Shown here piece by piece: positions 1 to 64,000 of a stretch of 64,000 bases of DNA. The stretch spans positions 3,220,168 through 3,284,167 of the forward strand of contig LT827128.1 of assembly GCA_900170005.1 (NCBI GenBank), given 5' to 3'. The stretch's first letter is position 1; every line of letters starts with the position of its first letter. This DNA is from Gordonibacter massiliensis (ex Traore et al. 2017) (lineage in GTDB: Bacteria; Actinomycetota; Coriobacteriia; Coriobacteriales; Eggerthellaceae). Below the pieces are notes generated by a model. The model saw only the letters and a program-made list of their open reading frames with translations, had not been told where the DNA came from and searched no databases. A program made the translations under genes and the position numbers.

Positions 1-16
1 GACCAAGGAGTTTTGA

Positions 17-877
17 ATGTCTCAACTTCACATCAAAGAAGGCATAGCGAGAGCGCTGTTCGTTGCCGCCGCGGGGATATCGATCCTCGCGGTGGCTCTC
101 ATCTGCGTCTTCCTTTTCGCGAACGGCGTGCCGGCCATCGCGGAAATCGGCCTTCCCGAGTTCCTCTTCGGCACCACGTGGCGCCCCGCCAACGACATCT
201 ACGGCATCTTCCCCATGATCGTGGGCAGCATCTACGTCACGGCGGGCGCCATCGTCGTGGGCGTGCCCACCGGGCTTCTGTGCGCCATCTTCCTGTCGCG
301 GTTCGCCAGCGGCAAGGTGGCGGCGTTCCTCAAGCCGGGCGTCGAGCTTTTGGCGGGCATCCCCTCGGTCGTCTACGGCTTCTTCGGCCTCGTGATCATC
401 GTGCCGTTCATCCGCGACACCATGCCCGGACGCGGCTTGTCGCTTCTAGCCGCCGCCGTGCTGCTGGGCATCATGATCCTGCCCACCATCATCACCGTGG
501 CCCAGAGCGCGCTGGACGCCGTGCCCAAGAAGTACTACGAGGGCGCGCTGGCGCTGGGCGCCGACCACGAGCGCTCGGTGTTCCGCGTGGTCGTGCCCGC
601 CGCCGTCTCCGGCATCATGGCGGGCATCGTGCTGGGCGTGGGCCGTGCCATCGGCGAGACCATGGCCGTCATCATGGTGGCCGGCAACCAGCCCATCATC
701 CCCGAGAGCATCTTCGCGGGCGTGCGCACCATGACCGCCAACATCGTTCTGGAGATGGGTTACGCGGCCGACCTGCATCGCGGCGCGCTCGTGGCCACCG
801 GCGTGGTGCTGTTCGTGTTCATCCTGCTCATCACCATGCTGTTCAACGTCATCAAGAAGCGGGGTGAGCTGAAGTAA
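17..877 (+). CDS. pstC: Phosphate ABC transporter permease PstC
   Basis: This 286-residue protein is one of the two membrane subunits of the high-affinity PstSCAB phosphate importer. It shows about six hydrophobic segments and the permease loop EGALALGADHERSVFRVV followed by GRAIGETMAV, the cytoplasmic coupling region typical of PstC. The length matches the family. The ATG is preceded by AAGGAG at 5-10 with a six-base spacer. A longer overlapping frame at 13-867 is a GC-rich shadow. Its stop TAA shares one base with the pstA ATG, so the two are translationally coupled. The binding protein PstS is expected upstream, outside the window. Confidence 0.95.
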   Translation: MSQLHIKEGIARALFVAAAGISILAVALICVFLFANGVPAIAEIGLPEFLFGTTWRPANDIYGIFPMIVGSIYVTAGAIVVGVPTGLLCAIFLSRFASGKVAAFLKPGVELLAGIPSVVYGFFGLVIIVPFIRDTMPGRGLSLLAAAVLLGIMILPTIITVAQSALDAVPKKYYEGALALGADHERSVFRVVVPAAVSGIMAGIVLGVGRAIGETMAVIMVAGNQPIIPESIFAGVRTMTANIVLEMGYAADLHRGALVATGVVLFVFILLITMLFNVIKKRGELK

Positions 878-1842
878 TGAGCGCGAAACTCACGATAGCC
901 TTCGAGAGCGCCGGAGCCCCGGCAGCCGCCCCCGGCTCGGGGAACCGCATCGACTCGCTGTTCGAGGCGGTGGAGGAGCGCCACCGGAAGCGCCGCCGCG
1001 TCGTGTCGGCGCTGCTGCGCTCGGTGGTGTACCTGGGCGCGCTGCTCACCACGGTGGTGCTGCTGTTCCTGGTGGGTTACATCCTGGTCAACGGCGTGCC
1101 CTACCTCACGCCCTCCCTGTTCGAGTGGGAGTACAATTCCACGAACGTCTCGCTCATGCCCGCGCTGGTGAACACGCTCATCATGGCGGCGCTCTCGCTG
1201 GCCATGGCGGTGCCCGTCGGCGTGGGGTCGGCCATCTACCTGGTGGAGTACGCCAAGCGCGGCAGCAAGTTCGTGGCCGTCGTGCGCACCACCACCGAGA
1301 CGCTGCAGGGTATCCCCTCCATCATCTACGGCCTGTTCGGCATGCTGTTCTTCGTGACGGCTCTGCACTGGAACCTGTCGCTTCTGGCGGGCGCCTGCAC
1401 GCTGGCCATCATGGTGCTGCCGGTGGTCATGCGCACCACCGAGGAGGCGCTGCTGGCCGTGCCGGACTCCTACCGCGAGGGCGGCTTCGGCCTGGGCGCC
1501 GGGCGTTTGCGCACCGTGTTCCGCTGCGTGCTGCCCTCGGCCGTTCCCGGCATCCTGGGCGGCGTGATCTTGGCGCTCGGCCGCTGCGTGGGCGAGGTGG
1601 CCGCGCTCATCTTCACGGCTGGCTCCATCGCCCAGATCCCGAACTTCGCCGGCGAGGGCCTCGGGGCGCTGTTCGACTCCACCCGCACGCTGGCCGTGCA
1701 CATGTACACGCTTGCCAGCGAGGGTCTGCACATCAACGAAACGTACGCGACGGCGGTGGTGCTGCTGGTCATGGTGGTTCTGCTGAACCTGCTGGCCACG
1801 TTCGCCGCGAAGAAGATGAACAAGGGAGGCTCCGATGCCTAA
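877..1842 (+). CDS. pstA: Phosphate ABC transporter permease PstA
   Basis: This 321-residue protein is the second membrane subunit of the Pst phosphate importer. A polar N-terminal stretch of about 45 residues precedes the first membrane helix. Further hydrophobic segments follow, and the coupling loop reads [18 protein letters not shown] then [16 protein letters not shown], as in PstA. The start overlaps the pstC stop by one base, and the end overlaps pstB by eight bases, so the three genes form a tight operon. The N-terminal extension is somewhat longer than in enterobacterial PstA; nothing else is unusual. Confidence 0.95.
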
Positions 1843-2704
1843 CGCAACGCTTGAGAGAACCGCTTCGGCCGGGCACGCTCCGGCCACGTACATGCCGCAT
1901 GCCCAAGGCCAGGCGGCCGACCGCCGGATGAAGGAGAAGGCTCCCGCCGACGCCCCCGCGAAGATGGGCGTGCGCGGCCTGGACCTGTACTACAAGGACT
2001 TCCAAGCCTTGAAGGGCATCAACCTGGAGTTCCCGAAGAACCAGGTGACGGCCCTCATCGGCCCGTCCGGCTGCGGCAAGTCCACGTTGTTGAAGAGCCT
2101 GAACCGCATGAACGACCTCGTGGAGGGCTGCCGCGTGGAAGGCGAGATCACGCTCGACGGCGAGGACGCCTACCGTTCCATCGACGTGAACAGCCTGCGC
2201 CGCCGCGTGGGCATGGTGTTCCAGCAGCCCAACCCGTTCCCCATGAGCGTGTACGACAACGTGGCGTTCGGGCCGCGCACCCACGGCATCAAGAACCGCG
2301 CCGACCTGGACGAGATCGTCGAGCAGAGCCTGCGCGACGCCGCCATCTGGGACGAGATGAAGGACCGTCTGAAGAAGAACGCGCTCGGCTTCTCCGGCGG
2401 CCAGCAGCAGCGCCTGTGCATCGCGCGCGCGTTGGCCGTGCGCCCCGAGGTGCTGCTCATGGACGAGGCCACGAGCGCGCTCGACCCCATCTCCACCGCG
2501 AAGATCGAGGACTTGGTGGGCGAGCTGAAGAGCAAGTACACCGTCATCATGGTCACGCACAACATGCTGCAGGCGCTGCGCGTGTCCGACAAGACCGCGT
2601 TCTTCCTGCTGGGCGAGATGGTGGAGGCCGGCGCCACCGACGACATCTTCACGGCCCCCGTCGACCCCCGCACCGCCGACTACGTGGCTGGTCGATTCGG
2701 GTAG
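1835..2704 (+). CDS. pstB: Phosphate ABC transporter ATP-binding protein PstB
   Basis: This 289-residue ATPase energises phosphate import through PstC/PstA. It has Walker [10 protein letters not shown] at about residues 76-84, the Q-loop region [14 protein letters not shown], the signature FSGGQQQR, Walker [14 protein letters not shown] and the H-loop VTHNM. The C-terminus [13 protein letters not shown] is the normal PstB ending, so the gene is complete. The first 45 or so residues are an Ala/Pro/charged extension before the ABC domain. The ATG at 1835 lies behind GGGAGG at 1824-1829 and overlaps the pstA stop. Directly after its TAG, in the same reading frame, lies a RhuM-like fragment. Confidence 0.96.
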
Positions 2705-3037
2705 GACGGAGCCGAAGGCATCCAGGTGTACGTGCAGAACGAAGACGTGTGGTTGACCCAAAAAGCCATGGCCACGCTGTTCGACTGCGGCAAGCAAAAC
2801 ATCAGCTTGCATCTGCGAACGGTTTTTTCTTCGGGCGAATTGACGGAAGAGGCAGTTGTCAAGGGTTTCTTGACAACTGCCTCCGATGGCAAGCAATACA
2901 GAACCAAGCACTACGATCTCGATGCGGTCATTTCGGTTGGGTATCGCATCAACACCCTGCGCGCGACGCAGTTTCGCCCATGGGCGACGCACGTGCTGAA
3001 CGCGTTCGCCCGCCAAAGGGACTTTACGCAAATTTGA
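2705..3037 (+). pseudogene. RhuM-family protein remnant
   Basis: Reading on from the pstB stop in the same frame gives a peptide with hallmarks of the RhuM virulence/phage-associated family: VWLTQKAMATLF, KQNISLHLRTVF, VVKGFLTTASDGKQYRTKHY and ISVGYRINT.RATQFRPWAT. Only about 110 residues remain. Full-length members run to roughly 330 residues, so the C-terminal two thirds is missing, and the homologous sequence begins right at the pstB stop without a normal start. A GTG at 2726 could start a 103-residue peptide but has no clear ribosome binding site. It is most likely a relic of a mobile-element gene that landed behind pstB. A perfect 15-bp inverted repeat lies inside it. Confidence 0.7.
2849..2883. 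repeat. Perfect 15-bp inverted repeat in the RhuM remnant
   Basis: Arms at 2849-2863 (GAGGCAGTTGTCAAG) and 2869-2883 are exact reverse complements around a 5-base loop. It lies in the codons for the VVKGFLTTASDG motif. There is no T-run after it on either strand, so it is not a canonical intrinsic terminator. It could still end or stabilise the pst transcript, or act as a protein-binding site. Confidence 0.6.
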
Positions 3038-3116
3038 CCCGTCCGGTGCTGCGGCTGCCCGCGCGCTGTTTTACAATGGGCCGAAACGGTCAAAGCATAT
3101 CATGGGAGCCATCGCA

Positions 3117-3806
3117 GTGATCTATTACGTAGAAGACGACACCAACATCCGCGACCTGACGGTGTACGCGCTCAAGCAGGCCGGCTTCGAGGCGGCGGGC
3201 TTTCCCGCGGCGGGGGAGTTCTTCGCCGCCTGCAAGCGTCGGCTGCCCGAGCTTGTGCTGCTCGACATCATGCTGCCCGAAGTGGATGGGCTGGAAATTC
3301 TGCACCTGCTGCGCGAGGATCCCGCCACGAAGCACCTGCCCGTCATGATGCTCACGGCCAAAGGCACGGAGTTCGACACGGTGAGCGGGCTGGATGCCGG
3401 CGCCGACGACTACCTGGCCAAGCCCTTCGGCATGATGGAGCTGGTGAGCCGCGTGAACGCGCTCATGCGCCGCGCCGCCGCGCCGGCGGTGGCGGCCGAT
3501 GACGAGTTCTCTTGCGGGCCCGTGTCGCTCACCGTGTCGTCGCACGACGTCACGGTGGACGGCGAGCCCGTCACGCTCACGCTCAAGGAGTTCGACCTGC
3601 TGCGCACGCTCATGCAGAACGAGGGCCATGTGCTCTCGCGTCGTCAGCTGCTGGAAGACGTGTGGGGCATGACGTACGTGGGCGAGACGCGCACCGTCGA
3701 CGTGCACATCCAAACGCTGCGCCAAAAGCTGGCGGCGGCGGGCGCGGGCTCCGACGCGTACATCCAGACGGTGCGCGGCGTGGGCTACTGCGTCAAGCAG
3801 CCATGA
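3117..3806 (+). CDS. PhoB/OmpR-family response regulator
   Basis: This 229-residue DNA-binding response regulator has a receiver domain with the phospho-acceptor in LLDIMLPEVDG, the switch residues in MLTAKG and the conserved lysine in LAKPFG. A winged-helix domain follows, with LTLKEFDLLRTLMQ and TVDVHIQTLRQKL. The GTG at 3117 is preferred because GGGAG at 3104-3108 lies eight bases upstream. The alternative ATG at 3102 has no ribosome binding site. The stop overlaps the kinase ATG (ATGA). Position behind pstCAB suggests control of phosphate starvation genes (PhoP/PhoB role), but the sequence alone does not prove the regulon. No phoU is seen between them. Confidence 0.9.
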   Translation: MIYYVEDDTNIRDLTVYALKQAGFEAAGFPAAGEFFAACKRRLPELVLLDIMLPEVDGLEILHLLREDPATKHLPVMMLTAKGTEFDTVSGLDAGADDYLAKPFGMMELVSRVNALMRRAAAPAVAADDEFSCGPVSLTVSSHDVTVDGEPVTLTLKEFDLLRTLMQNEGHVLSRRQLLEDVWGMTYVGETRTVDVHIQTLRQKLAAAGAGSDAYIQTVRGVGYCVKQP

Positions 3807-5215
3807 GCCCCACCCATCTCCGCGTGAAAAGCCTGGCCGGGAAGATATTCACCGGCGTTCTGGCGTTCACCATGGGCGTCATTCTCGTGCTGGGCGTGGC
3901 CATGACCACCATCTACTACCTCTCCTACGAGCACGACGCGGAGGCCGAGCTGGCCGCGAGCGCGCAAGACGCCGCCGCCTACCTCAACGCGTCGCCCCCC
4001 GATGCGAACATCCCCGCACTCGAAGAGCAGTTCGCCGGCCTCACGCGCTACACGCTCATCGCGCCTGACGGCTGGGTGCTCTACGACAGCGCCGCCGACC
4101 CCGCCACCATGGAAAACCACGCCAGCCGTCCCGAGGTGCGCGAGGCGGGGGAGAACGGCCAGGCGGCCACCATGCGGTTCTCGGCCACGCTCGGCACCGA
4201 CACGGTGTACGCGGCCGTGAAGCTGGACGACGGCAGCATCATCCGCCTGTCCGAGACGCGCCATTCGCTGCTGGCTTTTCTGGGCGACATGCTCGTGCCG
4301 CTGATCGTGGCCGTGTGCGTGGCTGCCGTGCTCGTGCTGGTGCTGTCCAAGGCGCTCACGAGCCGCATCATGAAGCCCATCGACGCGCTGAACTTCGCCG
4401 ACCCGCTGGAGAACGAGATATACGAGGAGATGGACCCGCTGCTCATCCGCATCGACGAGCAGCAGCGGCGGCTGCTGCTGCAGAACCGCGAGCTGGCCGA
4501 GGCCGAGAACATGCGCCGCGACTTCTCCAGCAACGTGAGCCACGAGATGAAAACGCCCTTGCAGGTCATATCCGGTTACGCCGAGCTCATGAAGAACGAC
4601 ATGGTGCAGCCCGACGATCGGCAGAAGTTCGCCGCGCTCATCTACGAGGAGGCGCAGGCCATGCGCTCCCTCATCAACGACGTGCTCACCCTCTCGCGCC
4701 TGGACGAGTCCGCGTTCGGCGACGACCCCGTGCTCATCGACTTGCACGCCGTGGCCGGGCGCGTGGCGGGCCGCTTGGCCAGCTTCGCGGCCGAGCAGGG
4801 CGTGGAGGTTCGCGTGGAAGGCTCGGCGGCGCACATAGCCGGCAGCGAGACGCTGGCCGAGGAGATGCTCTACAACCTTATCGAGAACGGCATCCGCTAC
4901 AACCACGAGGGCGGTTCGGTGGCGATGCTCGTGGGCCGGGAAACCAAGCCGTGCGTGCTGAGCGAGGGCGAGGACCCGGTGGAGTGCGTATGCGTTCGCG
5001 TGAGCGACACGGGCCCCGGCATCCCCGAAGAGCTGCGCGACAAGGTGTTCGAGCGCTTCTTCCGCGTGGACAAGAGCCGCTCGAAGGAGACGGGCGGCAC
5101 GGGCCTGGGGCTGGCCATCGTGAAGCACGCCGTGCTCCACCACCACGGCACCATAAAAGTGGAGGGTGCCGAAGGAGAGGGCACTACGTTCGTGCTGCGG
5201 TTCCCTGCGGCGTAG
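3803..5215 (+). CDS. Sensor histidine kinase, PhoR-like
   Basis: This 470-residue membrane kinase is the partner of the preceding regulator. Membrane helices at about residues 16-39 and 160-182 bracket an extracytoplasmic region of about 120 residues. A short linker and a coiled coil (LLIRIDEQQRRLLLQNRELAEAE) lead to the HisKA box NVSHEMKTPLQV with phospho-acceptor His at about residue 247. The ATPase domain has NLIENGIRYN, DTGPGIPEEL, FERFFRVDKSRS and GGTGLGLAIVKH. All catalytic boxes are intact. The ATG at 3803 overlaps the regulator stop. A PhoR role in phosphate sensing is inferred from the pst neighbourhood and the domain layout. Confidence 0.9.
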   Translation: MSPTHLRVKSLAGKIFTGVLAFTMGVILVLGVAMTTIYYLSYEHDAEAELAASAQDAAAYLNASPPDANIPALEEQFAGLTRYTLIAPDGWVLYDSAADPATMENHASRPEVREAGENGQAATMRFSATLGTDTVYAAVKLDDGSIIRLSETRHSLLAFLGDMLVPLIVAVCVAAVLVLVLSKALTSRIMKPIDALNFADPLENEIYEEMDPLLIRIDEQQRRLLLQNRELAEAENMRRDFSSNVSHEMKTPLQVISGYAELMKNDMVQPDDRQKFAALIYEEAQAMRSLINDVLTLSRLDESAFGDDPVLIDLHAVAGRVAGRLASFAAEQGVEVRVEGSAAHIAGSETLAEEMLYNLIENGIRYNHEGGSVAMLVGRETKPCVLSEGEDPVECVCVRVSDTGPGIPEELRDKVFERFFRVDKSRSKETGGTGLGLAIVKHAVLHHHGTIKVEGAEGEGTTFVLRFPAA

Positions 5216-5552
5216 GGCGGTGGCCGCGTGCGTTGAGGGCGTCCCTGCGTCGCAGGGCGACTGTCGCACTCGAGGAAACCGTCCCCTTCGGAGGGGCTTC
5301 GTCAAATCGCTCCTTGCGGCGGTGCAACGTGCCCGGCTTCCGTTTGAATTCCGTAAGATCCGCGCTCTATCCCCGCAAGGTTTCGGCAAGATCGCTCCGG
5401 TCGCCTTGCAAGAACCGTGCAAGGTTCTCACGGTTTTGCGCAGGGTCTTCCGACGGTTCCCGTGCAAGGTCGCGGAGCTATGCTTGTCGCGGGAAAAGAG
5501 AGGGGCGAATCCCGCCGAAAGCAAAACCGGCAGCGCCTGCTCTCTTGCATAG
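5216..5552. other. Intergenic region with short hairpins
   Basis: About 340 bases without a convincing gene. It holds a small hairpin at 5243-5257 (CCCTGCG/CGCAGGG). It also holds two mutually exclusive short hairpins, AGAACC/GGTTCT at 5411-5428 and AACCGTG/CACGGTT at 5413-5435. The overlapping frames that run through here have no recognisable domain. Nothing else is supported. Confidence 0.4.
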
Positions 5553-5572
5553 TGATAACTATTTTGTTATCA
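5553..5572. promoter_or_regulatory. Putative operator of the toxin-antitoxin operon
   Basis: A perfect 7-bp inverted repeat, TGATAAC at 5553-5559 and GTTATCA at 5566-5572, is separated by the six bases TATTTT. It ends four bases before the GGGAGG ribosome binding site of the toxin gene. Antitoxins of the XRE/HigA type usually bind such palindromes over their own promoter. TATCAT at 5568-5573 could serve as the -10 box inside it. Confidence 0.6.
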
Positions 5573-5588
5573 TATGGGAGGCGAAGCA

Positions 5589-5954
5589 ATGTATCGAGTG
5601 GAGTTTTACCAAGACGTGAACGGGCGGTCGGAGCTGCGAGACGCTTTGAGAGAACTGGAGTCCAGGAGCGCGGCCGACAAGGACGCGAGAACGACGTACC
5701 TGAGCATCCTCAAGGCTATCGCCGGTTTAGAAGAGTTCGGCACGAGGGTCGGCATGCCGAAGGTTCGCCATGTTAAGGGGGAGCTGTGGGAGCTGCGGCC
5801 GAAGGCCCAGCGAGTGTTTTTCTTCTATTGGAGGGACGACACGTTCGTTTTACTGCACTCCTACATGAAGAAGACGCAGAAAACCCCTCGACGCGAGATC
5901 ATGAAAGCCGAACGCATCAAAAACGATTGGAAGGCGAGGCACGCCAATGAGTAA
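5589..5954 (+). CDS. RelE/HigB-type toxin (Gp49-like)
   Basis: This 121-residue basic protein matches the phage-derived Gp49-like/HigB toxin group: VEFYQDVNGRSELRDAL at the start, then an ELWELRPKAQRVFFFYW core and FVLLHSYMKKTQKTPRREI near the end. Family members are ribosome-dependent mRNA interferases held in check by an HTH antitoxin. The ATG at 5589 follows GGGAGG at 5576-5581 with a seven-base spacer; an earlier in-frame ATG at 5574 lies within that site. The toxin-first order and the eight-base overlap with the antitoxin are typical of higBA rather than relBE. Activity is inferred. Confidence 0.85.
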   Translation: MYRVEFYQDVNGRSELRDALRELESRSAADKDARTTYLSILKAIAGLEEFGTRVGMPKVRHVKGELWELRPKAQRVFFFYWRDDTFVLLHSYMKKTQKTPRREIMKAERIKNDWKARHANE

Positions 5955-6246
5955 GCGCGACAAGGCGTACACGTTTCGGGACTATCTCAACGAAGCGGAT
6001 CTTTCCGATGCCGAGCGTGAAGAGATCAGGCTCGATGTCGAACTGACGAGGAAGCTGATCGAGGCGCGCGAGGCGCGGGGGATGACGCAGCGCGACTTGG
6101 CGGAGGCGAGCGGGCTGAAGCAGCCGGCCATCGCCCGCATCGAGTCGATGCGCTCCGTGCCTCGCGTGGACACGCTGCTCAAGTTGCTGGTTCCGCTCGG
6201 CTATACGCTGAGCATCGTTCCGCTTCAAACCGACCGGGGCGAATAG
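5947..6246 (+). CDS. XRE-family antitoxin (HigA-like)
   Basis: This 99-residue helix-turn-helix protein is the partner of the preceding toxin. The HTH lies at about residues 38-75 (REARGMTQRDLAEASGLKQ, PAIARIESMRSVPRVDTLLK). The N-terminal segment, with DYLNEADLSDAEREEI, is probably the toxin-contacting part. It should neutralise the toxin and repress the operon through the inverted repeat at 5553-5572. The gene starts within the toxin gene's last eight bases, so the pair is coupled. Length and order fit HigA-type antitoxins. Confidence 0.87.
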   Translation: MSKRDKAYTFRDYLNEADLSDAEREEIRLDVELTRKLIEAREARGMTQRDLAEASGLKQPAIARIESMRSVPRVDTLLKLLVPLGYTLSIVPLQTDRGE

Positions 6247-6753
6247 GCCCAGGGCCTCGCCGGTTCGGCACGGGTTTCTTCGCGGGTTGTCTTGCATCGG
6301 CGCTCGCACGGACTTCGGAAAACGCCGAGGCGCCGTGCCCCTTGCGGTCGCACGACGCCTCTTCTGCGTTGCGTGAAGAGCCCCACCCCCGGCCAGAAGG
6401 ATGAACCCACCTCAAAAGGTGGGTGCTCGCAGCCCGCTTCCTGGCTTTCGTATCAACGGATACGAATCTCCATTTCACGCGCTATCTTGAGCTCCCTCAT
6501 GTTATAGCATCGGTCCATCGCAAAGTATGGCTTCGAGGGCAGGACCTGATTCAGAGTATACGTGCGTTTCGATCGAAGAAAAGTCTTGACATGTTATTTG
6601 TTGCGCCGTTTTCACAAACAGCGCACCTGCTAGGCGCTGTGTGCAGCCGAACGACCGTCCCGCTTGGCGACGAAGGCCCCTCTTGCTGCCATCTTGGCAA
6701 TCCAGACGACGGTAATCTATGCAAACAGGCGTTCGCATGATATGATGGGCGCC
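6247..6753. other. Intergenic region with two strong hairpins
   Basis: No supported gene. Two perfect 8-bp hairpins with 4-base loops lie close together: ACCCACCT/AGGTGGGT at 6405-6424 and TTCGTATC/GATACGAA at 6447-6466. Neither is followed by a T-run. A TTGACA hexamer at 6586-6591 lies in an AT-richer patch (about 6500-6620) but has no convincing -10 at the proper distance. TATGAT at 6741-6746 sits just ahead of rarA. The stretch may hold an unannotated RNA or regulatory sites. Confidence 0.4.
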
Positions 6754-8169
6754 ATGGACACGCTATTCACCGAAATGGAAAACGAGCGCAAGTCGGAGGT
6801 CGCCCCTCTGGCGGTGCGCATGCGCCCGCGCTCGCTCGACGAGCTCGTGGGGCAGGACGAGGCCGTGGGCCCTGGAAGCTGGCTGCGCAACGCCATCGAG
6901 CAAGACCAGCTGAGCTCGGTCATCCTGTTCGGCCCGGCCGGCACGGGCAAGACGTCGCTCGCGCACATCGTGGCCGAAACCACGAAGGCCACGTTCGTGG
7001 AGGTGTCGGCCATCGGCGGCACGGTGTCGGACTTGCGCCGCGAGATCGACGCGGCCGAGAAGCGCCTCACCGCGTTCGGCCTGCGCACCATCCTGTTCGT
7101 GGACGAGATGCACCGCTTCAACCGCAGCCAGCAGGACGCCCTGCTCCATGCGGTGGAAGACCGCGTGCTCGTGCTGGTGGGCGCCACCACGGAGAACCCG
7201 TTCTTCGAGGTGAACTCGGCGCTCATCAGCCGCTCGCGCGTCGTGGAGCTGCACGGTCTCTCGGACGGCGACGTGGGCGAGCTCGTCGATCGCGCCGTGG
7301 CCGACGAGCGGGGTCTGGGCGGTCTCTACCGGTTGGACGCCAAGGCCCGCGACGCCATCGTGCTTCTGGCCGGCGGCGACGGGCGGGGCGCGCTCACCAC
7401 GCTCGAGCTGGCCGCGGGCATGGTGGCGTCGGGCACGCGCAAGAAGCCCGCGAAAATCACGGAGGACAACGTGCGCGCCGCCGCGCCCCATCGCACGCTG
7501 CCCTACGACAAGAACAAGGACATGCACTACGACATCATCTCCGCGTTCATCAAGTCCATGCGCGGCAGCGATCCTGACGCGGCCTTGTACTGGCTCGCCC
7601 GCATGATCGACGGGGGCGAGGATCCGAAGTTCATCGCGCGCCGCATGTTCATCGCGGCTTCCGAGGACATTGGCAACGCCGATCCGAACGCGCTGCTCGT
7701 CGCCGAGGCCGCCTTCAAATCGGCCGAGGTCATCGGTTATCCCGAGTGCCGCATCAACCTGGCCCAGGCGGCCATCTACCTGGCGCTCGCGCCGAAGAGC
7801 AACGCGGCGGAGGCGGGCATCGACGCAGCGCTCGCCGAGGTTCGCAACGGCCCCGCCCGCTCCGTGCCCGACCATCTGCGCGATCGGCACCGCCCCGGTT
7901 CCGAGAACTACGGCCGGTACCTTTACCCGCACAGCTATCCGGGCGGCTGGGTCGACCAGCGCTACCTGCCCGACGGCCTGGATCGCGGGGCGTTCTACCA
8001 CCCGAGCGACCGCGGTTGGGAGGCGTACCGCGCCGACGCCGCCGCACGCGACCGCTTCGACGCCGCGCCGCCCGCCGTGCGCCCATCGCGTGCGAAAGCC
8101 GCTTCCGACGAGGCCGCCGCGCCGCCGGACACGCACGGCGACAAGGAGCAAAACCCCACGTCGCGTTGA
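6754..8169 (+). CDS. rarA: Replication-associated recombination protein A (AAA+ ATPase)
   Basis: This 471-residue clamp-loader-like ATPase (MgsA/RarA) acts at stalled replication forks. It opens with MRPRSLDELVGQDEAVG. It has Walker A GPAGTGKTS, Walker B ILFVDEMHRF, sensor 1 VGATTENPFFEVN, and the C-terminal tetramerisation domain with DKNKDMHYDIISAFIKSMRGSDPDAALYW broken across that region. Both the AAA+ core and the MgsA C-terminal domain are complete. The last 50 residues are a variable charged tail. Upstream in-frame ATGs at 6742 and 6745 are possible, but homologues begin close to MDTLFTEMEN, so 6754 was chosen. Confidence 0.93.
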   Translation: MDTLFTEMENERKSEVAPLAVRMRPRSLDELVGQDEAVGPGSWLRNAIEQDQLSSVILFGPAGTGKTSLAHIVAETTKATFVEVSAIGGTVSDLRREIDAAEKRLTAFGLRTILFVDEMHRFNRSQQDALLHAVEDRVLVLVGATTENPFFEVNSALISRSRVVELHGLSDGDVGELVDRAVADERGLGGLYRLDAKARDAIVLLAGGDGRGALTTLELAAGMVASGTRKKPAKITEDNVRAAAPHRTLPYDKNKDMHYDIISAFIKSMRGSDPDAALYWLARMIDGGEDPKFIARRMFIAASEDIGNADPNALLVAEAAFKSAEVIGYPECRINLAQAAIYLALAPKSNAAEAGIDAALAEVRNGPARSVPDHLRDRHRPGSENYGRYLYPHSYPGGWVDQRYLPDGLDRGAFYHPSDRGWEAYRADAAARDRFDAAPPAVRPSRAKAASDEAAAPPDTHGDKEQNPTSR

Positions 8170-8283
8170 AAGTAACCGATCGGCTACCGCCTATGGAAGC
8201 CGGATGAAAACGTGAGCCGGCCTGTATAGAATCCGAGGTGGACATGATATAGTGAAAACTTCGGTAGCTCAGGAGGCGCCAAC

Positions 8284-9033
8284 ATGGATATCAGCGAAGT
8301 TATCAGCATAGCGTTGCCCATCGTCTACGTACTCGTGGGCGCGGCACTTATCTGGCTCGTCGTCGAGCTGGTTATGACCGTGCGCAGGACGCGCAAAACC
8401 GTCGAGCAGGTGCAGAAGCAGGTCGAACCCACGCTCGCCAGCGTCGAGCGCATCACGGCCTCGCTCGAGCCCGTGGCGGCCAAGGTCGACCCGCTCGTCG
8501 AGCGCGTGTCGCTCACCGTGGACGCCGCCAACCTCGAGATCATGCGCGTCGACCAGATCCTGGAAGACGTGAACGAGATCACCGACTCCGTGTCCTCGGC
8601 CGTCGATGCCGTCGACTCCGTGACGAGCGCTCCCATGGAGCTGGTGAACAACGTGACGAGCCGCGTGCGCAACGCGTTCAAGTCGAAGCGCGCAAGCGAC
8701 GAGTCCGTGGCCTTGGGCCAGGAGAAAGCGGCCGAGGCGAAGGTGACCGACGCCGTGAAGAGCGTGGTCAAGGGTTCGGCCGCCGTAGCCGGCGCCGCCG
8801 TGAGCGACCAGCGCGAGCACATGGCCGAGCAGCGCGCCGAGCGCGAGGAGAAGGCCGCCGCCAAGCGCGCCGCCGCCGAGAAGACGTCGGAGGCCGCCGC
8901 GAGCATGGCCGATGCGGTGACGACCGCCGCCACGTCCGACGCGGACGCGGCGGAGCGTTACTTCACCTACGAGAACGAGCAGGGTTCCGAGGCTGCGGGC
9001 GCGACGTCCGACCAGGCCAAGTCCGAAGCGTAG
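8284..9033 (+). CDS. DUF948-type membrane-anchored coiled-coil protein
   Basis: This 249-residue protein has one N-terminal membrane helix (about residues 7-29). A long run of heptad-like helix follows (TVEQVQKQVEPTLASVERI onward), as in DUF948 general-stress-type proteins, then an Ala/Glu/Lys-rich tail with REEKAAAKRAAAEK. Function is unknown for the family. AGGAGG lies eight bases upstream of the ATG. It is followed after 15 bases by the AI-2E-family permease gene, so the two are probably co-transcribed. A cell-envelope role is only a guess from the anchor. Confidence 0.75.
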   Translation: MDISEVISIALPIVYVLVGAALIWLVVELVMTVRRTRKTVEQVQKQVEPTLASVERITASLEPVAAKVDPLVERVSLTVDAANLEIMRVDQILEDVNEITDSVSSAVDAVDSVTSAPMELVNNVTSRVRNAFKSKRASDESVALGQEKAAEAKVTDAVKSVVKGSAAVAGAAVSDQREHMAEQRAEREEKAAAKRAAAEKTSEAAASMADAVTTAATSDADAAERYFTYENEQGSEAAGATSDQAKSEA

Positions 9034-9048
9034 CGAGGAGCCGACCCG

Positions 9049-10344
9049 TTGGATCCCGAACAGACCGAGCGCGAGGAGGTCAAAGCGCTGAAAGCGCGCC
9101 GCCGCTTCCTCACGGTGTGGACCATCGTCGGCGCCATTTTGCTGACGGGCGTCCTCGTGTACCTCACCAACATTCTCAGCGTTCCCATCGGCATCGTCAT
9201 CTGGTCCATCGTCATCGTGTTCTGCCTGCGCGGCCCGGTGAACAAGCTGGAGAAGCTGGGCGTTTCGCGCGTCATCGGCACCACGATCGCCTACGTGCTC
9301 ATGTTCGTCGTGCTGGCTTTGGTGGGCCTGCTCATGTTCTCGCCCGCGTTCGGTGTGGGCGACCAGTTCACCAACCTCGTGCAGAGCATACCCGGCTACG
9401 TCCAGACCATCGCCGGCTGGGGCAACGACCTGTACGCCCGCTACGCCGACGTGCTGCAGAACGACACGGTGAAAGGCTGGATAGAAAACGCGTTCTCCGC
9501 GCTCGTCGACTGGGCTTCCACCCTTGCGCGCGATAGCGCCTCCGGCGTGGTGGCCATCGGCACCGGCGTGGTCAACACGTTCATGGCGCTGGGCTTCGCG
9601 CTGGTCGTGGCGTTCTGGATACTCATGGAGCTGCCGGCGCTCGGGCGCGAATGCGAACGCCTCATCAACCCGCGGCACCGCGAGGACATGGAGATGCTGC
9701 ACGTCACGTTCACGCGCGTCATGGGCGGCTACATCAAGGGCACGCTTTTGCAGTGCGCCATCATCGGCGTGGGCTGCGTCGTGCTGTTCGGCGTGATCGG
9801 CATTCCGAACTACGCCGCCCTCGGCGGCATCGCCGGCCTGTTGAACATCATCCCCATCGTGGGCCCGTGGCTCGGAGGCGCGCTCGCCGCCATCGTGGGC
9901 GTGTTCGTGAGCCCGTGGATCGCGCTCGTGGCGCTGGTGGGCACCATCGCCATCCAGCAGATCGTGTACACGTTCGTGTCGCCCAAGATCATGGCGAACT
10001 CGGTGGACGTGCACCCCGCCCTCACCCTCATCGCGTTGATGGCCGGCTCGGCCATCGGCGGCGCCATGAGCGGCTTCACCGGCTCGCTCGTGGGCATGTT
10101 GGCTTCGATTCCGGCGGTGGCCGTGGCGAAGTCGGTGTTCGTGTACTACTTCGAGAAGCGCACGGGCCGCCAGCTCGTGGCGAAGGACGGGGTGTTCTTC
10201 CAAGGGACGCCCGCAGGTGGCGAGTCCGTCGACCCCATCGCCGACGCCATCGCGCCGCATCCCGACGTGTCGGCCGCGATCGAGCGCATCGAGCTGAAAA
10301 AAGCCGAGGCGGAAAAGAAGGCGCGGCAGAACAAAGAACGCTAA
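9049..10344 (+). CDS. AI-2E family transporter (PerM-like)
   Basis: This 431-residue polytopic membrane protein belongs to the AI-2E/PerM (YdiK/TqsA) family. Hydrophobic segments cluster in two blocks around a soluble central portion (VGDQFTNLVQSIPGYVQTI). The conserved C-terminal block reads IPNYAALGGIAGLLNIIPIVGPWLGG. Family members export autoinducer-2 or act as Na+/H+ antiporters, so the substrate is not settled. The start is an unusual TTG at 9049, chosen because GCGAGGAG at 9033-9040 is eight bases upstream and no ATG or GTG suits. A basic Lys/Glu-rich tail ends the protein. Confidence 0.88.
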   Translation: MDPEQTEREEVKALKARRRFLTVWTIVGAILLTGVLVYLTNILSVPIGIVIWSIVIVFCLRGPVNKLEKLGVSRVIGTTIAYVLMFVVLALVGLLMFSPAFGVGDQFTNLVQSIPGYVQTIAGWGNDLYARYADVLQNDTVKGWIENAFSALVDWASTLARDSASGVVAIGTGVVNTFMALGFALVVAFWILMELPALGRECERLINPRHREDMEMLHVTFTRVMGGYIKGTLLQCAIIGVGCVVLFGVIGIPNYAALGGIAGLLNIIPIVGPWLGGALAAIVGVFVSPWIALVALVGTIAIQQIVYTFVSPKIMANSVDVHPALTLIALMAGSAIGGAMSGFTGSLVGMLASIPAVAVAKSVFVYYFEKRTGRQLVAKDGVFFQGTPAGGESVDPIADAIAPHPDVSAAIERIELKKAEAEKKARQNKER

Positions 10345-10411
10345 ACTATCTCCAGCACGTTTTGGGCATGGCGGACGCTGCGGCGCCTGCCGTGCCCTGA
10401 GCATACGAAGG

Positions 10412-10434
10412 GCATCGGGGAAGAGGGCCGATGC
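10412..10434. promoter_or_regulatory. Hairpin in the alaS leader
   Basis: GCATCGG at 10412-10418 and CCGATGC at 10428-10434 form a 7-bp stem with a 9-base loop about 30 bases ahead of the alaS start. It shows no terminator T-run and no recognisable T-box motif. It may influence alaS expression, or mean nothing. Confidence 0.3.
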
Positions 10435-10463
10435 GTGGACCTACGGACAGGAAGATTGACGAC

Positions 10464-13100
10464 ATGAAGTACCTAACCAGCGCGGAGATCCGCGAGAAGT
10501 ACCTGAGCTTTTTCGAGGGGAAGGGCTGCAAGCGCTGGCCCTCGTCCTCGCTTATCCCCGACGATCCGTCGCTTTTGCTGACGAGCGCCGGCATGGTGCA
10601 GTTCAAGCCCTACTTCCTGCAGCAGAAGCACCTCGAGGCGCCCTACGTGGGCACCACCACGGTGCAGAAGTGCGTGCGCACGAACGATATCGACATCATC
10701 GGCACCACGGGACGCCACCAGAGCTTCTTCGAGATGCTGGGCAACTTCAGCTTCGGCGAGTACTTCAAAGAGGAGATGTGCGCCTGGGCCTACGAGTTCT
10801 CCACCGAGGTGCTGGGCTTGCCGGCCGAGCGCCTGTACTTCACGGTGTTCCTGGACGACGACGAGACCATCGAGATATGGAAGAAGCTGGGCGTGCTCGA
10901 CGACCATATCTCGCGCCTCGGCGAAGAGGACAACTTCTGGCGCGCCGGGCCCACCGGTCCGTGCGGCCCCTGCTCGGAGATCTACTACGACCAGGGCGAG
11001 GAGTTCGGCTGCGGCAGCCCCGACTGCGCGCCGGGTTGCGACTGCGACCGCTTCCTGGAGTACTGGAACCTAGTGTTCACGCAGTACAACGGCCAGGAAG
11101 ACGGCACGTTGGAGCCGCTTCCCAAGAAGAACATCGACACCGGCATGGGCCTCGAGCGCATGGCGGCCATCCTGCAGGGCGTGCAGTCCAACTACGAGAC
11201 CGACGTGCTGCGCAGCCTGGTGGGCGTGGGCGAGAGGCTGACGGGCACCGTGTACGGCGAGGATGCGGCGGTCGACCTGTCGCTGCGTATCATGGCCGAT
11301 CACAGCCGCGCCGTGGCGTTCATGATCGCCGACGGCATCCTGCCCTCCAACGAGGGCCGCGGCTACGTGCTGCGCCGTCTGCTGCGCCGCGCCGTGATGA
11401 AGGGCCACCTGCTGGGCCTCGACAAGCCGTTCCTCAACGAGTTCGTGGACGAGATCGTGAACCTCATGGGGCACGTGTACCCCGAGATCGTGGAGAACCG
11501 CGAGCTCATGCGCCGCGTCATCCTGTCCGAGGAGGAGCGCTTCGGAGCGAACCTGCGCCAAGGGCGCGCGTTCCTCGACGAGGCGCTGGCCGAGCTCGAG
11601 GGCGCGGTGCTTCCGGGCGACCGCGCGTTCACGCTGCACGACACGTACGGCTTCCCCGTGGAGGTCACGCGCGAGCTGTGCGACGAACGCGGCATCGAGG
11701 TGGACATGGAGGGTTTCGGCCGCTGCATGGACGAGCAGCGCGAGCGCGCCCGTGCCGCCAACACGAAGGACGCCGAGGCGGCCTGGTCAACCTACGGCGG
11801 CGTGATGGCCGAGATACTGGAGGCGGTGGGCCCCACCGAGTTCTTGGGCTACACGAAGAACGACGCGGACGCGCGCGTGCTGGCTCTCGTGAAAGACGGC
11901 CAGCAGGTTGACGCGCTGGAAGCGGGCGACGAGGGTCGCGTCGTGCTGGACGCCACGCCGTTCTACGCGGAGAAGGGCGGCCAGATCGGGGATACGGGCG
12001 TTTTGTCCAAGGACGGTGCCTCGGTGCGCGTGCTGGATACGAAAGAGCCCGAGAAGGGCCTGATCGCGCATAGCGTGCAGGTGGAGGAAGGCCGCATCGT
12101 GGCCGGCGACGCCGTGCACGCGGCCATCGACGTGCCGCGCCGCGAGCGCATCCGCCGCAACCACACGGCCACGCACATCCTGCACTGGGCGCTGCGCGAG
12201 GTGCTGGGCGACCACGTGAAGCAGGCCGGCAGCTACGTGGCCGACAACCGCCTGCGCTTCGACTTCACCCACTTCGAGGCCATGAGCGCCGAGCAGATCG
12301 CCGAGGTGGAGCGCCTGGCGAACGAGAAGATCATGGAGAACCATGCCGTGCGCGCCTACGAGACGTCGCTCGCATCGGCCCGCGAAGCCGGCGTGATGGC
12401 GCTCTTCGGCGAGAAGTACGGCGAGTTCGTGCGCGTGCTGGACATCGAGGGCTTCTCGCAGGAGCTGTGCGGCGGCACGCACGTGTCCGCCACGAGCGAG
12501 ATCGGCTTCGTGAAGATCACAAGCGAGACGAGCGTGGGCGCGAACCTGCGCCGTATCGAGGCGGTGACCAGCTTCGATGCCCTGGCCTACATGAATCGCA
12601 TGGAAGGCGAGCTCAAGGAGACGGCCGAGGAGCTGCGCGTGCCGCTGTTCGACGTGAGCGAGCGCACGGCCGCGAACGTGAAGCAGCTCAAGGAGCTGCA
12701 GACCAAGATGAAGCGCAACCGCCAGACGGTGGCCGATGACGGCATCACGGCCCTCGTGGCGGCCGCGGTCGACGCGAAGGGCGGCTACCCGGTGATCATC
12801 GGGCGTTTGGACGGGGCCGACGGCGGCCAGATGCGCAACGGCTGGGACGTGCTGCGCGCGCGCCTGGGCAAGCCCGGCGCCGCCGTGCTCGCGGGCGAGA
12901 AGGACGGCAAGCCCATGTTGTTGGCGGCCGGTTCGCCGGAGGCGGTGGAGGCAGGCTTCGACGCCGGAGCGGTCATCAAGGCCATTGCGCCCTGCGTGAA
13001 GGGCGGCGGCGGCGGCAAGGCGTCCATGGCGCAGGCGGGCGGCAAGGACGCCTCGGGCATCGACGCGGCTCTGGACGCGGCTCGGGGGATGCTGCTGTAA
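10464..13100 (+). CDS. alaS: Alanine--tRNA ligase
   Basis: This 878-residue enzyme charges tRNA-Ala. The class II core is clear: TSAGMVQFKPYF, TTGRHQSFFEMLGNFSFGEY (motif 2) and GMGLERMAAILQG (motif 3). The editing domain follows with its zinc/catalytic motifs NHTATHILHWAL and CGGTHVSATSEIG, and the C-Ala domain ends in GGGGGKASMAQAGGKD. Length is normal. The ATG at 10464 (MKYLTSAEIREKYL) is chosen over an upstream GC-frame start at 10431 because family members begin here and AGGA lies upstream. A long complex palindrome follows the gene. Confidence 0.97.
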   Translation: MKYLTSAEIREKYLSFFEGKGCKRWPSSSLIPDDPSLLLTSAGMVQFKPYFLQQKHLEAPYVGTTTVQKCVRTNDIDIIGTTGRHQSFFEMLGNFSFGEYFKEEMCAWAYEFSTEVLGLPAERLYFTVFLDDDETIEIWKKLGVLDDHISRLGEEDNFWRAGPTGPCGPCSEIYYDQGEEFGCGSPDCAPGCDCDRFLEYWNLVFTQYNGQEDGTLEPLPKKNIDTGMGLERMAAILQGVQSNYETDVLRSLVGVGERLTGTVYGEDAAVDLSLRIMADHSRAVAFMIADGILPSNEGRGYVLRRLLRRAVMKGHLLGLDKPFLNEFVDEIVNLMGHVYPEIVENRELMRRVILSEEERFGANLRQGRAFLDEALAELEGAVLPGDRAFTLHDTYGFPVEVTRELCDERGIEVDMEGFGRCMDEQRERARAANTKDAEAAWSTYGGVMAEILEAVGPTEFLGYTKNDADARVLALVKDGQQVDALEAGDEGRVVLDATPFYAEKGGQIGDTGVLSKDGASVRVLDTKEPEKGLIAHSVQVEEGRIVAGDAVHAAIDVPRRERIRRNHTATHILHWALREVLGDHVKQAGSYVADNRLRFDFTHFEAMSAEQIAEVERLANEKIMENHAVRAYETSLASAREAGVMALFGEKYGEFVRVLDIEGFSQELCGGTHVSATSEIGFVKITSETSVGANLRRIEAVTSFDALAYMNRMEGELKETAEELRVPLFDVSERTAANVKQLKELQTKMKRNRQTVADDGITALVAAAVDAKGGYPVIIGRLDGADGGQMRNGWDVLRARLGKPGAAVLAGEKDGKPMLLAAGSPEAVEAGFDAGAVIKAIAPCVKGGGGGKASMAQAGGKDASGIDAALDAARGMLL

Positions 13101-13112
13101 GATTTCTGGCCA

Positions 13113-13219
13113 GGCGCGGGCGGGAGGGCCTGCTGCTCGGGCAGTCCTGGGCTCGCACGGAGGCCCCAACGGGGCCTCCGGCTCGTGCGGAACTCGCCTC
13201 AGGCCCTCCCGCCCGCGCC
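13113..13219. repeat. Nested GC-rich palindrome after alaS
   Basis: An exact 20-bp inverted repeat (arms 13113-13132 and 13200-13219) encloses a second perfect 10-bp hairpin (CGGAGGCCCC at 13158-13167, GGGGCCTCCG at 13171-13180). It lacks a T-run. It may terminate alaS transcription or be a dispersed palindromic element, since a similar nested structure follows aroE at 17064-17164. Confidence 0.75.
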
Positions 13220-13449
13220 CGAGGCGGCTCTCGCGTGTCTCGGGCATGTCAACCTGCGGGGTTGCTGGGGGGAGGCGTCCATGTCGAACCGGGAAGAGAG
13301 AAGAGAAGGCGGTGTCGCGCCTTCGGCGCTCTTTTGGGAGGGGAATCCTGCTCCTATGTGTCAAGGGGCATCGCCTATGTTGGCTTCTCGGTAGGTCTCC
13401 GGCTAAGCCCCGAACCCCGAACCCTTGAGAGTAAAATGCGTTTTCGGAG

Positions 13450-13604
13450 CCGTTTCTGCTAAAAAATCGCGTTTGTGAACGATTATCCGAGTCCTTTTAT
13501 CTATAAGTTTCAGTATCATTAAATAAAAGGCCAGATGAGATGACCGTGCTATTAATTATTCTTCGATATGATCATGCACAAACGTCATTTTTCAGCAGGA
13601 ACGG
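13450..13604. mobile_element. MITE-like AT-rich island with terminal inverted repeats
   Basis: The 17-mer CCGTTTCTGCTAAAAAA at 13450-13466 reappears in inverted form at 13588-13604 with two mismatches (TTTTTCAGCAGGAACGG). The roughly 120 bases between are AT-rich, in sharp contrast to the flanking GC-rich DNA. A short, gene-free, AT-rich unit with inverted ends suggests a miniature inverted-repeat element or an IS scar. No target-site duplication was identified. Confidence 0.35.
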
Positions 13605-13725
13605 AATGGTTTTCTGAATTTTGAAGCTGAGGGGAGCTGGCGGCGGCGTTGGTGTGGCGCCCGTGCTCGCAACATGCGACAATAGCGAGGACTAGGTGTC
13701 GCCGAGACGGGTGGAGGAAAGACTC

Positions 13726-14136
13726 ATGCGCATCATGGCGCTCGACATAGGGGAGACGCGCGTTGGCGTCGCGGTGAGCGATCCGGGAGAGCGGGTGGCG
13801 TCTCCAGTGTGCGTGCTGCCGGCTGCCGAGGTGATCGCCTGCGCCAAGCCGTTCCGGCGGCTTCTGGAAGACTGGGAGCCCGAGCTTTTGCTCTGCGGCC
13901 TGCCCTTTACGCTGGCTGGTGAAGAGGGGCCTCAGGCAGCGCGCATCCGAGGAGTGGCCGATGCCCTGAGCAAGGCGTGCGGGATGCCGCACGAGTTCGC
14001 CGACGAGCGCTTGAGCTCGCAAGAGGCCAAACGGAGTTTGCGTGAAAAGGGCCTGACCGAGCGCGAGATGCGCGGCAAAATAGATATGATAGCGGCTAGT
14101 CTTTTTCTGCAGGCGTGGCTCGATGCGCGCCGTTAG
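13726..14136 (+). CDS. ruvX: RuvX/YqgF Holliday junction resolvase-like nuclease
   Basis: This 136-residue RNase H-fold protein of the essential YqgF/RuvX family is implicated in 16S rRNA 5' processing and/or Holliday junction resolution. It shows the opening strand MALDIGETRVGVAVSD with the first catalytic Asp, the central LLLCGLPFTLAGEEG (family consensus GLP.NM.G), the DERLSSQEA motif, and IDMIAASLFLQAWLD with the last acidic residue. The ATG at 13726 follows GGAGGAAA at 13713-13720. It is 26 bases ahead of mltG, a conserved pairing that may reflect co-transcription. Confidence 0.93.
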   Translation: MRIMALDIGETRVGVAVSDPGERVASPVCVLPAAEVIACAKPFRRLLEDWEPELLLCGLPFTLAGEEGPQAARIRGVADALSKACGMPHEFADERLSSQEAKRSLREKGLTEREMRGKIDMIAASLFLQAWLDARR

Positions 14137-14162
14137 GCAAGCTGAAAGGTAGAGGAAGGTCC

Positions 14163-15314
14163 ATGCCCCCACGGAAGCAGGTCACGTATTCGCAGCGCCC
14201 CAACCACGCGGCCCGTTCGGCGCATGCGCGCGGCGAGCGCGAGTTCCGCACGTACGATACCAGCTATATTCGTCCGAAGCGAAGCAAGGGACCCGTCGTT
14301 TTCGCCATCGTGCTGGCCGTTGTCGTTTTGGGCGGTTTGGCTTGGGGGGCCCTCACTCTGTTCAACAGCTGCTCCGGGTCGTCGGTGGAGCTGCTCGCCT
14401 CGGGCGAGGAGGCCACCATCGTGGTGGAGCAGGGCGCAGGCGCCAAGGACATCGGCAACCAACTCGTTGAGAAGCGCCTGGTGGGCAGCGCGTCCGACTT
14501 CACGAAGCGCGTGAACGAGCTCGGCGTGGATGCCCAGCTCAAGCCCGGCACCTACACGTTCGCGGGCGGCACGTCGCTCGACGACATCATCAAGCAGCTG
14601 GCCGCGGGCCCCGACATGGGCAACGCGCTCACCATCCCCGAGGGCTACAAGCTCTCCGACATCGCCGCGGCCGTGGCTACGGCTTCCGAAGGCCGCATCA
14701 CGGCCGAGGCTTTCACGGCGACCGCTTCCAATGCGAGCGTGTACGCCGGCAGCTACAGCTTCTTGGCCGATGCGGGCACGAACACCCTCGAGGGCTTTTT
14801 GTTCCCGAAGACCTACGCGGTGGCCGACGATGCCACGGCCGAGTCGCTCGTGCGCATGATGCTCGACCAGTTCCAGAAGGAAACGGCGAGCTTGGACTGG
14901 TCGTATCCGCAGTCTCAGGGGCTTTCCATCTACGACGCCGTGAACTTAGCATCCATTGTGGAGAAGGAATCAAGCGGCGACCCACAGATTCGCGCCCAGG
15001 TGGCCGCCGTGTTCTACAATCGCTTGGAAACGCCGAATGGGCCGACAGCCGGCTTCTTACAGAGCGACGCCACGACCGTCTATGAATTTGGCGAGGATCC
15101 CACGCCCGAGCAGGTACACGCCGAGACGCCTTACAGCACGTACACGAACAAGGGTCTGCCGCCCACACCCATCTGCTCGCCCGGCCTTGATTGCCTGAAG
15201 GCGGTGTGCGCGCCCGACCAGGAATCGCTCGGCAAGTACTTCTTCTTCTACTTCGAGGGAGACAACTACTACTTCACCGAGACGTACGACGAGCACATCA
15301 GCACGTTCTCGTAG
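14163..15314 (+). CDS. mltG: Endolytic peptidoglycan transglycosylase MltG
   Basis: This 383-residue YceG-family enzyme cleaves nascent peptidoglycan strands at the membrane and is thought to set glycan chain length. A basic cytoplasmic N-terminus of about 40 residues precedes a single membrane helix (about 43-66). A LysM-like segment (TIVVEQGAGAKDIGNQLVEK) follows, then the catalytic domain with LASIVEKES, whose Glu is catalytic, plus AAVFYNRLE, LQSDATTVYEFG and STYTNKGLPPTPI.SPG. All expected motifs are present. The ATG at 14163 is preferred over a frame start inside ruvX. It lies between ruvX and yqeG in one likely operon. Confidence 0.94.
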   Translation: MPPRKQVTYSQRPNHAARSAHARGEREFRTYDTSYIRPKRSKGPVVFAIVLAVVVLGGLAWGALTLFNSCSGSSVELLASGEEATIVVEQGAGAKDIGNQLVEKRLVGSASDFTKRVNELGVDAQLKPGTYTFAGGTSLDDIIKQLAAGPDMGNALTIPEGYKLSDIAAAVATASEGRITAEAFTATASNASVYAGSYSFLADAGTNTLEGFLFPKTYAVADDATAESLVRMMLDQFQKETASLDWSYPQSQGLSIYDAVNLASIVEKESSGDPQIRAQVAAVFYNRLETPNGPTAGFLQSDATTVYEFGEDPTPEQVHAETPYSTYTNKGLPPTPICSPGLDCLKAVCAPDQESLGKYFFFYFEGDNYYFTETYDEHISTFS

Positions 15315-15361
15315 GCCGTCTCGCGTCCGACCGTCCGCCCCTACCCGTAAAGCAGTCCGCC

Positions 15362-16093
15362 ATGCCGCTCCTTGAACCCGACCGTTACTTCTCGCGCTTG
15401 TCGCACGTCGACATCGAGCGCGATCTGCTGGCGCTCGGTTTCCGGTTCGTGCTGCTCGACATCGACAACACCATCCTCTCGCGCGACACGCACGAGGTTC
15501 CGCGGGATGCCGGCTACTGGCTGGCGAAGGCGCGGGATGCGGGCGTGACGTTCTGCCTTGTGTCCAACAACTGGCACGAGGGGGTCTACCAGCTGGCGAA
15601 CCGCCTGTCGTTGCCCATCGTGGCGAAGGCGGTGAAGCCGTTGCCGCCCGCGTTCCTCATGGCCTTGAAGAAGATCGGCGCCACGCGCGATGCCACGGTC
15701 GTCATCGGCGACCAGCTGGTCACCGACGTGCTGGGCGCGCATTTCGTGGGCATGAAAGCGTACCTGCTGGCACCGCTTGTCGAACAGGACCTACCCCACA
15801 CGCTGCTGCTGCGCAACTTCGAGCGCCTCGTCATGGGCGAGCGCGAGCCGGAAGGCGCTTCGGTTCCGTCGGCCTGTCGGCCGACGGAACGACTCGACGC
15901 TGCGGCTTCCCGCAGCACCCGATCTCGCGGCGATGCCGGAGACTTGCGTACCGAAGTACGCGGCGCCTCCGCCATCCCCACGATATCGGGCACTGCGGGA
16001 ACCCTCGCTGACTCACTGGGCGAACCTGCGGCGGAAATCGATCTACCTGCGAAAGGCATTGACGAACCTGCGAGTGCGGAGGGAGCTTCATGA
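15362..16093 (+). CDS. YqeG-family HAD IIIA phosphatase with extended tail
   Basis: This 244-residue protein has a YqeG-type haloacid dehalogenase core at residues 1-165: LLDIDNTIL (nucleophile Asp), CLVSNN, and VVIGDQLVTDVLGAHFVGM. The family belongs to a group of phosphatases of uncertain substrate, commonly next to aroE. The last 75 or so residues are low-complexity and fall off the family. The DNA there holds a perfect 12-bp palindrome (15863-15890) and reads like intergenic sequence, so the tail may be a frame extension rather than a functional domain. The stop overlaps the aroE start by four bases (ATGA). Confidence 0.85.
   Translation: MPLLEPDRYFSRLSHVDIERDLLALGFRFVLLDIDNTILSRDTHEVPRDAGYWLAKARDAGVTFCLVSNNWHEGVYQLANRLSLPIVAKAVKPLPPAFLMALKKIGATRDATVVIGDQLVTDVLGAHFVGMKAYLLAPLVEQDLPHTLLLRNFERLVMGEREPEGASVPSACRPTERLDAAASRSTRSRGDAGDLRTEVRGASAIPTISGTAGTLADSLGEPAAEIDLPAKGIDEPASAEGAS
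15863..15890. repeat. 12-bp palindrome within the yqeG tail
   Basis: GTTCCGTCGGCC at 15863-15874 and GGCCGACGGAAC at 15879-15890 pair perfectly around the loop TGTC. The same layout, GTTCCGGCGGCC with a TGAC loop, recurs at the aroE stop (17021-17052). The two look like copies of one small dispersed palindromic repeat. Confidence 0.7.
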
Positions 16094-17037
16094 GCGAAGC
16101 GACAACTGCCGAGAACCTGTATCTGCTGGGACATCCTATCGCGCACTCGAAGTCTCCGGTTATGTACAACGCCGTGTACGAGCATTTGGGGCTGCCGTGG
16201 AGCTACGAGCTGGCCGACATGGCCGGCGAAGACGAGGCGCGCGCGTTTCTGGATGCTCGGGACTTCCTATCCGTCAACATCACCACGCCGTACAAGCCGC
16301 TCGCGTATCGGGCTGCCACGCACCAGGCGGCGTCCGCTAAACTCGCGCGCGGCGCCAACCTGCTGTGCAGGCACGGCGAGGCGTTGCTCGCGTACAACAC
16401 CGACGGGCAGGGCTGCGTGGCCTATCTCGAGCGCACGGGCTTCGACTTCGCTGGCTGCTCCGCGGTCGTGTGCGGCACCGGCCCTACGGCGCTCTCCATC
16501 GTGCACGCCTGCGCCATTGCCGGTGCGGACGAGGTCGTGCTCGTCGGGCGCGACAAGGACCGCGCGCGGGACGTGCTGGATGCCTACGTTCAGGAATTCG
16601 GAAGGCTGTCGTCGGCCGCGGTGGACATGCCGGCCGCCCGGGAGCATCATCGCAGCTTCCGCCAGGCTTTTGACGGCACAGCGTTCAAGTTCGGAAGCTA
16701 TGCCACGTCCACGCAGGCCATCCGCAACGCCGACCTCGTGGTGAACGCCACGCCGCTCGGCATGAACGAGGGGGATCCTGCGCCGTTCGACGCCGCGCTT
16801 TTCCGCCCCGAACAGCGTGCCTTCGATGTGGTGTACGGCCACGGCGAGACGGCCTTCGTCGCCGGGGCGCGCGCTGCGGGTTGCACGGTGTCGGACGGCG
16901 CGGGCATGCTCGTGGCCCAGGCCGAGGCGACCGTGCGCACCGTCTGCGACATCGCCGGCGTCGATGCCGACCTGGAGGCCTTCGACCTGTTCGCCGTCAT
17001 GGCGGAAGCTGCCGGCTTCCAGGTTCCGGCGGCCTGA
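16090..17037 (+). CDS. aroE: Shikimate dehydrogenase
   Basis: This 315-residue enzyme reduces 3-dehydroshikimate to shikimate with NADPH. It shows the substrate-binding PIAHSKSP near residue 20, NITTPYK with the catalytic Lys, AYNTDGQG with the substrate Asp, a nucleotide-binding VVCGTGPTALSIVHACA, VNATPLGM and DGAGMLVAQA. Length is slightly above the usual 270-290 because of an insertion around residues 180-205. The start overlaps the yqeG stop. A 14-bp palindrome spans the stop codon. With aroC-aroK-aroB-aroQ downstream, most of the shikimate route is clustered here. Confidence 0.94.
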   Translation: MSEATTAENLYLLGHPIAHSKSPVMYNAVYEHLGLPWSYELADMAGEDEARAFLDARDFLSVNITTPYKPLAYRAATHQAASAKLARGANLLCRHGEALLAYNTDGQGCVAYLERTGFDFAGCSAVVCGTGPTALSIVHACAIAGADEVVLVGRDKDRARDVLDAYVQEFGRLSSAAVDMPAAREHHRSFRQAFDGTAFKFGSYATSTQAIRNADLVVNATPLGMNEGDPAPFDAALFRPEQRAFDVVYGHGETAFVAGARAAGCTVSDGAGMLVAQAEATVRTVCDIAGVDADLEAFDLFAVMAEAAGFQVPAA

Positions 17038-17052
17038 CGGCCGCCGGAACCT
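17021..17052. repeat. 14-bp palindrome spanning the aroE stop codon
   Basis: AGGTTCCGGCGGCC at 17021-17034 and GGCCGCCGGAACCT at 17039-17052 are exact reverse complements. The loop TGAC contains the aroE TGA. It resembles the palindrome at 15863-15890 and forms the left part of a larger structured intergenic region. Confidence 0.75.
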
Positions 17053-17063
17053 GCCGACGCTGC

Positions 17064-17164
17064 GAAGCCCCCTCGCGCCGATCCTCGGCCCTTTCTCGCT
17101 TGCCCTCGCGTGCGGAAGCACGCTCGGCCGCGAGACGGGCCGATTATCGGCGCGAGGGGGCTTC
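17064..17164. repeat. Nested palindromic element between aroE and aroC
   Basis: A perfect 19-bp inverted repeat (arms 17064-17082 and 17146-17164) encloses smaller paired segments: CTCGCG/CGCGAG at 17105-17134, and within that GCGTGC/GCACGC at 17108-17123. The 101-base unit is built like the one after alaS. It may separate the yqeG-aroE and aroC transcripts, because a promoter follows it. Confidence 0.75.
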
Positions 17165-17325
17165 TCGCTGGCTTACTAGCGCCAACCTGGGCGGTGGTTT
17201 TCGCGCTTCACGCGAACAGGCGCTCTGGAGAGCGCCTCTACGAGGCAACCTGCACGGATTGGTCTGCGAGCTTTGCCTCCGACCCGCGCCCCTTCATGGC
17301 GATCTGGTACGACGCGCGAACCGTC

Positions 17326-17355
17326 GTTCGCCTCGCGCGGCGGCTGCGGTACAAT
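17326..17355 (+). promoter_or_regulatory. Candidate promoter of the aroC operon
   Basis: TACAAT at 17350-17355 is a good -10 box, with TTCGCC 17 bases upstream as a weak -35. It lies about 37 bases ahead of the aroC ATG and behind the palindromic element. The remaining sequence from 17165 to 17325 holds no supported gene. Confidence 0.45.
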
Positions 17356-17391
17356 AGGCGCAAAACGGCGACAGCGGGAAAGCGAAACACT

Positions 17392-18564
17392 ATGCGCTAC
17401 ATGACAGCGGGCGAGAGCCACGGGCCGGCCCTCACGGCCATCGTGGACGGCGTGCCGGCGGGCCTCAAGATTTCGGAAGACCAGATCAACAGCGACTTGG
17501 CACGTCGCCAGTCCGGCTACGGGCGCGGCGGTCGCCAAGCCATCGAGCGCGACCGCGTGTCCGTCACCGCTGGCGTGCGCTTCGGGCGCACCATCGGGTC
17601 GCCCGTGGCGCTCACCGTGGCCAACCGCGATTGGGAGAACTGGACGGATCGCATGGCGGCGTTCGGCGATGTGCCGTCCGACCTGGTGCGCGAGGTGTGC
17701 CCGCGTCCCGGCCACGCCGATCTTGTGGGCGCTCTCAAAACGAACACCGACGACTGCCGCAACATCCTCGAGCGCGCGAGCGCCCGCGAGACGGCGGCGC
17801 GCGTCGCGGCCGCCGGCATCGCGCGCGAGTTTTTGGCCGAGCTGGGCGTTGAGGTGTTCTCCTACGTGGCCTCCATCGGCGGCGCGTCCCTCGACGAGGA
17901 CGATCCGATGCTCGCCGCGCCCGACTACAAGCCGCTCGACATCGAGCTTTCCGACGTGCGCTGTCCGAGCGAGGAGGCCACCGAGGCCATGAAGGCCGAG
18001 ATCGACGCCGCCCGCGCGGCGGGGGAGAGCCTGGGCGGCACGTTCCGCGTCGTGGCCACGGGCCTCTTGCCCGGCGTGGGCGGTTACGCCACGGCGGGAG
18101 AGCGCCTGACGTCGCGCATCGGCGCCGCGTTGTTCTCCATCCCGGCCATCAAGGGCGTGGAGTTCGGCTTGGGCTTCGAGGCCGCGCGCCGGCCCGGTTC
18201 GCAGGTGCACGATCCCATCACAGTGGACCGCAAAGCCGGCTTCACGCGCACTCGCAACAACGCAGGCGGCTTGGAGGGCGGCATGACCACGGGCCTGCCG
18301 CTCATCGTCACGGCGGCCATGAAGCCCATCCCCACGCTCATGACGCCGCTTTCCACGGTGAACCTGGACACTTTGGAGCCCGAAGAGGCCTCGCGCGAGC
18401 GCAGCGACGTGTGCGCGGTGCCCGCCTGCGCCGTGGTGGCCGAGGCCGAGGTGGCGTTCGCGCTGGCCGACGCGTATCTGGAGAAGTTCGGACACGACAA
18501 CATGACCGACATCAAAGCCGCCGTGAAGTCCTATCGGCAGCGTTTGCGGACGATCTCGCGATGA
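17392..18564 (+). CDS. aroC: Chorismate synthase
   Basis: This 390-residue FMN-dependent enzyme converts EPSP to chorismate. Family motifs are clear: MTAGESHGPALTAIVDGVPAG at the start (split here only for naming), LARRQSGYGRGGRQ, ARETAARVAAAGIAREFL and GVEFGLGFEAA. The ATG at 17392 is the family start; an upstream frame beginning at 17110 runs through the palindromic region and is not coding. The stop overlaps the aroK ATG (ATGA). It is the first gene of the aroC-aroK-aroB-aroQ::pepP unit. Confidence 0.96.
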   Translation: MRYMTAGESHGPALTAIVDGVPAGLKISEDQINSDLARRQSGYGRGGRQAIERDRVSVTAGVRFGRTIGSPVALTVANRDWENWTDRMAAFGDVPSDLVREVCPRPGHADLVGALKTNTDDCRNILERASARETAARVAAAGIAREFLAELGVEVFSYVASIGGASLDEDDPMLAAPDYKPLDIELSDVRCPSEEATEAMKAEIDAARAAGESLGGTFRVVATGLLPGVGGYATAGERLTSRIGAALFSIPAIKGVEFGLGFEAARRPGSQVHDPITVDRKAGFTRTRNNAGGLEGGMTTGLPLIVTAAMKPIPTLMTPLSTVNLDTLEPEEASRERSDVCAVPACAVVAEAEVAFALADAYLEKFGHDNMTDIKAAVKSYRQRLRTISR

Positions 18565-19148
18565 CGCGCGTAGACGGGTCGAGCCTGCAGTCGCACAACC
18601 GCCCTGCGCGCGTCGTGTCCGAGCTGGCCAAGCCGGTGTTCTTCGTGGGCTTCATGGGCGCGGGCAAAACGTCCGTGGCCCGGAAACTCGCCCGCACCTG
18701 CGGCATCGCGTCGATCGACGTCGACACTTACCTGGAGCGGCGCGAGGGAAAGCGCGTGAAGGAGCTCTTCGCCGAAGTGGGTGAGGACGGTTTCCGCGCC
18801 ATCGAGACCGACGTGCTGCGCGAGCTGGCGGAGAAAGATCCGCTGCTCGTATCGTGCGGCGGCGGCGTGGTGCTGCGGCCCGAGAACCGCGCCCTCTTGG
18901 CCGAGAAGGGCTACGTGGTGTACCTGCAGGTCACGGCCGACGAGGCCGCGTCGCGCATCAGCGATCTGTCCACGCGCCCGCTGTTCCAGGACCTCGGCAC
19001 CGCCCGGGCCACCATCGAAGGGCGCCTGCCGCTGTACGAGGGCGTGGCCGACGCCGTGGTGGACACGTCCGGCAAGAGCGTTTCGGCCATCGCGCGCGAG
19101 GTGCGCGGCGTGTTGGAGAGGGAAGGTATCCTGTGGCAACGAAAGTGA
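18561..19148 (+). CDS. aroK: Shikimate kinase
   Basis: This 195-residue P-loop kinase phosphorylates shikimate at the 3-hydroxyl. A polar N-terminus of about 28 residues precedes VFFVGFMGAGKTSVARKLA (Walker A). The shikimate-binding DVDTYLERREGKRV, the GFRAIETDVL segment and CGGGVVLRPEN follow, then the lid region STRPLF. All catalytic parts are present. It overlaps aroC by four bases and aroB by sixteen bases, indicating tight translational coupling. Confidence 0.94.
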   Translation: MTRVDGSSLQSHNRPARVVSELAKPVFFVGFMGAGKTSVARKLARTCGIASIDVDTYLERREGKRVKELFAEVGEDGFRAIETDVLRELAEKDPLLVSCGGGVVLRPENRALLAEKGYVVYLQVTADEAASRISDLSTRPLFQDLGTARATIEGRLPLYEGVADAVVDTSGKSVSAIAREVRGVLEREGILWQRK

Positions 19149-20242
19149 TCGTGAACATTCCCGGCGAGGAATCCTACGACGTGCGCATCGGCGCCGGCGC
19201 GCTCGATTCGCTAGGGCGCCGCATGCGCGGCGTGCCCTCGCTCGAGCAAGCGGAGCGCGCGCTCGTCGTGACCGATTCGAACGTGGCGCCGCTCTACCGC
19301 GACCGGGCGAAAGAGTCGCTCGCTGCGGCCGGTTTCCGCACGTCGGACATCGTGGTGCCGGCGGGCGAGGACACCAAGTCCGTCGAAGTGGCGGGCGAGC
19401 TCTGGGAAGCCATGGCGCAGCTCAAGCTCGGCCGCGACTGCGTGGTGGTGGCCCTGGGCGGCGGCGTGGTGGGCGACTTGGCGGGCTTCGCGGCGTCCAC
19501 CTACATGCGCGGCGTGGCGCTCGTGCAGGCGCCCACCACCCTGTTGTCGATGGTGGATTCGTCGGTGGGCGGCAAGACGGGCGTGAACCTGGCGGCCGGC
19601 AAGAACCTCGTGGGCACGTTCAAGCAGCCGGCATACGTTTGCGCCGACACCGGCACGCTCGCCACGCTGCCCGAGCGCGAATGGACGTGCGGTTGCGCCG
19701 AGATCGCCAAATCGGCGGTCATCGACTCGGACGAGTTCTTCTTCTGGCTGGTCGACGCGGCCGACGCGCTTGCGGCGCGCGAGGACGGGGCCGTGTCCGA
19801 GGCCATCGCCCGGTCGGTGGTGTTCAAGGCCGACGTGGTGGCGCAGGACAAGGCGGAGAGCCGCGGCGTGCGCGAGTGCCTGAACTACGGGCACACGCTC
19901 GGCCATGCCGTGGAAACGCTCGCGGGCTACGGCACGTTCTCCCACGGCGCGGCCGTGGCGGAGGGCATGCGCTTCGCGGCCCGGCTGGGCGCGGAGCTCG
20001 TCGGCGCCTCCGCCGACTTCGTGACCGCGCAGGACGACCTGCTCGACGCCCTGGGCCTTCCCGCGCTCGCTTGGTCCGCCGAGCCCGCCGCCCTGCTCGA
20101 CGCCATGAAGCGCGACAAGAAGGCCCGTCGCGGCCAGGTGCGCTTCGTCCTGCCGCGCGACGTGGGCGCGTGGGAGCTGCTCGATGTGGACGACGCCGTC
20201 ATCCTGGAGCATCTGGACGCCTGGGCGCGATCGAAGGAGTGA
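19133..20242 (+). CDS. aroB: 3-dehydroquinate synthase
   Basis: This 369-residue NAD- and metal-dependent cyclase makes 3-dehydroquinate. Motifs are VVALGGGVVGDLAGFAAS, APTTLLSMVDSSVGGKTG, GCAEIAKSAVI and the metal-binding LNYGHTLGHAVE with a second HGAAVAEGM. The start is GTG at 19133 (MATKVIVNIPGEES), with a GGGAAGG-type site about eight bases upstream, inside the end of aroK. A longer frame from 18854 is a shadow of aroK. It ends one base before the aroQ::pepP start, TGACATG. Confidence 0.95.
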   Translation: MATKVIVNIPGEESYDVRIGAGALDSLGRRMRGVPSLEQAERALVVTDSNVAPLYRDRAKESLAAAGFRTSDIVVPAGEDTKSVEVAGELWEAMAQLKLGRDCVVVALGGGVVGDLAGFAASTYMRGVALVQAPTTLLSMVDSSVGGKTGVNLAAGKNLVGTFKQPAYVCADTGTLATLPEREWTCGCAEIAKSAVIDSDEFFFWLVDAADALAAREDGAVSEAIARSVVFKADVVAQDKAESRGVRECLNYGHTLGHAVETLAGYGTFSHGAAVAEGMRFAARLGAELVGASADFVTAQDDLLDALGLPALAWSAEPAALLDAMKRDKKARRGQVRFVLPRDVGAWELLDVDDAVILEHLDAWARSKE

Positions 20243-20243
20243 C

Positions 20244-21935
20244 ATGAAGAAGATCCTGCTGCTCAACGGCCCCAACCTGGACATGCTGGGGGTGCGGGAA
20301 CCTGCCGTGTACGGACGGGATACTCTCGCCGACCTCGAGCGCTTGGTGAAGGAGCACGGCGAGCGCTGCGGCGTATCCGTGGCTTGCTTCCAGTCGAACA
20401 GCGAGGGCGAGCTCGTCGACGCCATCCACGGCGCACGCGACGCGTACGACGGCATCGTGTACAACCCCGGCGCCCATACGCACTACTCCTACGCGCTGCG
20501 CGACGCCGTGGGCGGCATCGACGTGCCTTGCGTGGAGGTGCACATTTCCGACGTTGACGCCCGAGAAGCGTTTCGCCGCGTATCGGTCATAGCGCCCGCC
20601 TGCGTGGCCCAGGTGAAAGGACGCGGCTTCCAAGGGTACTGCGACGCCGTGGACCTGCTGCTCGAGGGCGCGTCCGAGCGCCTCGGCGAGGGTTACGAGC
20701 AGCGCTACCCGGCCGGTCAGGTGATCGTGGGCGGCCGCGACGAGCGCTGCGACCGCGGTGCGCGCGCAGACGAAGCAGCCCCCTCCGAGTTCGATACCGC
20801 TGCCCTTGCCCAACCCCGTGCCTCCGAGCGCCGCCTTGCCCGCCTGCGCGCCGCCTGCGACGAAGACGGCATCCGCTCGTTCTTCGTGCGCGGCACCTCG
20901 AACATCGCCTGGCTCACCGCCTTCGACGGGGTGTTCGACGACGAGGACGCCCACGCGTTGCTGGTGACGCCGCACGACGCCGTCCTGCACACGGATTCGC
21001 GCTATGTCGAAGCCGCCCGCGCGGCGGCCGCCGACGGCCCCATCGTTGTCGATGACGCGCGCAAGAGCCACGCCGCGTTCGTGGCCGAAACCTTCGCCGA
21101 ACGCCATGCCGGGCAGGACGCCCCCATTGTCCTCGGCATCGAGGACGCCATCGCGCTCGGCGAGTACCGCGCGCTCGAAGCCGCGTTCGCCGACGTTGTC
21201 GAACCGCCCCGTCTGCGCGAGACCAGCCGCTTCGTCTTGAACCTGCGCGGCGTGAAGGATGCCGGCGAGATCGCGCGCATGCGCGCCGCGCAGGCCGTCA
21301 CGGATGCCGCGTTCGCCCATATCGTCGGTTTCATGCGCGCCGGCATGACCGAGCGCGAGGTGCAGATAGAGCTCGAGGACTTCATGCGTCGCCACGGTGC
21401 CGAAGGCCTCGCGTTCCCCTCCATCGTAGCTGCGGGGGCCAACGCCGCGAGCCCGCATGCCGTGCCCGGCGACGCGCGCCTCGAAGCCGGGCAGTGCGTC
21501 GTGCTGGACTTCGGCGCGCGGGCGCACGGCTACTGCTCCGACATGACCCGCACCGTGTTCCTCGGCGAGCCCGACGCGCGCCTGCGCGAGGCTTATGCCG
21601 CCATTCGCCAAGCGAACGAACAGGTGGAAGCCGCGCTCAAGCCCGGCGTGACGGGTGCCGCCATGCACGAGCTGGCCGAGAGCGTGCTGGCCGAGGCCGG
21701 CTTCGCCGGCAAAATGGGGCACAGCCTGGGGCATGGCGTGGGATTGGACATCCACGAGGAGCCGAACCTCTCGCCGCGCAACCCGAATCCGCTGGTGGAA
21801 GGCAACGTGGTCACGGTGGAGCCCGGCGTGTACCTGCCGGGCGAGTTCGGCATGCGTCTGGAGGACTACGGCGTCGTAACCCATGATGGTTTCGCAGTTT
21901 TCACTCAAACGACGCACGACATGGTTATAATATAG
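20244..21935 (+). CDS. Fused type II 3-dehydroquinate dehydratase / Xaa-Pro aminopeptidase
   Basis: One uninterrupted 563-residue frame carries two enzymes. Residues 1-150 are AroQ: NGPNLDMLGVREPAVYG, QSNSEGELVDAIH, the catalytic-His region NPGAHTHYSYALRDA and VEVHISDVDAREAFRR. After a variable linker (about 155-195), residues 196-563 are an M24B peptidase. It has a creatinase-N-like domain (FFVRGTSNIAWLTAF) and metal ligands in LDFGARAHGYCSDMTRT, GHSLGHGVGLDIHE and VTVEPGVYLPGEFGMRLED. Both active sites look intact. In Bacillus these are separate adjacent genes (yqhS, yqhT) ahead of efp. No remnant start with a ribosome binding site is visible at the join. Confidence 0.92.
   Translation: MKKILLLNGPNLDMLGVREPAVYGRDTLADLERLVKEHGERCGVSVACFQSNSEGELVDAIHGARDAYDGIVYNPGAHTHYSYALRDAVGGIDVPCVEVHISDVDAREAFRRVSVIAPACVAQVKGRGFQGYCDAVDLLLEGASERLGEGYEQRYPAGQVIVGGRDERCDRGARADEAAPSEFDTAALAQPRASERRLARLRAACDEDGIRSFFVRGTSNIAWLTAFDGVFDDEDAHALLVTPHDAVLHTDSRYVEAARAAAADGPIVVDDARKSHAAFVAETFAERHAGQDAPIVLGIEDAIALGEYRALEAAFADVVEPPRLRETSRFVLNLRGVKDAGEIARMRAAQAVTDAAFAHIVGFMRAGMTEREVQIELEDFMRRHGAEGLAFPSIVAAGANAASPHAVPGDARLEAGQCVVLDFGARAHGYCSDMTRTVFLGEPDARLREAYAAIRQANEQVEAALKPGVTGAAMHELAESVLAEAGFAGKMGHSLGHGVGLDIHEEPNLSPRNPNPLVEGNVVTVEPGVYLPGEFGMRLEDYGVVTHDGFAVFTQTTHDMVII
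21926..21931 (+). promoter_or_regulatory. Candidate -10 box of efp
   Basis: A consensus TATAAT overlaps the last codons of the upstream gene, about 80 bases before the efp start. No convincing -35 lies at 16-18 bases. It suggests efp also has its own promoter. Confidence 0.4.
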
Positions 21936-22013
21936 CGGCAAAAAACTTACGTGCCGCTGCTTGAACGGAACGGTTTGCGGGTCGGTGCGTGCAATCGAAA
22001 GGAATCATCGAAC

Positions 22014-22574
22014 ATGGCAATTTCTACCGCCGACTTCAAGAACGGCATGTGCATCGAGTACAACGGCAAGCTGTGCACCATCGTGGAGTTCCAGCACGTC
22101 AAGCCCGGCAAGGGCGGCGCCTTCGTCCGCACGAAGCTGCGCGACATCAAAACGGGTCGCGTCATCGACAACACGTTCAACGCCGGCGTGAAGGTGGAGT
22201 CCGTGCGCCTCGAGTCGAAGAAGCTGCAGTACCTGTACAACGACGGTGCCGACTTCAACTTCATGGACAACGACACCTTCGAGCAGATGGCCATTTCCGC
22301 CGACATGGTGGGCGACGTGGCGAAGTGGCTCAAGGAGAACGACGAGGCCACGCTGCTGTACGCGGGCGACGAGCTCATCAGCGTCGAGCCGCAGATGTTC
22401 GTTGAGCTGGAGGTCACCGAGACCGATCCCGGCTTCAAGGGCGATACCGTCCAGGGCACCACGAAGCCCGCGACGCTCGAGACGGGTGCCGTGGTGCAGG
22501 TTCCCATGTTCATCGAGCCCGGCGACGTCCTGCAGATCGACACCCGCGACGGCCGTTTCATCAAGAGGGTTTAA
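22014..22574 (+). CDS. efp: Translation elongation factor P
   Basis: This 186-residue EF-P relieves ribosome stalling at polyproline stretches. The three beta domains are complete: the KOW-like N-domain with KPGKGGAFVRTK, whose loop Lys is the usual modification site; the OB domain beginning RVIDNTF; and the C-terminal signature GDVLQIDTRDGRFIKRV. The ATG at 22014 follows GAAAGGAA. It closes the left conserved block; in Bacillus-like genomes accB-accC would be near, but here the polysaccharide island begins. Confidence 0.97.
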   Translation: MAISTADFKNGMCIEYNGKLCTIVEFQHVKPGKGGAFVRTKLRDIKTGRVIDNTFNAGVKVESVRLESKKLQYLYNDGADFNFMDNDTFEQMAISADMVGDVAKWLKENDEATLLYAGDELISVEPQMFVELEVTETDPGFKGDTVQGTTKPATLETGAVVQVPMFIEPGDVLQIDTRDGRFIKRV

Positions 22575-22615
22575 GGTTCGGCTAGGCTAGACTGACCGAC
22601 AACGTTCAAAAAAAG

Positions 22616-22635
22616 CGCCGCCCTTCGGGGCGGCG
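22616..22635. terminator. Bidirectional terminator between efp and the EPS operon
   Basis: CGCCGCCC at 22616-22623 and GGGCGGCG at 22628-22635 pair with a TTCG loop. On the minus strand it is followed by a run of seven T (complement of 22608-22614), ideal for ending the leftward capsule operon, whose stop codon abuts it. On the plus strand TTAGTATTT follows, adequate for efp. Confidence 0.88.
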
Positions 22636-23268
22636 TTAGTATTTCTGGGCGATTTTCAGGGCCTTGCGGTAGTCCGCGTAATCCTCGACGCAGTGGGCGT
22701 CCGAGGCGATGTAGTCCACCAGGTCGTTCTCGAGCAGCTGCAGGGCAGCGCGTTTGCTATTGCTGCGGAACCCGCCGGCGGCGAAGTTGCCCGACAGCTG
22801 CAAGAGGCAGCCCAGATCCTTCATCTCCACGGCCACGTCGATGTCGTTCTGCACGGGACGGTAGCGCTCCGGATGGGCGATGATGGGCTGGATGCCGCGC
22901 CCCTGCAGGCTGTAGACGATGCGCTGCCAGTTGGGCGGCAGGCTGGCCACGCCGAACTCCAGCAACAGCAGGTTCGTGCCCTCGAAGCACAACCGCTCCG
23001 CGTTTTCGATGCCGAAGTTCACCAGGTTCTCCCAGTACACCTCGAAACCCAAGGTCATTTCGAAGCCTTGGGAATGGGCGAACCGGCTGAGCACGTCGAA
23101 ATGATCGACGATGCGCTGGTAGTCGAACCGCGATCCGCGACAGTGCGGGGTGCATACGATGTTGTCGATACCCGAATTGCGGGCGGCGTTGAGCATGGCC
23201 TGCGATTCGGCGAAATCGTTCGATCCGTCGTCGACGTCGAACAGGATATGGCAATGAAGGTCGAACAT
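22636..23268 (-). CDS. CpsB/CapC-type tyrosine-protein phosphatase (PHP fold)
   Basis: This 210-residue manganese-dependent phosphatase of the CpsB/YwqE group dephosphorylates the BY-kinase encoded just upstream in the same operon, modulating glycan assembly. Metal ligands are visible in FDLHCHILFDVDDGS, CTPHCRG, LGFEVYW, IAHPERYRP and YIASDAHC. Length is a little below the usual 240-255, but all PHP motifs are there. It is the last gene of the leftward operon and ends at a strong terminator. The gap of about 48 bases to the kinase gene holds nothing notable. Confidence 0.9.
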   Translation of the reverse strand: MFDLHCHILFDVDDGSNDFAESQAMLNAARNSGIDNIVCTPHCRGSRFDYQRIVDHFDVLSRFAHSQGFEMTLGFEVYWENLVNFGIENAERLCFEGTNLLLLEFGVASLPPNWQRIVYSLQGRGIQPIIAHPERYRPVQNDIDVAVEMKDLGCLLQLSGNFAAGGFRSNSKRAALQLLENDLVDYIASDAHCVEDYADYRKALKIAQKY

Positions 23269-23316
23269 CTTGGTGCGGCTTCGCGGTGCAAACCCGATCG
23301 GTCGGCAAAAGCCGGC

Positions 23317-24240
23317 TTACGACCGCGTCCTGTTCTTGTGACGCGGGGCCTTCTGGCCGCTCGGCGTTACGGCTTTGAACGCGTTGGGCGCGTAAGGGTT
23401 GCCCGCACCCGCGCCACCGACGCCGGGAGCGGCGGTACGAGGCTGCGAGGCCCTCGCCGAGGCCTGGCGGCGAGCGGGAGGCTGCGTGTCCTGCTCCCAC
23501 GCCACCGGGTTGTTCAGCTCGGCCGGCATGGCGGCGGGCTCGAGGTCCTCCTTGTTCACGCGCTTGCCGTCCTGCGTGTAATAGGCGTAGTAGTAGCTGC
23601 TCTCGTCGTCGGAGCAGAACGTCATGACCGTGCCCAGGATGCGGGCGTCCGCCACGCGCAGCTGCTGCGCGCACTTCGCCACCAGGGCGCGCTTCGTCTG
23701 GTTCTGACGGATGACGAGCAGCGTGCCGTCCACCAAGCTGCTGAGGATGGCGGCGTCGACGAACAGCGACACGGGCGGCGTGTCGAAGATCACGTAGTCG
23801 AACGAATCGCGCAGCTTGTCCACGAGCGACGCGAAGCGCTTCGTGCTCAGGATGTCGGCCGGGCTGGGAATGTTCGGCTCGGCGTCCAGGAAGTACAGGT
23901 TCGGGATATGCGTCGGCATGATGGCGTCGTTGAGCGACGCGGAGCCCGACAGGGCGGCGTACAGGCCGTTGGCCGGGTGAATGTCCAGCAATTTACCCAA
24001 GGAACGGCGCCGCATGTCGGTTTCCACGATGAGCACCTTCTTGCCGGAGGTGGCGATCGCGTTGGCCAGGTTCGTGGACACGATGGTCTTGCCCTCGTTC
24101 TGTTCCGAGGACGTGACCACGATCGTCTTCACCTTCTCGTCCACCGAGGCGAAGCGGATGTTCGCCAGCAGCGTCTTGGAGGCGTTGGAGAGCTGCGGAT
24201 GCTCGAAACGCGCGAGGATCTTCTTGTCTTTTCTGGCCAT
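23317..24240 (-). CDS. BY-type tyrosine kinase CpsD/CapB
   Basis: This 307-residue cytoplasmic bacterial tyrosine kinase pairs with the adjacent Wzz-like activator. It has Walker A VTSSEQNEGKT, the A' motif VLIVETDMRRRS and Walker B DYVIFDTPP. A tyrosine cluster SSYYYAYY, the likely autophosphorylation site, lies at about residues 215-225. Unusually, the cluster is not at the C-terminus; about 80 further residues rich in Pro, Ala and basic amino acids follow (RRQASARASQPR, ending RHKNRTRS). The start lies two bases past the wzz stop, so the genes are coupled. Confidence 0.9.
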   Translation of the reverse strand: MARKDKKILARFEHPQLSNASKTLLANIRFASVDEKVKTIVVTSSEQNEGKTIVSTNLANAIATSGKKVLIVETDMRRRSLGKLLDIHPANGLYAALSGSASLNDAIMPTHIPNLYFLDAEPNIPSPADILSTKRFASLVDKLRDSFDYVIFDTPPVSLFVDAAILSSLVDGTLLVIRQNQTKRALVAKCAQQLRVADARILGTVMTFCSDDESSYYYAYYTQDGKRVNKEDLEPAAMPAELNNPVAWEQDTQPPARRQASARASQPRTAAPGVGGAGAGNPYAPNAFKAVTPSGQKAPRHKNRTRS

Positions 24241-24242
24241 GG

Positions 24243-24905
24243 TTAGTTCCCCTTACCCTTCAGCGAGGGCATGCGGCCCAAAACGGGCAGCCCCAGCAGT
24301 TCTTCGGCTTCTTCGGGGTTCTTCACCGTGGTGTCGACCAGGTCGAGCAGCACGATAAGCGCCACGGCGAAGAACAGGCCCGCCAAGAAGGCGACGGCTG
24401 TGTACATGATGCGGTTCGGGCCCGACGGCGCACTCGGCACCTGGGCGGCGTCAACGATGTTGACGGCCTTGAGCTCCATGACCTCCACGGCGGTGTCGGC
24501 CGTCTGCTTGGCCAGCTCGTTGGCGATCTGCGTCACGGCCTCGGGCTTCTTGCCCGTCACGCTCAGCGTGATGACGCGGTTCGTGGTGGCGGACGTCACC
24601 TTGATGTCGTAGCCTTTGAGCGTGCTCATGCCGAGCGACTGGGCCGTGGCGTCGATGACGCGGTTCGATTGAGCCATCACGGCGATGTCGTTCGCGAGCT
24701 GCTGGCTGGCGGCGGTGTCGCTGCTCGTGATGTTCGAGCTCTGGTCGTCGGTCTTGTTGAGCACGTAGAGCGACACGTCGGAGGTGTAGTCGTTCGACAT
24801 GAATCCCCAGCAGTAGGCGGCGGTGGCCCCTGCGAACACCAAGGGGAATATCACGACGAGGTACCACTTCTTTCGAAGCAGATGCAGCAATTCAAGCAAA
24901 GTCAC
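24243..24905 (-). CDS. Wzz/CapA-type polysaccharide co-polymerase
   Basis: This 220-residue membrane protein of the Wzz/YveK group controls glycan chain length and activates the BY-kinase. It has an N-terminal membrane helix (about 14-34), a periplasm-facing segment with SLYVLNKTDD and VTSATTNRVITLSVTGKKPEA, a Pro-rich motif PSAPSGPNRI, and a second helix (about 170-190). A short cytoplasmic tail (NPEEAEELLGLPVLGRMP) is the usual kinase-contacting end. It is followed by cpsD with a two-base gap. Confidence 0.9.
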   Translation of the reverse strand: MTLLELLHLLRKKWYLVVIFPLVFAGATAAYCWGFMSNDYTSDVSLYVLNKTDDQSSNITSSDTAASQQLANDIAVMAQSNRVIDATAQSLGMSTLKGYDIKVTSATTNRVITLSVTGKKPEAVTQIANELAKQTADTAVEVMELKAVNIVDAAQVPSAPSGPNRIMYTAVAFLAGLFFAVALIVLLDLVDTTVKNPEEAEELLGLPVLGRMPSLKGKGN

Positions 24906-24955
24906 GGGTTATCTCTCCTTATAAGCCCTGGTAACAGCAACGTTGATAGTCAGCG

Positions 24956-26152
24956 TCAGTCGACCTGATGGTAGTACACGCTCAAAACCGTCTCGTACGT
25001 GGCGTTCTTGTCGAGATAGTACTCGGCGTACTTCTCGCCTTGCTTCATCTCGCCGGTCAGCGTGACCACGTCGAGGCCGGTGATGCCGTTCGAAAGCACC
25101 GACGTGGCGAGATAGCTGAACTCGTTGACGCCCAGGTTGGTGATGGAGTACTCGCCTGCCGTGTTGAAGATGTCGATCAGCGTGCCCACACTGCCCTGCG
25201 CTGCCTCGAGGGTCTGGCCGGCGAACGCTTTGATGTACTGCACCTGGCGAGCTTGACGATCAAGCGAAGAGGTAAGCACCGACGTGTCGCGCCATTGCAC
25301 GTACTTCAGCGCGTTGCTGCCGAACAGCACGGTGTCCTCGCCTTCGACGATGCCGGTGTTCGGGATGCTCTGCAACGGCGTGAGCGCCACGCCTCCGATG
25401 GAATCGTTCAACGGGCCGACGCCGCTCAGGTCGAGTGCGAAATAGTAGGAGATGGGCATGTTGTAGAGCATGCGGGAGGCAACCGTCGTGGTGTACTGGC
25501 AGCTGGTATCCCTGCCGTCGCCGTAGCTGTACGCCAAGCACAGCTGCATCTTGTCCAAGCCGATGAACGCGTCGCCCACGAACTCGCCGACTTCAACCAT
25601 GCTGTCGCGCGGCAAGCCGATGGCGGTGATCTTGCCGGTATCCGTGTTCAGCGCCATCACCATGACGGCGTCAGCTTGGCCTGCCCTTTCGCCCACCTCG
25701 GCGGGTGCCGTGCGGTCGAATCCGATGATGCAGACGGATACCATGTTCTCGTTGAGGGCATAGGTGTGCCCGTTGTACTTGACGGTTTTGCCTTCGTCGT
25801 ACGTGACGGCGTTCTCGGCGGTTTGAATGTCCTCGGCCTGCGCGGCTTCGCGAATGGCGCCCTCGCCGGCCTTGATGGTGCTCATGACGCCCCAAGCCGC
25901 GCCGCCGCCCACCAGCACCACGACCGCCAGCACGATGAGCGCGACGCGAACGCGCTTCTTGCGTTTGGTATGGCTCCGCTTGCGCTTGCGGATGAGCACT
26001 TCCTGGTTCTGCGAGGTAGCCTGCTGGGCTGCGAAGAACTCCGACGAGTCGGCTCGCCCCGAACCGGGCTGACTCGGAGCCGGCGTAGAGGGGGGCCTGT
26101 TCTGCGCCGTGCGAGAAGGCTGCTTCGGTCTATCAGTAGGTCGGTTGGTCAT
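24956..26152 (-). CDS. LytR-CpsA-Psr (LCP) family glycopolymer ligase
   Basis: This 398-residue membrane-anchored protein most likely transfers the finished glycan from lipid carrier to peptidoglycan. A long basic cytoplasmic N-terminus (RKRKRSHTKRKKR) precedes one membrane helix (about 69-90). The LCP domain shows QADAVMVMALNTDTGKITAIG followed by LPRDSMV, and later arginines in QWRDTSVL and DRQARQVQYI. The ATG has GGAG nine bases upstream and overlaps the sortase gene by 20 bases. Only a single LCP gene is in the window; the attachment role is inferred from the family. Confidence 0.9.
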   Translation of the reverse strand: MTNRPTDRPKQPSRTAQNRPPSTPAPSQPGSGRADSSEFFAAQQATSQNQEVLIRKRKRSHTKRKKRVRVALIVLAVVVLVGGGAAWGVMSTIKAGEGAIREAAQAEDIQTAENAVTYDEGKTVKYNGHTYALNENMVSVCIIGFDRTAPAEVGERAGQADAVMVMALNTDTGKITAIGLPRDSMVEVGEFVGDAFIGLDKMQLCLAYSYGDGRDTSCQYTTTVASRMLYNMPISYYFALDLSGVGPLNDSIGGVALTPLQSIPNTGIVEGEDTVLFGSNALKYVQWRDTSVLTSSLDRQARQVQYIKAFAGQTLEAAQGSVGTLIDIFNTAGEYSITNLGVNEFSYLATSVLSNGITGLDVVTLTGEMKQGEKYAEYYLDKNATYETVLSVYYHQVD

Positions 26153-26990
26153 CGATCAAAACTCCAGTAACGATATAGCGGCTACTCGTGTGGTTGGTGT
26201 CGCTCATGCACGTGCTCAACTGCACTATCTTATCATCAATTGACAGTTCCGTGTCAGTTCTGGTGTTAACCAGCAGAGAATCCGGATGCATAACGAAGTC
26301 GAAGTACTCCTGCAAAACGGCAGGGTTCGAGAAGTCGTACGAGTTGAGAATGTGACGATCGTCGTAAAGGTACGCCGAGACGATGCGGTAGGTGAGCACG
26401 TGGCCCGGCGTGTAGATGTACATGGTGTCGTTCTCGTTGAAGAAATCCTCGTTCTCGAAGTAGTGCAGCGTGGAGAACATGGTGCCGTTCTGTAGGTTGT
26501 GCCCGTACAGCACGGTCACCGGATCGCTGAAGTCGGTGTTGTTGGCCATCTGGGTGTAGATCGCGCCCTCGATGGCGTACTCTCCATCCTTATTGTGATC
26601 GAGGTAGAAGTTGTCGTCCGTCACGCTTTGCAGCACCGGAAGATTGACGTCGGTGTTGGGGATGTGTATCCAAGCGTAGATGTCGGGGTTCTCTGCCATG
26701 AGCGCGGCAAAATCCACGGGATTTTCGATGCGCGGGTCGGCAACGTCGTTTGCGGGCTGCTCTAACACGGGTTCCGGCGTGTTCTTCATTTCTTCGGCCA
26801 CGCGGTCGAGCTCGTGCTGCTGCCAGATCATGTAGCCGCATCCGGCCGCCACGCCGCACAGAAGGATGACGAGAAGTATGGTAAGGGCGACGACGGATCG
26901 CTTTTTCTTCTTCACGTGAGCGGTGCTGCTCGCTTTAGCGTGTTTGGGCTGAAGATCGTCGCCTCTTTGTTCCGTCGGTGCGTTTGGCAT
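26133..26990 (-). CDS. srtB: Class B sortase
   Basis: This 285-residue membrane-anchored transpeptidase has a basic N-terminus, a membrane helix (about 32-53) and a class B sortase domain. The catalytic His is in VTVLYGHNLQNGTMF, the Cys in VQLSTCMSDTN, and the Arg follows in HTSSRYIVTG. The extra helix before the Cys (NPAVLQEYFDFVMHPDSL) is a class B trait. It probably anchors the SPQTG protein encoded upstream at 27135-27710. It overlaps the LCP gene, so wall anchoring of protein and of glycan are co-expressed. Confidence 0.93.
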   Translation of the reverse strand: MPNAPTEQRGDDLQPKHAKASSTAHVKKKKRSVVALTILLVILLCGVAAGCGYMIWQQHELDRVAEEMKNTPEPVLEQPANDVADPRIENPVDFAALMAENPDIYAWIHIPNTDVNLPVLQSVTDDNFYLDHNKDGEYAIEGAIYTQMANNTDFSDPVTVLYGHNLQNGTMFSTLHYFENEDFFNENDTMYIYTPGHVLTYRIVSAYLYDDRHILNSYDFSNPAVLQEYFDFVMHPDSLLVNTRTDTELSIDDKIVQLSTCMSDTNHTSSRYIVTGVLIDDQPTY

Positions 26991-27070
26991 GGAAAAGACT
27001 GCTCGCTTTCATGGGTGTTTCGAGATGGCAAATGCTTCGCCTATGGTATCAAACCGTTTACGCATAAAAG

Positions 27071-27098
27071 AAGAGACCTGTTGTAAAACAGGTCTCTT
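27071..27098 (-). terminator. Terminator of the SPQTG surface-protein gene
   Basis: A perfect 12-bp stem (AAGAGACCTGTT at 27071-27082, AACAGGTCTCTT at 27087-27098) with a 4-base loop is followed on the minus strand by CTTTTATG. It separates the surface-protein transcript from srtB. Confidence 0.85.
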
Positions 27099-27134
27099 CG
27101 ATACAAGTTCTATATGACTTGCGTGGTGCAGGTG

Positions 27135-27710
27135 CTATTCGGTGACCTTCTTGCGCAGGGCGACGAACACAGCGCCGGCGGCGATGGCCGTCACGGCCGT
27201 AGCACCAGCAACGGTGCCGAAGTCAACGCCGGTCTGCGGCGACTTGGCGCTACCGTCGGCGGCAGCAGTCGTGGGGGCAGCGACGAAGGTGAACGTGGAG
27301 AGCTTCGTGACCGTGAACGTCACGACGCCAGCCGCGTTGGCCTTGGCGTTCATGACCTCATCCGTGCCATCGCTGCTGTGATGGACGAAGATCTTCACGT
27401 TGGCGTTGGCGAACTGCGAGCCGAGCGAAACCGTCAGCTCGAGCGGATGATCGGCATCAACCACGGTGCCCTCGGGAGCGGTGATCTCGAGGGAGCACAC
27501 GATTTGCTCAGAACCCTCGATCTTAACATTGGGCGCGGGCGACGCGGCATTCGCGATAACAACCTCGCCACCGTTGTGGGTGTAGGACACATTGTGCCCC
27601 CCGATCTCAACGCTACCATTGTTGGACGGGCTCGGGGCAGCCCACGCCAGCGTCGGGAGCGCCAACATCATAGCTGCGGCGCAAGCAATTGCCACAATCC
27701 TCTTCTTCAT
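27135..27710 (-). CDS. Small sortase-anchored surface protein (SPQTG motif)
   Basis: This 191-residue secreted protein has a signal peptide (MKKRIVAIACAAAMMLALP, cleavage near AWA-AP) and a beta-rich body of about 125 residues. A C-terminal sorting signal follows: SPQTG, a hydrophobic stretch (AGATAVTAIAAGAVFVA) and the basic tail LRKKVTE. SPQTG departs from LPXTG and is likely matched to the neighbouring class B sortase. The ATG at 27710 is chosen by the signal peptide and by AAGGAAAGAAGG just upstream; a longer frame upstream is not needed. Function of the body is unknown. It has its own promoter and terminator. Confidence 0.87.
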   Translation of the reverse strand: MKKRIVAIACAAAMMLALPTLAWAAPSPSNNGSVEIGGHNVSYTHNGGEVVIANAASPAPNVKIEGSEQIVCSLEITAPEGTVVDADHPLELTVSLGSQFANANVKIFVHHSSDGTDEVMNAKANAAGVVTFTVTKLSTFTFVAAPTTAAADGSAKSPQTGVDFGTVAGATAVTAIAAGAVFVALRKKVTE

Positions 27711-27775
27711 GAATCCTTCTTTCCTTGGGGTGCTCTCTTCACGCGAACACAGGTTTACAGCTTTAACTCCATTGA

Positions 27776-27805
27776 ATGATACCGGCCGCTCGATGCGTTT
27801 GTCAA
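27776..27805 (-). promoter_or_regulatory. Promoter of the SPQTG surface-protein gene
   Basis: On the minus strand TTGACA (27805-27800) and TATCAT (27781-27776) are 18 bases apart, close to the sigma-70/SigA consensus. Transcription would start near 27770, leaving a leader of about 60 bases before the ATG at 27710. Confidence 0.75.
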
Positions 27806-28118
27806 TGAGAAATTGATATTTTGCCTCGTAGACGTAGTAATTCCTCGATATTGGGGCATTCGGCGTGTTGCGCAATAAATAGGCGACGGGGAATCGAGGA
27901 GTGCTATTTCGGGCGATAAGTGAAGATGATTGACGAGATAATGGAATATGCCTTACAAATCCTTCACACCGCGGCAACGAGTGAATCTTCCTATACATTT
28001 GTTCTAAACCGGTTGATTGGAGAAAACGGAAGGGGATGGTCTTGACCGAAAAAAGGGTTCGCGGAGAAAAGAATCTTCACATTTAGCGTTGCTAAACTGT
28101 AAACCGGAACCTATGATC

Positions 28119-28500
28119 TATAATAACAACCGCCAGTTTTATCAGGTAATACATAATCTTTTGCTATGTATTTTGACGAGGGTGTTGCCTGTGGCGGCTG
28201 GTAAAAGCCGATTTTGAAGGGCGTGCATTGCGGGTGAGCGCGCTTTCGGCGGACCGAAAGATGTTTGTGGAAAATATGAAGGGCTGCATGGTGGCTTTTT
28301 GATCGTGCAGGCCTTTCTCCTTCTTTCGGGCTCGTTTCGGCTGCGGCGGTAACGCTGCGATGCATATCTTATGAGCGAGGGATCGTCGCTGGGTGCGCGT
28401 CTCGTTGCGAGTAAGAGGATGAATACCGTTGTTGTTTCGCATCGCCTTGCGGCGAATGGCGAAGCCGTTTTCATGTATGGCGTTCGACAGGAGGCCAACC
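28119..28500 (+). promoter_or_regulatory. Promoter and long leader of the glycan operon
   Basis: TATAAT at 28119-28124 is a perfect -10 box, although the -35 is weak (ACTGTA at 28096-28101). It would give a leader of about 370 bases before the NusG-paralogue gene, with no supported gene in it. At 28345-28354 the leader carries GGCGGTAACG, differing at one base from the first ten bases of the enterobacterial ops element recognised by RfaH. The AT-rich stretch 27806-28118 between the two divergent promoters holds no supported gene. Confidence 0.5.
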
Positions 28501-29025
28501 ATGTGGTACGTCGTTCAGGTTATCGGCGGCAGGGAGCGTCGCGTCCTGCGGCTGGTAGAGCAATTCGTCGACGACGATGCGTTGCAGGAGTGCTTCATTC
28601 CCCAATACGAGATCATGAAGAAGATCAAGGGGGAGTGGAAGCGTTGCACCGAGATACTGCTTCCCGGATACCTCTTCCTTATAACCGACAAGGTCGACAT
28701 GGTCGCGGACGAGCTCCGCAAGGTTCCTGCGTTCACCAAGCTTTTGGGAAACGACAACGCGTTCATCCCTCTTAACGCGGACGAGATTGCCTTCATCGAT
28801 TCCTTCACGACGAAAGACCACCGTGTGGTCGAGATGTCGGAAGGAGTGATCGAAGGCGATGAGATATGCATAACGAAAGGGCCTCTCGTGCACCAGACGG
28901 CCTTTGTGAAGAAGATCGATCGACATAAGCGCCTGGCTTATTTGGAGGCCACCATGTTCGGTCGGACGCTGAACCTAAAAGTTGGATTAGAGATTGTCAG
29001 AAAACGTAAGGGCACATCCATTTGA
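28501..29025 (+). CDS. NusG-paralogue antiterminator (LoaP/RfaH-like)
   Basis: This 174-residue specialised NusG paralogue is first in the rightward glycan cluster. The NGN domain is clear (MWYVVQVIGGRERRVLRLV, CFIPQYEIMKKIKGEWKR, LLPGYLFLITDKVD). A KOW-type C-terminal domain follows (VIEGDEICITKGPLVHQTA, VKKIDRHKRLAYLEATMFG). AGGAGG lies seven to eight bases ahead of the ATG at 28501. LoaP and UpxY/RfaH proteins bind operon leaders and let RNA polymerase read through terminators in long polysaccharide operons. By position this one probably does the same for the following 27 kb. Confidence 0.87.
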   Translation: MWYVVQVIGGRERRVLRLVEQFVDDDALQECFIPQYEIMKKIKGEWKRCTEILLPGYLFLITDKVDMVADELRKVPAFTKLLGNDNAFIPLNADEIAFIDSFTTKDHRVVEMSEGVIEGDEICITKGPLVHQTAFVKKIDRHKRLAYLEATMFGRTLNLKVGLEIVRKRKGTSI

Positions 29026-29298
29026 AGAATCAACCGGCATGACGGCGGAAGCCGTATTGCCTTTCGAAGAGTTTGTCGCGGACAGCGCTCCGGCCCCGGC
29101 GACACCTGTCGTTGGCACCCCTACGTCTCCCAAAAAGTCTGATAACCCGGGTTATGGAAATCTGACCGAGGGGGTAACCGACGGGGCGGGTGAGAGAGAA
29201 TACAGCCATAGATGCGATGATTTGTTGGCGTATGCCCCAAAACTTCGGTCTAAACCTTACTCTCGGTTTTTTAGCCCACGTTTCGGGGCGCACTCTAT
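29026..29298. other. Gap with a 14-bp palindrome
   Basis: Between the antiterminator and sugar transferase genes lies a perfect palindrome ATAACCCGGGTTAT at 29142-29155. A frame from ATG 29039 could encode 87 residues starting MTAEAVLPFEEF, but it has no recognisable domain and no clear ribosome binding site, so it is not called. The palindrome may be a regulatory or pausing site. Confidence 0.35.
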
Positions 29299-30009
29299 AT
29301 GAAGACAAACGAACGATTATCGGTGAACACAATGGAGCAACCGACCGATATCCAGCAATACGAAGAGCAAGTTCCAGTATCAAAAAGCGAAGCGGGAGCT
29401 GCTTATGCGCGCGTCAAGCGCCTGGTAGATGTGGTATTCTCCTTGTTCGCCACGATAATTCTGTTAATTCCGGGCGCGGTGATCTGCTTGCTTGTATCCA
29501 TTGAAAGTCCCGGAAAGCCGATCTACGCCCAAGTTCGAGTTGGCAAGGATGGGAAACTCATTAAGGTCTTAAAAATACGGACCATGTATGCCGATGCCGA
29601 TAAGCATGCCGAAAAGTATTTAAGCGAGGAACAGCTCCGTCAGTGGAAAACGGAGTTCAAAGTCGAAAACGATCCTCGCATTACAAAATTGGGAAAGTTT
29701 TTGCGGAAGACGTCCATTGATGAGATTCCGCAGTTTTTGAATGTGCTTTCGGGTGTGATGAGTATCGTGGGGCCACGTCCCATCACTCCGAAAGAAACGG
29801 TCTTTTTCGGAAAAGACAAAGAGCGGTTTTTGAGCGTGAAGCCTGGTATAACGGGATGGTGGCAGGTGACAGAGCGGAATAATGCCACTTACGAGAACGG
29901 GAAACGCCAAGAAATAGAAATGTATTATGTAAATCATGCATCTCTCATGCTTGATCTTAGGATCGCTTTTGCGACATTTGGAACCATCCTGCATAAAACG
30001 GGAAAATGA
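29299..30009 (+). CDS. Initiating undecaprenyl-phosphate sugar transferase
   Basis: This 236-residue bacterial sugar transferase (WcaJ/CpsE C-terminal type) puts the first sugar phosphate on undecaprenyl phosphate at the membrane. After a polar N-terminus, VKRLVDVVFSLFATIILLIP is the membrane segment. The catalytic part shows GKLIKVLKIRTMYADAD, DPRITKLGKFLRKTSIDEIP, LSGVMSIVGPRPIT and VKPGITGWWQVTERN. All family blocks are intact. An alternative ATG at 29332 cannot be ruled out because neither start has a strong ribosome binding site. It is the priming enzyme of the Wzx/Wzy-type pathway encoded downstream. Confidence 0.92.
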   Translation: MKTNERLSVNTMEQPTDIQQYEEQVPVSKSEAGAAYARVKRLVDVVFSLFATIILLIPGAVICLLVSIESPGKPIYAQVRVGKDGKLIKVLKIRTMYADADKHAEKYLSEEQLRQWKTEFKVENDPRITKLGKFLRKTSIDEIPQFLNVLSGVMSIVGPRPITPKETVFFGKDKERFLSVKPGITGWWQVTERNNATYENGKRQEIEMYYVNHASLMLDLRIAFATFGTILHKTGK

Positions 30010-30074
30010 TCCAATTGCGCCATGCGCTTATCTAACTAATTGTGCACAAGTGCGCTTGAAATGACGGGACGAAT

Positions 30075-30908
30075 ATGAATGAAAGCCTAAAAGCCATTCA
30101 AGATGTCGAGTATGAACTCCTGCAGGTCGTACTCGACATCGTTGAAACCTATAACTTGACGGCTTTTGCAGCCTACGGAACACTGCTCGGGACGATTCGC
30201 CATCGAGATTTTATCCCGTGGGATGATGATATCGATCTACTTATGATGAGGAATGATTATGAAGCTTTCATATCCATTGCGGAAACGGCATTGCCTGAAG
30301 GATACCACCTCCAAAACTACAAAACCGATACCTCTTACGATCGATATGTTACACGAGTTATCAAAGAGAATACCCGCATTCGGTTAAATTCTTATGAGAG
30401 CGAAAACGAAATGTCGATATGGTTAGATATTTTCCCGCTTGATGCCATGCCGAGTGCTCCTTTCAAAAAGAAGGTGCATGAAAAGAGAATTCTCTTCAGA
30501 AGGGCGCTGTATTCCTTTTCATCTTTCGAGAAAACAGTCAATCTCAATCGCCCGGGAAGGCCAGCTTACCAGCAGGCCATCATTCGCTTTTGCCATAAAA
30601 CCCATTTCGGGCGCAATTTGGATACTCGGAAACAACTGGACAAGCTGGACAAGCTGTTAACAAAATATGATCCGGTTGAATGTAGCAATATCGGATGCTT
30701 TCTATCCACGTACAAAAGACAGGATTGGCCGAAGGAATGTTTCTTTCCGACTGACATCAAGCCATTTAGAGACGTATGGCTGACCGTTCCTGGTCAGTAT
30801 CATGAAATTCTAACGTCCATCTATGGTGACTATATGGTTCTCCCGCCTGAGGACAAACGTGAGATTCACCACATCACGGTTGTGGACATTCCAGAAGACA
30901 AGGCATAA
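30075..30908 (+). CDS. LicD-family phosphotransferase
   Basis: This 277-residue LicD/FKTN-type nucleotidyltransferase-fold protein has the signature AYGTLLGTIRHRDFIPWDD followed by DIDLLMMRNDYE, with its acidic metal-binding cluster. Classic LicD proteins transfer phosphorylcholine to teichoic acid or glycan; relatives transfer other alditol or phospho-groups. Here it could decorate the glycan made by the neighbouring genes. That fits the three nearby proteins bearing choline-binding-type repeats. No choline uptake or activation genes (licA, licB, licC) are in the window, so the donor is unknown. The next gene starts two bases downstream. Confidence 0.88.
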   Translation: MNESLKAIQDVEYELLQVVLDIVETYNLTAFAAYGTLLGTIRHRDFIPWDDDIDLLMMRNDYEAFISIAETALPEGYHLQNYKTDTSYDRYVTRVIKENTRIRLNSYESENEMSIWLDIFPLDAMPSAPFKKKVHEKRILFRRALYSFSSFEKTVNLNRPGRPAYQQAIIRFCHKTHFGRNLDTRKQLDKLDKLLTKYDPVECSNIGCFLSTYKRQDWPKECFFPTDIKPFRDVWLTVPGQYHEILTSIYGDYMVLPPEDKREIHHITVVDIPEDKA

Positions 30909-30910
30909 AA

Positions 30911-31990
30911 ATGAAGACGGTATGTCTTGTGTCGCTAAAGTTTTCTCCGGGGCATTTTTCGCACCTGTTGGCTTATCAGGAGCTATTTCGAGATCTCGGC
31001 TATCGAGTTATTTGCTTCCTAGATGAAGGATATCGATCTTTTTGCCAAGATTGGTCAAGTATGGAATGCGTATATCGGCAAGAACAAGCCCTTCCTGCAG
31101 AACTGGTCTTGATTTACAACCTGTCGGCTAAAGACAGTAAGTTCCTTGCAAGAGCGAAGGCAAAGAACCCCCGTACTAAGACGATCTTCGTCTATCACGA
31201 ACCCTACAGGGGTTTTCGCGAGACATTCGATTCGCTGCGGAAAAGGGAAAGAAGCCTGAAGCATTTTATCGGCATTTGCGGGAGGCATCTGTTTTCAAAA
31301 AGTGTTCTCCGCCGCGTTGATATGGTACTGCTCCCATCGAAAAGTGCCATGGATGAATATAGAGGGCATGATCAAAGATATAACGGTCGGTATGTTCTCT
31401 TCCCCTTGATCTTCACTGACGAACTCACTCCGGAATTGGCCGCTACGCCCAAGGTGTTTTTTTCGTTTATCTCCACAGCCCTCCTTTCCAAGGGAATTAA
31501 AGAATATTTGGATAGTGTTCTCTACATCGCCGAAAGAGATCCCAACGCGCGGTTTCAGATTGCAACCAAATCTGATATCAGCGGGCTTCTCGCAGAGGAG
31601 CATAAAAAACTTGTTGTTGAGAAGCGTCTTGTCATCCAACAGGGGCGCCCGCTTTCAAATGCAGAAATAAATCAAGCTTACGCATCGAGCAATTGTACGT
31701 GGCTTGCATACAACAAATCGACCCAGAGTGGCGTCTTGTGCAAATCATTTATGTTTGGAGCACCGGGGATGGCTACAAACATCGGTGCCTTTCCGGACGA
31801 AATCGACGGAAATAATGGATTGATCCTTTCCAGCAACAAAGATTCAGAAGAAATCTATCAGGCTTTTGAATTGTTGAAAAACGACAATGTTTCTTTTTCG
31901 GCAAGTGCCAGAAGATCGTATCTAGAAAATTTTGATTATAAAAATCATTTGGCCGATATGAGAGCAATTATGGGCCAAATCGATGCGTAA
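30911..31990 (+). CDS. Glycosyltransferase family 4-like protein
   Basis: This 359-residue protein has the two-domain GT-B look. An N-terminal Rossmann half starts KTVCLVSLKFSPGHFSHLLA. The C-terminal half contains KVFFSFISTALLSKGIKEYL, YIAERDPNARFQIATK and LSNAEINQAYASSNCTW, resembling the donor-binding region of GT4-type enzymes. It is the only ordinary glycosyltransferase recognised in the island, suggesting a short repeat unit or help from genes elsewhere. The sugar it adds cannot be read from sequence; a heptose donor is plausible given the neighbouring GDP-heptose genes. Confidence 0.75.
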   Translation: MKTVCLVSLKFSPGHFSHLLAYQELFRDLGYRVICFLDEGYRSFCQDWSSMECVYRQEQALPAELVLIYNLSAKDSKFLARAKAKNPRTKTIFVYHEPYRGFRETFDSLRKRERSLKHFIGICGRHLFSKSVLRRVDMVLLPSKSAMDEYRGHDQRYNGRYVLFPLIFTDELTPELAATPKVFFSFISTALLSKGIKEYLDSVLYIAERDPNARFQIATKSDISGLLAEEHKKLVVEKRLVIQQGRPLSNAEINQAYASSNCTWLAYNKSTQSGVLCKSFMFGAPGMATNIGAFPDEIDGNNGLILSSNKDSEEIYQAFELLKNDNVSFSASARRSYLENFDYKNHLADMRAIMGQIDA

Positions 31991-32049
31991 CGACATTCTG
32001 TATAAATTGATGCAGTCACCATCTGTACATTGCGGTCATTGAAGTATAT

Positions 32050-33195
32050 ATGTTTTGGTACCTGATTCTCACAGGGCTTATTCTTGTTGCTGGTCTAATC
32101 CAGAGGGAAGGCGCTTTTTCAAATAGAGACAACTCAAAGGCTGTATTGATTTCCCTTTGTGTTCTCTTGTTTTTCGTTTCTGCGCTGCGTGCCCCTTCGG
32201 TCGGGGCCGACACAGACCATTACGAAGCTTTATTCAGCTGGCTCGGCATGACCGATTTCTCGCATCTACCCTCCATCCAAACCGGGATCTGGTATATCGA
32301 CGGTACGGATATCCTTTATCGCTATTACTGCAAGATTCTGACGTTCTTCGCAAACGATTCCCATTCCGTCACGGTCGTGAATAGCCTCGTCGTATCGCTG
32401 AGCTTGTACTTCCTTGTGGATGGTCAGTCCCAAGATCGTTGGCTAAGCATCTTCCTGTTCGTTACACTTGGATTCTTCCAACTATCTATGAACCTTGCCC
32501 CGTTCTTCATGGCGATCCAAATCGTCATGTGCGGGTTCCGTTATATCCGGAGCAGAGAACTTCTCAAATATCTGCTTTTCATCGCTATCGGCTTCATCTT
32601 TCATCCGACCACCGTCATCATGATTCCTCTTTACTTCCTTGTGAGAATCAAAATGACGGGGAAACGATTTGTCGCCATTCTCGTCATCGGCACAATCGTC
32701 ACCCTCTTTTTCTATCCTCAATTGCTAAACGCATTAAGCAAAATTGTTCCTGCCCGTTACGTACAGTATCTGCAGGGTGCCAGCCTTACATTCGATAAGA
32801 TCATGGTGTGGAGTACCCACTTGACCATCTTCTTTGTCTGCTGGCTTGCGCAAAAAGATCGTTCCAGCATGTTCAAGGACTATCAGTTTGCCGTATGGGT
32901 GTTCCTGATCGAGTCCCTCGTCTATTTGCTGTCGACTCAAAGCGTAGGTTTCAGCCGCATCGCCTTCATGTTCTCGCCCTATTTCATCATTGTCGTACCG
33001 GAGCTGCTACAGACGTCCAAATGTCGCTTGCCCGAAACACGGTACGGAAAACGACAAAAATTGGATATCCGATTCTTGGCCATCAACCACAATGCCTATA
33101 AATCGGCCATTGTCCTCTTCTGCGTTGCGCAATACATTGGCAGGATGATGGTCAATAATATCGGAACGACGATGCCCTACGTCTTCTATTTTTAA
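32050..33195 (+). CDS. EpsG/Wzy-like polysaccharide polymerase
   Basis: This 381-residue integral membrane protein has about ten hydrophobic segments and the EpsG-family feature FFVSALRAPSVGADTDHYEA after the first helices (R.G.DT motif). Such proteins polymerise lipid-linked repeat units on the outer face of the membrane. It sits directly ahead of the flippase gene (10 bases), the usual wzy-wzx arrangement. Base composition is lower in GC than the core genes. Linkage specificity is unknown. Confidence 0.83.
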   Translation: MFWYLILTGLILVAGLIQREGAFSNRDNSKAVLISLCVLLFFVSALRAPSVGADTDHYEALFSWLGMTDFSHLPSIQTGIWYIDGTDILYRYYCKILTFFANDSHSVTVVNSLVVSLSLYFLVDGQSQDRWLSIFLFVTLGFFQLSMNLAPFFMAIQIVMCGFRYIRSRELLKYLLFIAIGFIFHPTTVIMIPLYFLVRIKMTGKRFVAILVIGTIVTLFFYPQLLNALSKIVPARYVQYLQGASLTFDKIMVWSTHLTIFFVCWLAQKDRSSMFKDYQFAVWVFLIESLVYLLSTQSVGFSRIAFMFSPYFIIVVPELLQTSKCRLPETRYGKRQKLDIRFLAINHNAYKSAIVLFCVAQYIGRMMVNNIGTTMPYVFYF

Positions 33196-33205
33196 GCAGG
33201 AACCA

Positions 33206-34603
33206 ATGGCTAATTCTCTGAAAACCATGTCGAAAGTCTTGACGGGAAGTGTTGTCCTGAAGGGCATTGGTGCCGCCTTGGAGATTGTCGTGCAGGTGTT
33301 CATTACCCGGAGCATGGGCGTTGCGGGATACGGCGATTATTCGTTCTATATCAGCGCAGCCGACCTGGTCTTCTGGTTCCTCTTTTCGGGTATCATCAAA
33401 TGCAACGTTTACTACCTATCGGATGGGGCGACGACTCTCTCCTCCTTTAAAAAGAAATACTACGGATTCTTTGTGGCGCCTATTTTTATCCTGTTCGCAA
33501 TTGCCGCAATCCTTTTCGGGTCGGTACTATTTCTTTTGGCCGATCTCATCCTTATCGCCCATGTGTTCCTTTTCGACTGGAGCAGCCAGTTTTTGGCACG
33601 TGGAAAATACTCAGTCTCTTTGTCCGGCGAATACATCATCGGGCGGCTTGTGTTGATGGTTCTGGTCATCGTCCTCCATTTCGCCCATGCCATGACTATC
33701 GAGACCCTGCTGATCGCCTACCTTCTGCAGATCATCATGGTAGATGTGTTCTTTCTGATCAAGCGCAAGACGCTACCCATCTCCCAAAAGACGCTGAACG
33801 AACCCCATGTTTCTCTTCAGAAACTCTGGCGGTTCCAGGAGACGGATATCGTGACCTCCCTGATCGGCCAAGCGCCCGTCATCCTCCAGTACATTGTTAC
33901 GGATGCGTTTTCTGCGGGCCTCGTCAGCATCGTCGCGCTGATCCGCAAAGTGGTGAACTTCTTCTCGGGTCCAACCGCTAAGGTCTTCCTCCCGGAGTTC
34001 GCCAAGCTATCCAAAGAGGGAAACAAAGAAAAGGTCAAGGAATTCTATCAGGCCATCGTTCGGATCCAGATGCTTTTTGTGAGCGTCATGGCTGTTCTTT
34101 TGTTGGGATGTCCCAAATTGGTCTTGTCTGTGTTCAGTCCTGATTTGGAAGCCTACACGGGCGTCTTCCAGTTGGTGAGTTTCGTCTTCTTGCTGACGGC
34201 TTCCATGGGACCCGCTGGCGGTCTGCTTCAGATGTCCGGCCATGAGAAGGCCGTGAGCTATGTGAAATATATCGCCGCCGCCGTCATGATCGCGATTTGG
34301 TTCCTCCTGTCAAGCGTGGATTTGTTTGTGCTGTATGGCATTTGCGCCGAACTCTTGATCGAGACCGTCATCTACTATGTGTTGGTCTGTAAATTCTTTT
34401 CCGGCCTGCCTGTGCCCGTCGTCACATACATTCGCATTTGGGTTCCCTCCCTCCTGACGGTCATCATCCTTTTTGGGACGGGCTTTGGGGAAACGTGGGC
34501 AGGTCTGGTTGTGGCCGTTGTGTTGGTGGGGGCCCTTCAATTGGCCATCGAAGCAAAGTCCGGAATCTTTTCTTGGCTGGTCAAAGGGGAAAAAGATGCG
34601 TAA
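33206..34603 (+). CDS. Wzx-type oligosaccharide flippase
   Basis: This 465-residue protein has 12 to 14 hydrophobic segments of the MOP/Wzx group. The N-terminus (TMSKVLTGSVVLKGIGAALE, VFITRSMGVAGYGDYSFY) is characteristic of polysaccharide flippases. It moves lipid-linked repeat units across the membrane for the polymerase encoded just upstream. The gene overlaps the pyruvyltransferase-like gene by eight bases. No motif is missing. Confidence 0.88.
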   Translation: MANSLKTMSKVLTGSVVLKGIGAALEIVVQVFITRSMGVAGYGDYSFYISAADLVFWFLFSGIIKCNVYYLSDGATTLSSFKKKYYGFFVAPIFILFAIAAILFGSVLFLLADLILIAHVFLFDWSSQFLARGKYSVSLSGEYIIGRLVLMVLVIVLHFAHAMTIETLLIAYLLQIIMVDVFFLIKRKTLPISQKTLNEPHVSLQKLWRFQETDIVTSLIGQAPVILQYIVTDAFSAGLVSIVALIRKVVNFFSGPTAKVFLPEFAKLSKEGNKEKVKEFYQAIVRIQMLFVSVMAVLLLGCPKLVLSVFSPDLEAYTGVFQLVSFVFLLTASMGPAGGLLQMSGHEKAVSYVKYIAAAVMIAIWFLLSSVDLFVLYGICAELLIETVIYYVLVCKFFSGLPVPVVTYIRIWVPSLLTVIILFGTGFGETWAGLVVAVVLVGALQLAIEAKSGIFSWLVKGEKDA

Positions 34604-35708
34604 TATCGCGATATTTGGGTGGTATGGGCACCGAAACTTAGGAGACGAGTGGATTTTTGAGGCAGCGAAGGGGCTATTGGATCGTTTCGGCGGTGAGTAT
34701 ACGCTAACGATTTACGGCGATCCCTATTGCATCCATGACGAACATGCTGTCCTCCATACGCGAAACATCAAAAGCATCCTGAAAGATGCTTGGAACTGCG
34801 ACGCTTTTTTTTACGCGGGTGGCGGCGCTTTTCCGACAAAGAACAACCTGAAAATCCTGTTCTACGTTCTTGTGAATGCCATTTACCGACTGCGCCATAA
34901 ACCCGTCATCTGTCTTGGCCTAAGTGTTGAATCGTTTCATTTTGAAAGTCTCCTGACCCGTAGGCTGCTGAAATGGTTTGCTGCGACATCAAGCTTGCTG
35001 TCGGTGCGAGACCAGTCTACCTTCTCCGAATTCAGCCGCTTTTTTGACGCCCGGCCTGCCCAGCTCCTGCTTTCTCCTGACACGGTCTTTTCATGGGAAG
35101 GGAAAAGGGGGCAGGCGCCTGCGGGAACGTACGGCATCGTGGCCTTGGCAAATCTGTTCCACCGCGTTTCGGATGACGGCCGGCAAATGCGAGCCTTTGC
35201 GGAAGCGATAGCCGTCGTGTTGGGAAAACTCGAAGAAAGCGGGTATGCCATCCATCTGACCGCCTTCTGCGAGCAAGACGAGGAAATCAACCGCATGGTG
35301 CAAACGATGCTCCCGGAAAAAACCACTTGGGTTCACGATTACAGCGAAACGGACGATCAGGTCTTCGGGCTTGCCGAGAATGCCTCGTTCGTAATAGGCA
35401 TGCGCTTTCATTCCCTTGTGTTGGCGCAAAAGGCCAAGCGTCCCTATTTTGCGATTTCGTACGCCTCGAAGTGCAAGGGCTTCATGCATGACATGCATAT
35501 GGATGCCTATCAAGTGGAGTTCGGCACAGGTGAAGAAGAATACCTCTGCAAGAACATTCCCTTGGATCCGGATGAAATGTATCCCCTCATCCTGGAAATG
35601 CTTCGGGATTCGGATGCAGTGAATGAGCAGTTGGAAGAAAACGAGCGAACCATCATGGAAGGCGTAGCACGCCTAGAAGATGCCTTCGCGCAGGTTTTAT
35701 CGGAATAA
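34596..35708 (+). CDS. Polysaccharide pyruvyl transferase family protein
   Basis: This 370-residue protein of the CsaB/WcaK pyruvyltransferase family begins [20 protein letters not shown], the typical N-terminal motif. It later shows [27 protein letters not shown] and the C-terminal [20 protein letters not shown]. Members add ketal pyruvate to sugars, giving an acidic group that wall-binding domains can recognise. The ATG at 34596 follows AAGGGGA inside the flippase end. A T8 run at 34805-34812 is a possible slippage site. Confidence 0.82.
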
Positions 35709-35737
35709 CCGAGTTTGATTACAGGGTGGGAGTGAAG

Positions 35738-36772
35738 ATGCTGGTACGCTCGAAAGCGCCGTTGCGGCTCGGCTTGGCTGGAGGGGGCACGGATGTGGCA
35801 CCCTATTGCGACCTGTACGGCGGCCTCGTTTTGAATGTCACAATTGACAAATATGCCTATTGCACGATCGAACAGAGCGATGCGATAAGCGGTATCACCT
35901 TTCATGCGGTAGACCGCGGGGAACGGGTCGAATCTCCGGCTGTGGAGCGGTTCGAGCTCAAAGGGGAATTGCTTCTGCATAAAGGTGTGTACAACCGTAT
36001 TGTCGAAACGTTCAACGGGGGTCGCCCCATTCCACTCAAGATGACAACGTACTCCGATGCCCCAGCGGGCTCAGGTCTCGGGTCTTCCTCCACGATGGTC
36101 GTGGCAATGATTAAGGCTTATGTGGAACTGATGAACCTGCCGATCGGCGATTATGAAATCGCCCATCTGGCCTATGAGGTGGAACGGAAAGACATCGGGC
36201 TTTCGGGAGGGAAGCAAGATCAGTATGCAGCCACGTTCGGGGGATTCAACTTCATCGAACTCCTGACGGACGGCAACGTCATCGTGAACCCTTTGCGGAT
36301 CAAGAAATGGGCCCTGAACGAGCTGCAGAATTCCATGATCCTTTACTTCACCGGAACGTCTCGGGACAGCGCGAAAATTATCGATGAGCAAATCAAAAGC
36401 ACCATGGACAAGGAATCAAACGCGATTGAAGGGATGCACGAACTAAAAGAATCCGCCATCCGGATGAAGCACTGTCTATTGAGGGGCGATTTCGACGGCT
36501 TTGCGGAATGCTTGAGGTCGGGCTGGGAAGCGAAAAAAAAGACGTCTTCGGTCATTTCGAATCCTGCGATCGAGGAACTCTATGCGTTCGTCATGGCTAA
36601 TGGCGGGAAAGCCGCAAAAATATCCGGAGCAGGCGGAGGCGGTTTCATGATGATCGTTTGCGATCCTGTCAGACGCTATGAGCTGATCCAGGCCCTCGAA
36701 ACTTACGGAACCGGAACTCCTTCAACTGTTACGTTCGCCGAACATGGCACGCAGGCCTGGACCCTCTATTAG
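35738..36772 (+). CDS. hddA: GHMP kinase, D-glycero-alpha-D-manno-heptose 7-phosphate kinase (HddA-like)
   Basis: This 344-residue GHMP-fold kinase matches the HddA type: [20 protein letters not shown] at the start, the ATP-binding [20 protein letters not shown], and [17 protein letters not shown] at the end. HddA phosphorylates D-glycero-D-manno-heptose 7-phosphate at C1 in GDP-heptose synthesis. That role fits the adjacent gmhA and the hddC-gmhB fusion downstream. The ATG at 35738 has GGGAG about five bases upstream; an in-frame GTG at 35726 is less likely. An A8 tract lies at 36533-36540. Confidence 0.87.
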
Positions 36773-36780
36773 GAATGACA

Positions 36781-37437
36781 ATGAAAAAGAGTGCAGAACA
36801 AACCTTGAACGACCTGATCGCCCGCTACTCTCAGCTCGCTCCATGCCGGCCGGATGTTTTGGCGGCGTTCGACATCCTTGCGGAGATGTACCGAAGCGGT
36901 GGACACCATCTTCTGGTCTGCGGAAATGGAGGAAGTGCGGCAGACAGTGAGCACATCGTGGGCGAGCTGATGAAGACCTTCAAAATAAAGCGATCCGTGC
37001 CCGATGCATTCAAGGAAAAAGCCTCCGCCATGTTGGAAGAAAAACGGGCAGAACAGCTTTGCAGCAATCTCGAAGGCGCCTTGCCGGCTATCTCGCTTGT
37101 CAGCCAATGTGCGCTGTTCACCGCCTTCGGCAACGACAAGAACGCATCTTACGTGTTCGCGCAGCAGGTATTTGGATACGGGTTGCCGGGAGATGCGCTA
37201 CTGGCGATCAGCACGTCGGGCAATTCGGAAAACGTGATCGCCGCTGCCGACGTGGCTCGGATCATCGGCATGAGCGTCATCGCCCTCACGGGTGAAAAAC
37301 CCTCACATCTGTCTGAAAAGGCCAATGTAACCATTCGAGTGCCGGAAACGGAAACCTACAAGATCCAGGAATTGCATCTGCCCGTCTATCACGCCCTCTG
37401 CGCGGCGCTGGAGGCCGAGATGTTCGAAGAGGAATAA
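36781..37437 (+). CDS. gmhA: Sedoheptulose 7-phosphate isomerase
   Basis: This 218-residue SIS-domain isomerase makes D-glycero-D-manno-heptose 7-phosphate, the first step of the heptose pathway. Motifs are LLVCGNGGSAADSEHIVGEL, LAISTSGNSENVIAAA and the zinc/active-site region KIQELHLPVYHALC. The ATG at 36781 has AGGA six bases upstream, while the in-frame ATG at 36775 abuts that site. It follows hddA with almost no gap, so the two are co-translated. Family length is about 190-200; this one is slightly longer. Confidence 0.9.
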   Translation: MKKSAEQTLNDLIARYSQLAPCRPDVLAAFDILAEMYRSGGHHLLVCGNGGSAADSEHIVGELMKTFKIKRSVPDAFKEKASAMLEEKRAEQLCSNLEGALPAISLVSQCALFTAFGNDKNASYVFAQQVFGYGLPGDALLAISTSGNSENVIAAADVARIIGMSVIALTGEKPSHLSEKANVTIRVPETETYKIQELHLPVYHALCAALEAEMFEEE

Positions 37438-37489
37438 AACAAAACGTATCACCGAAGAGACTCACCCCGCAAACGAAAGGAAATGAATC

Positions 37490-40400
37490 GTGGTAAAGAA
37501 CAAGATTCGTTTCTTCTGGTTGGCAGCTATCCTCGTAACCTCGATGCTGCTGGGCATTCCCTTAACCCAGGCGCATGCTGACGAACGGGGTTCACAACAG
37601 GGCTCAATCTCGACGGGTCCGTATTTGACTGAAGCCGAGGCCAAATGTTTCATTGGCTTTTTGTTCAATACAAATGAATTGACAGATGAGCAATTGGCCA
37701 CAAATGACATGTTCAAGCTGATGACAGGTCAGCTGTCGGGCGAGGCGGAAATCCAAGCCGGTTTCCAATTCGCCTCTTTTATGGATGCGCAGCTATCCCA
37801 TACCACCTCTTCTCTGGGCTCCGTTACGGACAAAACATCAGATTTGCTTGTGAAGTATCTCTCAACAAAAGCCGAGGGGGATCTGGCGACAAACATTGTG
37901 AATGAGACGTTCCATGGCATCATCGGGCGGTTCCAGAATTACGTTTACAATGAATATTTGCTAAGCGGCGGAGATCTGCAGGATATGCAGTACGAACATT
38001 TCATGGACACCATGCTTGGTTGGGATACGATCAACAGCATCATCGATATCCCCTCCAAAGTGGAGGAATACAGCAATCGAATTGTGGCTCTGAACAGTGC
38101 CGTTTTTTTCGCTGCCAGCTCAAACCGAGAGGAAATGTTCAAATATTTCCAAATGTACCGGAATAATTTATATGTGAAATATACGATTGGTGAAGAAGAA
38201 TTCAAGTTGATCATGGAAGCCAACGAGCTTTGCAACGAAAAGCTCGTTTTGATCAAGATGCTTGAGCCGACACTTGCCAACTTCCCTTTTCTCGATGACA
38301 AAATGCTGTTATGGGCGACGGATGATCGAATTGCCCTTATGGAAAGGTGGGCCGACTTTTCCTATTTGCTGGAGCAAAGGCTCTGCAAGGCGATCACCGC
38401 CAGCGAATCCGAAGAGTTGAAACTAACGCAAGACACGGAGGTCTGGGGAGCCCTTATCGTAAAGAAGGGGATTTCTAATCCAGATGGCCATAACTTGATT
38501 GTCCACGGAGATCTTATTATCGAAAAGGGGTCATTAGCGTCTTCGGGCGGGCGGATTACCGTTTTTGGCGATTTTCGGCATTCTTCCTACTCCTCTCAAA
38601 CTTATTTGACCGGTGATGCATCCATTTTCGTATATGGAAACGCCGACATCTACTCAATCGCTTTTTACGACCAGGCACGATGTATTATTCAAGGCAGTGG
38701 TGAATTTGAATACATTTACGCCATGGAGTCCAATGCCAACCTTCTGCGTGTTGAAGGAGATTTTGAAGCCGGGCACCACGGAATGACGGACAGTTCAAAA
38801 CCTTTGCGGGCAGGAACAGTTGAAGTATGTGGGGACATGTTTTTGCGGGGCAACACGGAATACCCCCGAGAATGGTGTGGCTACCATAGCGAAGGTACGC
38901 ATAAGACGGTTTTTTGCGGTGATCGCCTTCAGACGATTAAAGGAGGCGGAGGATATTGTCGGCTGCGAAATGTCGAATTTCGCAATCCGCAAATCACATT
39001 TGACGCAACTTGGACTGACTATCAGGCAAGTCCTCTTAGATTGATGGATGATGCGACGATAACCTACAATGGTTATATTGCTTGCGCTTCCCTTGATTTG
39101 AACGGCCATAGTCTAACCATGCCCGGAACGATCTATTCTTACTATGGCATTTCTGTCAAAGCGCGCGAGAAGCTCTCGATAGGCTCATTTGGAATTGAGT
39201 TTAGCGGAACTTCCGTTAGAGATATTCATGTTTCCAACGGAGGAGTGCTCACCGTTACAGGCAAAATAGATAGTTATGATACGGACCTCTCGAATGGAGG
39301 AGCTCTCAATATTTTTGATCCTGATGCTCGCATCAGGTATATATCTTTTTCAAACGGCGGGTATCTTTATGCTGATGGCAACCTAAACATAACGAATCTT
39401 CAAAAGATGAACTCAGAAAAGGATTTGATGCATGTATCTGGCGATTTGTATGTCGACGGAAGCCTTTTCGACACGTCCATGACGGCGGGAACCGTTGAAC
39501 TAGAAGGCAATTTTTCGCGCAACAATCCCTCCACCAACGGTTATCTATGCAAAGGTTCATGTAAAACCGTGTTCTGCGGAGAAGGCGTGCAGAAGGTCAT
39601 GCAGTCTGCCAGAGTGGGCAATGTCGTTAATGCGCATTCAATCGAATCCGATTTGAACATCGCAGATTATTCGCGAAGTCGTTACGTGTGGGATCCGGAA
39701 TACCAGCGCGGTGACCGCTATGTTCAGTTTGCTACGCTTAAGGGCGGCCAGAGCTACTCCGGTTCAGCCGTCACTCCTGATCTCGTTTACGGATCGATTG
39801 ACCTGACGGAAGGAGCAGATTACCTTATCACCGGGATTGCCGACAATACCAATGTAGGAACTGCGCGCGTCTCCCTCAAAGGCGCCGGTGCTTACAAAGG
39901 CACCCTTGATTTGCCTTTTATCATATCTTCAGCAGACATGTCCCAAGTATCCTGTGTACAAATTCCAGAACAAACGTATACGGGTCGCCCTGTCGAACCA
40001 AAACCTGAATTATCCTTCAACGGGTGTACGCTTGTAGAGGGCGTAGATTATGCACTGTCATTTTCGAACAATACCGAGCCCGGCGATGCTTTCGTAACCA
40101 TTACAGGCAAAGGGAATTACAGCGGCATGATTGAACTTCCCTTCCAGGTCAAAAGGAAGGGCTGGTACGATATGGATGGGAAGACCTGCTATTACAGAGA
40201 CGGGGCCCTGCTCACGGGCGAACAGCAGATTGAAGGCAGCCGCTACTATTTCAAAAAGACCGGCGCGCTCATTCGGGGCGCGTGGCTGGACCTTCCGGAC
40301 GGGAGAGCCTGGTGCGGCGCCGACGGGGCCTTTTCGACCGGGCAGCAGATCATCGGCAGCAAGAAGTACCTTTTCGACGAAAGGGGGCGCCAGCGGACGG

Positions 40401-41524
40401 GCTTCGCCGCCATCGGGGGCTCGACGTACTATTACCATCCGGACGGCGGCTTCGCCGCCGGCGAGCGGTGGATCGACGGACGCGGCTACTACTTCAAGAA
40501 GACCGGCGCCCTCGTGCGGAACGCCTGGCTGGATCTTTCGGACGGAACCGTGCGCGCGGGCGCCGATGGCGCCTTCCTCGCCGGGTTCCAGACCGTCGAG
40601 GGGAGGATGTGCCTCTTCGACGAGCGCGGCCGCTCCACCGAGGGCTTCGTCGCCGTGGGCTCGTCGACCTGTTACGTGCGCGACGGGATCCTCCTCACCG
40701 GAGAGCAGAAGGTCGGCGGGAAGACCTACTACTTCAAGAAGACCGGCGCCCTCGTGCGGAACGCCTGGCTGGATCTTTCGGACGGAACCGTGCGCGCGGG
40801 CGCCGACGGGGCGTTCCTGACCGGCGAGCAGACGATCGCCGGCGAGCCGTTCTCCTTCGACGACCGCGGCCGCCTCTTGCAGGCCGAAGCCTCGGAAGCG
40901 CCGCTGCCGCCCTCCGACCCGGTGACGGAGGAGGCAGCCCCTGTCGTGGAGATGCCTGAGCCGGGGGTCGGGGAGGCCGTCGCTTCCCCGGCGGAACAAA
41001 CGCTAGCCGAAGGGCCCGCCGCAGATGTTGAGGACGTCGAGGAGGCCCGCCTCTCGCTCGCCCTGCTGGACGCCGTGACCGGGGAGCGGCTCGAGGGCAA
41101 GTCCTACACGCATCCGGAGCTCGAGGCGCTCGCCTCGGATGGGGCGGAGCCCGTGTCCGTTCTATGCGAACGCGAGGATGGTACCTACGAGGCGCGCACG
41201 GCCGCGGCTTACGTGACGCTTGAGGCGCTGCTCGCCGACGCCGGGCTGCAGGGGGCCTGGAGGGAGGGCGCCGTGCTGCTCGTGGACGGCGGCGAGGGCG
41301 AGGAGGCGTACGCCTTCGAGGAACTATCTCGAGAGGGATGGTTCTACCCCTCCGCGACGGCCGACGCCCTCGTGCCGGACGGGGGGCGGGCGGTGGCGCC
41401 GGTCCTTTGCTTCGCTTACACGGAATCGCCGATTCTTACGACGGCTGAAGACTCTGAAGGGGATAATATAAGTTGTGCGCCAATCGAAAGCCCGTTTTTT
41501 GTCATGATTGGTTTACCCGATTAA
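37490..41524 (+). CDS. Large secreted surface protein with cell-wall-binding repeats (paralogue A)
   Basis: This 1344-residue protein starts at GTG behind AAAGGAAA and has a signal peptide (RFFWLAAILVTSMLLGIPLT, cleavage near AHA-DE). An alpha-helical region follows to about residue 300. A beta-solenoid-like stretch (about 305-735) has phrases such as LRVEGDFEAGHHG and GTVEVCGDMFLRGN. Ig-like segments follow (about 740-885, LVEGVDYALSF, VTITGKGNYSG). Choline-binding-type repeats (about 888-1130) have units such as YYFKKTGALVRNAWLDL and KKYLFDERGR. The last 205 residues form an unrecognised acidic domain. No sorting signal is seen, so anchoring is probably through the repeats. It is paralogous to the protein at 50888-55771. 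Confidence 0.87.
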   Translation: MVKNKIRFFWLAAILVTSMLLGIPLTQAHADERGSQQGSISTGPYLTEAEAKCFIGFLFNTNELTDEQLATNDMFKLMTGQLSGEAEIQAGFQFASFMDAQLSHTTSSLGSVTDKTSDLLVKYLSTKAEGDLATNIVNETFHGIIGRFQNYVYNEYLLSGGDLQDMQYEHFMDTMLGWDTINSIIDIPSKVEEYSNRIVALNSAVFFAASSNREEMFKYFQMYRNNLYVKYTIGEEEFKLIMEANELCNEKLVLIKMLEPTLANFPFLDDKMLLWATDDRIALMERWADFSYLLEQRLCKAITASESEELKLTQDTEVWGALIVKKGISNPDGHNLIVHGDLIIEKGSLASSGGRITVFGDFRHSSYSSQTYLTGDASIFVYGNADIYSIAFYDQARCIIQGSGEFEYIYAMESNANLLRVEGDFEAGHHGMTDSSKPLRAGTVEVCGDMFLRGNTEYPREWCGYHSEGTHKTVFCGDRLQTIKGGGGYCRLRNVEFRNPQITFDATWTDYQASPLRLMDDATITYNGYIACASLDLNGHSLTMPGTIYSYYGISVKAREKLSIGSFGIEFSGTSVRDIHVSNGGVLTVTGKIDSYDTDLSNGGALNIFDPDARIRYISFSNGGYLYADGNLNITNLQKMNSEKDLMHVSGDLYVDGSLFDTSMTAGTVELEGNFSRNNPSTNGYLCKGSCKTVFCGEGVQKVMQSARVGNVVNAHSIESDLNIADYSRSRYVWDPEYQRGDRYVQFATLKGGQSYSGSAVTPDLVYGSIDLTEGADYLITGIADNTNVGTARVSLKGAGAYKGTLDLPFIISSADMSQVSCVQIPEQTYTGRPVEPKPELSFNGCTLVEGVDYALSFSNNTEPGDAFVTITGKGNYSGMIELPFQVKRKGWYDMDGKTCYYRDGALLTGEQQIEGSRYYFKKTGALIRGAWLDLPDGRAWCGADGAFSTGQQIIGSKKYLFDERGRQRTGFAAIGGSTYYYHPDGGFAAGERWIDGRGYYFKKTGALVRNAWLDLSDGTVRAGADGAFLAGFQTVEGRMCLFDERGRSTEGFVAVGSSTCYVRDGILLTGEQKVGGKTYYFKKTGALVRNAWLDLSDGTVRAGADGAFLTGEQTIAGEPFSFDDRGRLLQAEASEAPLPPSDPVTEEAAPVVEMPEPGVGEAVASPAEQTLAEGPAADVEDVEEARLSLALLDAVTGERLEGKSYTHPELEALASDGAEPVSVLCEREDGTYEARTAAAYVTLEALLADAGLQGAWREGAVLLVDGGEGEEAYAFEELSREGWFYPSATADALVPDGGRAVAPVLCFAYTESPILTTAEDSEGDNISCAPIESPFFVMIGLPD

Positions 41525-41615
41525 CATTCAGGTAAAAGGAAAAGCATCATGTGGGGGATCGCCAGAAGATGAAGCCCAATCTGTGGTTGGCCATTGCGGC
41601 AAACAAATGCGCAAA
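40811..41615 (+). repeat. 805-bp duplicated segment, copy 1
   Basis: This segment is almost identical, without indels, to 55058-55862 (offset 14,247). It covers the last wall-binding repeat, the C-terminal domain, the stop codon, the downstream spacer and the first 65 bases of the acetyltransferase reading frame. Identity ends abruptly after 41615. A few substitutions are scattered, for example near 41455 and 41470. Confidence 0.9.
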
Positions 41616-43185
41616 CCATGGCTCTGTGGGTCGAGCAGGCGCAAAAATATTAAAGGGAATCAATCGCGTCTTATTTGCGTGCGATATCGGAATCGGCGTC
41701 AAACTGGACCCATCCACTGTCTTTTATCACGGTGGCTTGGGCTGTGTATTCCATGGTGATGCCGTCATCGGCAAGGAACGCGTCTTCTTTCACCACGTCA
41801 CCATTGGCAGTGCATGGCGGGGTGGAACAAATGAAGAGGGCGTGCCGGTTATCGGAGACCGGGTGATGTTCGGAGTTGGCAGTTGCGTATTGGGAGAGAT
41901 CACAATAGGCAATGACGTGATCATTGGAGCGAATGCGGTTGTGACAAAAGACGTTCCGGACGGATGCACGGTCGCCGGCGTTCCTGCAAAAAATCATAAA
42001 CCAGAGAACGGGGGGGGGGCGTCTAGTTTCATGGAGGCCATCATTCTTGCAGGCGGTTTTGGCACGAGGCTGTCGCACATTGTTTCCGATGTGCCAAAAC
42101 CGATGGCGCCGGTTGCCGGACGCCCTTTTCTAAGGTACCTGCTGGATGACTTGGCTACAACGGGCTTCACACGTGTCGTGCTGGCTGTCGGCCATATGCG
42201 TCATTGCATCGAGGACTATTTTGAAGGGTGCTACCGGGGAATGGATCTCATCTATTCGGCCGAAGACGCTCCCCTGCTGACGGGCGGCGCCGTCAAGAAA
42301 GCACTTTGTCACTGCAGGGGCGAATATGTCTTCGTCCTGAACGGAGACTCCTATTTGTCCGCTCCTTTTGAAGCAATGCTGGTTCAAGCAGAGCGCGATC
42401 GACCGGCTGCTCTATTGGCCGTAAAGGAAATGCATGCCTTTGATCGGTACGGGACCATTATTCTTGGAGGGAGCGGAGATGCCCATCCCCTCCGTATTAG
42501 GCAATTCAAGGAAAAGGAACCCACGGAACAAGGCATGATCAATGCGGGCGTATATTGCCTGCAACGTGAGCTGCTCGATGACATGCCCGATGCCTTTTCG
42601 CTGGAGAACGACTTCTTTGAGAAGTACGTCGGTGATTTGACGCTTGAGGCGTATCCATGCGACGGGCTTTTCATCGACATCGGCATCCCCGAGGACTACG
42701 AACGCGCCCAAGGTCTGTTTCGCGAAAAAGCAAAAACTCGTTGCAAGATTGCCTTCTTCGACCGTGACGGCACCATCAATGTCGACACCGGGCACCTCCA
42801 TGAACCAGACCAGATGGTTTTGATCGATTCGACGGTGGAACTGATTCGCCAAAAGAAGAAACAGGGATACACCATTGTTGTCATAACCAATCAAGCGGGA
42901 ATCGCCAAAGGGTTCTATACGACAGAAGACATGCACCTCTTGCACGACCACATGAACAGGGAACTCGAAAAGCTGGATGCTAAGGTCGACGCTTTCTATT
43001 TCTGCCCGCATCATCCCGACTATACCGGGCCGTGCAGTTGCCGGAAGCCAAAACCCGGCATGATTATGAAAGCCCTGTTTGACTTCGAGGCCTCCCCTAA
43101 AGAGTGCCTGATGGTCGGCGACAAAGAAACCGACATGGAAGCGGCGCAAGCTGCCGGTATCTGGGAGCATGTCCTGATCGGGTGA
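41551..43185 (+). CDS. Acetyltransferase - HddC nucleotidyltransferase - GmhB phosphatase fusion
   Basis: One 544-residue frame contains three units. Residues 1-155 are a serine-acetyltransferase-like hexapeptide-repeat enzyme (GVKLDPSTVFYHGGLGCVFH, VIGDRVMFGVGSCVLGEITI, GANAVVTKDVPDGCTVAGVP). Residues 161-390 are a nucleotidyltransferase (EAIILAGGFGTRLSHIVSDVPKP split here for length, FVLNGDSYL), fitting HddC. Residues 397-544 are a HAD phosphatase (AFFDRDGTINVDTGHLHEP, TNQAGIAKGFYT, CRKPKPGM, MVGDKETDMEAA), fitting GmhB. Units two and three complete GDP-heptose synthesis with HddA and GmhA. The first junction is a G10 tract (42010-42019), and ATG 42031 could start HddC-GmhB alone. The acetyltransferase may O-acetylate the glycan. 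Confidence 0.85.
   Translation: MGDRQKMKPNLWLAIAANKCANHGSVGRAGAKILKGINRVLFACDIGIGVKLDPSTVFYHGGLGCVFHGDAVIGKERVFFHHVTIGSAWRGGTNEEGVPVIGDRVMFGVGSCVLGEITIGNDVIIGANAVVTKDVPDGCTVAGVPAKNHKPENGGGASSFMEAIILAGGFGTRLSHIVSDVPKPMAPVAGRPFLRYLLDDLATTGFTRVVLAVGHMRHCIEDYFEGCYRGMDLIYSAEDAPLLTGGAVKKALCHCRGEYVFVLNGDSYLSAPFEAMLVQAERDRPAALLAVKEMHAFDRYGTIILGGSGDAHPLRIRQFKEKEPTEQGMINAGVYCLQRELLDDMPDAFSLENDFFEKYVGDLTLEAYPCDGLFIDIGIPEDYERAQGLFREKAKTRCKIAFFDRDGTINVDTGHLHEPDQMVLIDSTVELIRQKKKQGYTIVVITNQAGIAKGFYTTEDMHLLHDHMNRELEKLDAKVDAFYFCPHHPDYTGPCSCRKPKPGMIMKALFDFEASPKECLMVGDKETDMEAAQAAGIWEHVLIG
42010..42019 (+). repeat. G10 homopolymer tract at the fusion junction
   Basis: Ten consecutive G lie between the acetyltransferase and HddC parts, encoding Gly-Gly-Gly plus the first base of an Ala codon. 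With 11 G the frame reaches TAG within nine bases; with 9 G it stops further on. HddC has its own ATG at 42031, so tract length could switch between a fusion and separate proteins. Confidence 0.9.
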
Positions 43186-43213
43186 ACCCCCGACCCATGC
43201 CGATGGTTCACCC
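43180..43213 (+). terminator. Inverted repeat over the hddC-gmhB stop
   Basis: GGGTGAACC at 43180-43188 and GGTTCACCC at 43205-43213 form a 9-bp stem with a 16-base loop. It includes the stop codon. No T-run follows, so it is at best a weak or attenuating terminator. TAGAAT at 43292-43297 may be a -10 for the next gene. Confidence 0.4.
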
Positions 43214-43352
43214 AGCATATAGAATACCCAGAGGCAGTCTCATTTGCATCCAAATGATCGGTACAAGTGTGTATTTTATGGTCTCCGATGCTAGAATAGG
43301 ATTGGCTTTCTGATTGTCAATAGCTATGCCTGATGGGGAAAGGTGTCCACAA

Positions 43353-46300
43353 ATGAAACATTGGCCCAATGCTGCATTACGGATCATTCTGGCAGGGACA
43401 TTGGTGATCGGACTGATGCCAAGTTTGGCCTTTGGCAATGAACCGGAGGAGAGCTCCGATGTCGTTGAACCAAGTGGAAACGCCACGGAGAACGAGCTGG
43501 TTGCAACCACGGAAGAAGCGCCAGCGGAGGCTGCGAGTGGCGTTTCAGCTCACCTGGCAGATGAAACGCCAACGAATTTTGACAGTCCGGAAGAATACAC
43601 ACCGATAACCAATTGCGAATGCGATTGGACCTCCTTTGACTGGTACACGGGACAACCGATTGAGCCGTCGCTCGCTCTGTACTACTATGACAGCTCGGGC
43701 AACCAGGTTACATTGGAGAAAGACGTGGATTATCTTGTCTCCTACAGGTATTATAGCACGAGTGAAACACTTGGCGGCCTCCCGACCGACATCGCCTTCT
43801 ATACCATCAACGTGGAGGGCATCGGCTCTTTTTCGGGTTCGCAGGACTTCAACTATGAAATTGCCGATCTCTTTGAAATCGGAACCCCTCATGGTATGCA
43901 GCATTATATTGGCCATGCCGAAGGCACCTCCTATTGGCAAACGGGGTCGCCTGTTATTCCTGACATCACATTGAATCGGCGCGGCGATGACCAGTTCGTC
44001 CTTACTCCGGGTGTCGATTTTCGCATCGCGAGTTATCGAGACAGCAATTGGAATGAGATGACGGATGCTCCGACCCTTGGCGGATTCTATTTCGCCATCG
44101 TGGAGGGTATTGGAAGCTACCATGGCACCAAAGAAGTGCCATTTTTCATTTCGAACAGCATTGTTGACTGCGATTTGCACATTCCGGACGAAATCGTTTC
44201 AGATGGCACCCCCATCGGGGATCCTGCTTTCGGCCTATCATACACAAGTAACGGGATCACCTATCAGCTTACCCAAAACACCGACTTCGAGGTCGCGTAC
44301 TACGAGGATCAATATGGGCAACGAATGGAGGAAGCGCCGTCCAACACAGGGCTCTATTGGGCCGTGCTTGTGGGAAAAGGCATGTACTCCGGCGAGCGAT
44401 CCGTTCAGTTCGAGGTAACGAATCCTTATGACATTTCGAATTACTCTGTTCATAAAAACGGTGAGATTTGGTATACAGGGAGTCCGATTGCCGCCCCCGA
44501 GTTCGTTGTCTATCGAAACCATCCCGATGGATCATCAACCTACTTGACTGAGGGTATCGACTTCATCATCAATGGATACCAGAATAACCATGCAGAACCT
44601 TTGGCGGGCATGCCCGTTGAGGTCGGCACCTATCAAGCTGTGATCCAAGGGATCGGGATGTATTCGGGCAGCTTGATTGCCATCTTCGGTGTCGAAGATC
44701 CTAACAACATTAATCGATGCTTCTCATTTTCAGTAGAGTCAACGATTTGGTATACCGGAAAACCCATTACTGAACCGACCCTCATTGTAAGCCGACGTGA
44801 GCCCGATTACCTACCGGCCATCACCCTCATCCAGGGGACGGACTTCCGCGTCAAGGGTTATCTGGCAGAGGATGGGACGCCCCTCGACAGCTTGCCTGTC
44901 GAGGCAGGCAGCTATTATGCCACCGTCGAAGGCATCGATGCGTATTCAGGTGAGGTGTCTGTGCCGTTCAACATCCAAGATCCGAACAGCATCGACAACT
45001 TCTCAATTTGGACAAATGGCAACGTTTGGCACACCGGAGAGCCCATCTCCGAGCCCGCCATCACGGTGAGGCGCTACGCAGGCGGCGGTCTCCCGGAAGT
45101 CACCCTCGCCCAGGGGAGGGACTTCCGCGTCAAGGGCTACGCGAAGACGGACGGGACGCCCCTTGACGGCGCTCCGGTTGAGGTCGGCCCCTATTCCGTC
45201 ATCGTCGAGGGCATCGGGGCCTACTCGGGCGAAACGTCCGTATGGTTCGAGGTCCGGAGCCCGAACGATATCGGCTCGTTCTCGGCTTATGTGTCGGAAA
45301 CCGTTTGGCACACCGGAGAGCCCATCTCCGAGCCCGCCATCACGGTGAGGCGCTACGCAGACGGCGGGCTGCCGTCCGTTATTCTCACCCAGGGGACCGA
45401 TTTCCGCGTGACGGGCTATAGAACAACGGACGGGGCAATCTTGGAGAATACCCCGATCGACATCGGCCAATACTATATCTCGCTCGAAGGCATCGGGGCA
45501 TACTCAGGCACACAAACCGTCTATTTCGAGGTAAAAGACCCGAACGATCTTTCAAACTGCAATGCCACACAACATGGTTCGGCCTACCCTTACACAGGAT
45601 CACCTGTCCGCCCCGATGTCACCCTCAAAACGCCGCTAGGGATCACATTGAATGAGGGGCGTGATTGCCTGATAACCTATCAGACGCTCCAAGGAGAATC
45701 GTTGGACGCTGCCCCCACGGAAATCGGCAACTACCGTATGGTTTTTAGCGCTGTTGAAGGCAGTGGCTATTCGGGTGAATACGTCTTTGCCTTCAATATT
45801 TTTGATATTCATGACGTGTCCCTTTACTCGTGTTATACAAGTCAACCGATTTGGTATACGGGAGAACCAATCACGGAGCCGCAATTCAATGTCACCTACT
45901 ATGATTCCCTTTCAAGCACGAGCATAAAACTGGTCCAGGGTATCGATTATCGCATTGCGGGTTATGTCAATGTAAATGGCGGCCCTCAATTAGCGGAAGC
46001 CCCGAGCGAACTGGGTTCGTATTATGCCATTATCGAGGGAATCGGTAACTACTACGGAACCGCAAGAGGTCACTTTGAAATTAAAGATCCGCATGATTTA
46101 AGCAATATGATCGTGTCTCAATCGGGTCCCAGATCCTTCGTTTATACGGGTGATCCGATCATTCCTTCTTTCACTCTGAGCAAAGACTACAACAGCCAGA
46201 CTCTTTTTGAAGGCAGGGATTATACCGTTTCCTACCGGGACGGACATGGATATATGCTGTCCTCCCCTCCTGTCGAGGTCGGTTCCTATATGGTGGTTTT

Positions 46301-49300
46301 CACGGCTGTCGAAGGCAGCGGCTATACGGGTATGATTTCTGCATCCTTCGAAATTGTCAGTCCTGATTTGGCAAAATGCTCAATCAGCTTGGGGAACCTC
46401 ATGTCATCTTACGAGCAGGGAACCATATCTTATTACGCCCTGTATACCGGCTTGCCTATTCTTGCTTTGCCACATGTTTCCTTTTACGGGAACACACTTT
46501 CCGAAGGAACCGACTATGAGGTGGAATACGATCAAAACGTCGGTTCGCCCGACCAGGTAACGACGGCGACCGTGCGGGTCAAGGGCCTCGGAAAGTATGC
46601 GGGAACGGAACAATCCATTACGTTCGACATTTTGCCGAAAATCGATCTCAACCTCCCCGTTTTTACAACGTACATCCGCCATGACGGCGTCTTGCTATGG
46701 AATTCGACCGGCACCCCCACATCTCTTGAGCTCTTGCATACGGGCTCGGCCGTATTGCCTAAGCTTTCCCTTTCACTCCAATCAAGCATGAGCAAGACTT
46801 TTTTCGAAGGCTTCGATTACGGCGTCACGTACGAAGATGAGGATGGCCAGGAAGTTATACCAACCGATGTCGGAACCTATAACCTTGTAATCAAAGCTCT
46901 CCCCGGCAGCCAATTGACCGGCAGAAGGACCATCCCTGTTTCGATTGTCCAAAAACTGAATCTTGCCTCTTATTCGCACGGAATATCCATCAACAATTCG
47001 GGGGGTACTGATAATTTGGTGGAGGTGATCAAGGGAACCACCCCGACCCTCTCTCTTACGAGTTATTACAACGGAGGTAATTTAGTCGAAGGGTATGATT
47101 TTGACTTCTCGAGTAGCTTGGATGAAACGACGGGCATTTGCACCGTCACCGCGACCGGAAAGGGTAAGTTCGAAGGTTCCGTGTCTGCCCGATATCAATT
47201 CGTCGATAGCCTGTCGAATGGATTCGAGGGGATAACATTTTTCGTCAATGGACAGCCCGCGGGCTCGTCCTCCTCTTCAATTTCGCTTTCATTGGACGAG
47301 GAAGGTTTTCTGAAGGATCCGATCATTACAGCAAATGGAAAAGTGAACGGAGTTGATTACCGGCTAGCCGAATACTACGACACAATGGGTAACGAGGTTG
47401 TAGTCGATACACCCGGCATCTATCAGATGCATATCGTTGGGATCGGCATATATGCCGGCGCCGAACGACTCATCCGCGTTCAGGTGCAAAATGAGCAGGA
47501 AGAACCCTTGCGGAACCTTAGCCAAACTTATGGGCCGCAAAATACCCCTTATTGTTATCTACAGGCAGAGGGCGTCGTCCATTCGTCTGGCACCCAAGGA
47601 GATACGGCATGCATATTGAAGAATGAAGCGAACCAACCTCCTGCTTATTCCGTCTTCTGGTCTTCGGGCTACGGAAGCAACCTCCTGCTGGTAGAGGGTG
47701 TCGATTACACCACTTCCTACACCTACGATCTGTCCGTAAACACCGCGTCGATTACTTTTACAGGTATTGAGGAAGCGGGATATACCGGTAGCCGCACCGA
47801 GTCCATCGCGCTGGTCGACTCTTTTGACATTGCAACATGCAGCTCAATATACCTGGACATAAATGCTCAGAATGCGAATGATCGCTTCTACCTGAAAGAT
47901 AGTATCGAGCCAAAAGCAAACGTTTTCCCGAACATTTCAAGTTCCAATCGAGAAGTCCTTCTTGAAAATGTCGATTATCGAATTACCTATCTGCGAGAAG
48001 ATGGAAGTGCGGAATACCCCATCACAAGTCCTGGCCGATGGACGATGCATGTGTATGGAATCGGAAATTGGAGCGGATACCGCGATTTGCCTATTTCCGT
48101 GGAAGACTATTCGAATCAAGACATATCCCTTTCGGAAGCTGAATCGTACCTTGTCGGGGTAACGAGCAACAATGAATGCCTTCTCGTGGACGGGAAAGCC
48201 GAGCCGGAGGTGTCCGTCTCCTTCCAGCAGCAACCATTGGAAGAGGGGAAAGAGTATACGGTCGAGTATGTCAATCAAACCGAACCGGGAGCGGCCTACG
48301 CCCTGATCACCGCCGTACCTGGGAGTGGATTTGCGGGGATGAAATCGATCGGCTATCGGGTTGTCTCCGAATATGACATGAGCCATTCAACAAACTACCA
48401 GCTCTTTGTTCGTTTGCCGAATGGCGAAAAGTCCTATATGTCTTTGTATGATTCACAGATTGGCACAAGCGCGATCCTTGAAAATGGGACGGCTACACTT
48501 GATCTGGGGGTCGCCATCCGTAAAGGGGTAAAGACGGCAAATGGCCGTACGACATACGAGATGATCGACCTCGATCCGGGTTGCTATGAAGTCGAATACG
48601 GAAACAACGACAAACCGGGGATCGCTTGGGTTAAGGTAACGGGGAAAAATGGGTATACAGGTTCTTTGTCAGCCAATTTTATCGTTAAAGAAAAGCCATA
48701 CGACTTCAAAAACGGGTGGAATATCGTCGACGGGAAAACCTATTACTATATGGATGGGCATCTCGCAGAGGGCGAAAAACTGATAGACGGCAAGCGGTAT
48801 TACTTCAACTTCAAGGGCGTACTTGCAAAAGATACGTGGATGGATGTAAACGATGGCCGGGTGTATTGCGGGTCGGATGGCGTCTTCCTCATCGGCCTTC
48901 AAACGGTAGGTGGAAAGAAATACCTTTTCAATGACCAAGGACGCTTGTCGGACGGTTTTGTATCCGTTGGTGCCTCGATGTACTATTACTATCAAGATGG
49001 CACCTTCGCAACTGGTGAACAGTGGATAGACGGAAAGGGCTACTACTTCAAGAAAACCGGTGCCCTGCTGAGGAATACATGGACGGATATCGATAGCGGT
49101 ACTGTTCGTTGCGGTGCGGACGGCGCTTTCCTCACAGGCTACCAAGTGGTGGACGGCAAGAAGTACCTCTTCGACGAGCGCGGCCGCTCCACGGAGGGCT
49201 TCGTCACCATCTCCGGCACGACCTACTATCTGCGCGACGGCGCGTTCCTCGCCGGCGAACAGTGGATCGAGGGCAGCGGGTACTACTTCAAGAAAGCCGG

Positions 49301-50768
49301 CAACCTCGTGAAGAATGCCTGGCTGGACTTCGTGGACGGAAGGGTGCGTTTGGGAGCAGACGGCGCTTTCCTTACCGGCCTCCAGACCGTGGACGGGAAG
49401 ATCTATTACTTCAACGACCAAGGACGTCTGTCGGAAGGGTTTGTTGCGATCGATGATGCAACCTACTATTTCTATGCAGATGGCACGTATGCAACGGGCG
49501 AGAAATGGATCGACGGCAAAGGCTATCAATTCGGAGACAATGGCGCGTTGATCCGGGGAGCATGGATTTCCCTTTCGGACGGGGAGGCCTACGCCGGTGC
49601 AGACGGCGCCTTCCTCACGGGCTATCAAGTGGTGGACGGCAAGAAGTACCTCTTCGATGAGCACGGCCGCTCCACGGAAGGCTTCGTCACCGTGGGCGCG
49701 TCCACCTACTACGTGCGGGGCGGCGCGTTCCTCGCCGGCGAGCAATGGATCGACGGGAAGGGGTACTACTTCAAGAAGACAGGCGCTCTGCTGAAAAATA
49801 CATGGGTTGATTTTGCGGATGGCCAAACCCGTGCCAGTGAAGATGGATCGTTCCTGATTGGCATCCACACCGTGGACGGCATCAAGTTCTTCTTCAACGA
49901 AAATGGGCGAGTAGCCGACCGTGGGTTCGTCACCATTGACGGAACAACCTATTATTATTTGGATGGTGCCTACGCGACCGGTGAGCAACAAATCAACGGT
50001 CAAGGGTACTATTTCAAAAAGACCGGTGCCCTCGTCAAGAATAGCTGGCTCACCCTCGCCGATGGACGACGTGTGTATGCGGGGGAAGTCGGCGCTTTCG
50101 TGACAGGCGAGCAGTGGATCGGGGGCAAAGGATTCTATTTCAAGAAAACCGGTGCCCTTGTTGCGAAGGCTTGGATCACCCTAGCAGACGGAAAAGTGTA
50201 TACCGGTGTGGACGGTGCGTTCCTTATGGGCTACCAAGTGATGGACGGCAAGAAATACCTGTTCGATGAGAAGGGACGTTCTACGGAAGGCTTCGTCACC
50301 ATCTCGGGCACGACCTACTATCTGCGGGACGGTGCCTTCCTCGCCGGCGAGCAGTGGATCGGCAGCCAGGGCTACTACTTCAAGAAAGCCGGCAACCTCG
50401 TGAAGAACGCCTGGATCACCCTCTCGGACGGGAAAGTGTACTGCGGAGAAGCGGGCGCTTTCCTCACGGGCTACCAGATCGTCGACGGCAAGAAATATCT
50501 CTTCGATGAGCGCGGCCGCTCCACGGAAGGCTTCGTCACCATCTCGGGCACGACCTACTATCTGCGGGACGGTGCCTTCCTCGCCGGCGAGCAGTGGATC
50601 GAGGGCCAGGGCTACTACTTCAAGAAAGCCGGCAACCTCGTGAAGAACGCCTGGCTCGACCTCTCGGACGGGAAAGTGTATTGCGGAGAAGCGGGCGCTT
50701 TCCTCACGGGCACCCAGTCCATCGGAGGCAAGGACTACACCTTCGATTCAGCGGGAAGGCTGCTGTAA
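43353..50768 (+). CDS. Giant secreted repeat protein with cell-wall-binding repeats
   Basis: This 2471-residue secreted protein begins at ATG 43353 (MKHWPNAALRIILAGTLVIG), with a ribosome-binding-like GGAAAGG upstream; earlier in-frame starts at 43314 and 43326 are possible. An acidic linker (about 30-85) follows the signal peptide. Residues about 88-1780 are tandem beta-type repeats of roughly 90-105 residues with the pattern WYTGEPI.EP, GTDFRV.GY, PVE.G.Y..VEGIGAYSG and FEV.DPND, like MBG/Ig-type bacterial adhesin repeats. Residues about 1783-2471 are some 35 short choline-binding-type units (GYYFKKTGALLRNTW, KKYLFDERGRSTEGF). No sorting motif or catalytic domain is seen. It is probably a surface stalk or adhesin held by its C-terminus. 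Confidence 0.87.
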   Translation: MKHWPNAALRIILAGTLVIGLMPSLAFGNEPEESSDVVEPSGNATENELVATTEEAPAEAASGVSAHLADETPTNFDSPEEYTPITNCECDWTSFDWYTGQPIEPSLALYYYDSSGNQVTLEKDVDYLVSYRYYSTSETLGGLPTDIAFYTINVEGIGSFSGSQDFNYEIADLFEIGTPHGMQHYIGHAEGTSYWQTGSPVIPDITLNRRGDDQFVLTPGVDFRIASYRDSNWNEMTDAPTLGGFYFAIVEGIGSYHGTKEVPFFISNSIVDCDLHIPDEIVSDGTPIGDPAFGLSYTSNGITYQLTQNTDFEVAYYEDQYGQRMEEAPSNTGLYWAVLVGKGMYSGERSVQFEVTNPYDISNYSVHKNGEIWYTGSPIAAPEFVVYRNHPDGSSTYLTEGIDFIINGYQNNHAEPLAGMPVEVGTYQAVIQGIGMYSGSLIAIFGVEDPNNINRCFSFSVESTIWYTGKPITEPTLIVSRREPDYLPAITLIQGTDFRVKGYLAEDGTPLDSLPVEAGSYYATVEGIDAYSGEVSVPFNIQDPNSIDNFSIWTNGNVWHTGEPISEPAITVRRYAGGGLPEVTLAQGRDFRVKGYAKTDGTPLDGAPVEVGPYSVIVEGIGAYSGETSVWFEVRSPNDIGSFSAYVSETVWHTGEPISEPAITVRRYADGGLPSVILTQGTDFRVTGYRTTDGAILENTPIDIGQYYISLEGIGAYSGTQTVYFEVKDPNDLSNCNATQHGSAYPYTGSPVRPDVTLKTPLGITLNEGRDCLITYQTLQGESLDAAPTEIGNYRMVFSAVEGSGYSGEYVFAFNIFDIHDVSLYSCYTSQPIWYTGEPITEPQFNVTYYDSLSSTSIKLVQGIDYRIAGYVNVNGGPQLAEAPSELGSYYAIIEGIGNYYGTARGHFEIKDPHDLSNMIVSQSGPRSFVYTGDPIIPSFTLSKDYNSQTLFEGRDYTVSYRDGHGYMLSSPPVEVGSYMVVFTAVEGSGYTGMISASFEIVSPDLAKCSISLGNLMSSYEQGTISYYALYTGLPILALPHVSFYGNTLSEGTDYEVEYDQNVGSPDQVTTATVRVKGLGKYAGTEQSITFDILPKIDLNLPVFTTYIRHDGVLLWNSTGTPTSLELLHTGSAVLPKLSLSLQSSMSKTFFEGFDYGVTYEDEDGQEVIPTDVGTYNLVIKALPGSQLTGRRTIPVSIVQKLNLASYSHGISINNSGGTDNLVEVIKGTTPTLSLTSYYNGGNLVEGYDFDFSSSLDETTGICTVTATGKGKFEGSVSARYQFVDSLSNGFEGITFFVNGQPAGSSSSSISLSLDEEGFLKDPIITANGKVNGVDYRLAEYYDTMGNEVVVDTPGIYQMHIVGIGIYAGAERLIRVQVQNEQEEPLRNLSQTYGPQNTPYCYLQAEGVVHSSGTQGDTACILKNEANQPPAYSVFWSSGYGSNLLLVEGVDYTTSYTYDLSVNTASITFTGIEEAGYTGSRTESIALVDSFDIATCSSIYLDINAQNANDRFYLKDSIEPKANVFPNISSSNREVLLENVDYRITYLREDGSAEYPITSPGRWTMHVYGIGNWSGYRDLPISVEDYSNQDISLSEAESYLVGVTSNNECLLVDGKAEPEVSVSFQQQPLEEGKEYTVEYVNQTEPGAAYALITAVPGSGFAGMKSIGYRVVSEYDMSHSTNYQLFVRLPNGEKSYMSLYDSQIGTSAILENGTATLDLGVAIRKGVKTANGRTTYEMIDLDPGCYEVEYGNNDKPGIAWVKVTGKNGYTGSLSANFIVKEKPYDFKNGWNIVDGKTYYYMDGHLAEGEKLIDGKRYYFNFKGVLAKDTWMDVNDGRVYCGSDGVFLIGLQTVGGKKYLFNDQGRLSDGFVSVGASMYYYYQDGTFATGEQWIDGKGYYFKKTGALLRNTWTDIDSGTVRCGADGAFLTGYQVVDGKKYLFDERGRSTEGFVTISGTTYYLRDGAFLAGEQWIEGSGYYFKKAGNLVKNAWLDFVDGRVRLGADGAFLTGLQTVDGKIYYFNDQGRLSEGFVAIDDATYYFYADGTYATGEKWIDGKGYQFGDNGALIRGAWISLSDGEAYAGADGAFLTGYQVVDGKKYLFDEHGRSTEGFVTVGASTYYVRGGAFLAGEQWIDGKGYYFKKTGALLKNTWVDFADGQTRASEDGSFLIGIHTVDGIKFFFNENGRVADRGFVTIDGTTYYYLDGAYATGEQQINGQGYYFKKTGALVKNSWLTLADGRRVYAGEVGAFVTGEQWIGGKGFYFKKTGALVAKAWITLADGKVYTGVDGAFLMGYQVMDGKKYLFDEKGRSTEGFVTISGTTYYLRDGAFLAGEQWIGSQGYYFKKAGNLVKNAWITLSDGKVYCGEAGAFLTGYQIVDGKKYLFDERGRSTEGFVTISGTTYYLRDGAFLAGEQWIEGQGYYFKKAGNLVKNAWLDLSDGKVYCGEAGAFLTGTQSIGGKDYTFDSAGRLL
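45024..45420 (+). repeat. Recent 93-codon duplication in the giant protein
   Basis: The unit starting at 45024 is repeated at 45303 (offset 279 bases). The first 60 or so bases are almost identical (GTTTGGCACACCGGAGAG and following), then divergence grows. Both copies are richer in GC than the surrounding repeats, which suggests recent amplification or conversion. Confidence 0.7.
49117..49330 (+). repeat. GC-rich wall-binding repeat block, copy 1
   Basis: This block of about 210 bases encodes AFLTGYQVVDGKKYLFDERG through AGNLVKNAWLD. It is nearly identical in DNA to blocks at about 50210-50420, 50453-50660 and 54815-55020. Neighbouring repeats encode similar residues with quite different codons, so these blocks were probably spread by recombination, including into the next gene. 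Confidence 0.75.
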
Positions 50769-50783
50769 TTCTCTGAGCTTTGG

Positions 50784-50813
50784 AGGGCCCGATGGGTGAA
50801 CCCATCGGGCCCT
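50784..50813 (+). terminator. Hairpin after the giant protein gene
   Basis: A perfect 13-bp stem (AGGGCCCGATGGG / CCCATCGGGCCCT) with the loop TGAA begins 15 bases after the stop. The following sequence TCCCCTGTTAAAA has only a weak T content. It probably ends or attenuates transcription before the promoter of the next gene. Confidence 0.7.
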
Positions 50814-50820
50814 TCCCCTG

Positions 50821-50848
50821 TTAAAAATCCGTTGGGGCTTACTATAAT
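50821..50848 (+). promoter_or_regulatory. Promoter of surface-protein paralogue B
   Basis: TATAAT at 50843-50848 is a perfect -10 box. TTAAAA at 50821-50826 is a four-of-six match to -35 at 16 bases. It lies between the hairpin and the ATG at 50888, so this gene can be transcribed on its own. Confidence 0.6.
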
Positions 50849-50887
50849 TCCGGCATGATAACGAATGTGCGCATCGCAAGGGGAAAC

Positions 50888-53800
50888 ATGAAACGCATCG
50901 CTCGTCCGACAGCTACCTTTTGGTTCCTTACATTCTTGCTGGCTGCCGCTTGCGCGGCCGTTCCCCTGCATCAGGCAGATGCGGATGAAGGCAATGCGAT
51001 CCGACCAGCTATGCTTCCTTCCGTATTCCAAACGAGTCAGGCAGAACAGCTCAAAGCAGACTATTTTCTGACGTCCAACTTGTTCCAGCCTTATGCGAAC
51101 TTCACCTATCAAGCACCATATCGTTCGTATCTGGTTCAGATGAGCAATGATTCCACGTTCAAGAACGAATTGATTGCATGGACCACACTGAATTTCGTTT
51201 TCAATCCGGACGAGTTTGCCGGCGGCCTCGCGAAAGGAGACCTCCTCTCTGAACAAGGTTTCTATGAAGCTGCCCTGTTCGACATGCTCTACGAAACCGA
51301 GAAAAGTGATACGCTGCTCGATACCCTGCATGCTTCAATTAAGAAATGCAACGTCGGGGTGTACAAGAACCTATTCAAACAGCTAGACAAAGGCACCATC
51401 GACTACCCCGTTTCGTTCGACATTCCGCTGACGGATGAAGACAAAGCAAAGATCGGGGCGGCTCTGTATGCGGAAGCGGGCGATTCATATGCGAGCACGT
51501 TCGGCTCGCTAGAAACCTTCCAGAAGCTCGTTAGCACCGGTGCCACCATCGAGGAAATGGCCGAACGCGTAGGCACAATGCTCGCTCTGGAAGACTTGTC
51601 GGAATCCACGGTGACCATGCTCCAATCGATGAAGCGATACTGCGGCGTGCATCGAGACGAGGGAAGTTTTGGGCACTTGGAAAATGCTCTGGAAGAGATC
51701 ATCGACCTATATGAGAATCACTTTGATGTGCAAACACTCATATACCAAGAAGCCGCTTCTCTCGCCGTGGACCAAATCCTAGAAAAGGCCAGCGGCCTCA
51801 TCTGGTCGGATATGATTGACAATCTAGGCGGGGGATGGGTGAAACTCGCCTACTCGGTCGGAAAAGCCGCCAACAACGCATGGATTTCCACGGACGCCCG
51901 AATCGAGAAATTCTACGAAATGAAGTCGCTGCTCGATATTGAAATCGCCGTCCAAGACTCCTTGCAGTACTACAAAGCGATCTATCAAAACAATCAGACA
52001 CAAACAAACGCCAGCCATTTCAATGCCGGTGTCAGCATGGCTATTTCGACATACGAACTGGGCCTACGGTATTCGGAGGGCTATTGGACCATTCTAGATA
52101 CCATGGGATTAAACGCCGTCCTCAACGAATTTGGGGAAGGATGGAGCCATTCCGATCTCATCGCAAAGGTAAGTCAAGACCGAACGACGATGGAAAACAA
52201 TTATCGTATGGCTAATGAATTATTAGATGAGTTAAGCACGCAAAACCAAAACGGACATGACGAAGCGTTCGACGAACCCCTCTACATTACGAGCCAAGAA
52301 ACATTCGATGCGTATTGCGACATCTATGGCGATATGCGAAATGTTTACCCCGAACGCTTCTCCAATCTGAAAGTAAACTGCCCCACCGCAATAATGGTTG
52401 ACCGCACATGCCGTATAGGCAAGGAGGCCGACTTCTACACCCTCACGATCGAGGAGGGCGGCTCGCTCCGCGTCGAGGGCAGCGCCTCCTCGACCTACCT
52501 CGACGTCCGCGGCGGGAGCCTCCTCGTGGACGGCGACCTCCGCGTCTCGCTTGTCTACATGGACTCCGACGCGTCCCTGGTTAGCGTGTCGGGCAACCTC
52601 TTGGCCGAGCGTTCTAGCTACGCATCGCGCCAAATGGAGGCTGGCACCTTCGAAGTGGGGGGCGACGTGCATCTCGAGGGCGGCTACTGGTTCGGGGCCG
52701 TAGGCGCCTGCCGCGTGGTGCTGTGCGGCGACGGCCCGCAGGCGGTGGACGGCGACGGGGGCCTCGGGAACACCGAGTTCAGGAACCCGGACGTGGACGT
52801 GTCCATCACCGGGACCCTCTCGCTGGCCGGGGACGCGCAGGCCGATGGAGCCGTGTCGGCGGGCACCCTCAACCTGAACGGGCACCGGCTCACCGCGGCG
52901 AAGGACGTCTCCACGTCGACGCTGCTCGCCACCGGCGCCTCCGCCGTCCATGCGGGAGGCCGGCTGCATGTGGGCTCCTGCATGCTGGAGGCGGGCGCTG
53001 CCGTGGACGCTTCCGCGCCGGAGGCCGACTTCTACTCCCTCTCGATCGAGGAGGGCGGCTCGCTCCGCGTGGAGGGCAGCGCCTCCTCGACCTACCTGCA
53101 CGTCAACGGCGGGAGCCTTTTCGCGGACGGGGACCTCCGCGTCCGCGACGTCGATATGGACTCCGACGCGTCCCTGGTGAGGGTGTCGGGCGCCCTCTCG
53201 GCCGGGCACGGCGGCTACACGTCGTACCGCATGGAGGCCGGGTCCTTCGAGGCGCTGGGCGACGTGCACCTCGAGGGCGGGGAGGGGTTCGGGGCCGTAG
53301 GCGCCTGCCGCGTGGTGCTGTGCGGCGACGGCCCGCAGGCGGTGGACGGCTACGGGAACCTCGGGAACACAATCAATGCCCACGCCATTGAAAAAGAAGC
53401 CTCTATTCCAGAGTTTGCTGTAGGATGCTACATTTGGGATCCTGATTACCATCGCACAAACAAGTACTTGCAATTGGCAACCAGCGACATAGGAAAACAG
53501 GCATATGTCTATTCAGGGACCCCCATCGCCCTATCACCGATTGTCAGCTACGGAGATCATTATCTGCAGGAAGGAATAGATTTCACCGTTTCCTATTCAA
53601 ACAATGTAAATGCAGGGACGGCATCGGCCACTTTAGCAGGATTGGGTGAGGTCAAGGGTTCAAAAACCGAGAGCTTCACTATCCAGCCGCTTGAAATTGG
53701 CGTGGTTGAAATAGAACCGATTCAGAATCAAATATATACTGGCTCTCCCCTTGCGCCTGATGCAACTCTCTCACTTAATGGAAGACCGCTCGAGAAGGGA

Positions 53801-55771
53801 ATCGACTACGAACTGGTTCCAGCAGAGTCGATTCTTCCTGGAGAAGCTACCGTACGCATTAACGGAATTGGAAACTTCGAAGGAACCGTCGAAGTGCCTT
53901 TCACCATAATTTGTGATGGGTGGACCACTTTTGGCAATTCAACGTACTACTATCAAGAAAACAAACCCATTACAGGAGAAACATGGATCGACGGCCGCGG
54001 TTACTACTTCAAGAAGACCGGCGCCCTCGTGCGTGGCGCATGGCTCACTCTTCCTGACGGAAAAACGTACGCCGGCAGCGACGGTGCCTTTCTTGCGGGG
54101 CAACAGATCATTGGCGGCAAAAAATATTACTTCGATGAACTTGGACGAACGAGAGAAGGTTTCATTACGGTCGGAAACTCTGTTTTCTATTACCAAGCCG
54201 AAGGGTACGCGACAGGGGAAACATGGATCGACGGGAAAGGCTACTACTTCAAGAAGACGGGTGTCCTCGTGCAGAACGCCTGGCTCGACTTCATAGATGG
54301 TCAGGTGCGCACGGGCAGTGACGGGGCATTCCTTACGGGTCTTCAGATCATCGACGGGAAAAAGTATCTCTTTGACGAGAAGGGACGCTCCATTGAAGGT
54401 TTCGCCACCGTCGGTGCCTCTACCTATTATTTGAAGGATGGTACTTACCTGATTGGTGAACAAAAAATACTTGGGAAGAGCTACTACTTCAAGAAGACCG
54501 GCATTCTTGTCAAAAATGCCTGGTTGGATCTCGTTGATGGACGACGAGTTTATGCAGGCAACAACGGAGCTTTCCTTTCCGGCGAGCAGTGGATCGGGGG
54601 CAAAGGATTCTATTTCAAGAAGACAGGTGCCCTCGTCCGAAGGACATGGTTGGATCTCGCTGACAGTCGCCGTGTTTTTGCATCAGAAGATGGCTCGTTT
54701 GCTTTGGGCGAGCAGTGGATTGGCAACCACGGCTACTATTTTAATGACAACGGAGATTCTCTCGCAAATCAGTGGCTTGACCTTGCCGATGGTCGGGTGC
54801 TTACAGATGCGGACGGCGCTTTCCTCATAGGCTACCAGATCGTCGACGGCAAGAAATACCTCTTCGACGAGCGCGGCCGCTCCACGGAAGGCTTCGTCAC
54901 CATCTCGGGCACGACCTACTATCTGCGGGACGGTGCCTTCCTCGCCGGCGAGCGGTGGATCGAGGACCAGGGCTACTACTTCAAGAAAGCTGGCAACCTC
55001 GTGAAGAACGCCTGGCTCGACCTCGCGGACGGCAGGGTGTACGCCGGGGCGGACGGCGCGTTCCTGACCGGCGAGCAGACGATCGCCGGCGAGCCGTTCT
55101 CCTTCGACGACCGCGGCCGCCTCTTGCAGGCCGAAGCCTCGGAAGCGCCGCTGCCGCCCTCCGACCCGGTGACGGAGGAGGCAGCCCCTGTCGTGGAGAT
55201 GCCTGAGCCGGGGGTCGGGGAGGCCGTCGCTTCCCCGGCGGAACAAACGCTAGCCGAAGGGCCCGCCGCAGATGTTGAGGACGTCGAGGAGGCCCGCCTC
55301 TCGCTCGCCCTGCTGGACGCCGTGACCGGGGAGCGGCTCGAGGGCAAGTCCTACACGCATCCGGAGCTCGAGGCGCTCGCCGCGGAGGGGGCTGAGCCCG
55401 TGTCCGTTCTATGCGAACGCGAGGATGGTACCTACGAGGCGCGCACGGCCGCGGCTTACGTGACGCTTGAGGCGCTGCTCGCCGACGCCGGCCTGCAGGG
55501 GGCCTGGAGGGAGGGCGCCGTGCTGCTCGTGGACGGCGGCGAGGGCGAGGAGGCGCACACCTTCGGGGATCTCTCGCGGGAAGGGTGGTTCTACCCCTCC
55601 GCGACGGCCGACGCCCTCGTGCCGGACGGGCGTCGGGCGTCGGCGCCGGTTCTTTGCTTCGCTTACACGGAATCGCCGATTCTTACGACGGCTGAAGATT
55701 CTGAAGGGGATATTATAAGTTGCTTGCCAATCGAAAGCCCGTTTTTTGTCATGATTGGTTTACCCGATTAA
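50888..55771 (+). CDS. Large secreted surface protein with cell-wall-binding repeats (paralogue B)
   Basis: This 1627-residue protein starts at ATG 50888 behind AAGGGGA, with a signal peptide (FWFLTFLLAAACAAVPLHQA, cleavage near ADA-DE). A helical region runs to about residue 500. Residues about 505-865 are beta-solenoid-like and contain two 116-residue near-identical units (GGSLRVEGSASSTYL, VVLCGDGPQAVDG). Ig-like repeats follow (865-1008, YSGTPIALSPIVSYG), then choline-binding-type repeats (1008-1411) and the same C-terminal domain as paralogue A (1415-1627). The layout matches 37490-41524. The segment 52420-53370 is far richer in GC than its flanks, a sign of mosaic origin. Confidence 0.87.
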   Translation: MKRIARPTATFWFLTFLLAAACAAVPLHQADADEGNAIRPAMLPSVFQTSQAEQLKADYFLTSNLFQPYANFTYQAPYRSYLVQMSNDSTFKNELIAWTTLNFVFNPDEFAGGLAKGDLLSEQGFYEAALFDMLYETEKSDTLLDTLHASIKKCNVGVYKNLFKQLDKGTIDYPVSFDIPLTDEDKAKIGAALYAEAGDSYASTFGSLETFQKLVSTGATIEEMAERVGTMLALEDLSESTVTMLQSMKRYCGVHRDEGSFGHLENALEEIIDLYENHFDVQTLIYQEAASLAVDQILEKASGLIWSDMIDNLGGGWVKLAYSVGKAANNAWISTDARIEKFYEMKSLLDIEIAVQDSLQYYKAIYQNNQTQTNASHFNAGVSMAISTYELGLRYSEGYWTILDTMGLNAVLNEFGEGWSHSDLIAKVSQDRTTMENNYRMANELLDELSTQNQNGHDEAFDEPLYITSQETFDAYCDIYGDMRNVYPERFSNLKVNCPTAIMVDRTCRIGKEADFYTLTIEEGGSLRVEGSASSTYLDVRGGSLLVDGDLRVSLVYMDSDASLVSVSGNLLAERSSYASRQMEAGTFEVGGDVHLEGGYWFGAVGACRVVLCGDGPQAVDGDGGLGNTEFRNPDVDVSITGTLSLAGDAQADGAVSAGTLNLNGHRLTAAKDVSTSTLLATGASAVHAGGRLHVGSCMLEAGAAVDASAPEADFYSLSIEEGGSLRVEGSASSTYLHVNGGSLFADGDLRVRDVDMDSDASLVRVSGALSAGHGGYTSYRMEAGSFEALGDVHLEGGEGFGAVGACRVVLCGDGPQAVDGYGNLGNTINAHAIEKEASIPEFAVGCYIWDPDYHRTNKYLQLATSDIGKQAYVYSGTPIALSPIVSYGDHYLQEGIDFTVSYSNNVNAGTASATLAGLGEVKGSKTESFTIQPLEIGVVEIEPIQNQIYTGSPLAPDATLSLNGRPLEKGIDYELVPAESILPGEATVRINGIGNFEGTVEVPFTIICDGWTTFGNSTYYYQENKPITGETWIDGRGYYFKKTGALVRGAWLTLPDGKTYAGSDGAFLAGQQIIGGKKYYFDELGRTREGFITVGNSVFYYQAEGYATGETWIDGKGYYFKKTGVLVQNAWLDFIDGQVRTGSDGAFLTGLQIIDGKKYLFDEKGRSIEGFATVGASTYYLKDGTYLIGEQKILGKSYYFKKTGILVKNAWLDLVDGRRVYAGNNGAFLSGEQWIGGKGFYFKKTGALVRRTWLDLADSRRVFASEDGSFALGEQWIGNHGYYFNDNGDSLANQWLDLADGRVLTDADGAFLIGYQIVDGKKYLFDERGRSTEGFVTISGTTYYLRDGAFLAGERWIEDQGYYFKKAGNLVKNAWLDLADGRVYAGADGAFLTGEQTIAGEPFSFDDRGRLLQAEASEAPLPPSDPVTEEAAPVVEMPEPGVGEAVASPAEQTLAEGPAADVEDVEEARLSLALLDAVTGERLEGKSYTHPELEALAAEGAEPVSVLCEREDGTYEARTAAAYVTLEALLADAGLQGAWREGAVLLVDGGEGEEAHTFGDLSREGWFYPSATADALVPDGRRASAPVLCFAYTESPILTTAEDSEGDIISCLPIESPFFVMIGLPD
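52424..52773 (+). repeat. 350-bp in-frame direct repeat, copy 1
   Basis: This segment is repeated at 53021-53370 with an exact offset of 597 bases (199 codons) and no indels in the parts compared. It encodes the beta-solenoid unit beginning EADFY and ending near GLGNT. Differences are few and clustered. Recombination between the copies would delete or add 199 residues in frame. Confidence 0.85.
53021..53370 (+). repeat. 350-bp in-frame direct repeat, copy 2
   Basis: Second copy of the 52424-52773 unit. Beyond 53370 the DNA returns abruptly to the lower-GC style of the rest of the gene. Confidence 0.85.
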
Positions 55772-55862
55772 CATTCAGGTAAAAGGAAAAGCATCATGTG
55801 GGGGATCGCCAGAAGATGAAGCCCAATCTGTGGTTGGCCATTGCGGCAAACAAATGCGCAAA
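55058..55862 (+). repeat. 805-bp duplicated segment, copy 2
   Basis: Counterpart of 40811-41615. It carries the end of paralogue B, the spacer and the first 65 bases of an acetyltransferase frame. The match stops after 55862, where unrelated lower-GC sequence begins. Confidence 0.9.
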
Positions 55863-56010
55863 GGTTTTGCGCTCCGCTTCAACGTTTCTTTTTATGCGTG
55901 CAAAACGCAGCTCACCTGTAAAACCTCGTTTTGACAGTGTTATCGATTCACAAAAGCTATTGCGAAAAGCTATGTCAAAAAGTTTAGTTCAAGGGGGCGG
56001 GGGAGGGTGA
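55798..56010 (+). pseudogene. Truncated acetyltransferase remnant
   Basis: The first 21 or so residues (MGDRQKMKPNLWLAIAANK and onward) are identical to the acetyltransferase-HddC-GmhB fusion at 41551. The frame then runs into unrelated sequence and ends after a Gly run, 70 residues in all. The hexapeptide-repeat catalytic part is absent. It is a by-product of the segmental duplication. A G-rich stretch (G5-C-G5-A-G3, 55993-56007) ends it. Confidence 0.8.
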
Positions 56011-56221
56011 GTTTAAAAGACAAGAGTTGCGTTTGGTTTTTGCTGGCCCGACCATACATAAAATTATTTTATAGTTATAGACAAACTGATCAATACAATC
56101 AGTAAAGAATAAAAAACGTGCAACTTGTTTGACCGATAATCATGTTTTCTGAGCCTCGGAAAGCATGGAGATATCGAACATTGGACTACGCCTAGCAAGA
56201 CTATCTCCAAGATAAGCACCC
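56011..56221. other. AT-rich right edge of the island
   Basis: No supported gene. It contains a palindrome ATAAAAT-T-ATTTTAT at 56058-56072 and is clearly AT-rich. GC-rich core-type coding begins at 56222, so the island boundary is placed near here. No tRNA gene, integrase or flanking direct repeat was recognised. Confidence 0.5.
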
Positions 56222-56641
56222 TCACAACCTCGCATGCTTATCGCTCAGTACCCTCAGTCCGCCGCCGGGGGTTATCAGCGCCTCCACGGGGCACTCGAAT
56301 GCTTGGGCGAATTTGGCCAGTTTCGAGAAGTTGGCGTCGATGAGGCCGTCCTCGATGTCGGTTACGTGGCTGCGGCTGTGGCCCACCATGTCGGCGAGCT
56401 TCGTCTTGGTGAGGTTCCCACCTTCGCGCAGAACCCTCACGTTCTCGCCGAACGTGCGCGCAAGCTCCTGCACCAGGGGATCCTTGGCCTGCATCTTGAT
56501 CTGTCGCGTCTTCTCCGGCATGTCCTCAGCGTAACCGGACAGATACGCATTGACGTATTCGACAGAATACGCTTTGCCTGTTCCGGCATCTGCCCGCGAC
56601 GCCTCGCAAGCGCCCGACCGCTCCCTTCGTGCGCGGTGCAT
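56222..56641 (-). CDS. XRE-family transcriptional regulator
   Basis: This 139-residue protein has a C-terminal helix-turn-helix (VRVLREGGNLTKTKLADMVG, HSRSHVTDIEDGLIDANFSK) and an N-terminal part of about 70 residues with no known domain. The ATG at 56641 is chosen because GGGAGG lies five bases upstream on that strand. A second possible start is the Met of MPEKTRQIKMQAK nearer the HTH. It is divergent from the carboxylase gene and GC-rich like the core. The target is unknown; self-regulation or control of the adjacent operon is possible. Confidence 0.8.
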   Translation of the reverse strand: MHRARRERSGACEASRADAGTGKAYSVEYVNAYLSGYAEDMPEKTRQIKMQAKDPLVQELARTFGENVRVLREGGNLTKTKLADMVGHSRSHVTDIEDGLIDANFSKLAKFAQAFECPVEALITPGGGLRVLSDKHARL

Positions 56642-56718
56642 AACATCCTCCCACCCCGCGATTCTGTTGCTTGCCGGTGAATTTCCCGCCCAAACTCCCC
56701 CTTGCGCCACCCTTCATC

Positions 56719-56724
56719 TATAAT
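56719..56724 (+). promoter_or_regulatory. Candidate -10 box of the carboxylase operon
   Basis: TATAAT lies about 50 bases upstream of the carboxyltransferase::accB ATG, between the divergent XRE gene and the operon. No clear -35 stands at the right distance. Confidence 0.5.
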
Positions 56725-56772
56725 CGGATATTCGATCTTTGACTAACTGCAAATCGAAGGGGGTGTGAGTTC

Positions 56773-58664
<1,892 letters not shown>

Positions 58665-58665
<1 letters not shown>

Positions 58666-60017
58666 TGTTTAGCAAGATACTGGTTGCCAATCGCGGCGAG
58701 GTGGCGCTGCGCATCATGCGCGCCTGCCGCGAGCTGGGCGTGAAGACGGTTGCGGTCTACTCGACCGAGGACGCCGACACCTATCCCGTGCAGTACGCCG
58801 ACGAGGCCGTGTGCATCGGCCCCGCCCAGGCGAACAAGAGCTACCTGGTCATACCCAGCATCATCTCCGCGGCGAAGAACGCCGGGGCCGAGGCCATCCA
58901 CCCCGGCTACGGCTTCTTGGCCGAGAACGCCGACTTCGCCCGCGCCTGCGTGGACAACGACCTGGTGTTCATCGGCCCCTCCGCCGACTGCATCGAGCGC
59001 ATGGGCGACAAGAGCATGGCGCGCGAGACCATGAAGGGCTGCGGCGTGCCCACCGTTCCCGGCTCCGACGGCTGCATCGACACGGCGGCCGAGGCCAAGG
59101 CGTTCGCCGACAGCGTGGGCTACCCCGTGCTCATCAAGGCCACGGCGGGCGGCGGCGGCAAGGGCATGCGCGAGGTGCACGACCCGGCCGACCTCGAGGC
59201 CCAGTACCAGGCGGCCCGCACCGAGGCGGGCGCCGCGTTCGGCAACGACGGCGTGTACCTGGAGAAGCTCGTGCTGCGCCCGCGCCACGTGGAGATACAG
59301 GTGCTGGCCGACGACTTCGGCAACAACCTGGCGCTCTGCGAGCGCGACTGCTCCGTGCAGCGCCGCCACCAGAAGCTCATCGAGGAGGCGCCCTCGCCGG
59401 CGCTCACCGAGGACCTGCGCCGTGCCATGGGCGTGGCGGCCATCAAGGCCGTGCGCGCCGTGAACTACAAGAACGCCGGCACCATCGAGTTTTTGCTCGA
59501 CACGGACGGCAACTTCTACTTCATGGAAATGAACACGCGCGTGCAGGTGGAGCATCCGGTCACGGAGCAGATCACCGGCACCGACATCATCAAGGAGCAG
59601 CTGCGCATCGCCTCCGGCGAGCCCATCAGCTGCGCTTCCCGCGCCCCGTTCGCCCCGTTCGGCCACGCCATCGAGTTCCGCATCAACGCGGAGGACCCGG
59701 CGCACGCCTTCCGCCCGTGCCCCGGAACCATCACGAGGTTCGAGCCTCCGGCGGGCCCCGGCGTGCGCGTGGAGAGCTACGTGCGCACCGGCTCGCGCAT
59801 CTCGCCGTACTACGACTCGCTCGTGGCGAAGCTCGTGGTGTACGGCCAGGATCGCGAAGAGGCGCTCCAGCGCGGGCGCCGCGCCCTCGACGAGTTCGTC
59901 ATCGAAGGCATCGAAACCACCATCTCGTTTCATCGCCGCGTGCTGGACAATGCGGTGTTCTGCGCGGGCGAGGCGACGACCGACTTCATCGAAACCCAGA
60001 TGGGAGACGTGTTATGA
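58665..60017 (+). CDS. accC: Biotin carboxylase
   Basis: This 450-residue ATP-grasp enzyme carboxylates biotin on the BCCP. It begins MFSKILVANRGEVALRIMRA. It carries the Gly-rich ATP loop IKATAGGGGKGMR, HVEIQVLADDFGNNLAL, ERDCSVQRRHQKLIEEAPSP and the catalytic EMNTRVQVEHPVTE. All key residues are intact and the length is standard. The ATG shares one base with the preceding stop (TAATG), and the gene ends in a four-base overlap with the Asp23-family gene. Confidence 0.96.
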
Positions 60018-60361
60018 ACGAACTGAATCTTGACGGCATGGCGCTTGCGCCGGGCGTCGTCGAGACCATCGTGTCCATTGCCACCAACGAGGTCGAGGGC
60101 GTTGCCTCGGTCGGCTCGGCGGCTGCGGGCGGCCTGCGTTCCATGTTCGGCTCCAAGCCGCCTACGCAGGGCATCGACATCGCCGTGGACGAGGACGACA
60201 AGCTGGCCATCTCGGTGCGCGTCGACGTGTACTACGGCTACGTGCTGCCCGATCTGGCCGCGAACGTGCGCCAGGCCGTGGCCGACGCGGTCGCCAGCCA
60301 GGTGGGCGCGCAGGTGTCCTCGGTGGACGTGTACATCGACGGCATCCAGTTCGCCGGTTAG
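60014..60361 (+). CDS. Asp23/Gls24 family protein (YqhY-like)
   Basis: This 115-residue Asp23-family protein (LDGMALAPGVVETIVSIATN, VRVDVYYGYVLPDLAANVRQ, VSSVDVYIDGIQF) corresponds to YqhY of Bacillus, which is found between accC and nusB and has been linked to acetyl-CoA carboxylase activity. Position and sequence both match. It overlaps accC by four bases. Confidence 0.9.
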   Translation: MNELNLDGMALAPGVVETIVSIATNEVEGVASVGSAAAGGLRSMFGSKPPTQGIDIAVDEDDKLAISVRVDVYYGYVLPDLAANVRQAVADAVASQVGAQVSSVDVYIDGIQFAG

Positions 60362-60382
60362 CCGGAGGTTTGCTGAACTTCT

Positions 60383-61102
60383 ATGGCTGCTAAACGACAT
60401 GAACGAACGCGTGCGCGCCGATCGGCGCTCGCGCTGCTCTACACGAGCGAGATAACCGACGAGGGCGCCACCAAAATCGCCGAAGAAGGCCGCTACCTGG
60501 CCGAAGACGGCCCGCTGCCCGAATACGCCGAGGCGCTGGTTCGCGGCATCGAGGCGCATCGCGCCGCCATCGACAAGCATCTGGCGGCCACGTCGGAGAA
60601 CTGGGCGCTCGCCCGCATGCCCATCGTGGACCGCTCCATCCTGCGCCTGGCAGCCTACGAGATGATGTACGTGGCCGACGTGCCCACGTCCGTCACCATC
60701 AACGAGGCTGTGGAACTGGCGAAGGACTTCGGCGGCGAGGACGAGTCGCCGCGCTTCGTGAACGGCGTGCTGGGCCGCATCGCGAAGATACTGGAGGCCG
60801 AGGCGGCCGGCGGGGAAGGTATGCCCGGCGTCTCCGTTCCTGGCGGCAAGGCCGCTCCCGCCGAAGCGATCGAGGGTTCCGCTGCTCCTGCCGGGGCGCC
60901 CGCCGACGCAACCCTCCCCGAAACGCCCGAAGTGGCCGCTGCGCCCGCCGAAGCGCCCGAGGCTCACAGCGCGGCGCCCGAGACCGCAGCCGTGCCCGCC
61001 GCGTCGGAAACAGAAGCCGCCCCGGCACCCGGCGAGCCGGCATCCGCGGCCGCCCCGACGCCTGCCGAGCCCTTGGCGGCCGGAACGCCGAAGGAGGCGT
61101 GA
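60383..61102 (+). CDS. nusB: Transcription antitermination factor NusB with long tail
   Basis: The first 140 or so residues of this 239-residue protein are a complete NusB: RARRSALALLYTSEITDEG, ENWALARMPIVDRSILRLA, EMMYVADVPTSVTINEAVEL and SPRFVNGVLGRIAK. NusB binds boxA RNA with NusE/S10 in rRNA antitermination. About 95 extra residues, mainly Ala, Pro and Glu, form a disordered tail not found in typical NusB. The tail may be tolerated filler of a GC-rich genome. xseB starts two bases after the stop. Confidence 0.92.
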   Translation: MAAKRHERTRARRSALALLYTSEITDEGATKIAEEGRYLAEDGPLPEYAEALVRGIEAHRAAIDKHLAATSENWALARMPIVDRSILRLAAYEMMYVADVPTSVTINEAVELAKDFGGEDESPRFVNGVLGRIAKILEAEAAGGEGMPGVSVPGGKAAPAEAIEGSAAPAGAPADATLPETPEVAAAPAEAPEAHSAAPETAAVPAASETEAAPAPGEPASAAAPTPAEPLAAGTPKEA

Positions 61103-61103
61103 C

Positions 61104-61382
61104 GTGGCGCACGAATCGTACGTGACGTTCGATCAGGTGAAAACCCGCCTCGACGAGATCGTCGACGCGGTGGGATCGGAGGAGATGCCCCTCGACGAGG
61201 CGCTCTCCCTGTACGAAGAAGCCGTGGGCCTGGGCCTGCGTGCCAGCGAGCTGCTCGAGGAGGACATCGAGGCCCGCAACGAGTTGGACGACGTGCAGGA
61301 CGGCGGGGCCGAGGCTGAGGCCGCGACCTCGGCCGAGGGCGCCGTTTCGGACGCGGGAGCGCCCGAAACCGCCACGGCGTAG
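61104..61382 (+). CDS. xseB: Exodeoxyribonuclease VII small subunit
   Basis: This 92-residue protein carries the XseB core at residues 7-60 (TFDQVKTRLDEIVDAVGSEE, MPLDEALSLYEEAVGLG). It binds the large subunit XseA for single-strand DNA degradation. xseA is not next to it here and must lie elsewhere. The start is GTG at 61104. The last 30 residues are an acidic Ala-rich tail. It lies between nusB and dxs, as in many Gram-positives. Confidence 0.88.
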   Translation: MAHESYVTFDQVKTRLDEIVDAVGSEEMPLDEALSLYEEAVGLGLRASELLEEDIEARNELDDVQDGGAEAEAATSAEGAVSDAGAPETATA

Positions 61383-61400
61383 CGAAACGGGGGCGTGACC

Positions 61401-63278
61401 ATGGACCATCGCATTCTCGATATGATTTCGTCGCCGGCCGACCTCAAGCTGCTCAGCAACGACGAGCTTTCCATCCTCGCTCGCGAGATCCGCGAGGAGA
61501 TCGTGACCGTGACGTCGGAGACGGGCGGACACGTGGCCTCGTCGCTGGGTGCCGTGGAGATCATCCTTTCCGTGCACAGCATGATCGATTGCCCTACCGA
61601 CAGGTTCGTGTTCGACGTGGGCCACCAGGCGTACGCGCACAAGCTCGTGACGGGAAGGCTCGACGATTTCAAAACGCTGCGCACGTACGGTGGCCTGTCC
61701 GGCTTCCCGAAGTCCGACGAAAGTCCCTGCGACGTGCATCCTTCGGGTCACGCGTCCGACTCGCTGTCGGTGGCGTTGGGCCTGGCGAAGGCGCGCGACC
61801 TCTCCGGCGGCACCAACAAGGTCGTGGCCCTCATCGGCGACGCGGCGCTTTCGGGCGGCATGGCGTTCGAGGCGCTCAACCATATCGGTCAGGCGCAGAC
61901 GCCCATGGTGATCATCCTCAACGACAACGAGATGTCCATATCGCGCAACGTGGGCGCGCTCATGAAGCACCTCGGCAACATGCGCGCCTCCACCCAGTAC
62001 CGCCAAACGCGCGACTCCGTGCAGGAGAAGCTGGAGAGCAGCGGCGCCCTCGGCACCGCGCTCGCGAACTTCGGCCGCAACATGAAAGAGTCGATGAAGC
62101 AGTTCGTGCTCCCGCGCACCATGATATTCGAGCAGCTGGGCATCCTGTGCACGGCTCCCATCGACGGCCACGACATCGGCGCGCTCAAGGAGACGCTGGG
62201 TTTGGTGCTGGCCGCCGACGCTCCCGTGCTCATGCACGTGGTGACGAAGAAGGGCGCCGGCTACGAGCCCGCCGCCCGCAACCCCGAGAAGTTCCACGGC
62301 ATCGCGCCGTACGACATCGCCACGGGCGAGGTGAGGAAGAAGCCGGTCGCCGCCCCGTCTTACACAAGCGTGTTCGGCAAGGCGCTCGCCGAGGAGGCGC
62401 GCGCCGACGACCGCATCGTGGCCATCACGGCCGCCATGAAGGACGGCACGGGGCTTGCGGATTTCGCCGAGGAGTTCCCGAATCGCTTCGTGGACGCGGG
62501 CATTGCCGAAGAGCACGCGGTGGGCTTGGCCTCGGGCCTGGCGGTGGGCGGCAAGAAGCCCGTCGTGGCCATTTACTCCACGTTCCTGCAGCGCGCCATC
62601 GACCAGCTCATCATCAACAACGCGCTGCCGAACCTCGACGTGGTGTTCGCCATCGACCGCGCCGGTGTCGTGGGCGAGGACGGTCCCACGCACCACGGCA
62701 TATTCGATCTGGCCTACACGCGCATGGTGCCGAACATGCGCGTGCTCGCGCCCTCGAACGAGGCGGAGCTCGTGCATGCGCTGCATACGGCGCTCGCGCT
62801 GGGAGGGCCGTATGCCATCCGCTACCCGCGCGGGGCGGCCGAGGGCGTGCCCCTGCCCGAGAAGCCGGAGGTGCTGGAGGTGGGGCGTGCGCGGACCGTG
62901 CGCGAAGGAGACGACGTTGCCATCCTCGCGTTCGGGCGCATGGTGAGCCGCGCGCTGGGAGCTGCGGAGCTGCTGGCCGAGCGCGGCATAGAGGCGCGCG
63001 TCGTGGACATGCGCTGGGCGAAGCCGCTCGACGCCGACGCCGTCGCCCGTGCCGCGCAAACGAGGCTCGTCGTCACCGTGGAGGGCGGCGTGGTGTCCGG
63101 AGGTGCGGGGGAGGGCGTGCTCGGCGAGCTCGCTCGCCAGGGCCTCGCGGTGCCCGCGCTCACGCTGGGCGTTCCCGACGTGTTCGTGCCCCAGGGCAAG
63201 GCGGACCTGCTGCTGCGCGACCTCGGGCTCGACCCGCAGGGCATCGCTGCCTCGGTCGAAGCGCGCTTGGGGAAATAG
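61401..63278 (+). CDS. dxs: 1-deoxy-D-xylulose-5-phosphate synthase
   Basis: This 625-residue thiamine diphosphate enzyme condenses pyruvate and glyceraldehyde 3-phosphate, the first step of the MEP isoprenoid pathway that also feeds undecaprenyl lipid. Motifs are GGHVASSLGAVEIILSVH, FDVGHQAYAHKLVTGR, the ThDP-binding GDAALSGGMAFEALNH with NDNEMSIS, DAGIAEEHAV and FAIDRAGVVGEDGPTHHG. The ATG at 61401 follows GGGGG seven bases upstream; an in-frame GTG at 61395 is possible. Length and motifs are standard. Confidence 0.96.
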   Translation: MDHRILDMISSPADLKLLSNDELSILAREIREEIVTVTSETGGHVASSLGAVEIILSVHSMIDCPTDRFVFDVGHQAYAHKLVTGRLDDFKTLRTYGGLSGFPKSDESPCDVHPSGHASDSLSVALGLAKARDLSGGTNKVVALIGDAALSGGMAFEALNHIGQAQTPMVIILNDNEMSISRNVGALMKHLGNMRASTQYRQTRDSVQEKLESSGALGTALANFGRNMKESMKQFVLPRTMIFEQLGILCTAPIDGHDIGALKETLGLVLAADAPVLMHVVTKKGAGYEPAARNPEKFHGIAPYDIATGEVRKKPVAAPSYTSVFGKALAEEARADDRIVAITAAMKDGTGLADFAEEFPNRFVDAGIAEEHAVGLASGLAVGGKKPVVAIYSTFLQRAIDQLIINNALPNLDVVFAIDRAGVVGEDGPTHHGIFDLAYTRMVPNMRVLAPSNEAELVHALHTALALGGPYAIRYPRGAAEGVPLPEKPEVLEVGRARTVREGDDVAILAFGRMVSRALGAAELLAERGIEARVVDMRWAKPLDADAVARAAQTRLVVTVEGGVVSGGAGEGVLGELARQGLAVPALTLGVPDVFVPQGKADLLLRDLGLDPQGIAASVEARLGK

Positions 63279-63557
63279 CCCGAACGTCGGCCCAGGCGTC
63301 TGTTTGCGCTTGCTTGTTCCGGTTGCGCCCGGCAATCCACGTACCCGGTTGTCCGTAGGAGCGCCCTTGCATGCAAGGCCCGATTTGCCCGCCTGCGCGC
63401 ACCATGCTGTCAGCGACTTTACCTAAACTTGATCTTCCCGTTGCGTGGAATTGACAATCCTTTCCTATCATTAAACTCCGTGTGCTTGGTTACCGAAGCC
63501 GTGGAGGGGCGTCAGGCGCGTTCGCCGATGCGCGCTCCCGCACGGGGAGGAGTTTGC
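63279..63557. promoter_or_regulatory. Intergenic region with candidate pit promoter
   Basis: A consensus TTGACA lies at 63451-63456, about 100 bases ahead of the pit ATG, in an AT-richer patch. The -10 is uncertain (TAAACT at 63472-63477 with a 15-base spacer). A 14-bp palindrome CCTTGCATGCAAGG is at 63365-63378. No gene is supported. Confidence 0.4.
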
Positions 63558-64000
63558 ATGAGCTACGATTTCGGCGCGTTCGCCGCGGCGTTCGTGAGCG
63601 ATCCCATACTTGCGCTCATCGTCATCCTGACGCTGGGTGCCACGGTGGTGAACGGGGCGACCGATGCCCCCAACGCCATCGCCACCGTCGTGGGAACGAA
63701 GGCCATGAAGCCCACGCCCGCTATCGCCATGGCGGCGGTGTGCAACTTCATCGGGCTGGCGGCCATCACCATGATCTCGTCGGCCGTGGCGGCCACCATC
63801 TTCAAGATGGTCGACTTCGGAGGCGACAACCACGCCGCGCTCGTCGCGCTGGCGGCGGCCATGGTGGCCATCATCGTGTGGGGCGTGGCGGCGTGGTACT
63901 TCGGCATACCCACGTCGCAGAGCCACTCGCTCATCGCCGGCATCACCGGCGCGGCCATCGCGCTGCAGGGCGGCTTGGGCGGCGTCAACGGCGGCGAGTG
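63558..64000 (+). CDS. Inorganic phosphate transporter, Pit family (partial)
   Basis: This gene runs off the right end; the first 147 residues are visible. They show the Pit signature GATVVNGATDAPNAIAT, the helix FIGLAAITMISSAVAATIF and the conserved GIPTSQSHSLIAGITGAAIA. Pit proteins import metal-phosphate complexes with protons at low affinity. The ATG at 63558 is preceded by GGGGAGGAG. Together with pstCAB at the left end, the window holds two phosphate systems. Completeness cannot be judged. Confidence 0.9.
   Translation, partial: MSYDFGAFAAAFVSDPILALIVILTLGATVVNGATDAPNAIATVVGTKAMKPTPAIAMAAVCNFIGLAAITMISSAVAATIFKMVDFGGDNHAALVALAAAMVAIIVWGVAAWYFGIPTSQSHSLIAGITGAAIALQGGLGGVNGGE

Follow-up and report, generated by a model that had tools for sequence, protein, structure and literature searches.

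A LicD-containing capsule operon of Gordonibacter massiliensis with three giant repeat proteins lacking the choline cage

In choline-binding repeats the choline site is formed by the first and second aromatic residues, usually tryptophan (PMC4929436). In Erysipelothrix rhusiopathiae the group to which the bacterium's own repeat protein SpaA binds is believed to be part of the capsule (PMC7083082), and for EPA of Enterococcus faecalis it was proposed that a LicD encoded together with a Wzy-type primer transfers ribitol-P from CDP-ribitol (PMC7188991). Here we analysed a 64,000-nucleotide stretch of the Gordonibacter massiliensis genome (the window), in which Pfam and NCBIfam searches reveal a LoaP-headed Wzy-type capsule operon together with three secreted giant proteins carrying Choline_bind-family repeats. 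No description of this gene combination was found in the open-licence PMC literature.

On the minus strand lie genes for capsule regulation and chain length (CpsB, CpsD-like AAA_31 and Wzz by Pfam, 22636–24905), a LytR-CpsA-Psr glycopolymer ligase (24956–26152, PF03816, 3e-17), a sortase (26133–26990, PF04203, 4e-14) and a small secreted protein with an SPQTG sorting-like tail by sequence (27135–27998; NF033846 22.8, just under the cut-off of 23.5). On the plus strand the LoaP antiterminator, a NusG paralogue (28504–29025, start codon approximate; NF033641 160.5 bits, cut-off 125), is followed by the priming sugar-1-phosphate transferase (29299–30009, PF02397, 2.5e-58), the LicD-family phosphotransferase (30075–30908, PF04991, E 1.2e-43), the one glycosyltransferase of the operon (group 1, 30911–31990, PF13692, 8e-8), an EpsG-type polymerase (Wzy; 32050–33195, PF14897, 1e-32), a polytopic membrane protein with 13 hydrophobic windows (putative Wzx, 33206–34603), a polysaccharide pyruvyltransferase (34596–35708, PF04230, PS_pyruv_trans, 1.6e-23; CsaB model below its cut-off), an HddA-like heptose-7-phosphate kinase (35726–36772; NF049969 6e-121, below its cut-off) and a GmhA-like sedoheptulose-7-phosphate isomerase (36775–37437; SIS_2; TIGR00441 7e-37, below its cut-off). 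Giant protein A (37490–41524), a fusion of a serine-acetyltransferase-like domain with HddC and GmhB (41551–43185; Pfam, NCBIfam and PDB relatives), protein B (43353–50768, ORF opening at 43314) and protein C (50888–55771, ORF opening at 50855) complete the plus-strand series, and 55772–55862 is a duplication remnant in the same orientation, a copy of the bases downstream of the protein A stop that takes in 65 bases from the start of the gene at 41551. From the priming transferase onward, with the pyruvyltransferase start set to 34596, neighbouring genes overlap by up to 8 nt or are separated by at most 167 nt, and the gene of protein A lies between two heptose-pathway genes, gmhA and hddC-gmhB, with gaps of 52 and 26 nt. 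Rfam gave nothing at the gathering threshold for 27900–56400, scans for promoter and terminator patterns revealed no clear-cut break in the operon, and the cluster is probably transcribed as one transcript. The island has a lower GC content.

The markers of a Wzy-dependent capsule locus, namely CpsABCD-type regulators, priming transferase and Wzy, are present. GmhA, HddA, GmhB and HddC are all best-named matches and adjacent, each below the NCBIfam cut-off for that name, and the identities of HddC and GmhB agree with their PDB relatives. The preliminary description had named a LicD, heptose synthesis and a pyruvyltransferase here, all of which we recovered, the LicD being the single match in the genome. 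Of the complete Wzx/Wzy pathway that it also proposed, Wzy stands, whereas Wzx is assigned by place and topology only, since the 33206 protein is matched by neither Pfam nor NCBIfam at E≤0.5 and has no convincing relative in the PDB (best E 1.4). The operon would make a capsule or cell-wall polysaccharide with a short repeat unit comprising a hexose-1-P primer, pyruvate, a phospho-group attached by LicD and, probably, GDP-derived D-glycero-D-manno-heptose, a composition that we infer from the gene content.

The giants carry tandem repeats of about 20 aa belonging to the choline-binding superfamily and scoring above the Pfam cut-off (Choline_bind_3, cut-off 27 bits: A 81, B 199, C 98). In the 3.95 Mb genome all 21 matches of Choline_bind_3 and all ten of Choline_bind_2 (E≤0.001) fall inside the three giant genes, a uniqueness that refers to these two families and not to Choline_bind_1. 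Protein A consists of a signal peptide, a helical part, a beta-helix-like part, Ig-like repeats, solenoid repeats and a C-tail, the domains other than the solenoid being assigned by eye and with a weak model, and C has the same architecture; B has tandem Ig-like repeats (by eye; MBG_3 just E 0.08) followed by solenoid repeats, its repeat domain lying at 48771–50765. A model of the 1000 residues of protein C before the solenoid, based on a two-row alignment, reached pLDDT 42 with a weak beta-helix-like stretch only. The model of the repeat domain reached pLDDT 96.7, and fold and sequence searches led to CROP, glucansucrase and choline-module solenoids, the best matches being the glycan-binding modules of glucan-binding (GTF) and CROP proteins; one of the listed CROP structure matches is a sugar complex. 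The glucan-binding repeat model TIGR04035 (cut-off 147.7), scored for A and C, gave 151.7 for protein C (50855–55771), which is over, and 100.6 for protein A, which is under. The repeat stretches of the three giants are regular and alike, with 57–73% identity to the first of ten. Because the repeats match the CROPs of clostridial toxins a toxin relationship was considered, and it was rejected with no toxin enzyme domain being found by Pfam (three giants) or NCBIfam (A, C and the N-terminal part of B). Such repeats are absent from the four congeners searched. By eye, the giants neither end in a sortase motif nor show any other anchor, and the missing sortase motif makes a non-covalent attachment plausible.

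None of the 45 window units with both positions aligned has the aromatic cage pair and none of 36 has tryptophan at cage position 2, compared to 155/189 and 167/205 in units from proteins of relatives with a LicC-LicA fusion and to 8/42 units with both aromatics from genomes lacking it, in a sample that is biased, as 30 of its 57 loci were the top-scoring places in the repeat search. Six overlapping loci were counted once, one of them being without units, and loci L120, L121, L134 and L136 gave no repeat-unit matches. The rule that genomes without LicC-LicA have no tryptophan cage is not clean, since WYY units occur in five such genomes (G005, G009, G088, G008, G079) and the relative G052 has LicC-LicA, yet a giant without WYY units. 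The term choline-binding type, used in the preliminary description, applies only to the family name; the cage is absent and protein C exceeds the TIGR04035 cut-off. As the repeats lack the residues that grip choline, a choline anchor is unlikely here.

Relatives of the LicD were found by an alignment search of genome contigs, the single-sequence search with the window LicD having given none, and the tree contains 44 of 80 fetched loci and 18 LicDs of the window's taxonomic family. The window LicD falls into a clade with 15 other LicDs (support 96/95), and, counted on the 44 named loci only and excluding weak LicC-only matches of 24–26% (L167, which coincides with HddC, L171, L178 and L181), a linked LicA or LicC-LicA homologue occurs in 0/15 clade relatives versus 15/24 named relatives in the opposite part of the tree, an absence weakened by short contigs (e.g. 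L157, L161, L162). A capsule priming transferase is found near seven of the 15 clade relatives, IspD-type genes flank three of them, PF01467 CTP-transferases make up four of 124 neighbouring ORFs (tallied from 129), and a regex screen of the 15 flanks, on some short contigs, found no repeat protein. Of eight family LicDs in the tree marked as having a LicC close by, two carry the LicC-LicA fusion on another contig and three at 10.8–12.6 kb, and L071, not among the eight, has one at about 7 kb, for which reason the counts are restricted to the named loci. In the PDB the LicD profile has a single relative, the ribitol-phosphate transferase fukutin-related protein (8e-14 over 41 positions). In the Gordonibacter genome extra IspD-type genes are present elsewhere and none within the cluster, and only one match to the choline-kinase family occurs, a divergent LicC-LicA paralogue at C1:1697028–1698839, 1.55 Mb from the cluster. 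Its best PDB match is LicC 1jyk (7e-28), and the aromatics of LicC positions 136 and 165 are gone in 7/7 sequences of its own type, while 11/11 aligned canonical ones have aromatics there. We infer that a CDP-polyol or another CDP-alcohol is a likelier LicD donor than CDP-choline.

Of the 51 LicD genes listed for the window's taxonomic family, 25 have a repeat match no more than 15 kb away, where 1.85 would be expected, a count that rests on the best-scoring part among the matches listed and excludes two partial LicC-LicA matches; most of the top-scoring relatives carry canonical choline cages. LicD is present in 35/50 repeat-bearing genomes versus 49/88 without repeats (Fisher p 0.11) and LicC-LicA in 36/50 versus 52/88 (p 0.14); plain co-occurrence is weak and the signal lies in linkage, not presence. 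As 73 of the 84 LicD genomes, including the window's, have a LicC-LicA-type match, a CDP-choline-like donor may be made in trans for the window LicD. G052 encodes its 2203-aa giant without WYY tryptophan beside another polysaccharide cluster, and since a transposase gene adjoins the giant this linkage may be hitch-hiking.

These data bear differently on the possible roles of the giants. That LicD puts phosphocholine on the glycan and the repeats serve as choline-binding anchors, as the preliminary description proposed, agrees with the Pfam names, the LicC-like fusion in the genome, its co-occurrence with LicD and the common linkage of LicD to canonical choline repeats in the family, but against the missing cage pairs, the LicC-like domain without its two aromatics, its distance from the cluster and a LicD clade without linked LicA or LicC-LicA we regard it as highly improbable. 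Likewise improbable, if slightly less so, is that the repeats are a ligand-free stalk with any surface retention left to the N-terminal parts, which the loss of the choline cages would allow, but which fits poorly with repeats so regular and alike in all three giants. Glucan-binding and CROP repeats bind outside glycans, and the giants could be adhesins for host, dietary or other bacteria's glycans that share the operon as a surface-variation island. The likeness of the repeats, the weakly supported beta-helix-like and Ig-like parts, the lower GC and the congeners without these proteins point this way, whereas the absence of another visible anchor and the position of one giant gene between two heptose-pathway genes speak against it, leaving a possibility that we take seriously but consider rather unlikely.

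The explanation we favour, with about an even chance of being right, is a choline-free variant in which a heptose-containing, otherwise phospho-modified capsule is made with its own putative binding proteins, held non-covalently via sugar or phosphate epitopes. The giants would be co-expressed with the polysaccharide operon, their C-terminal beta-solenoid repeats would be of the CROP/glucan-binding rather than the choline-cage sort, and they would most likely bind the cell's own polysaccharide through such epitopes and not choline, which would keep the giants on the cell. The idea of the glycan as anchor of the cell's own giants hence keeps its support from co-encoding, the missing sortase motif and the family linkage above chance, with the glycan as the putative ligand, while choline as the anchoring group is not supported. 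More tentatively, the LicD capsule islands of the family might be matched glycan/receptor pairs, usually phosphocholine with cage-bearing repeats, of which both halves have changed here to a choline-free lock and key, so that re-targeted repeats would recognise either another group added by LicD or an epitope of heptose/pyruvate. If true, bacteria can swap the tag that holds surface proteins by exchanging capsule cassette and repeat specificity together, and ligand change among choline-, glucan- and CROP-type repeats becomes directly testable, with natural pairs for such tests already supplied by the family-wide LicD/repeat-protein linkage. The case would also caution against reading phosphocholine into Pfam 'Choline_bind' labels and LicD names.

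Among known systems, the E. faecalis EPA variable locus and streptococcal cps loci also combine LicD with a priming transferase at a Wzy-type locus, but differ in the lack of a repeat protein in the screened clade flanks, some of them short. Glucan-binding (GTF) and CROP proteins match the repeat domain best in both sequence and fold, but only this module is in common, with no glucansucrase or toxin enzyme domain found by family searches. The choline islands of the own family (e.g. G015, G003, G059) also have LicD near repeat-protein genes, and the LicC-LicA fusion in the same region, but their repeats carry canonical TGW...WYY cages and their LicD belongs to another clade. E. rhusiopathiae likewise combines a capsule with the cell's own repeat protein SpaA, but there phosphorylcholine is the bound group and the repeats have a GW motif. 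With the pneumococcal choline-binding proteins and Lic pathway (LytA, CbpF, Pce; LicABCD) the locus shares the repeat superfamily, the solenoid fold, a LicD-family enzyme and the logic of non-covalent surface display, but it has neither the paired aromatic choline cage nor a linked LicA or LicC, and its genes sit within a Wzy capsule operon.

The genome is a single contig of 3.95 Mb, with the window at C1:3220168-3284167, and the island has a lower GC content than its surroundings (cluster genes 0.44-0.57, flanks about 0.63-0.70). Its minus strand encodes CpsB, a CpsD-like protein, Wzz and, at 24956-27998 and divergent from the operon, an LCP ligase, a sortase and a small SPQTG-tailed protein. 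A LoaP antiterminator (28504-29025, plus strand, NF033641 over the cut-off) lies directly upstream of the operon, with 273 nt between its end and the priming transferase; the same succession is found in the congeners G067 and G068 and in the genome G101 (loci L091, L092, L093). LicD, one glycosyltransferase, an EpsG-type Wzy, a putative Wzx, a pyruvyltransferase, HddA and GmhA follow on the plus strand, and then the secreted repeat protein A (37490-41524), a triple fusion of serine-acetyltransferase-like, HddC and GmhB parts in one protein (41551-43185) and the repeat proteins B (43353-50768) and C (50888-55771). From the priming transferase onward neighbouring genes are at most 167 nt apart and overlap by up to 8 nt (pyruvyltransferase start taken as 34596), and as only 52 nt upstream and 26 nt downstream separate giant A from its neighbours, it stands inside the heptose block. 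The main points observed in the preliminary description, namely LicD, three repeat-protein genes, a Wzy-type pathway, a pyruvyltransferase and heptose genes in one cluster, were borne out.

In pneumococcal modules choline is described as being contacted by the first and second aromatic residues of a repeat, usually Trp, with the consensus TGW...WYY (PMC4929436). Using a 20-column unit model we found 46 units in the window, none of them with an aromatic residue at position 2 and with Glu as the commonest residue at position 1. Both cage positions were aromatic in 0 of the 45 window units having both. Once overlapping loci were removed, the corresponding figure was 155 of 189 units where the sampled relatives carry a LicC-LicA fusion (30 loci) and 8 of 42 units where they lack it (18 loci). 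As the seeds were hand-chosen and the comparison loci mostly best-scoring matches, the contrast to the relatives carrying the fusion is inflated; the zero of the window does not depend on which loci were chosen.

The sole choline-kinase-family match in the genome (E<=1) is a winged-helix, LicC-like and LicA-like fusion (C1:1697028-1698839), which stands after an IspD-like gene and has LicC and choline kinases as best PDB matches. This divergent fusion is matched at E<=1e-20 in 88 of the 138 family genomes, with sequences of its own type (identity 56% or more) in seven genomes and all remaining places at 26-38% identity, except one 150-residue fragment at 47%. Of the six other genomes with the own type, all but one (G127) have the commoner type as well. 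All seven own-type sequences have Leu at LicC Trp136 and Leu, Met or Val at LicC Trp165; the canonical fusions aligned (11/11) have Trp or Tyr at position 136 and Phe or Trp at 165. Both positions probably belong to the composite aromatic box for choline reported for LicC (PMC6697681), and at the level of sequence their loss is suggestive evidence against choline, only suggestive because the same source reports that a relative keeping the equivalent aromatics prefers another substrate. Five IspD-family matches are present in the genome (C1:1794741, 1696270, 1916818, 1695175 and 2033021), of which the housekeeping pathway needs one and the weak fifth may be GlmU. At L018:7170-10843, a fetched locus, HTH-IspD, IspD-like and divergent fusion genes lie side by side, and this trio recurs in L093 (G101), where the LoaP-headed cluster also contains two LicDs of PF04991.

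LicD is the only match to its family in the genome and stands alone on a long branch among the LicDs of the family, and in a tree with named relatives it falls into a 16-row clade (support 96/95) otherwise composed of 13 Bacillota and 2 Fibrobacterota. No LicA or LicC-LicA homologue was found in the fetched flanks of these 15 relatives; 2 of 5 other named rows on the same side of the tree and 15 of 24 on the other side have one. The flanks of seven of the 15 include a priming transferase; according to ORF positions it adjoins LicD in Streptococcus infantis SK970, Gemella, Blautia and one Ruminococcaceae locus, and in S. oralis and Ligilactobacillus a single gene separates the two. IspD-type genes occur in the flanks of three, PF01467 cytidylyltransferases account for 4 of 124 neighbouring ORFs, and the sole PDB relative of the LicD family profile is fukutin-related protein. 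A counter-argument is that 73 of the family's 84 LicD genomes, this one included, have a LicC-LicA-type match, so the divergent fusion may still feed the window LicD.

Among the matches listed, 25 of 51 LicD genes in the 23 genomes that have both kinds of match are no more than 15 kb from a repeat match against 1.85 expected at random, as are 12 of 31 LicC-LicA genes (1.17 expected) and 4 of 26 priming transferases (0.77 expected). The repeat proteins are thus more strongly linked to LicD and LicC-LicA than to polysaccharide loci in general, although the latter are also enriched. The proteins inspected from 11 relatives have, as judged from their sequences, canonical choline repeats, many together with wall-active domains. 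Islands that combine LicD, LicC-LicA fusions and canonical choline-repeat proteins recur across the 138 genomes, and they often contain two LicDs from separate clades. A second giant (2203 aa; L137:13705-20000 and L138:1-307, both minus strand) is encoded in the relative G052 and has many repeat cores without the cage (WYY) Trp; it lies at the end of a polysaccharide cluster with Wzy_C, GT2, DegT aminotransferase and priming transferase genes and adjoins a transposase gene.

The preliminary description had proposed a self-contained system in which the glycan, modified with phosphorylcholine or a related group, anchors the giant proteins. Given the family linkage and the canonical repeats in relatives, the general idea fits the family well. 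Its choline part does not fit the window, where choline anchoring is opposed by the complete lack of cages, more tentatively by an own-type fusion without the two LicC aromatics, and by a LicD clade without linked LicA or LicC-LicA. We regard the choline interpretation as very improbable here; a self-binding but choline-free variant is the best reading, with roughly even chances of being correct. In such a choline-free system LoaP would carry RNA polymerase through the operon, the pathway would produce a heptose-containing, pyruvylated unit to which LicD might add a phospho-group from a CDP-alcohol, Wzy would polymerise the units and the LCP enzyme would attach the chain. The giants would be secreted and then held by their solenoids on the cell's own polymer.

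Over 219 residues the tails of A and C share 95% identity (634 of 657 bases), and the near-identical block (40840-41615 and 55087-55862) extends beyond the stop codon to include a copied beginning of the 41551 gene, which points to a common recent event; judged from these sequences the block is a remnant of duplication or gene conversion. The 219-aa C-tail (55112-55768, plus strand) has no Pfam or NCBIfam match and only distant matches of 29-44% in eight other family genomes, plus one place in its own genome at 26%. All 21 Choline_bind_3 and 10 Choline_bind_2 matches of the genome are located in giants A, B and C, and Choline_bind_3 gave no match in the congeners G065-G068. For a 220-residue model of the repeats (pLDDT 96.7), the ranking by Foldseek and phmmer comprised clostridial CROPs, glucansucrases, GtfD and pneumococcal choline modules, with TM-scores, normalised by query length, of 0.31-0.64. 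With toxins, the giants have only this repeat module in common.
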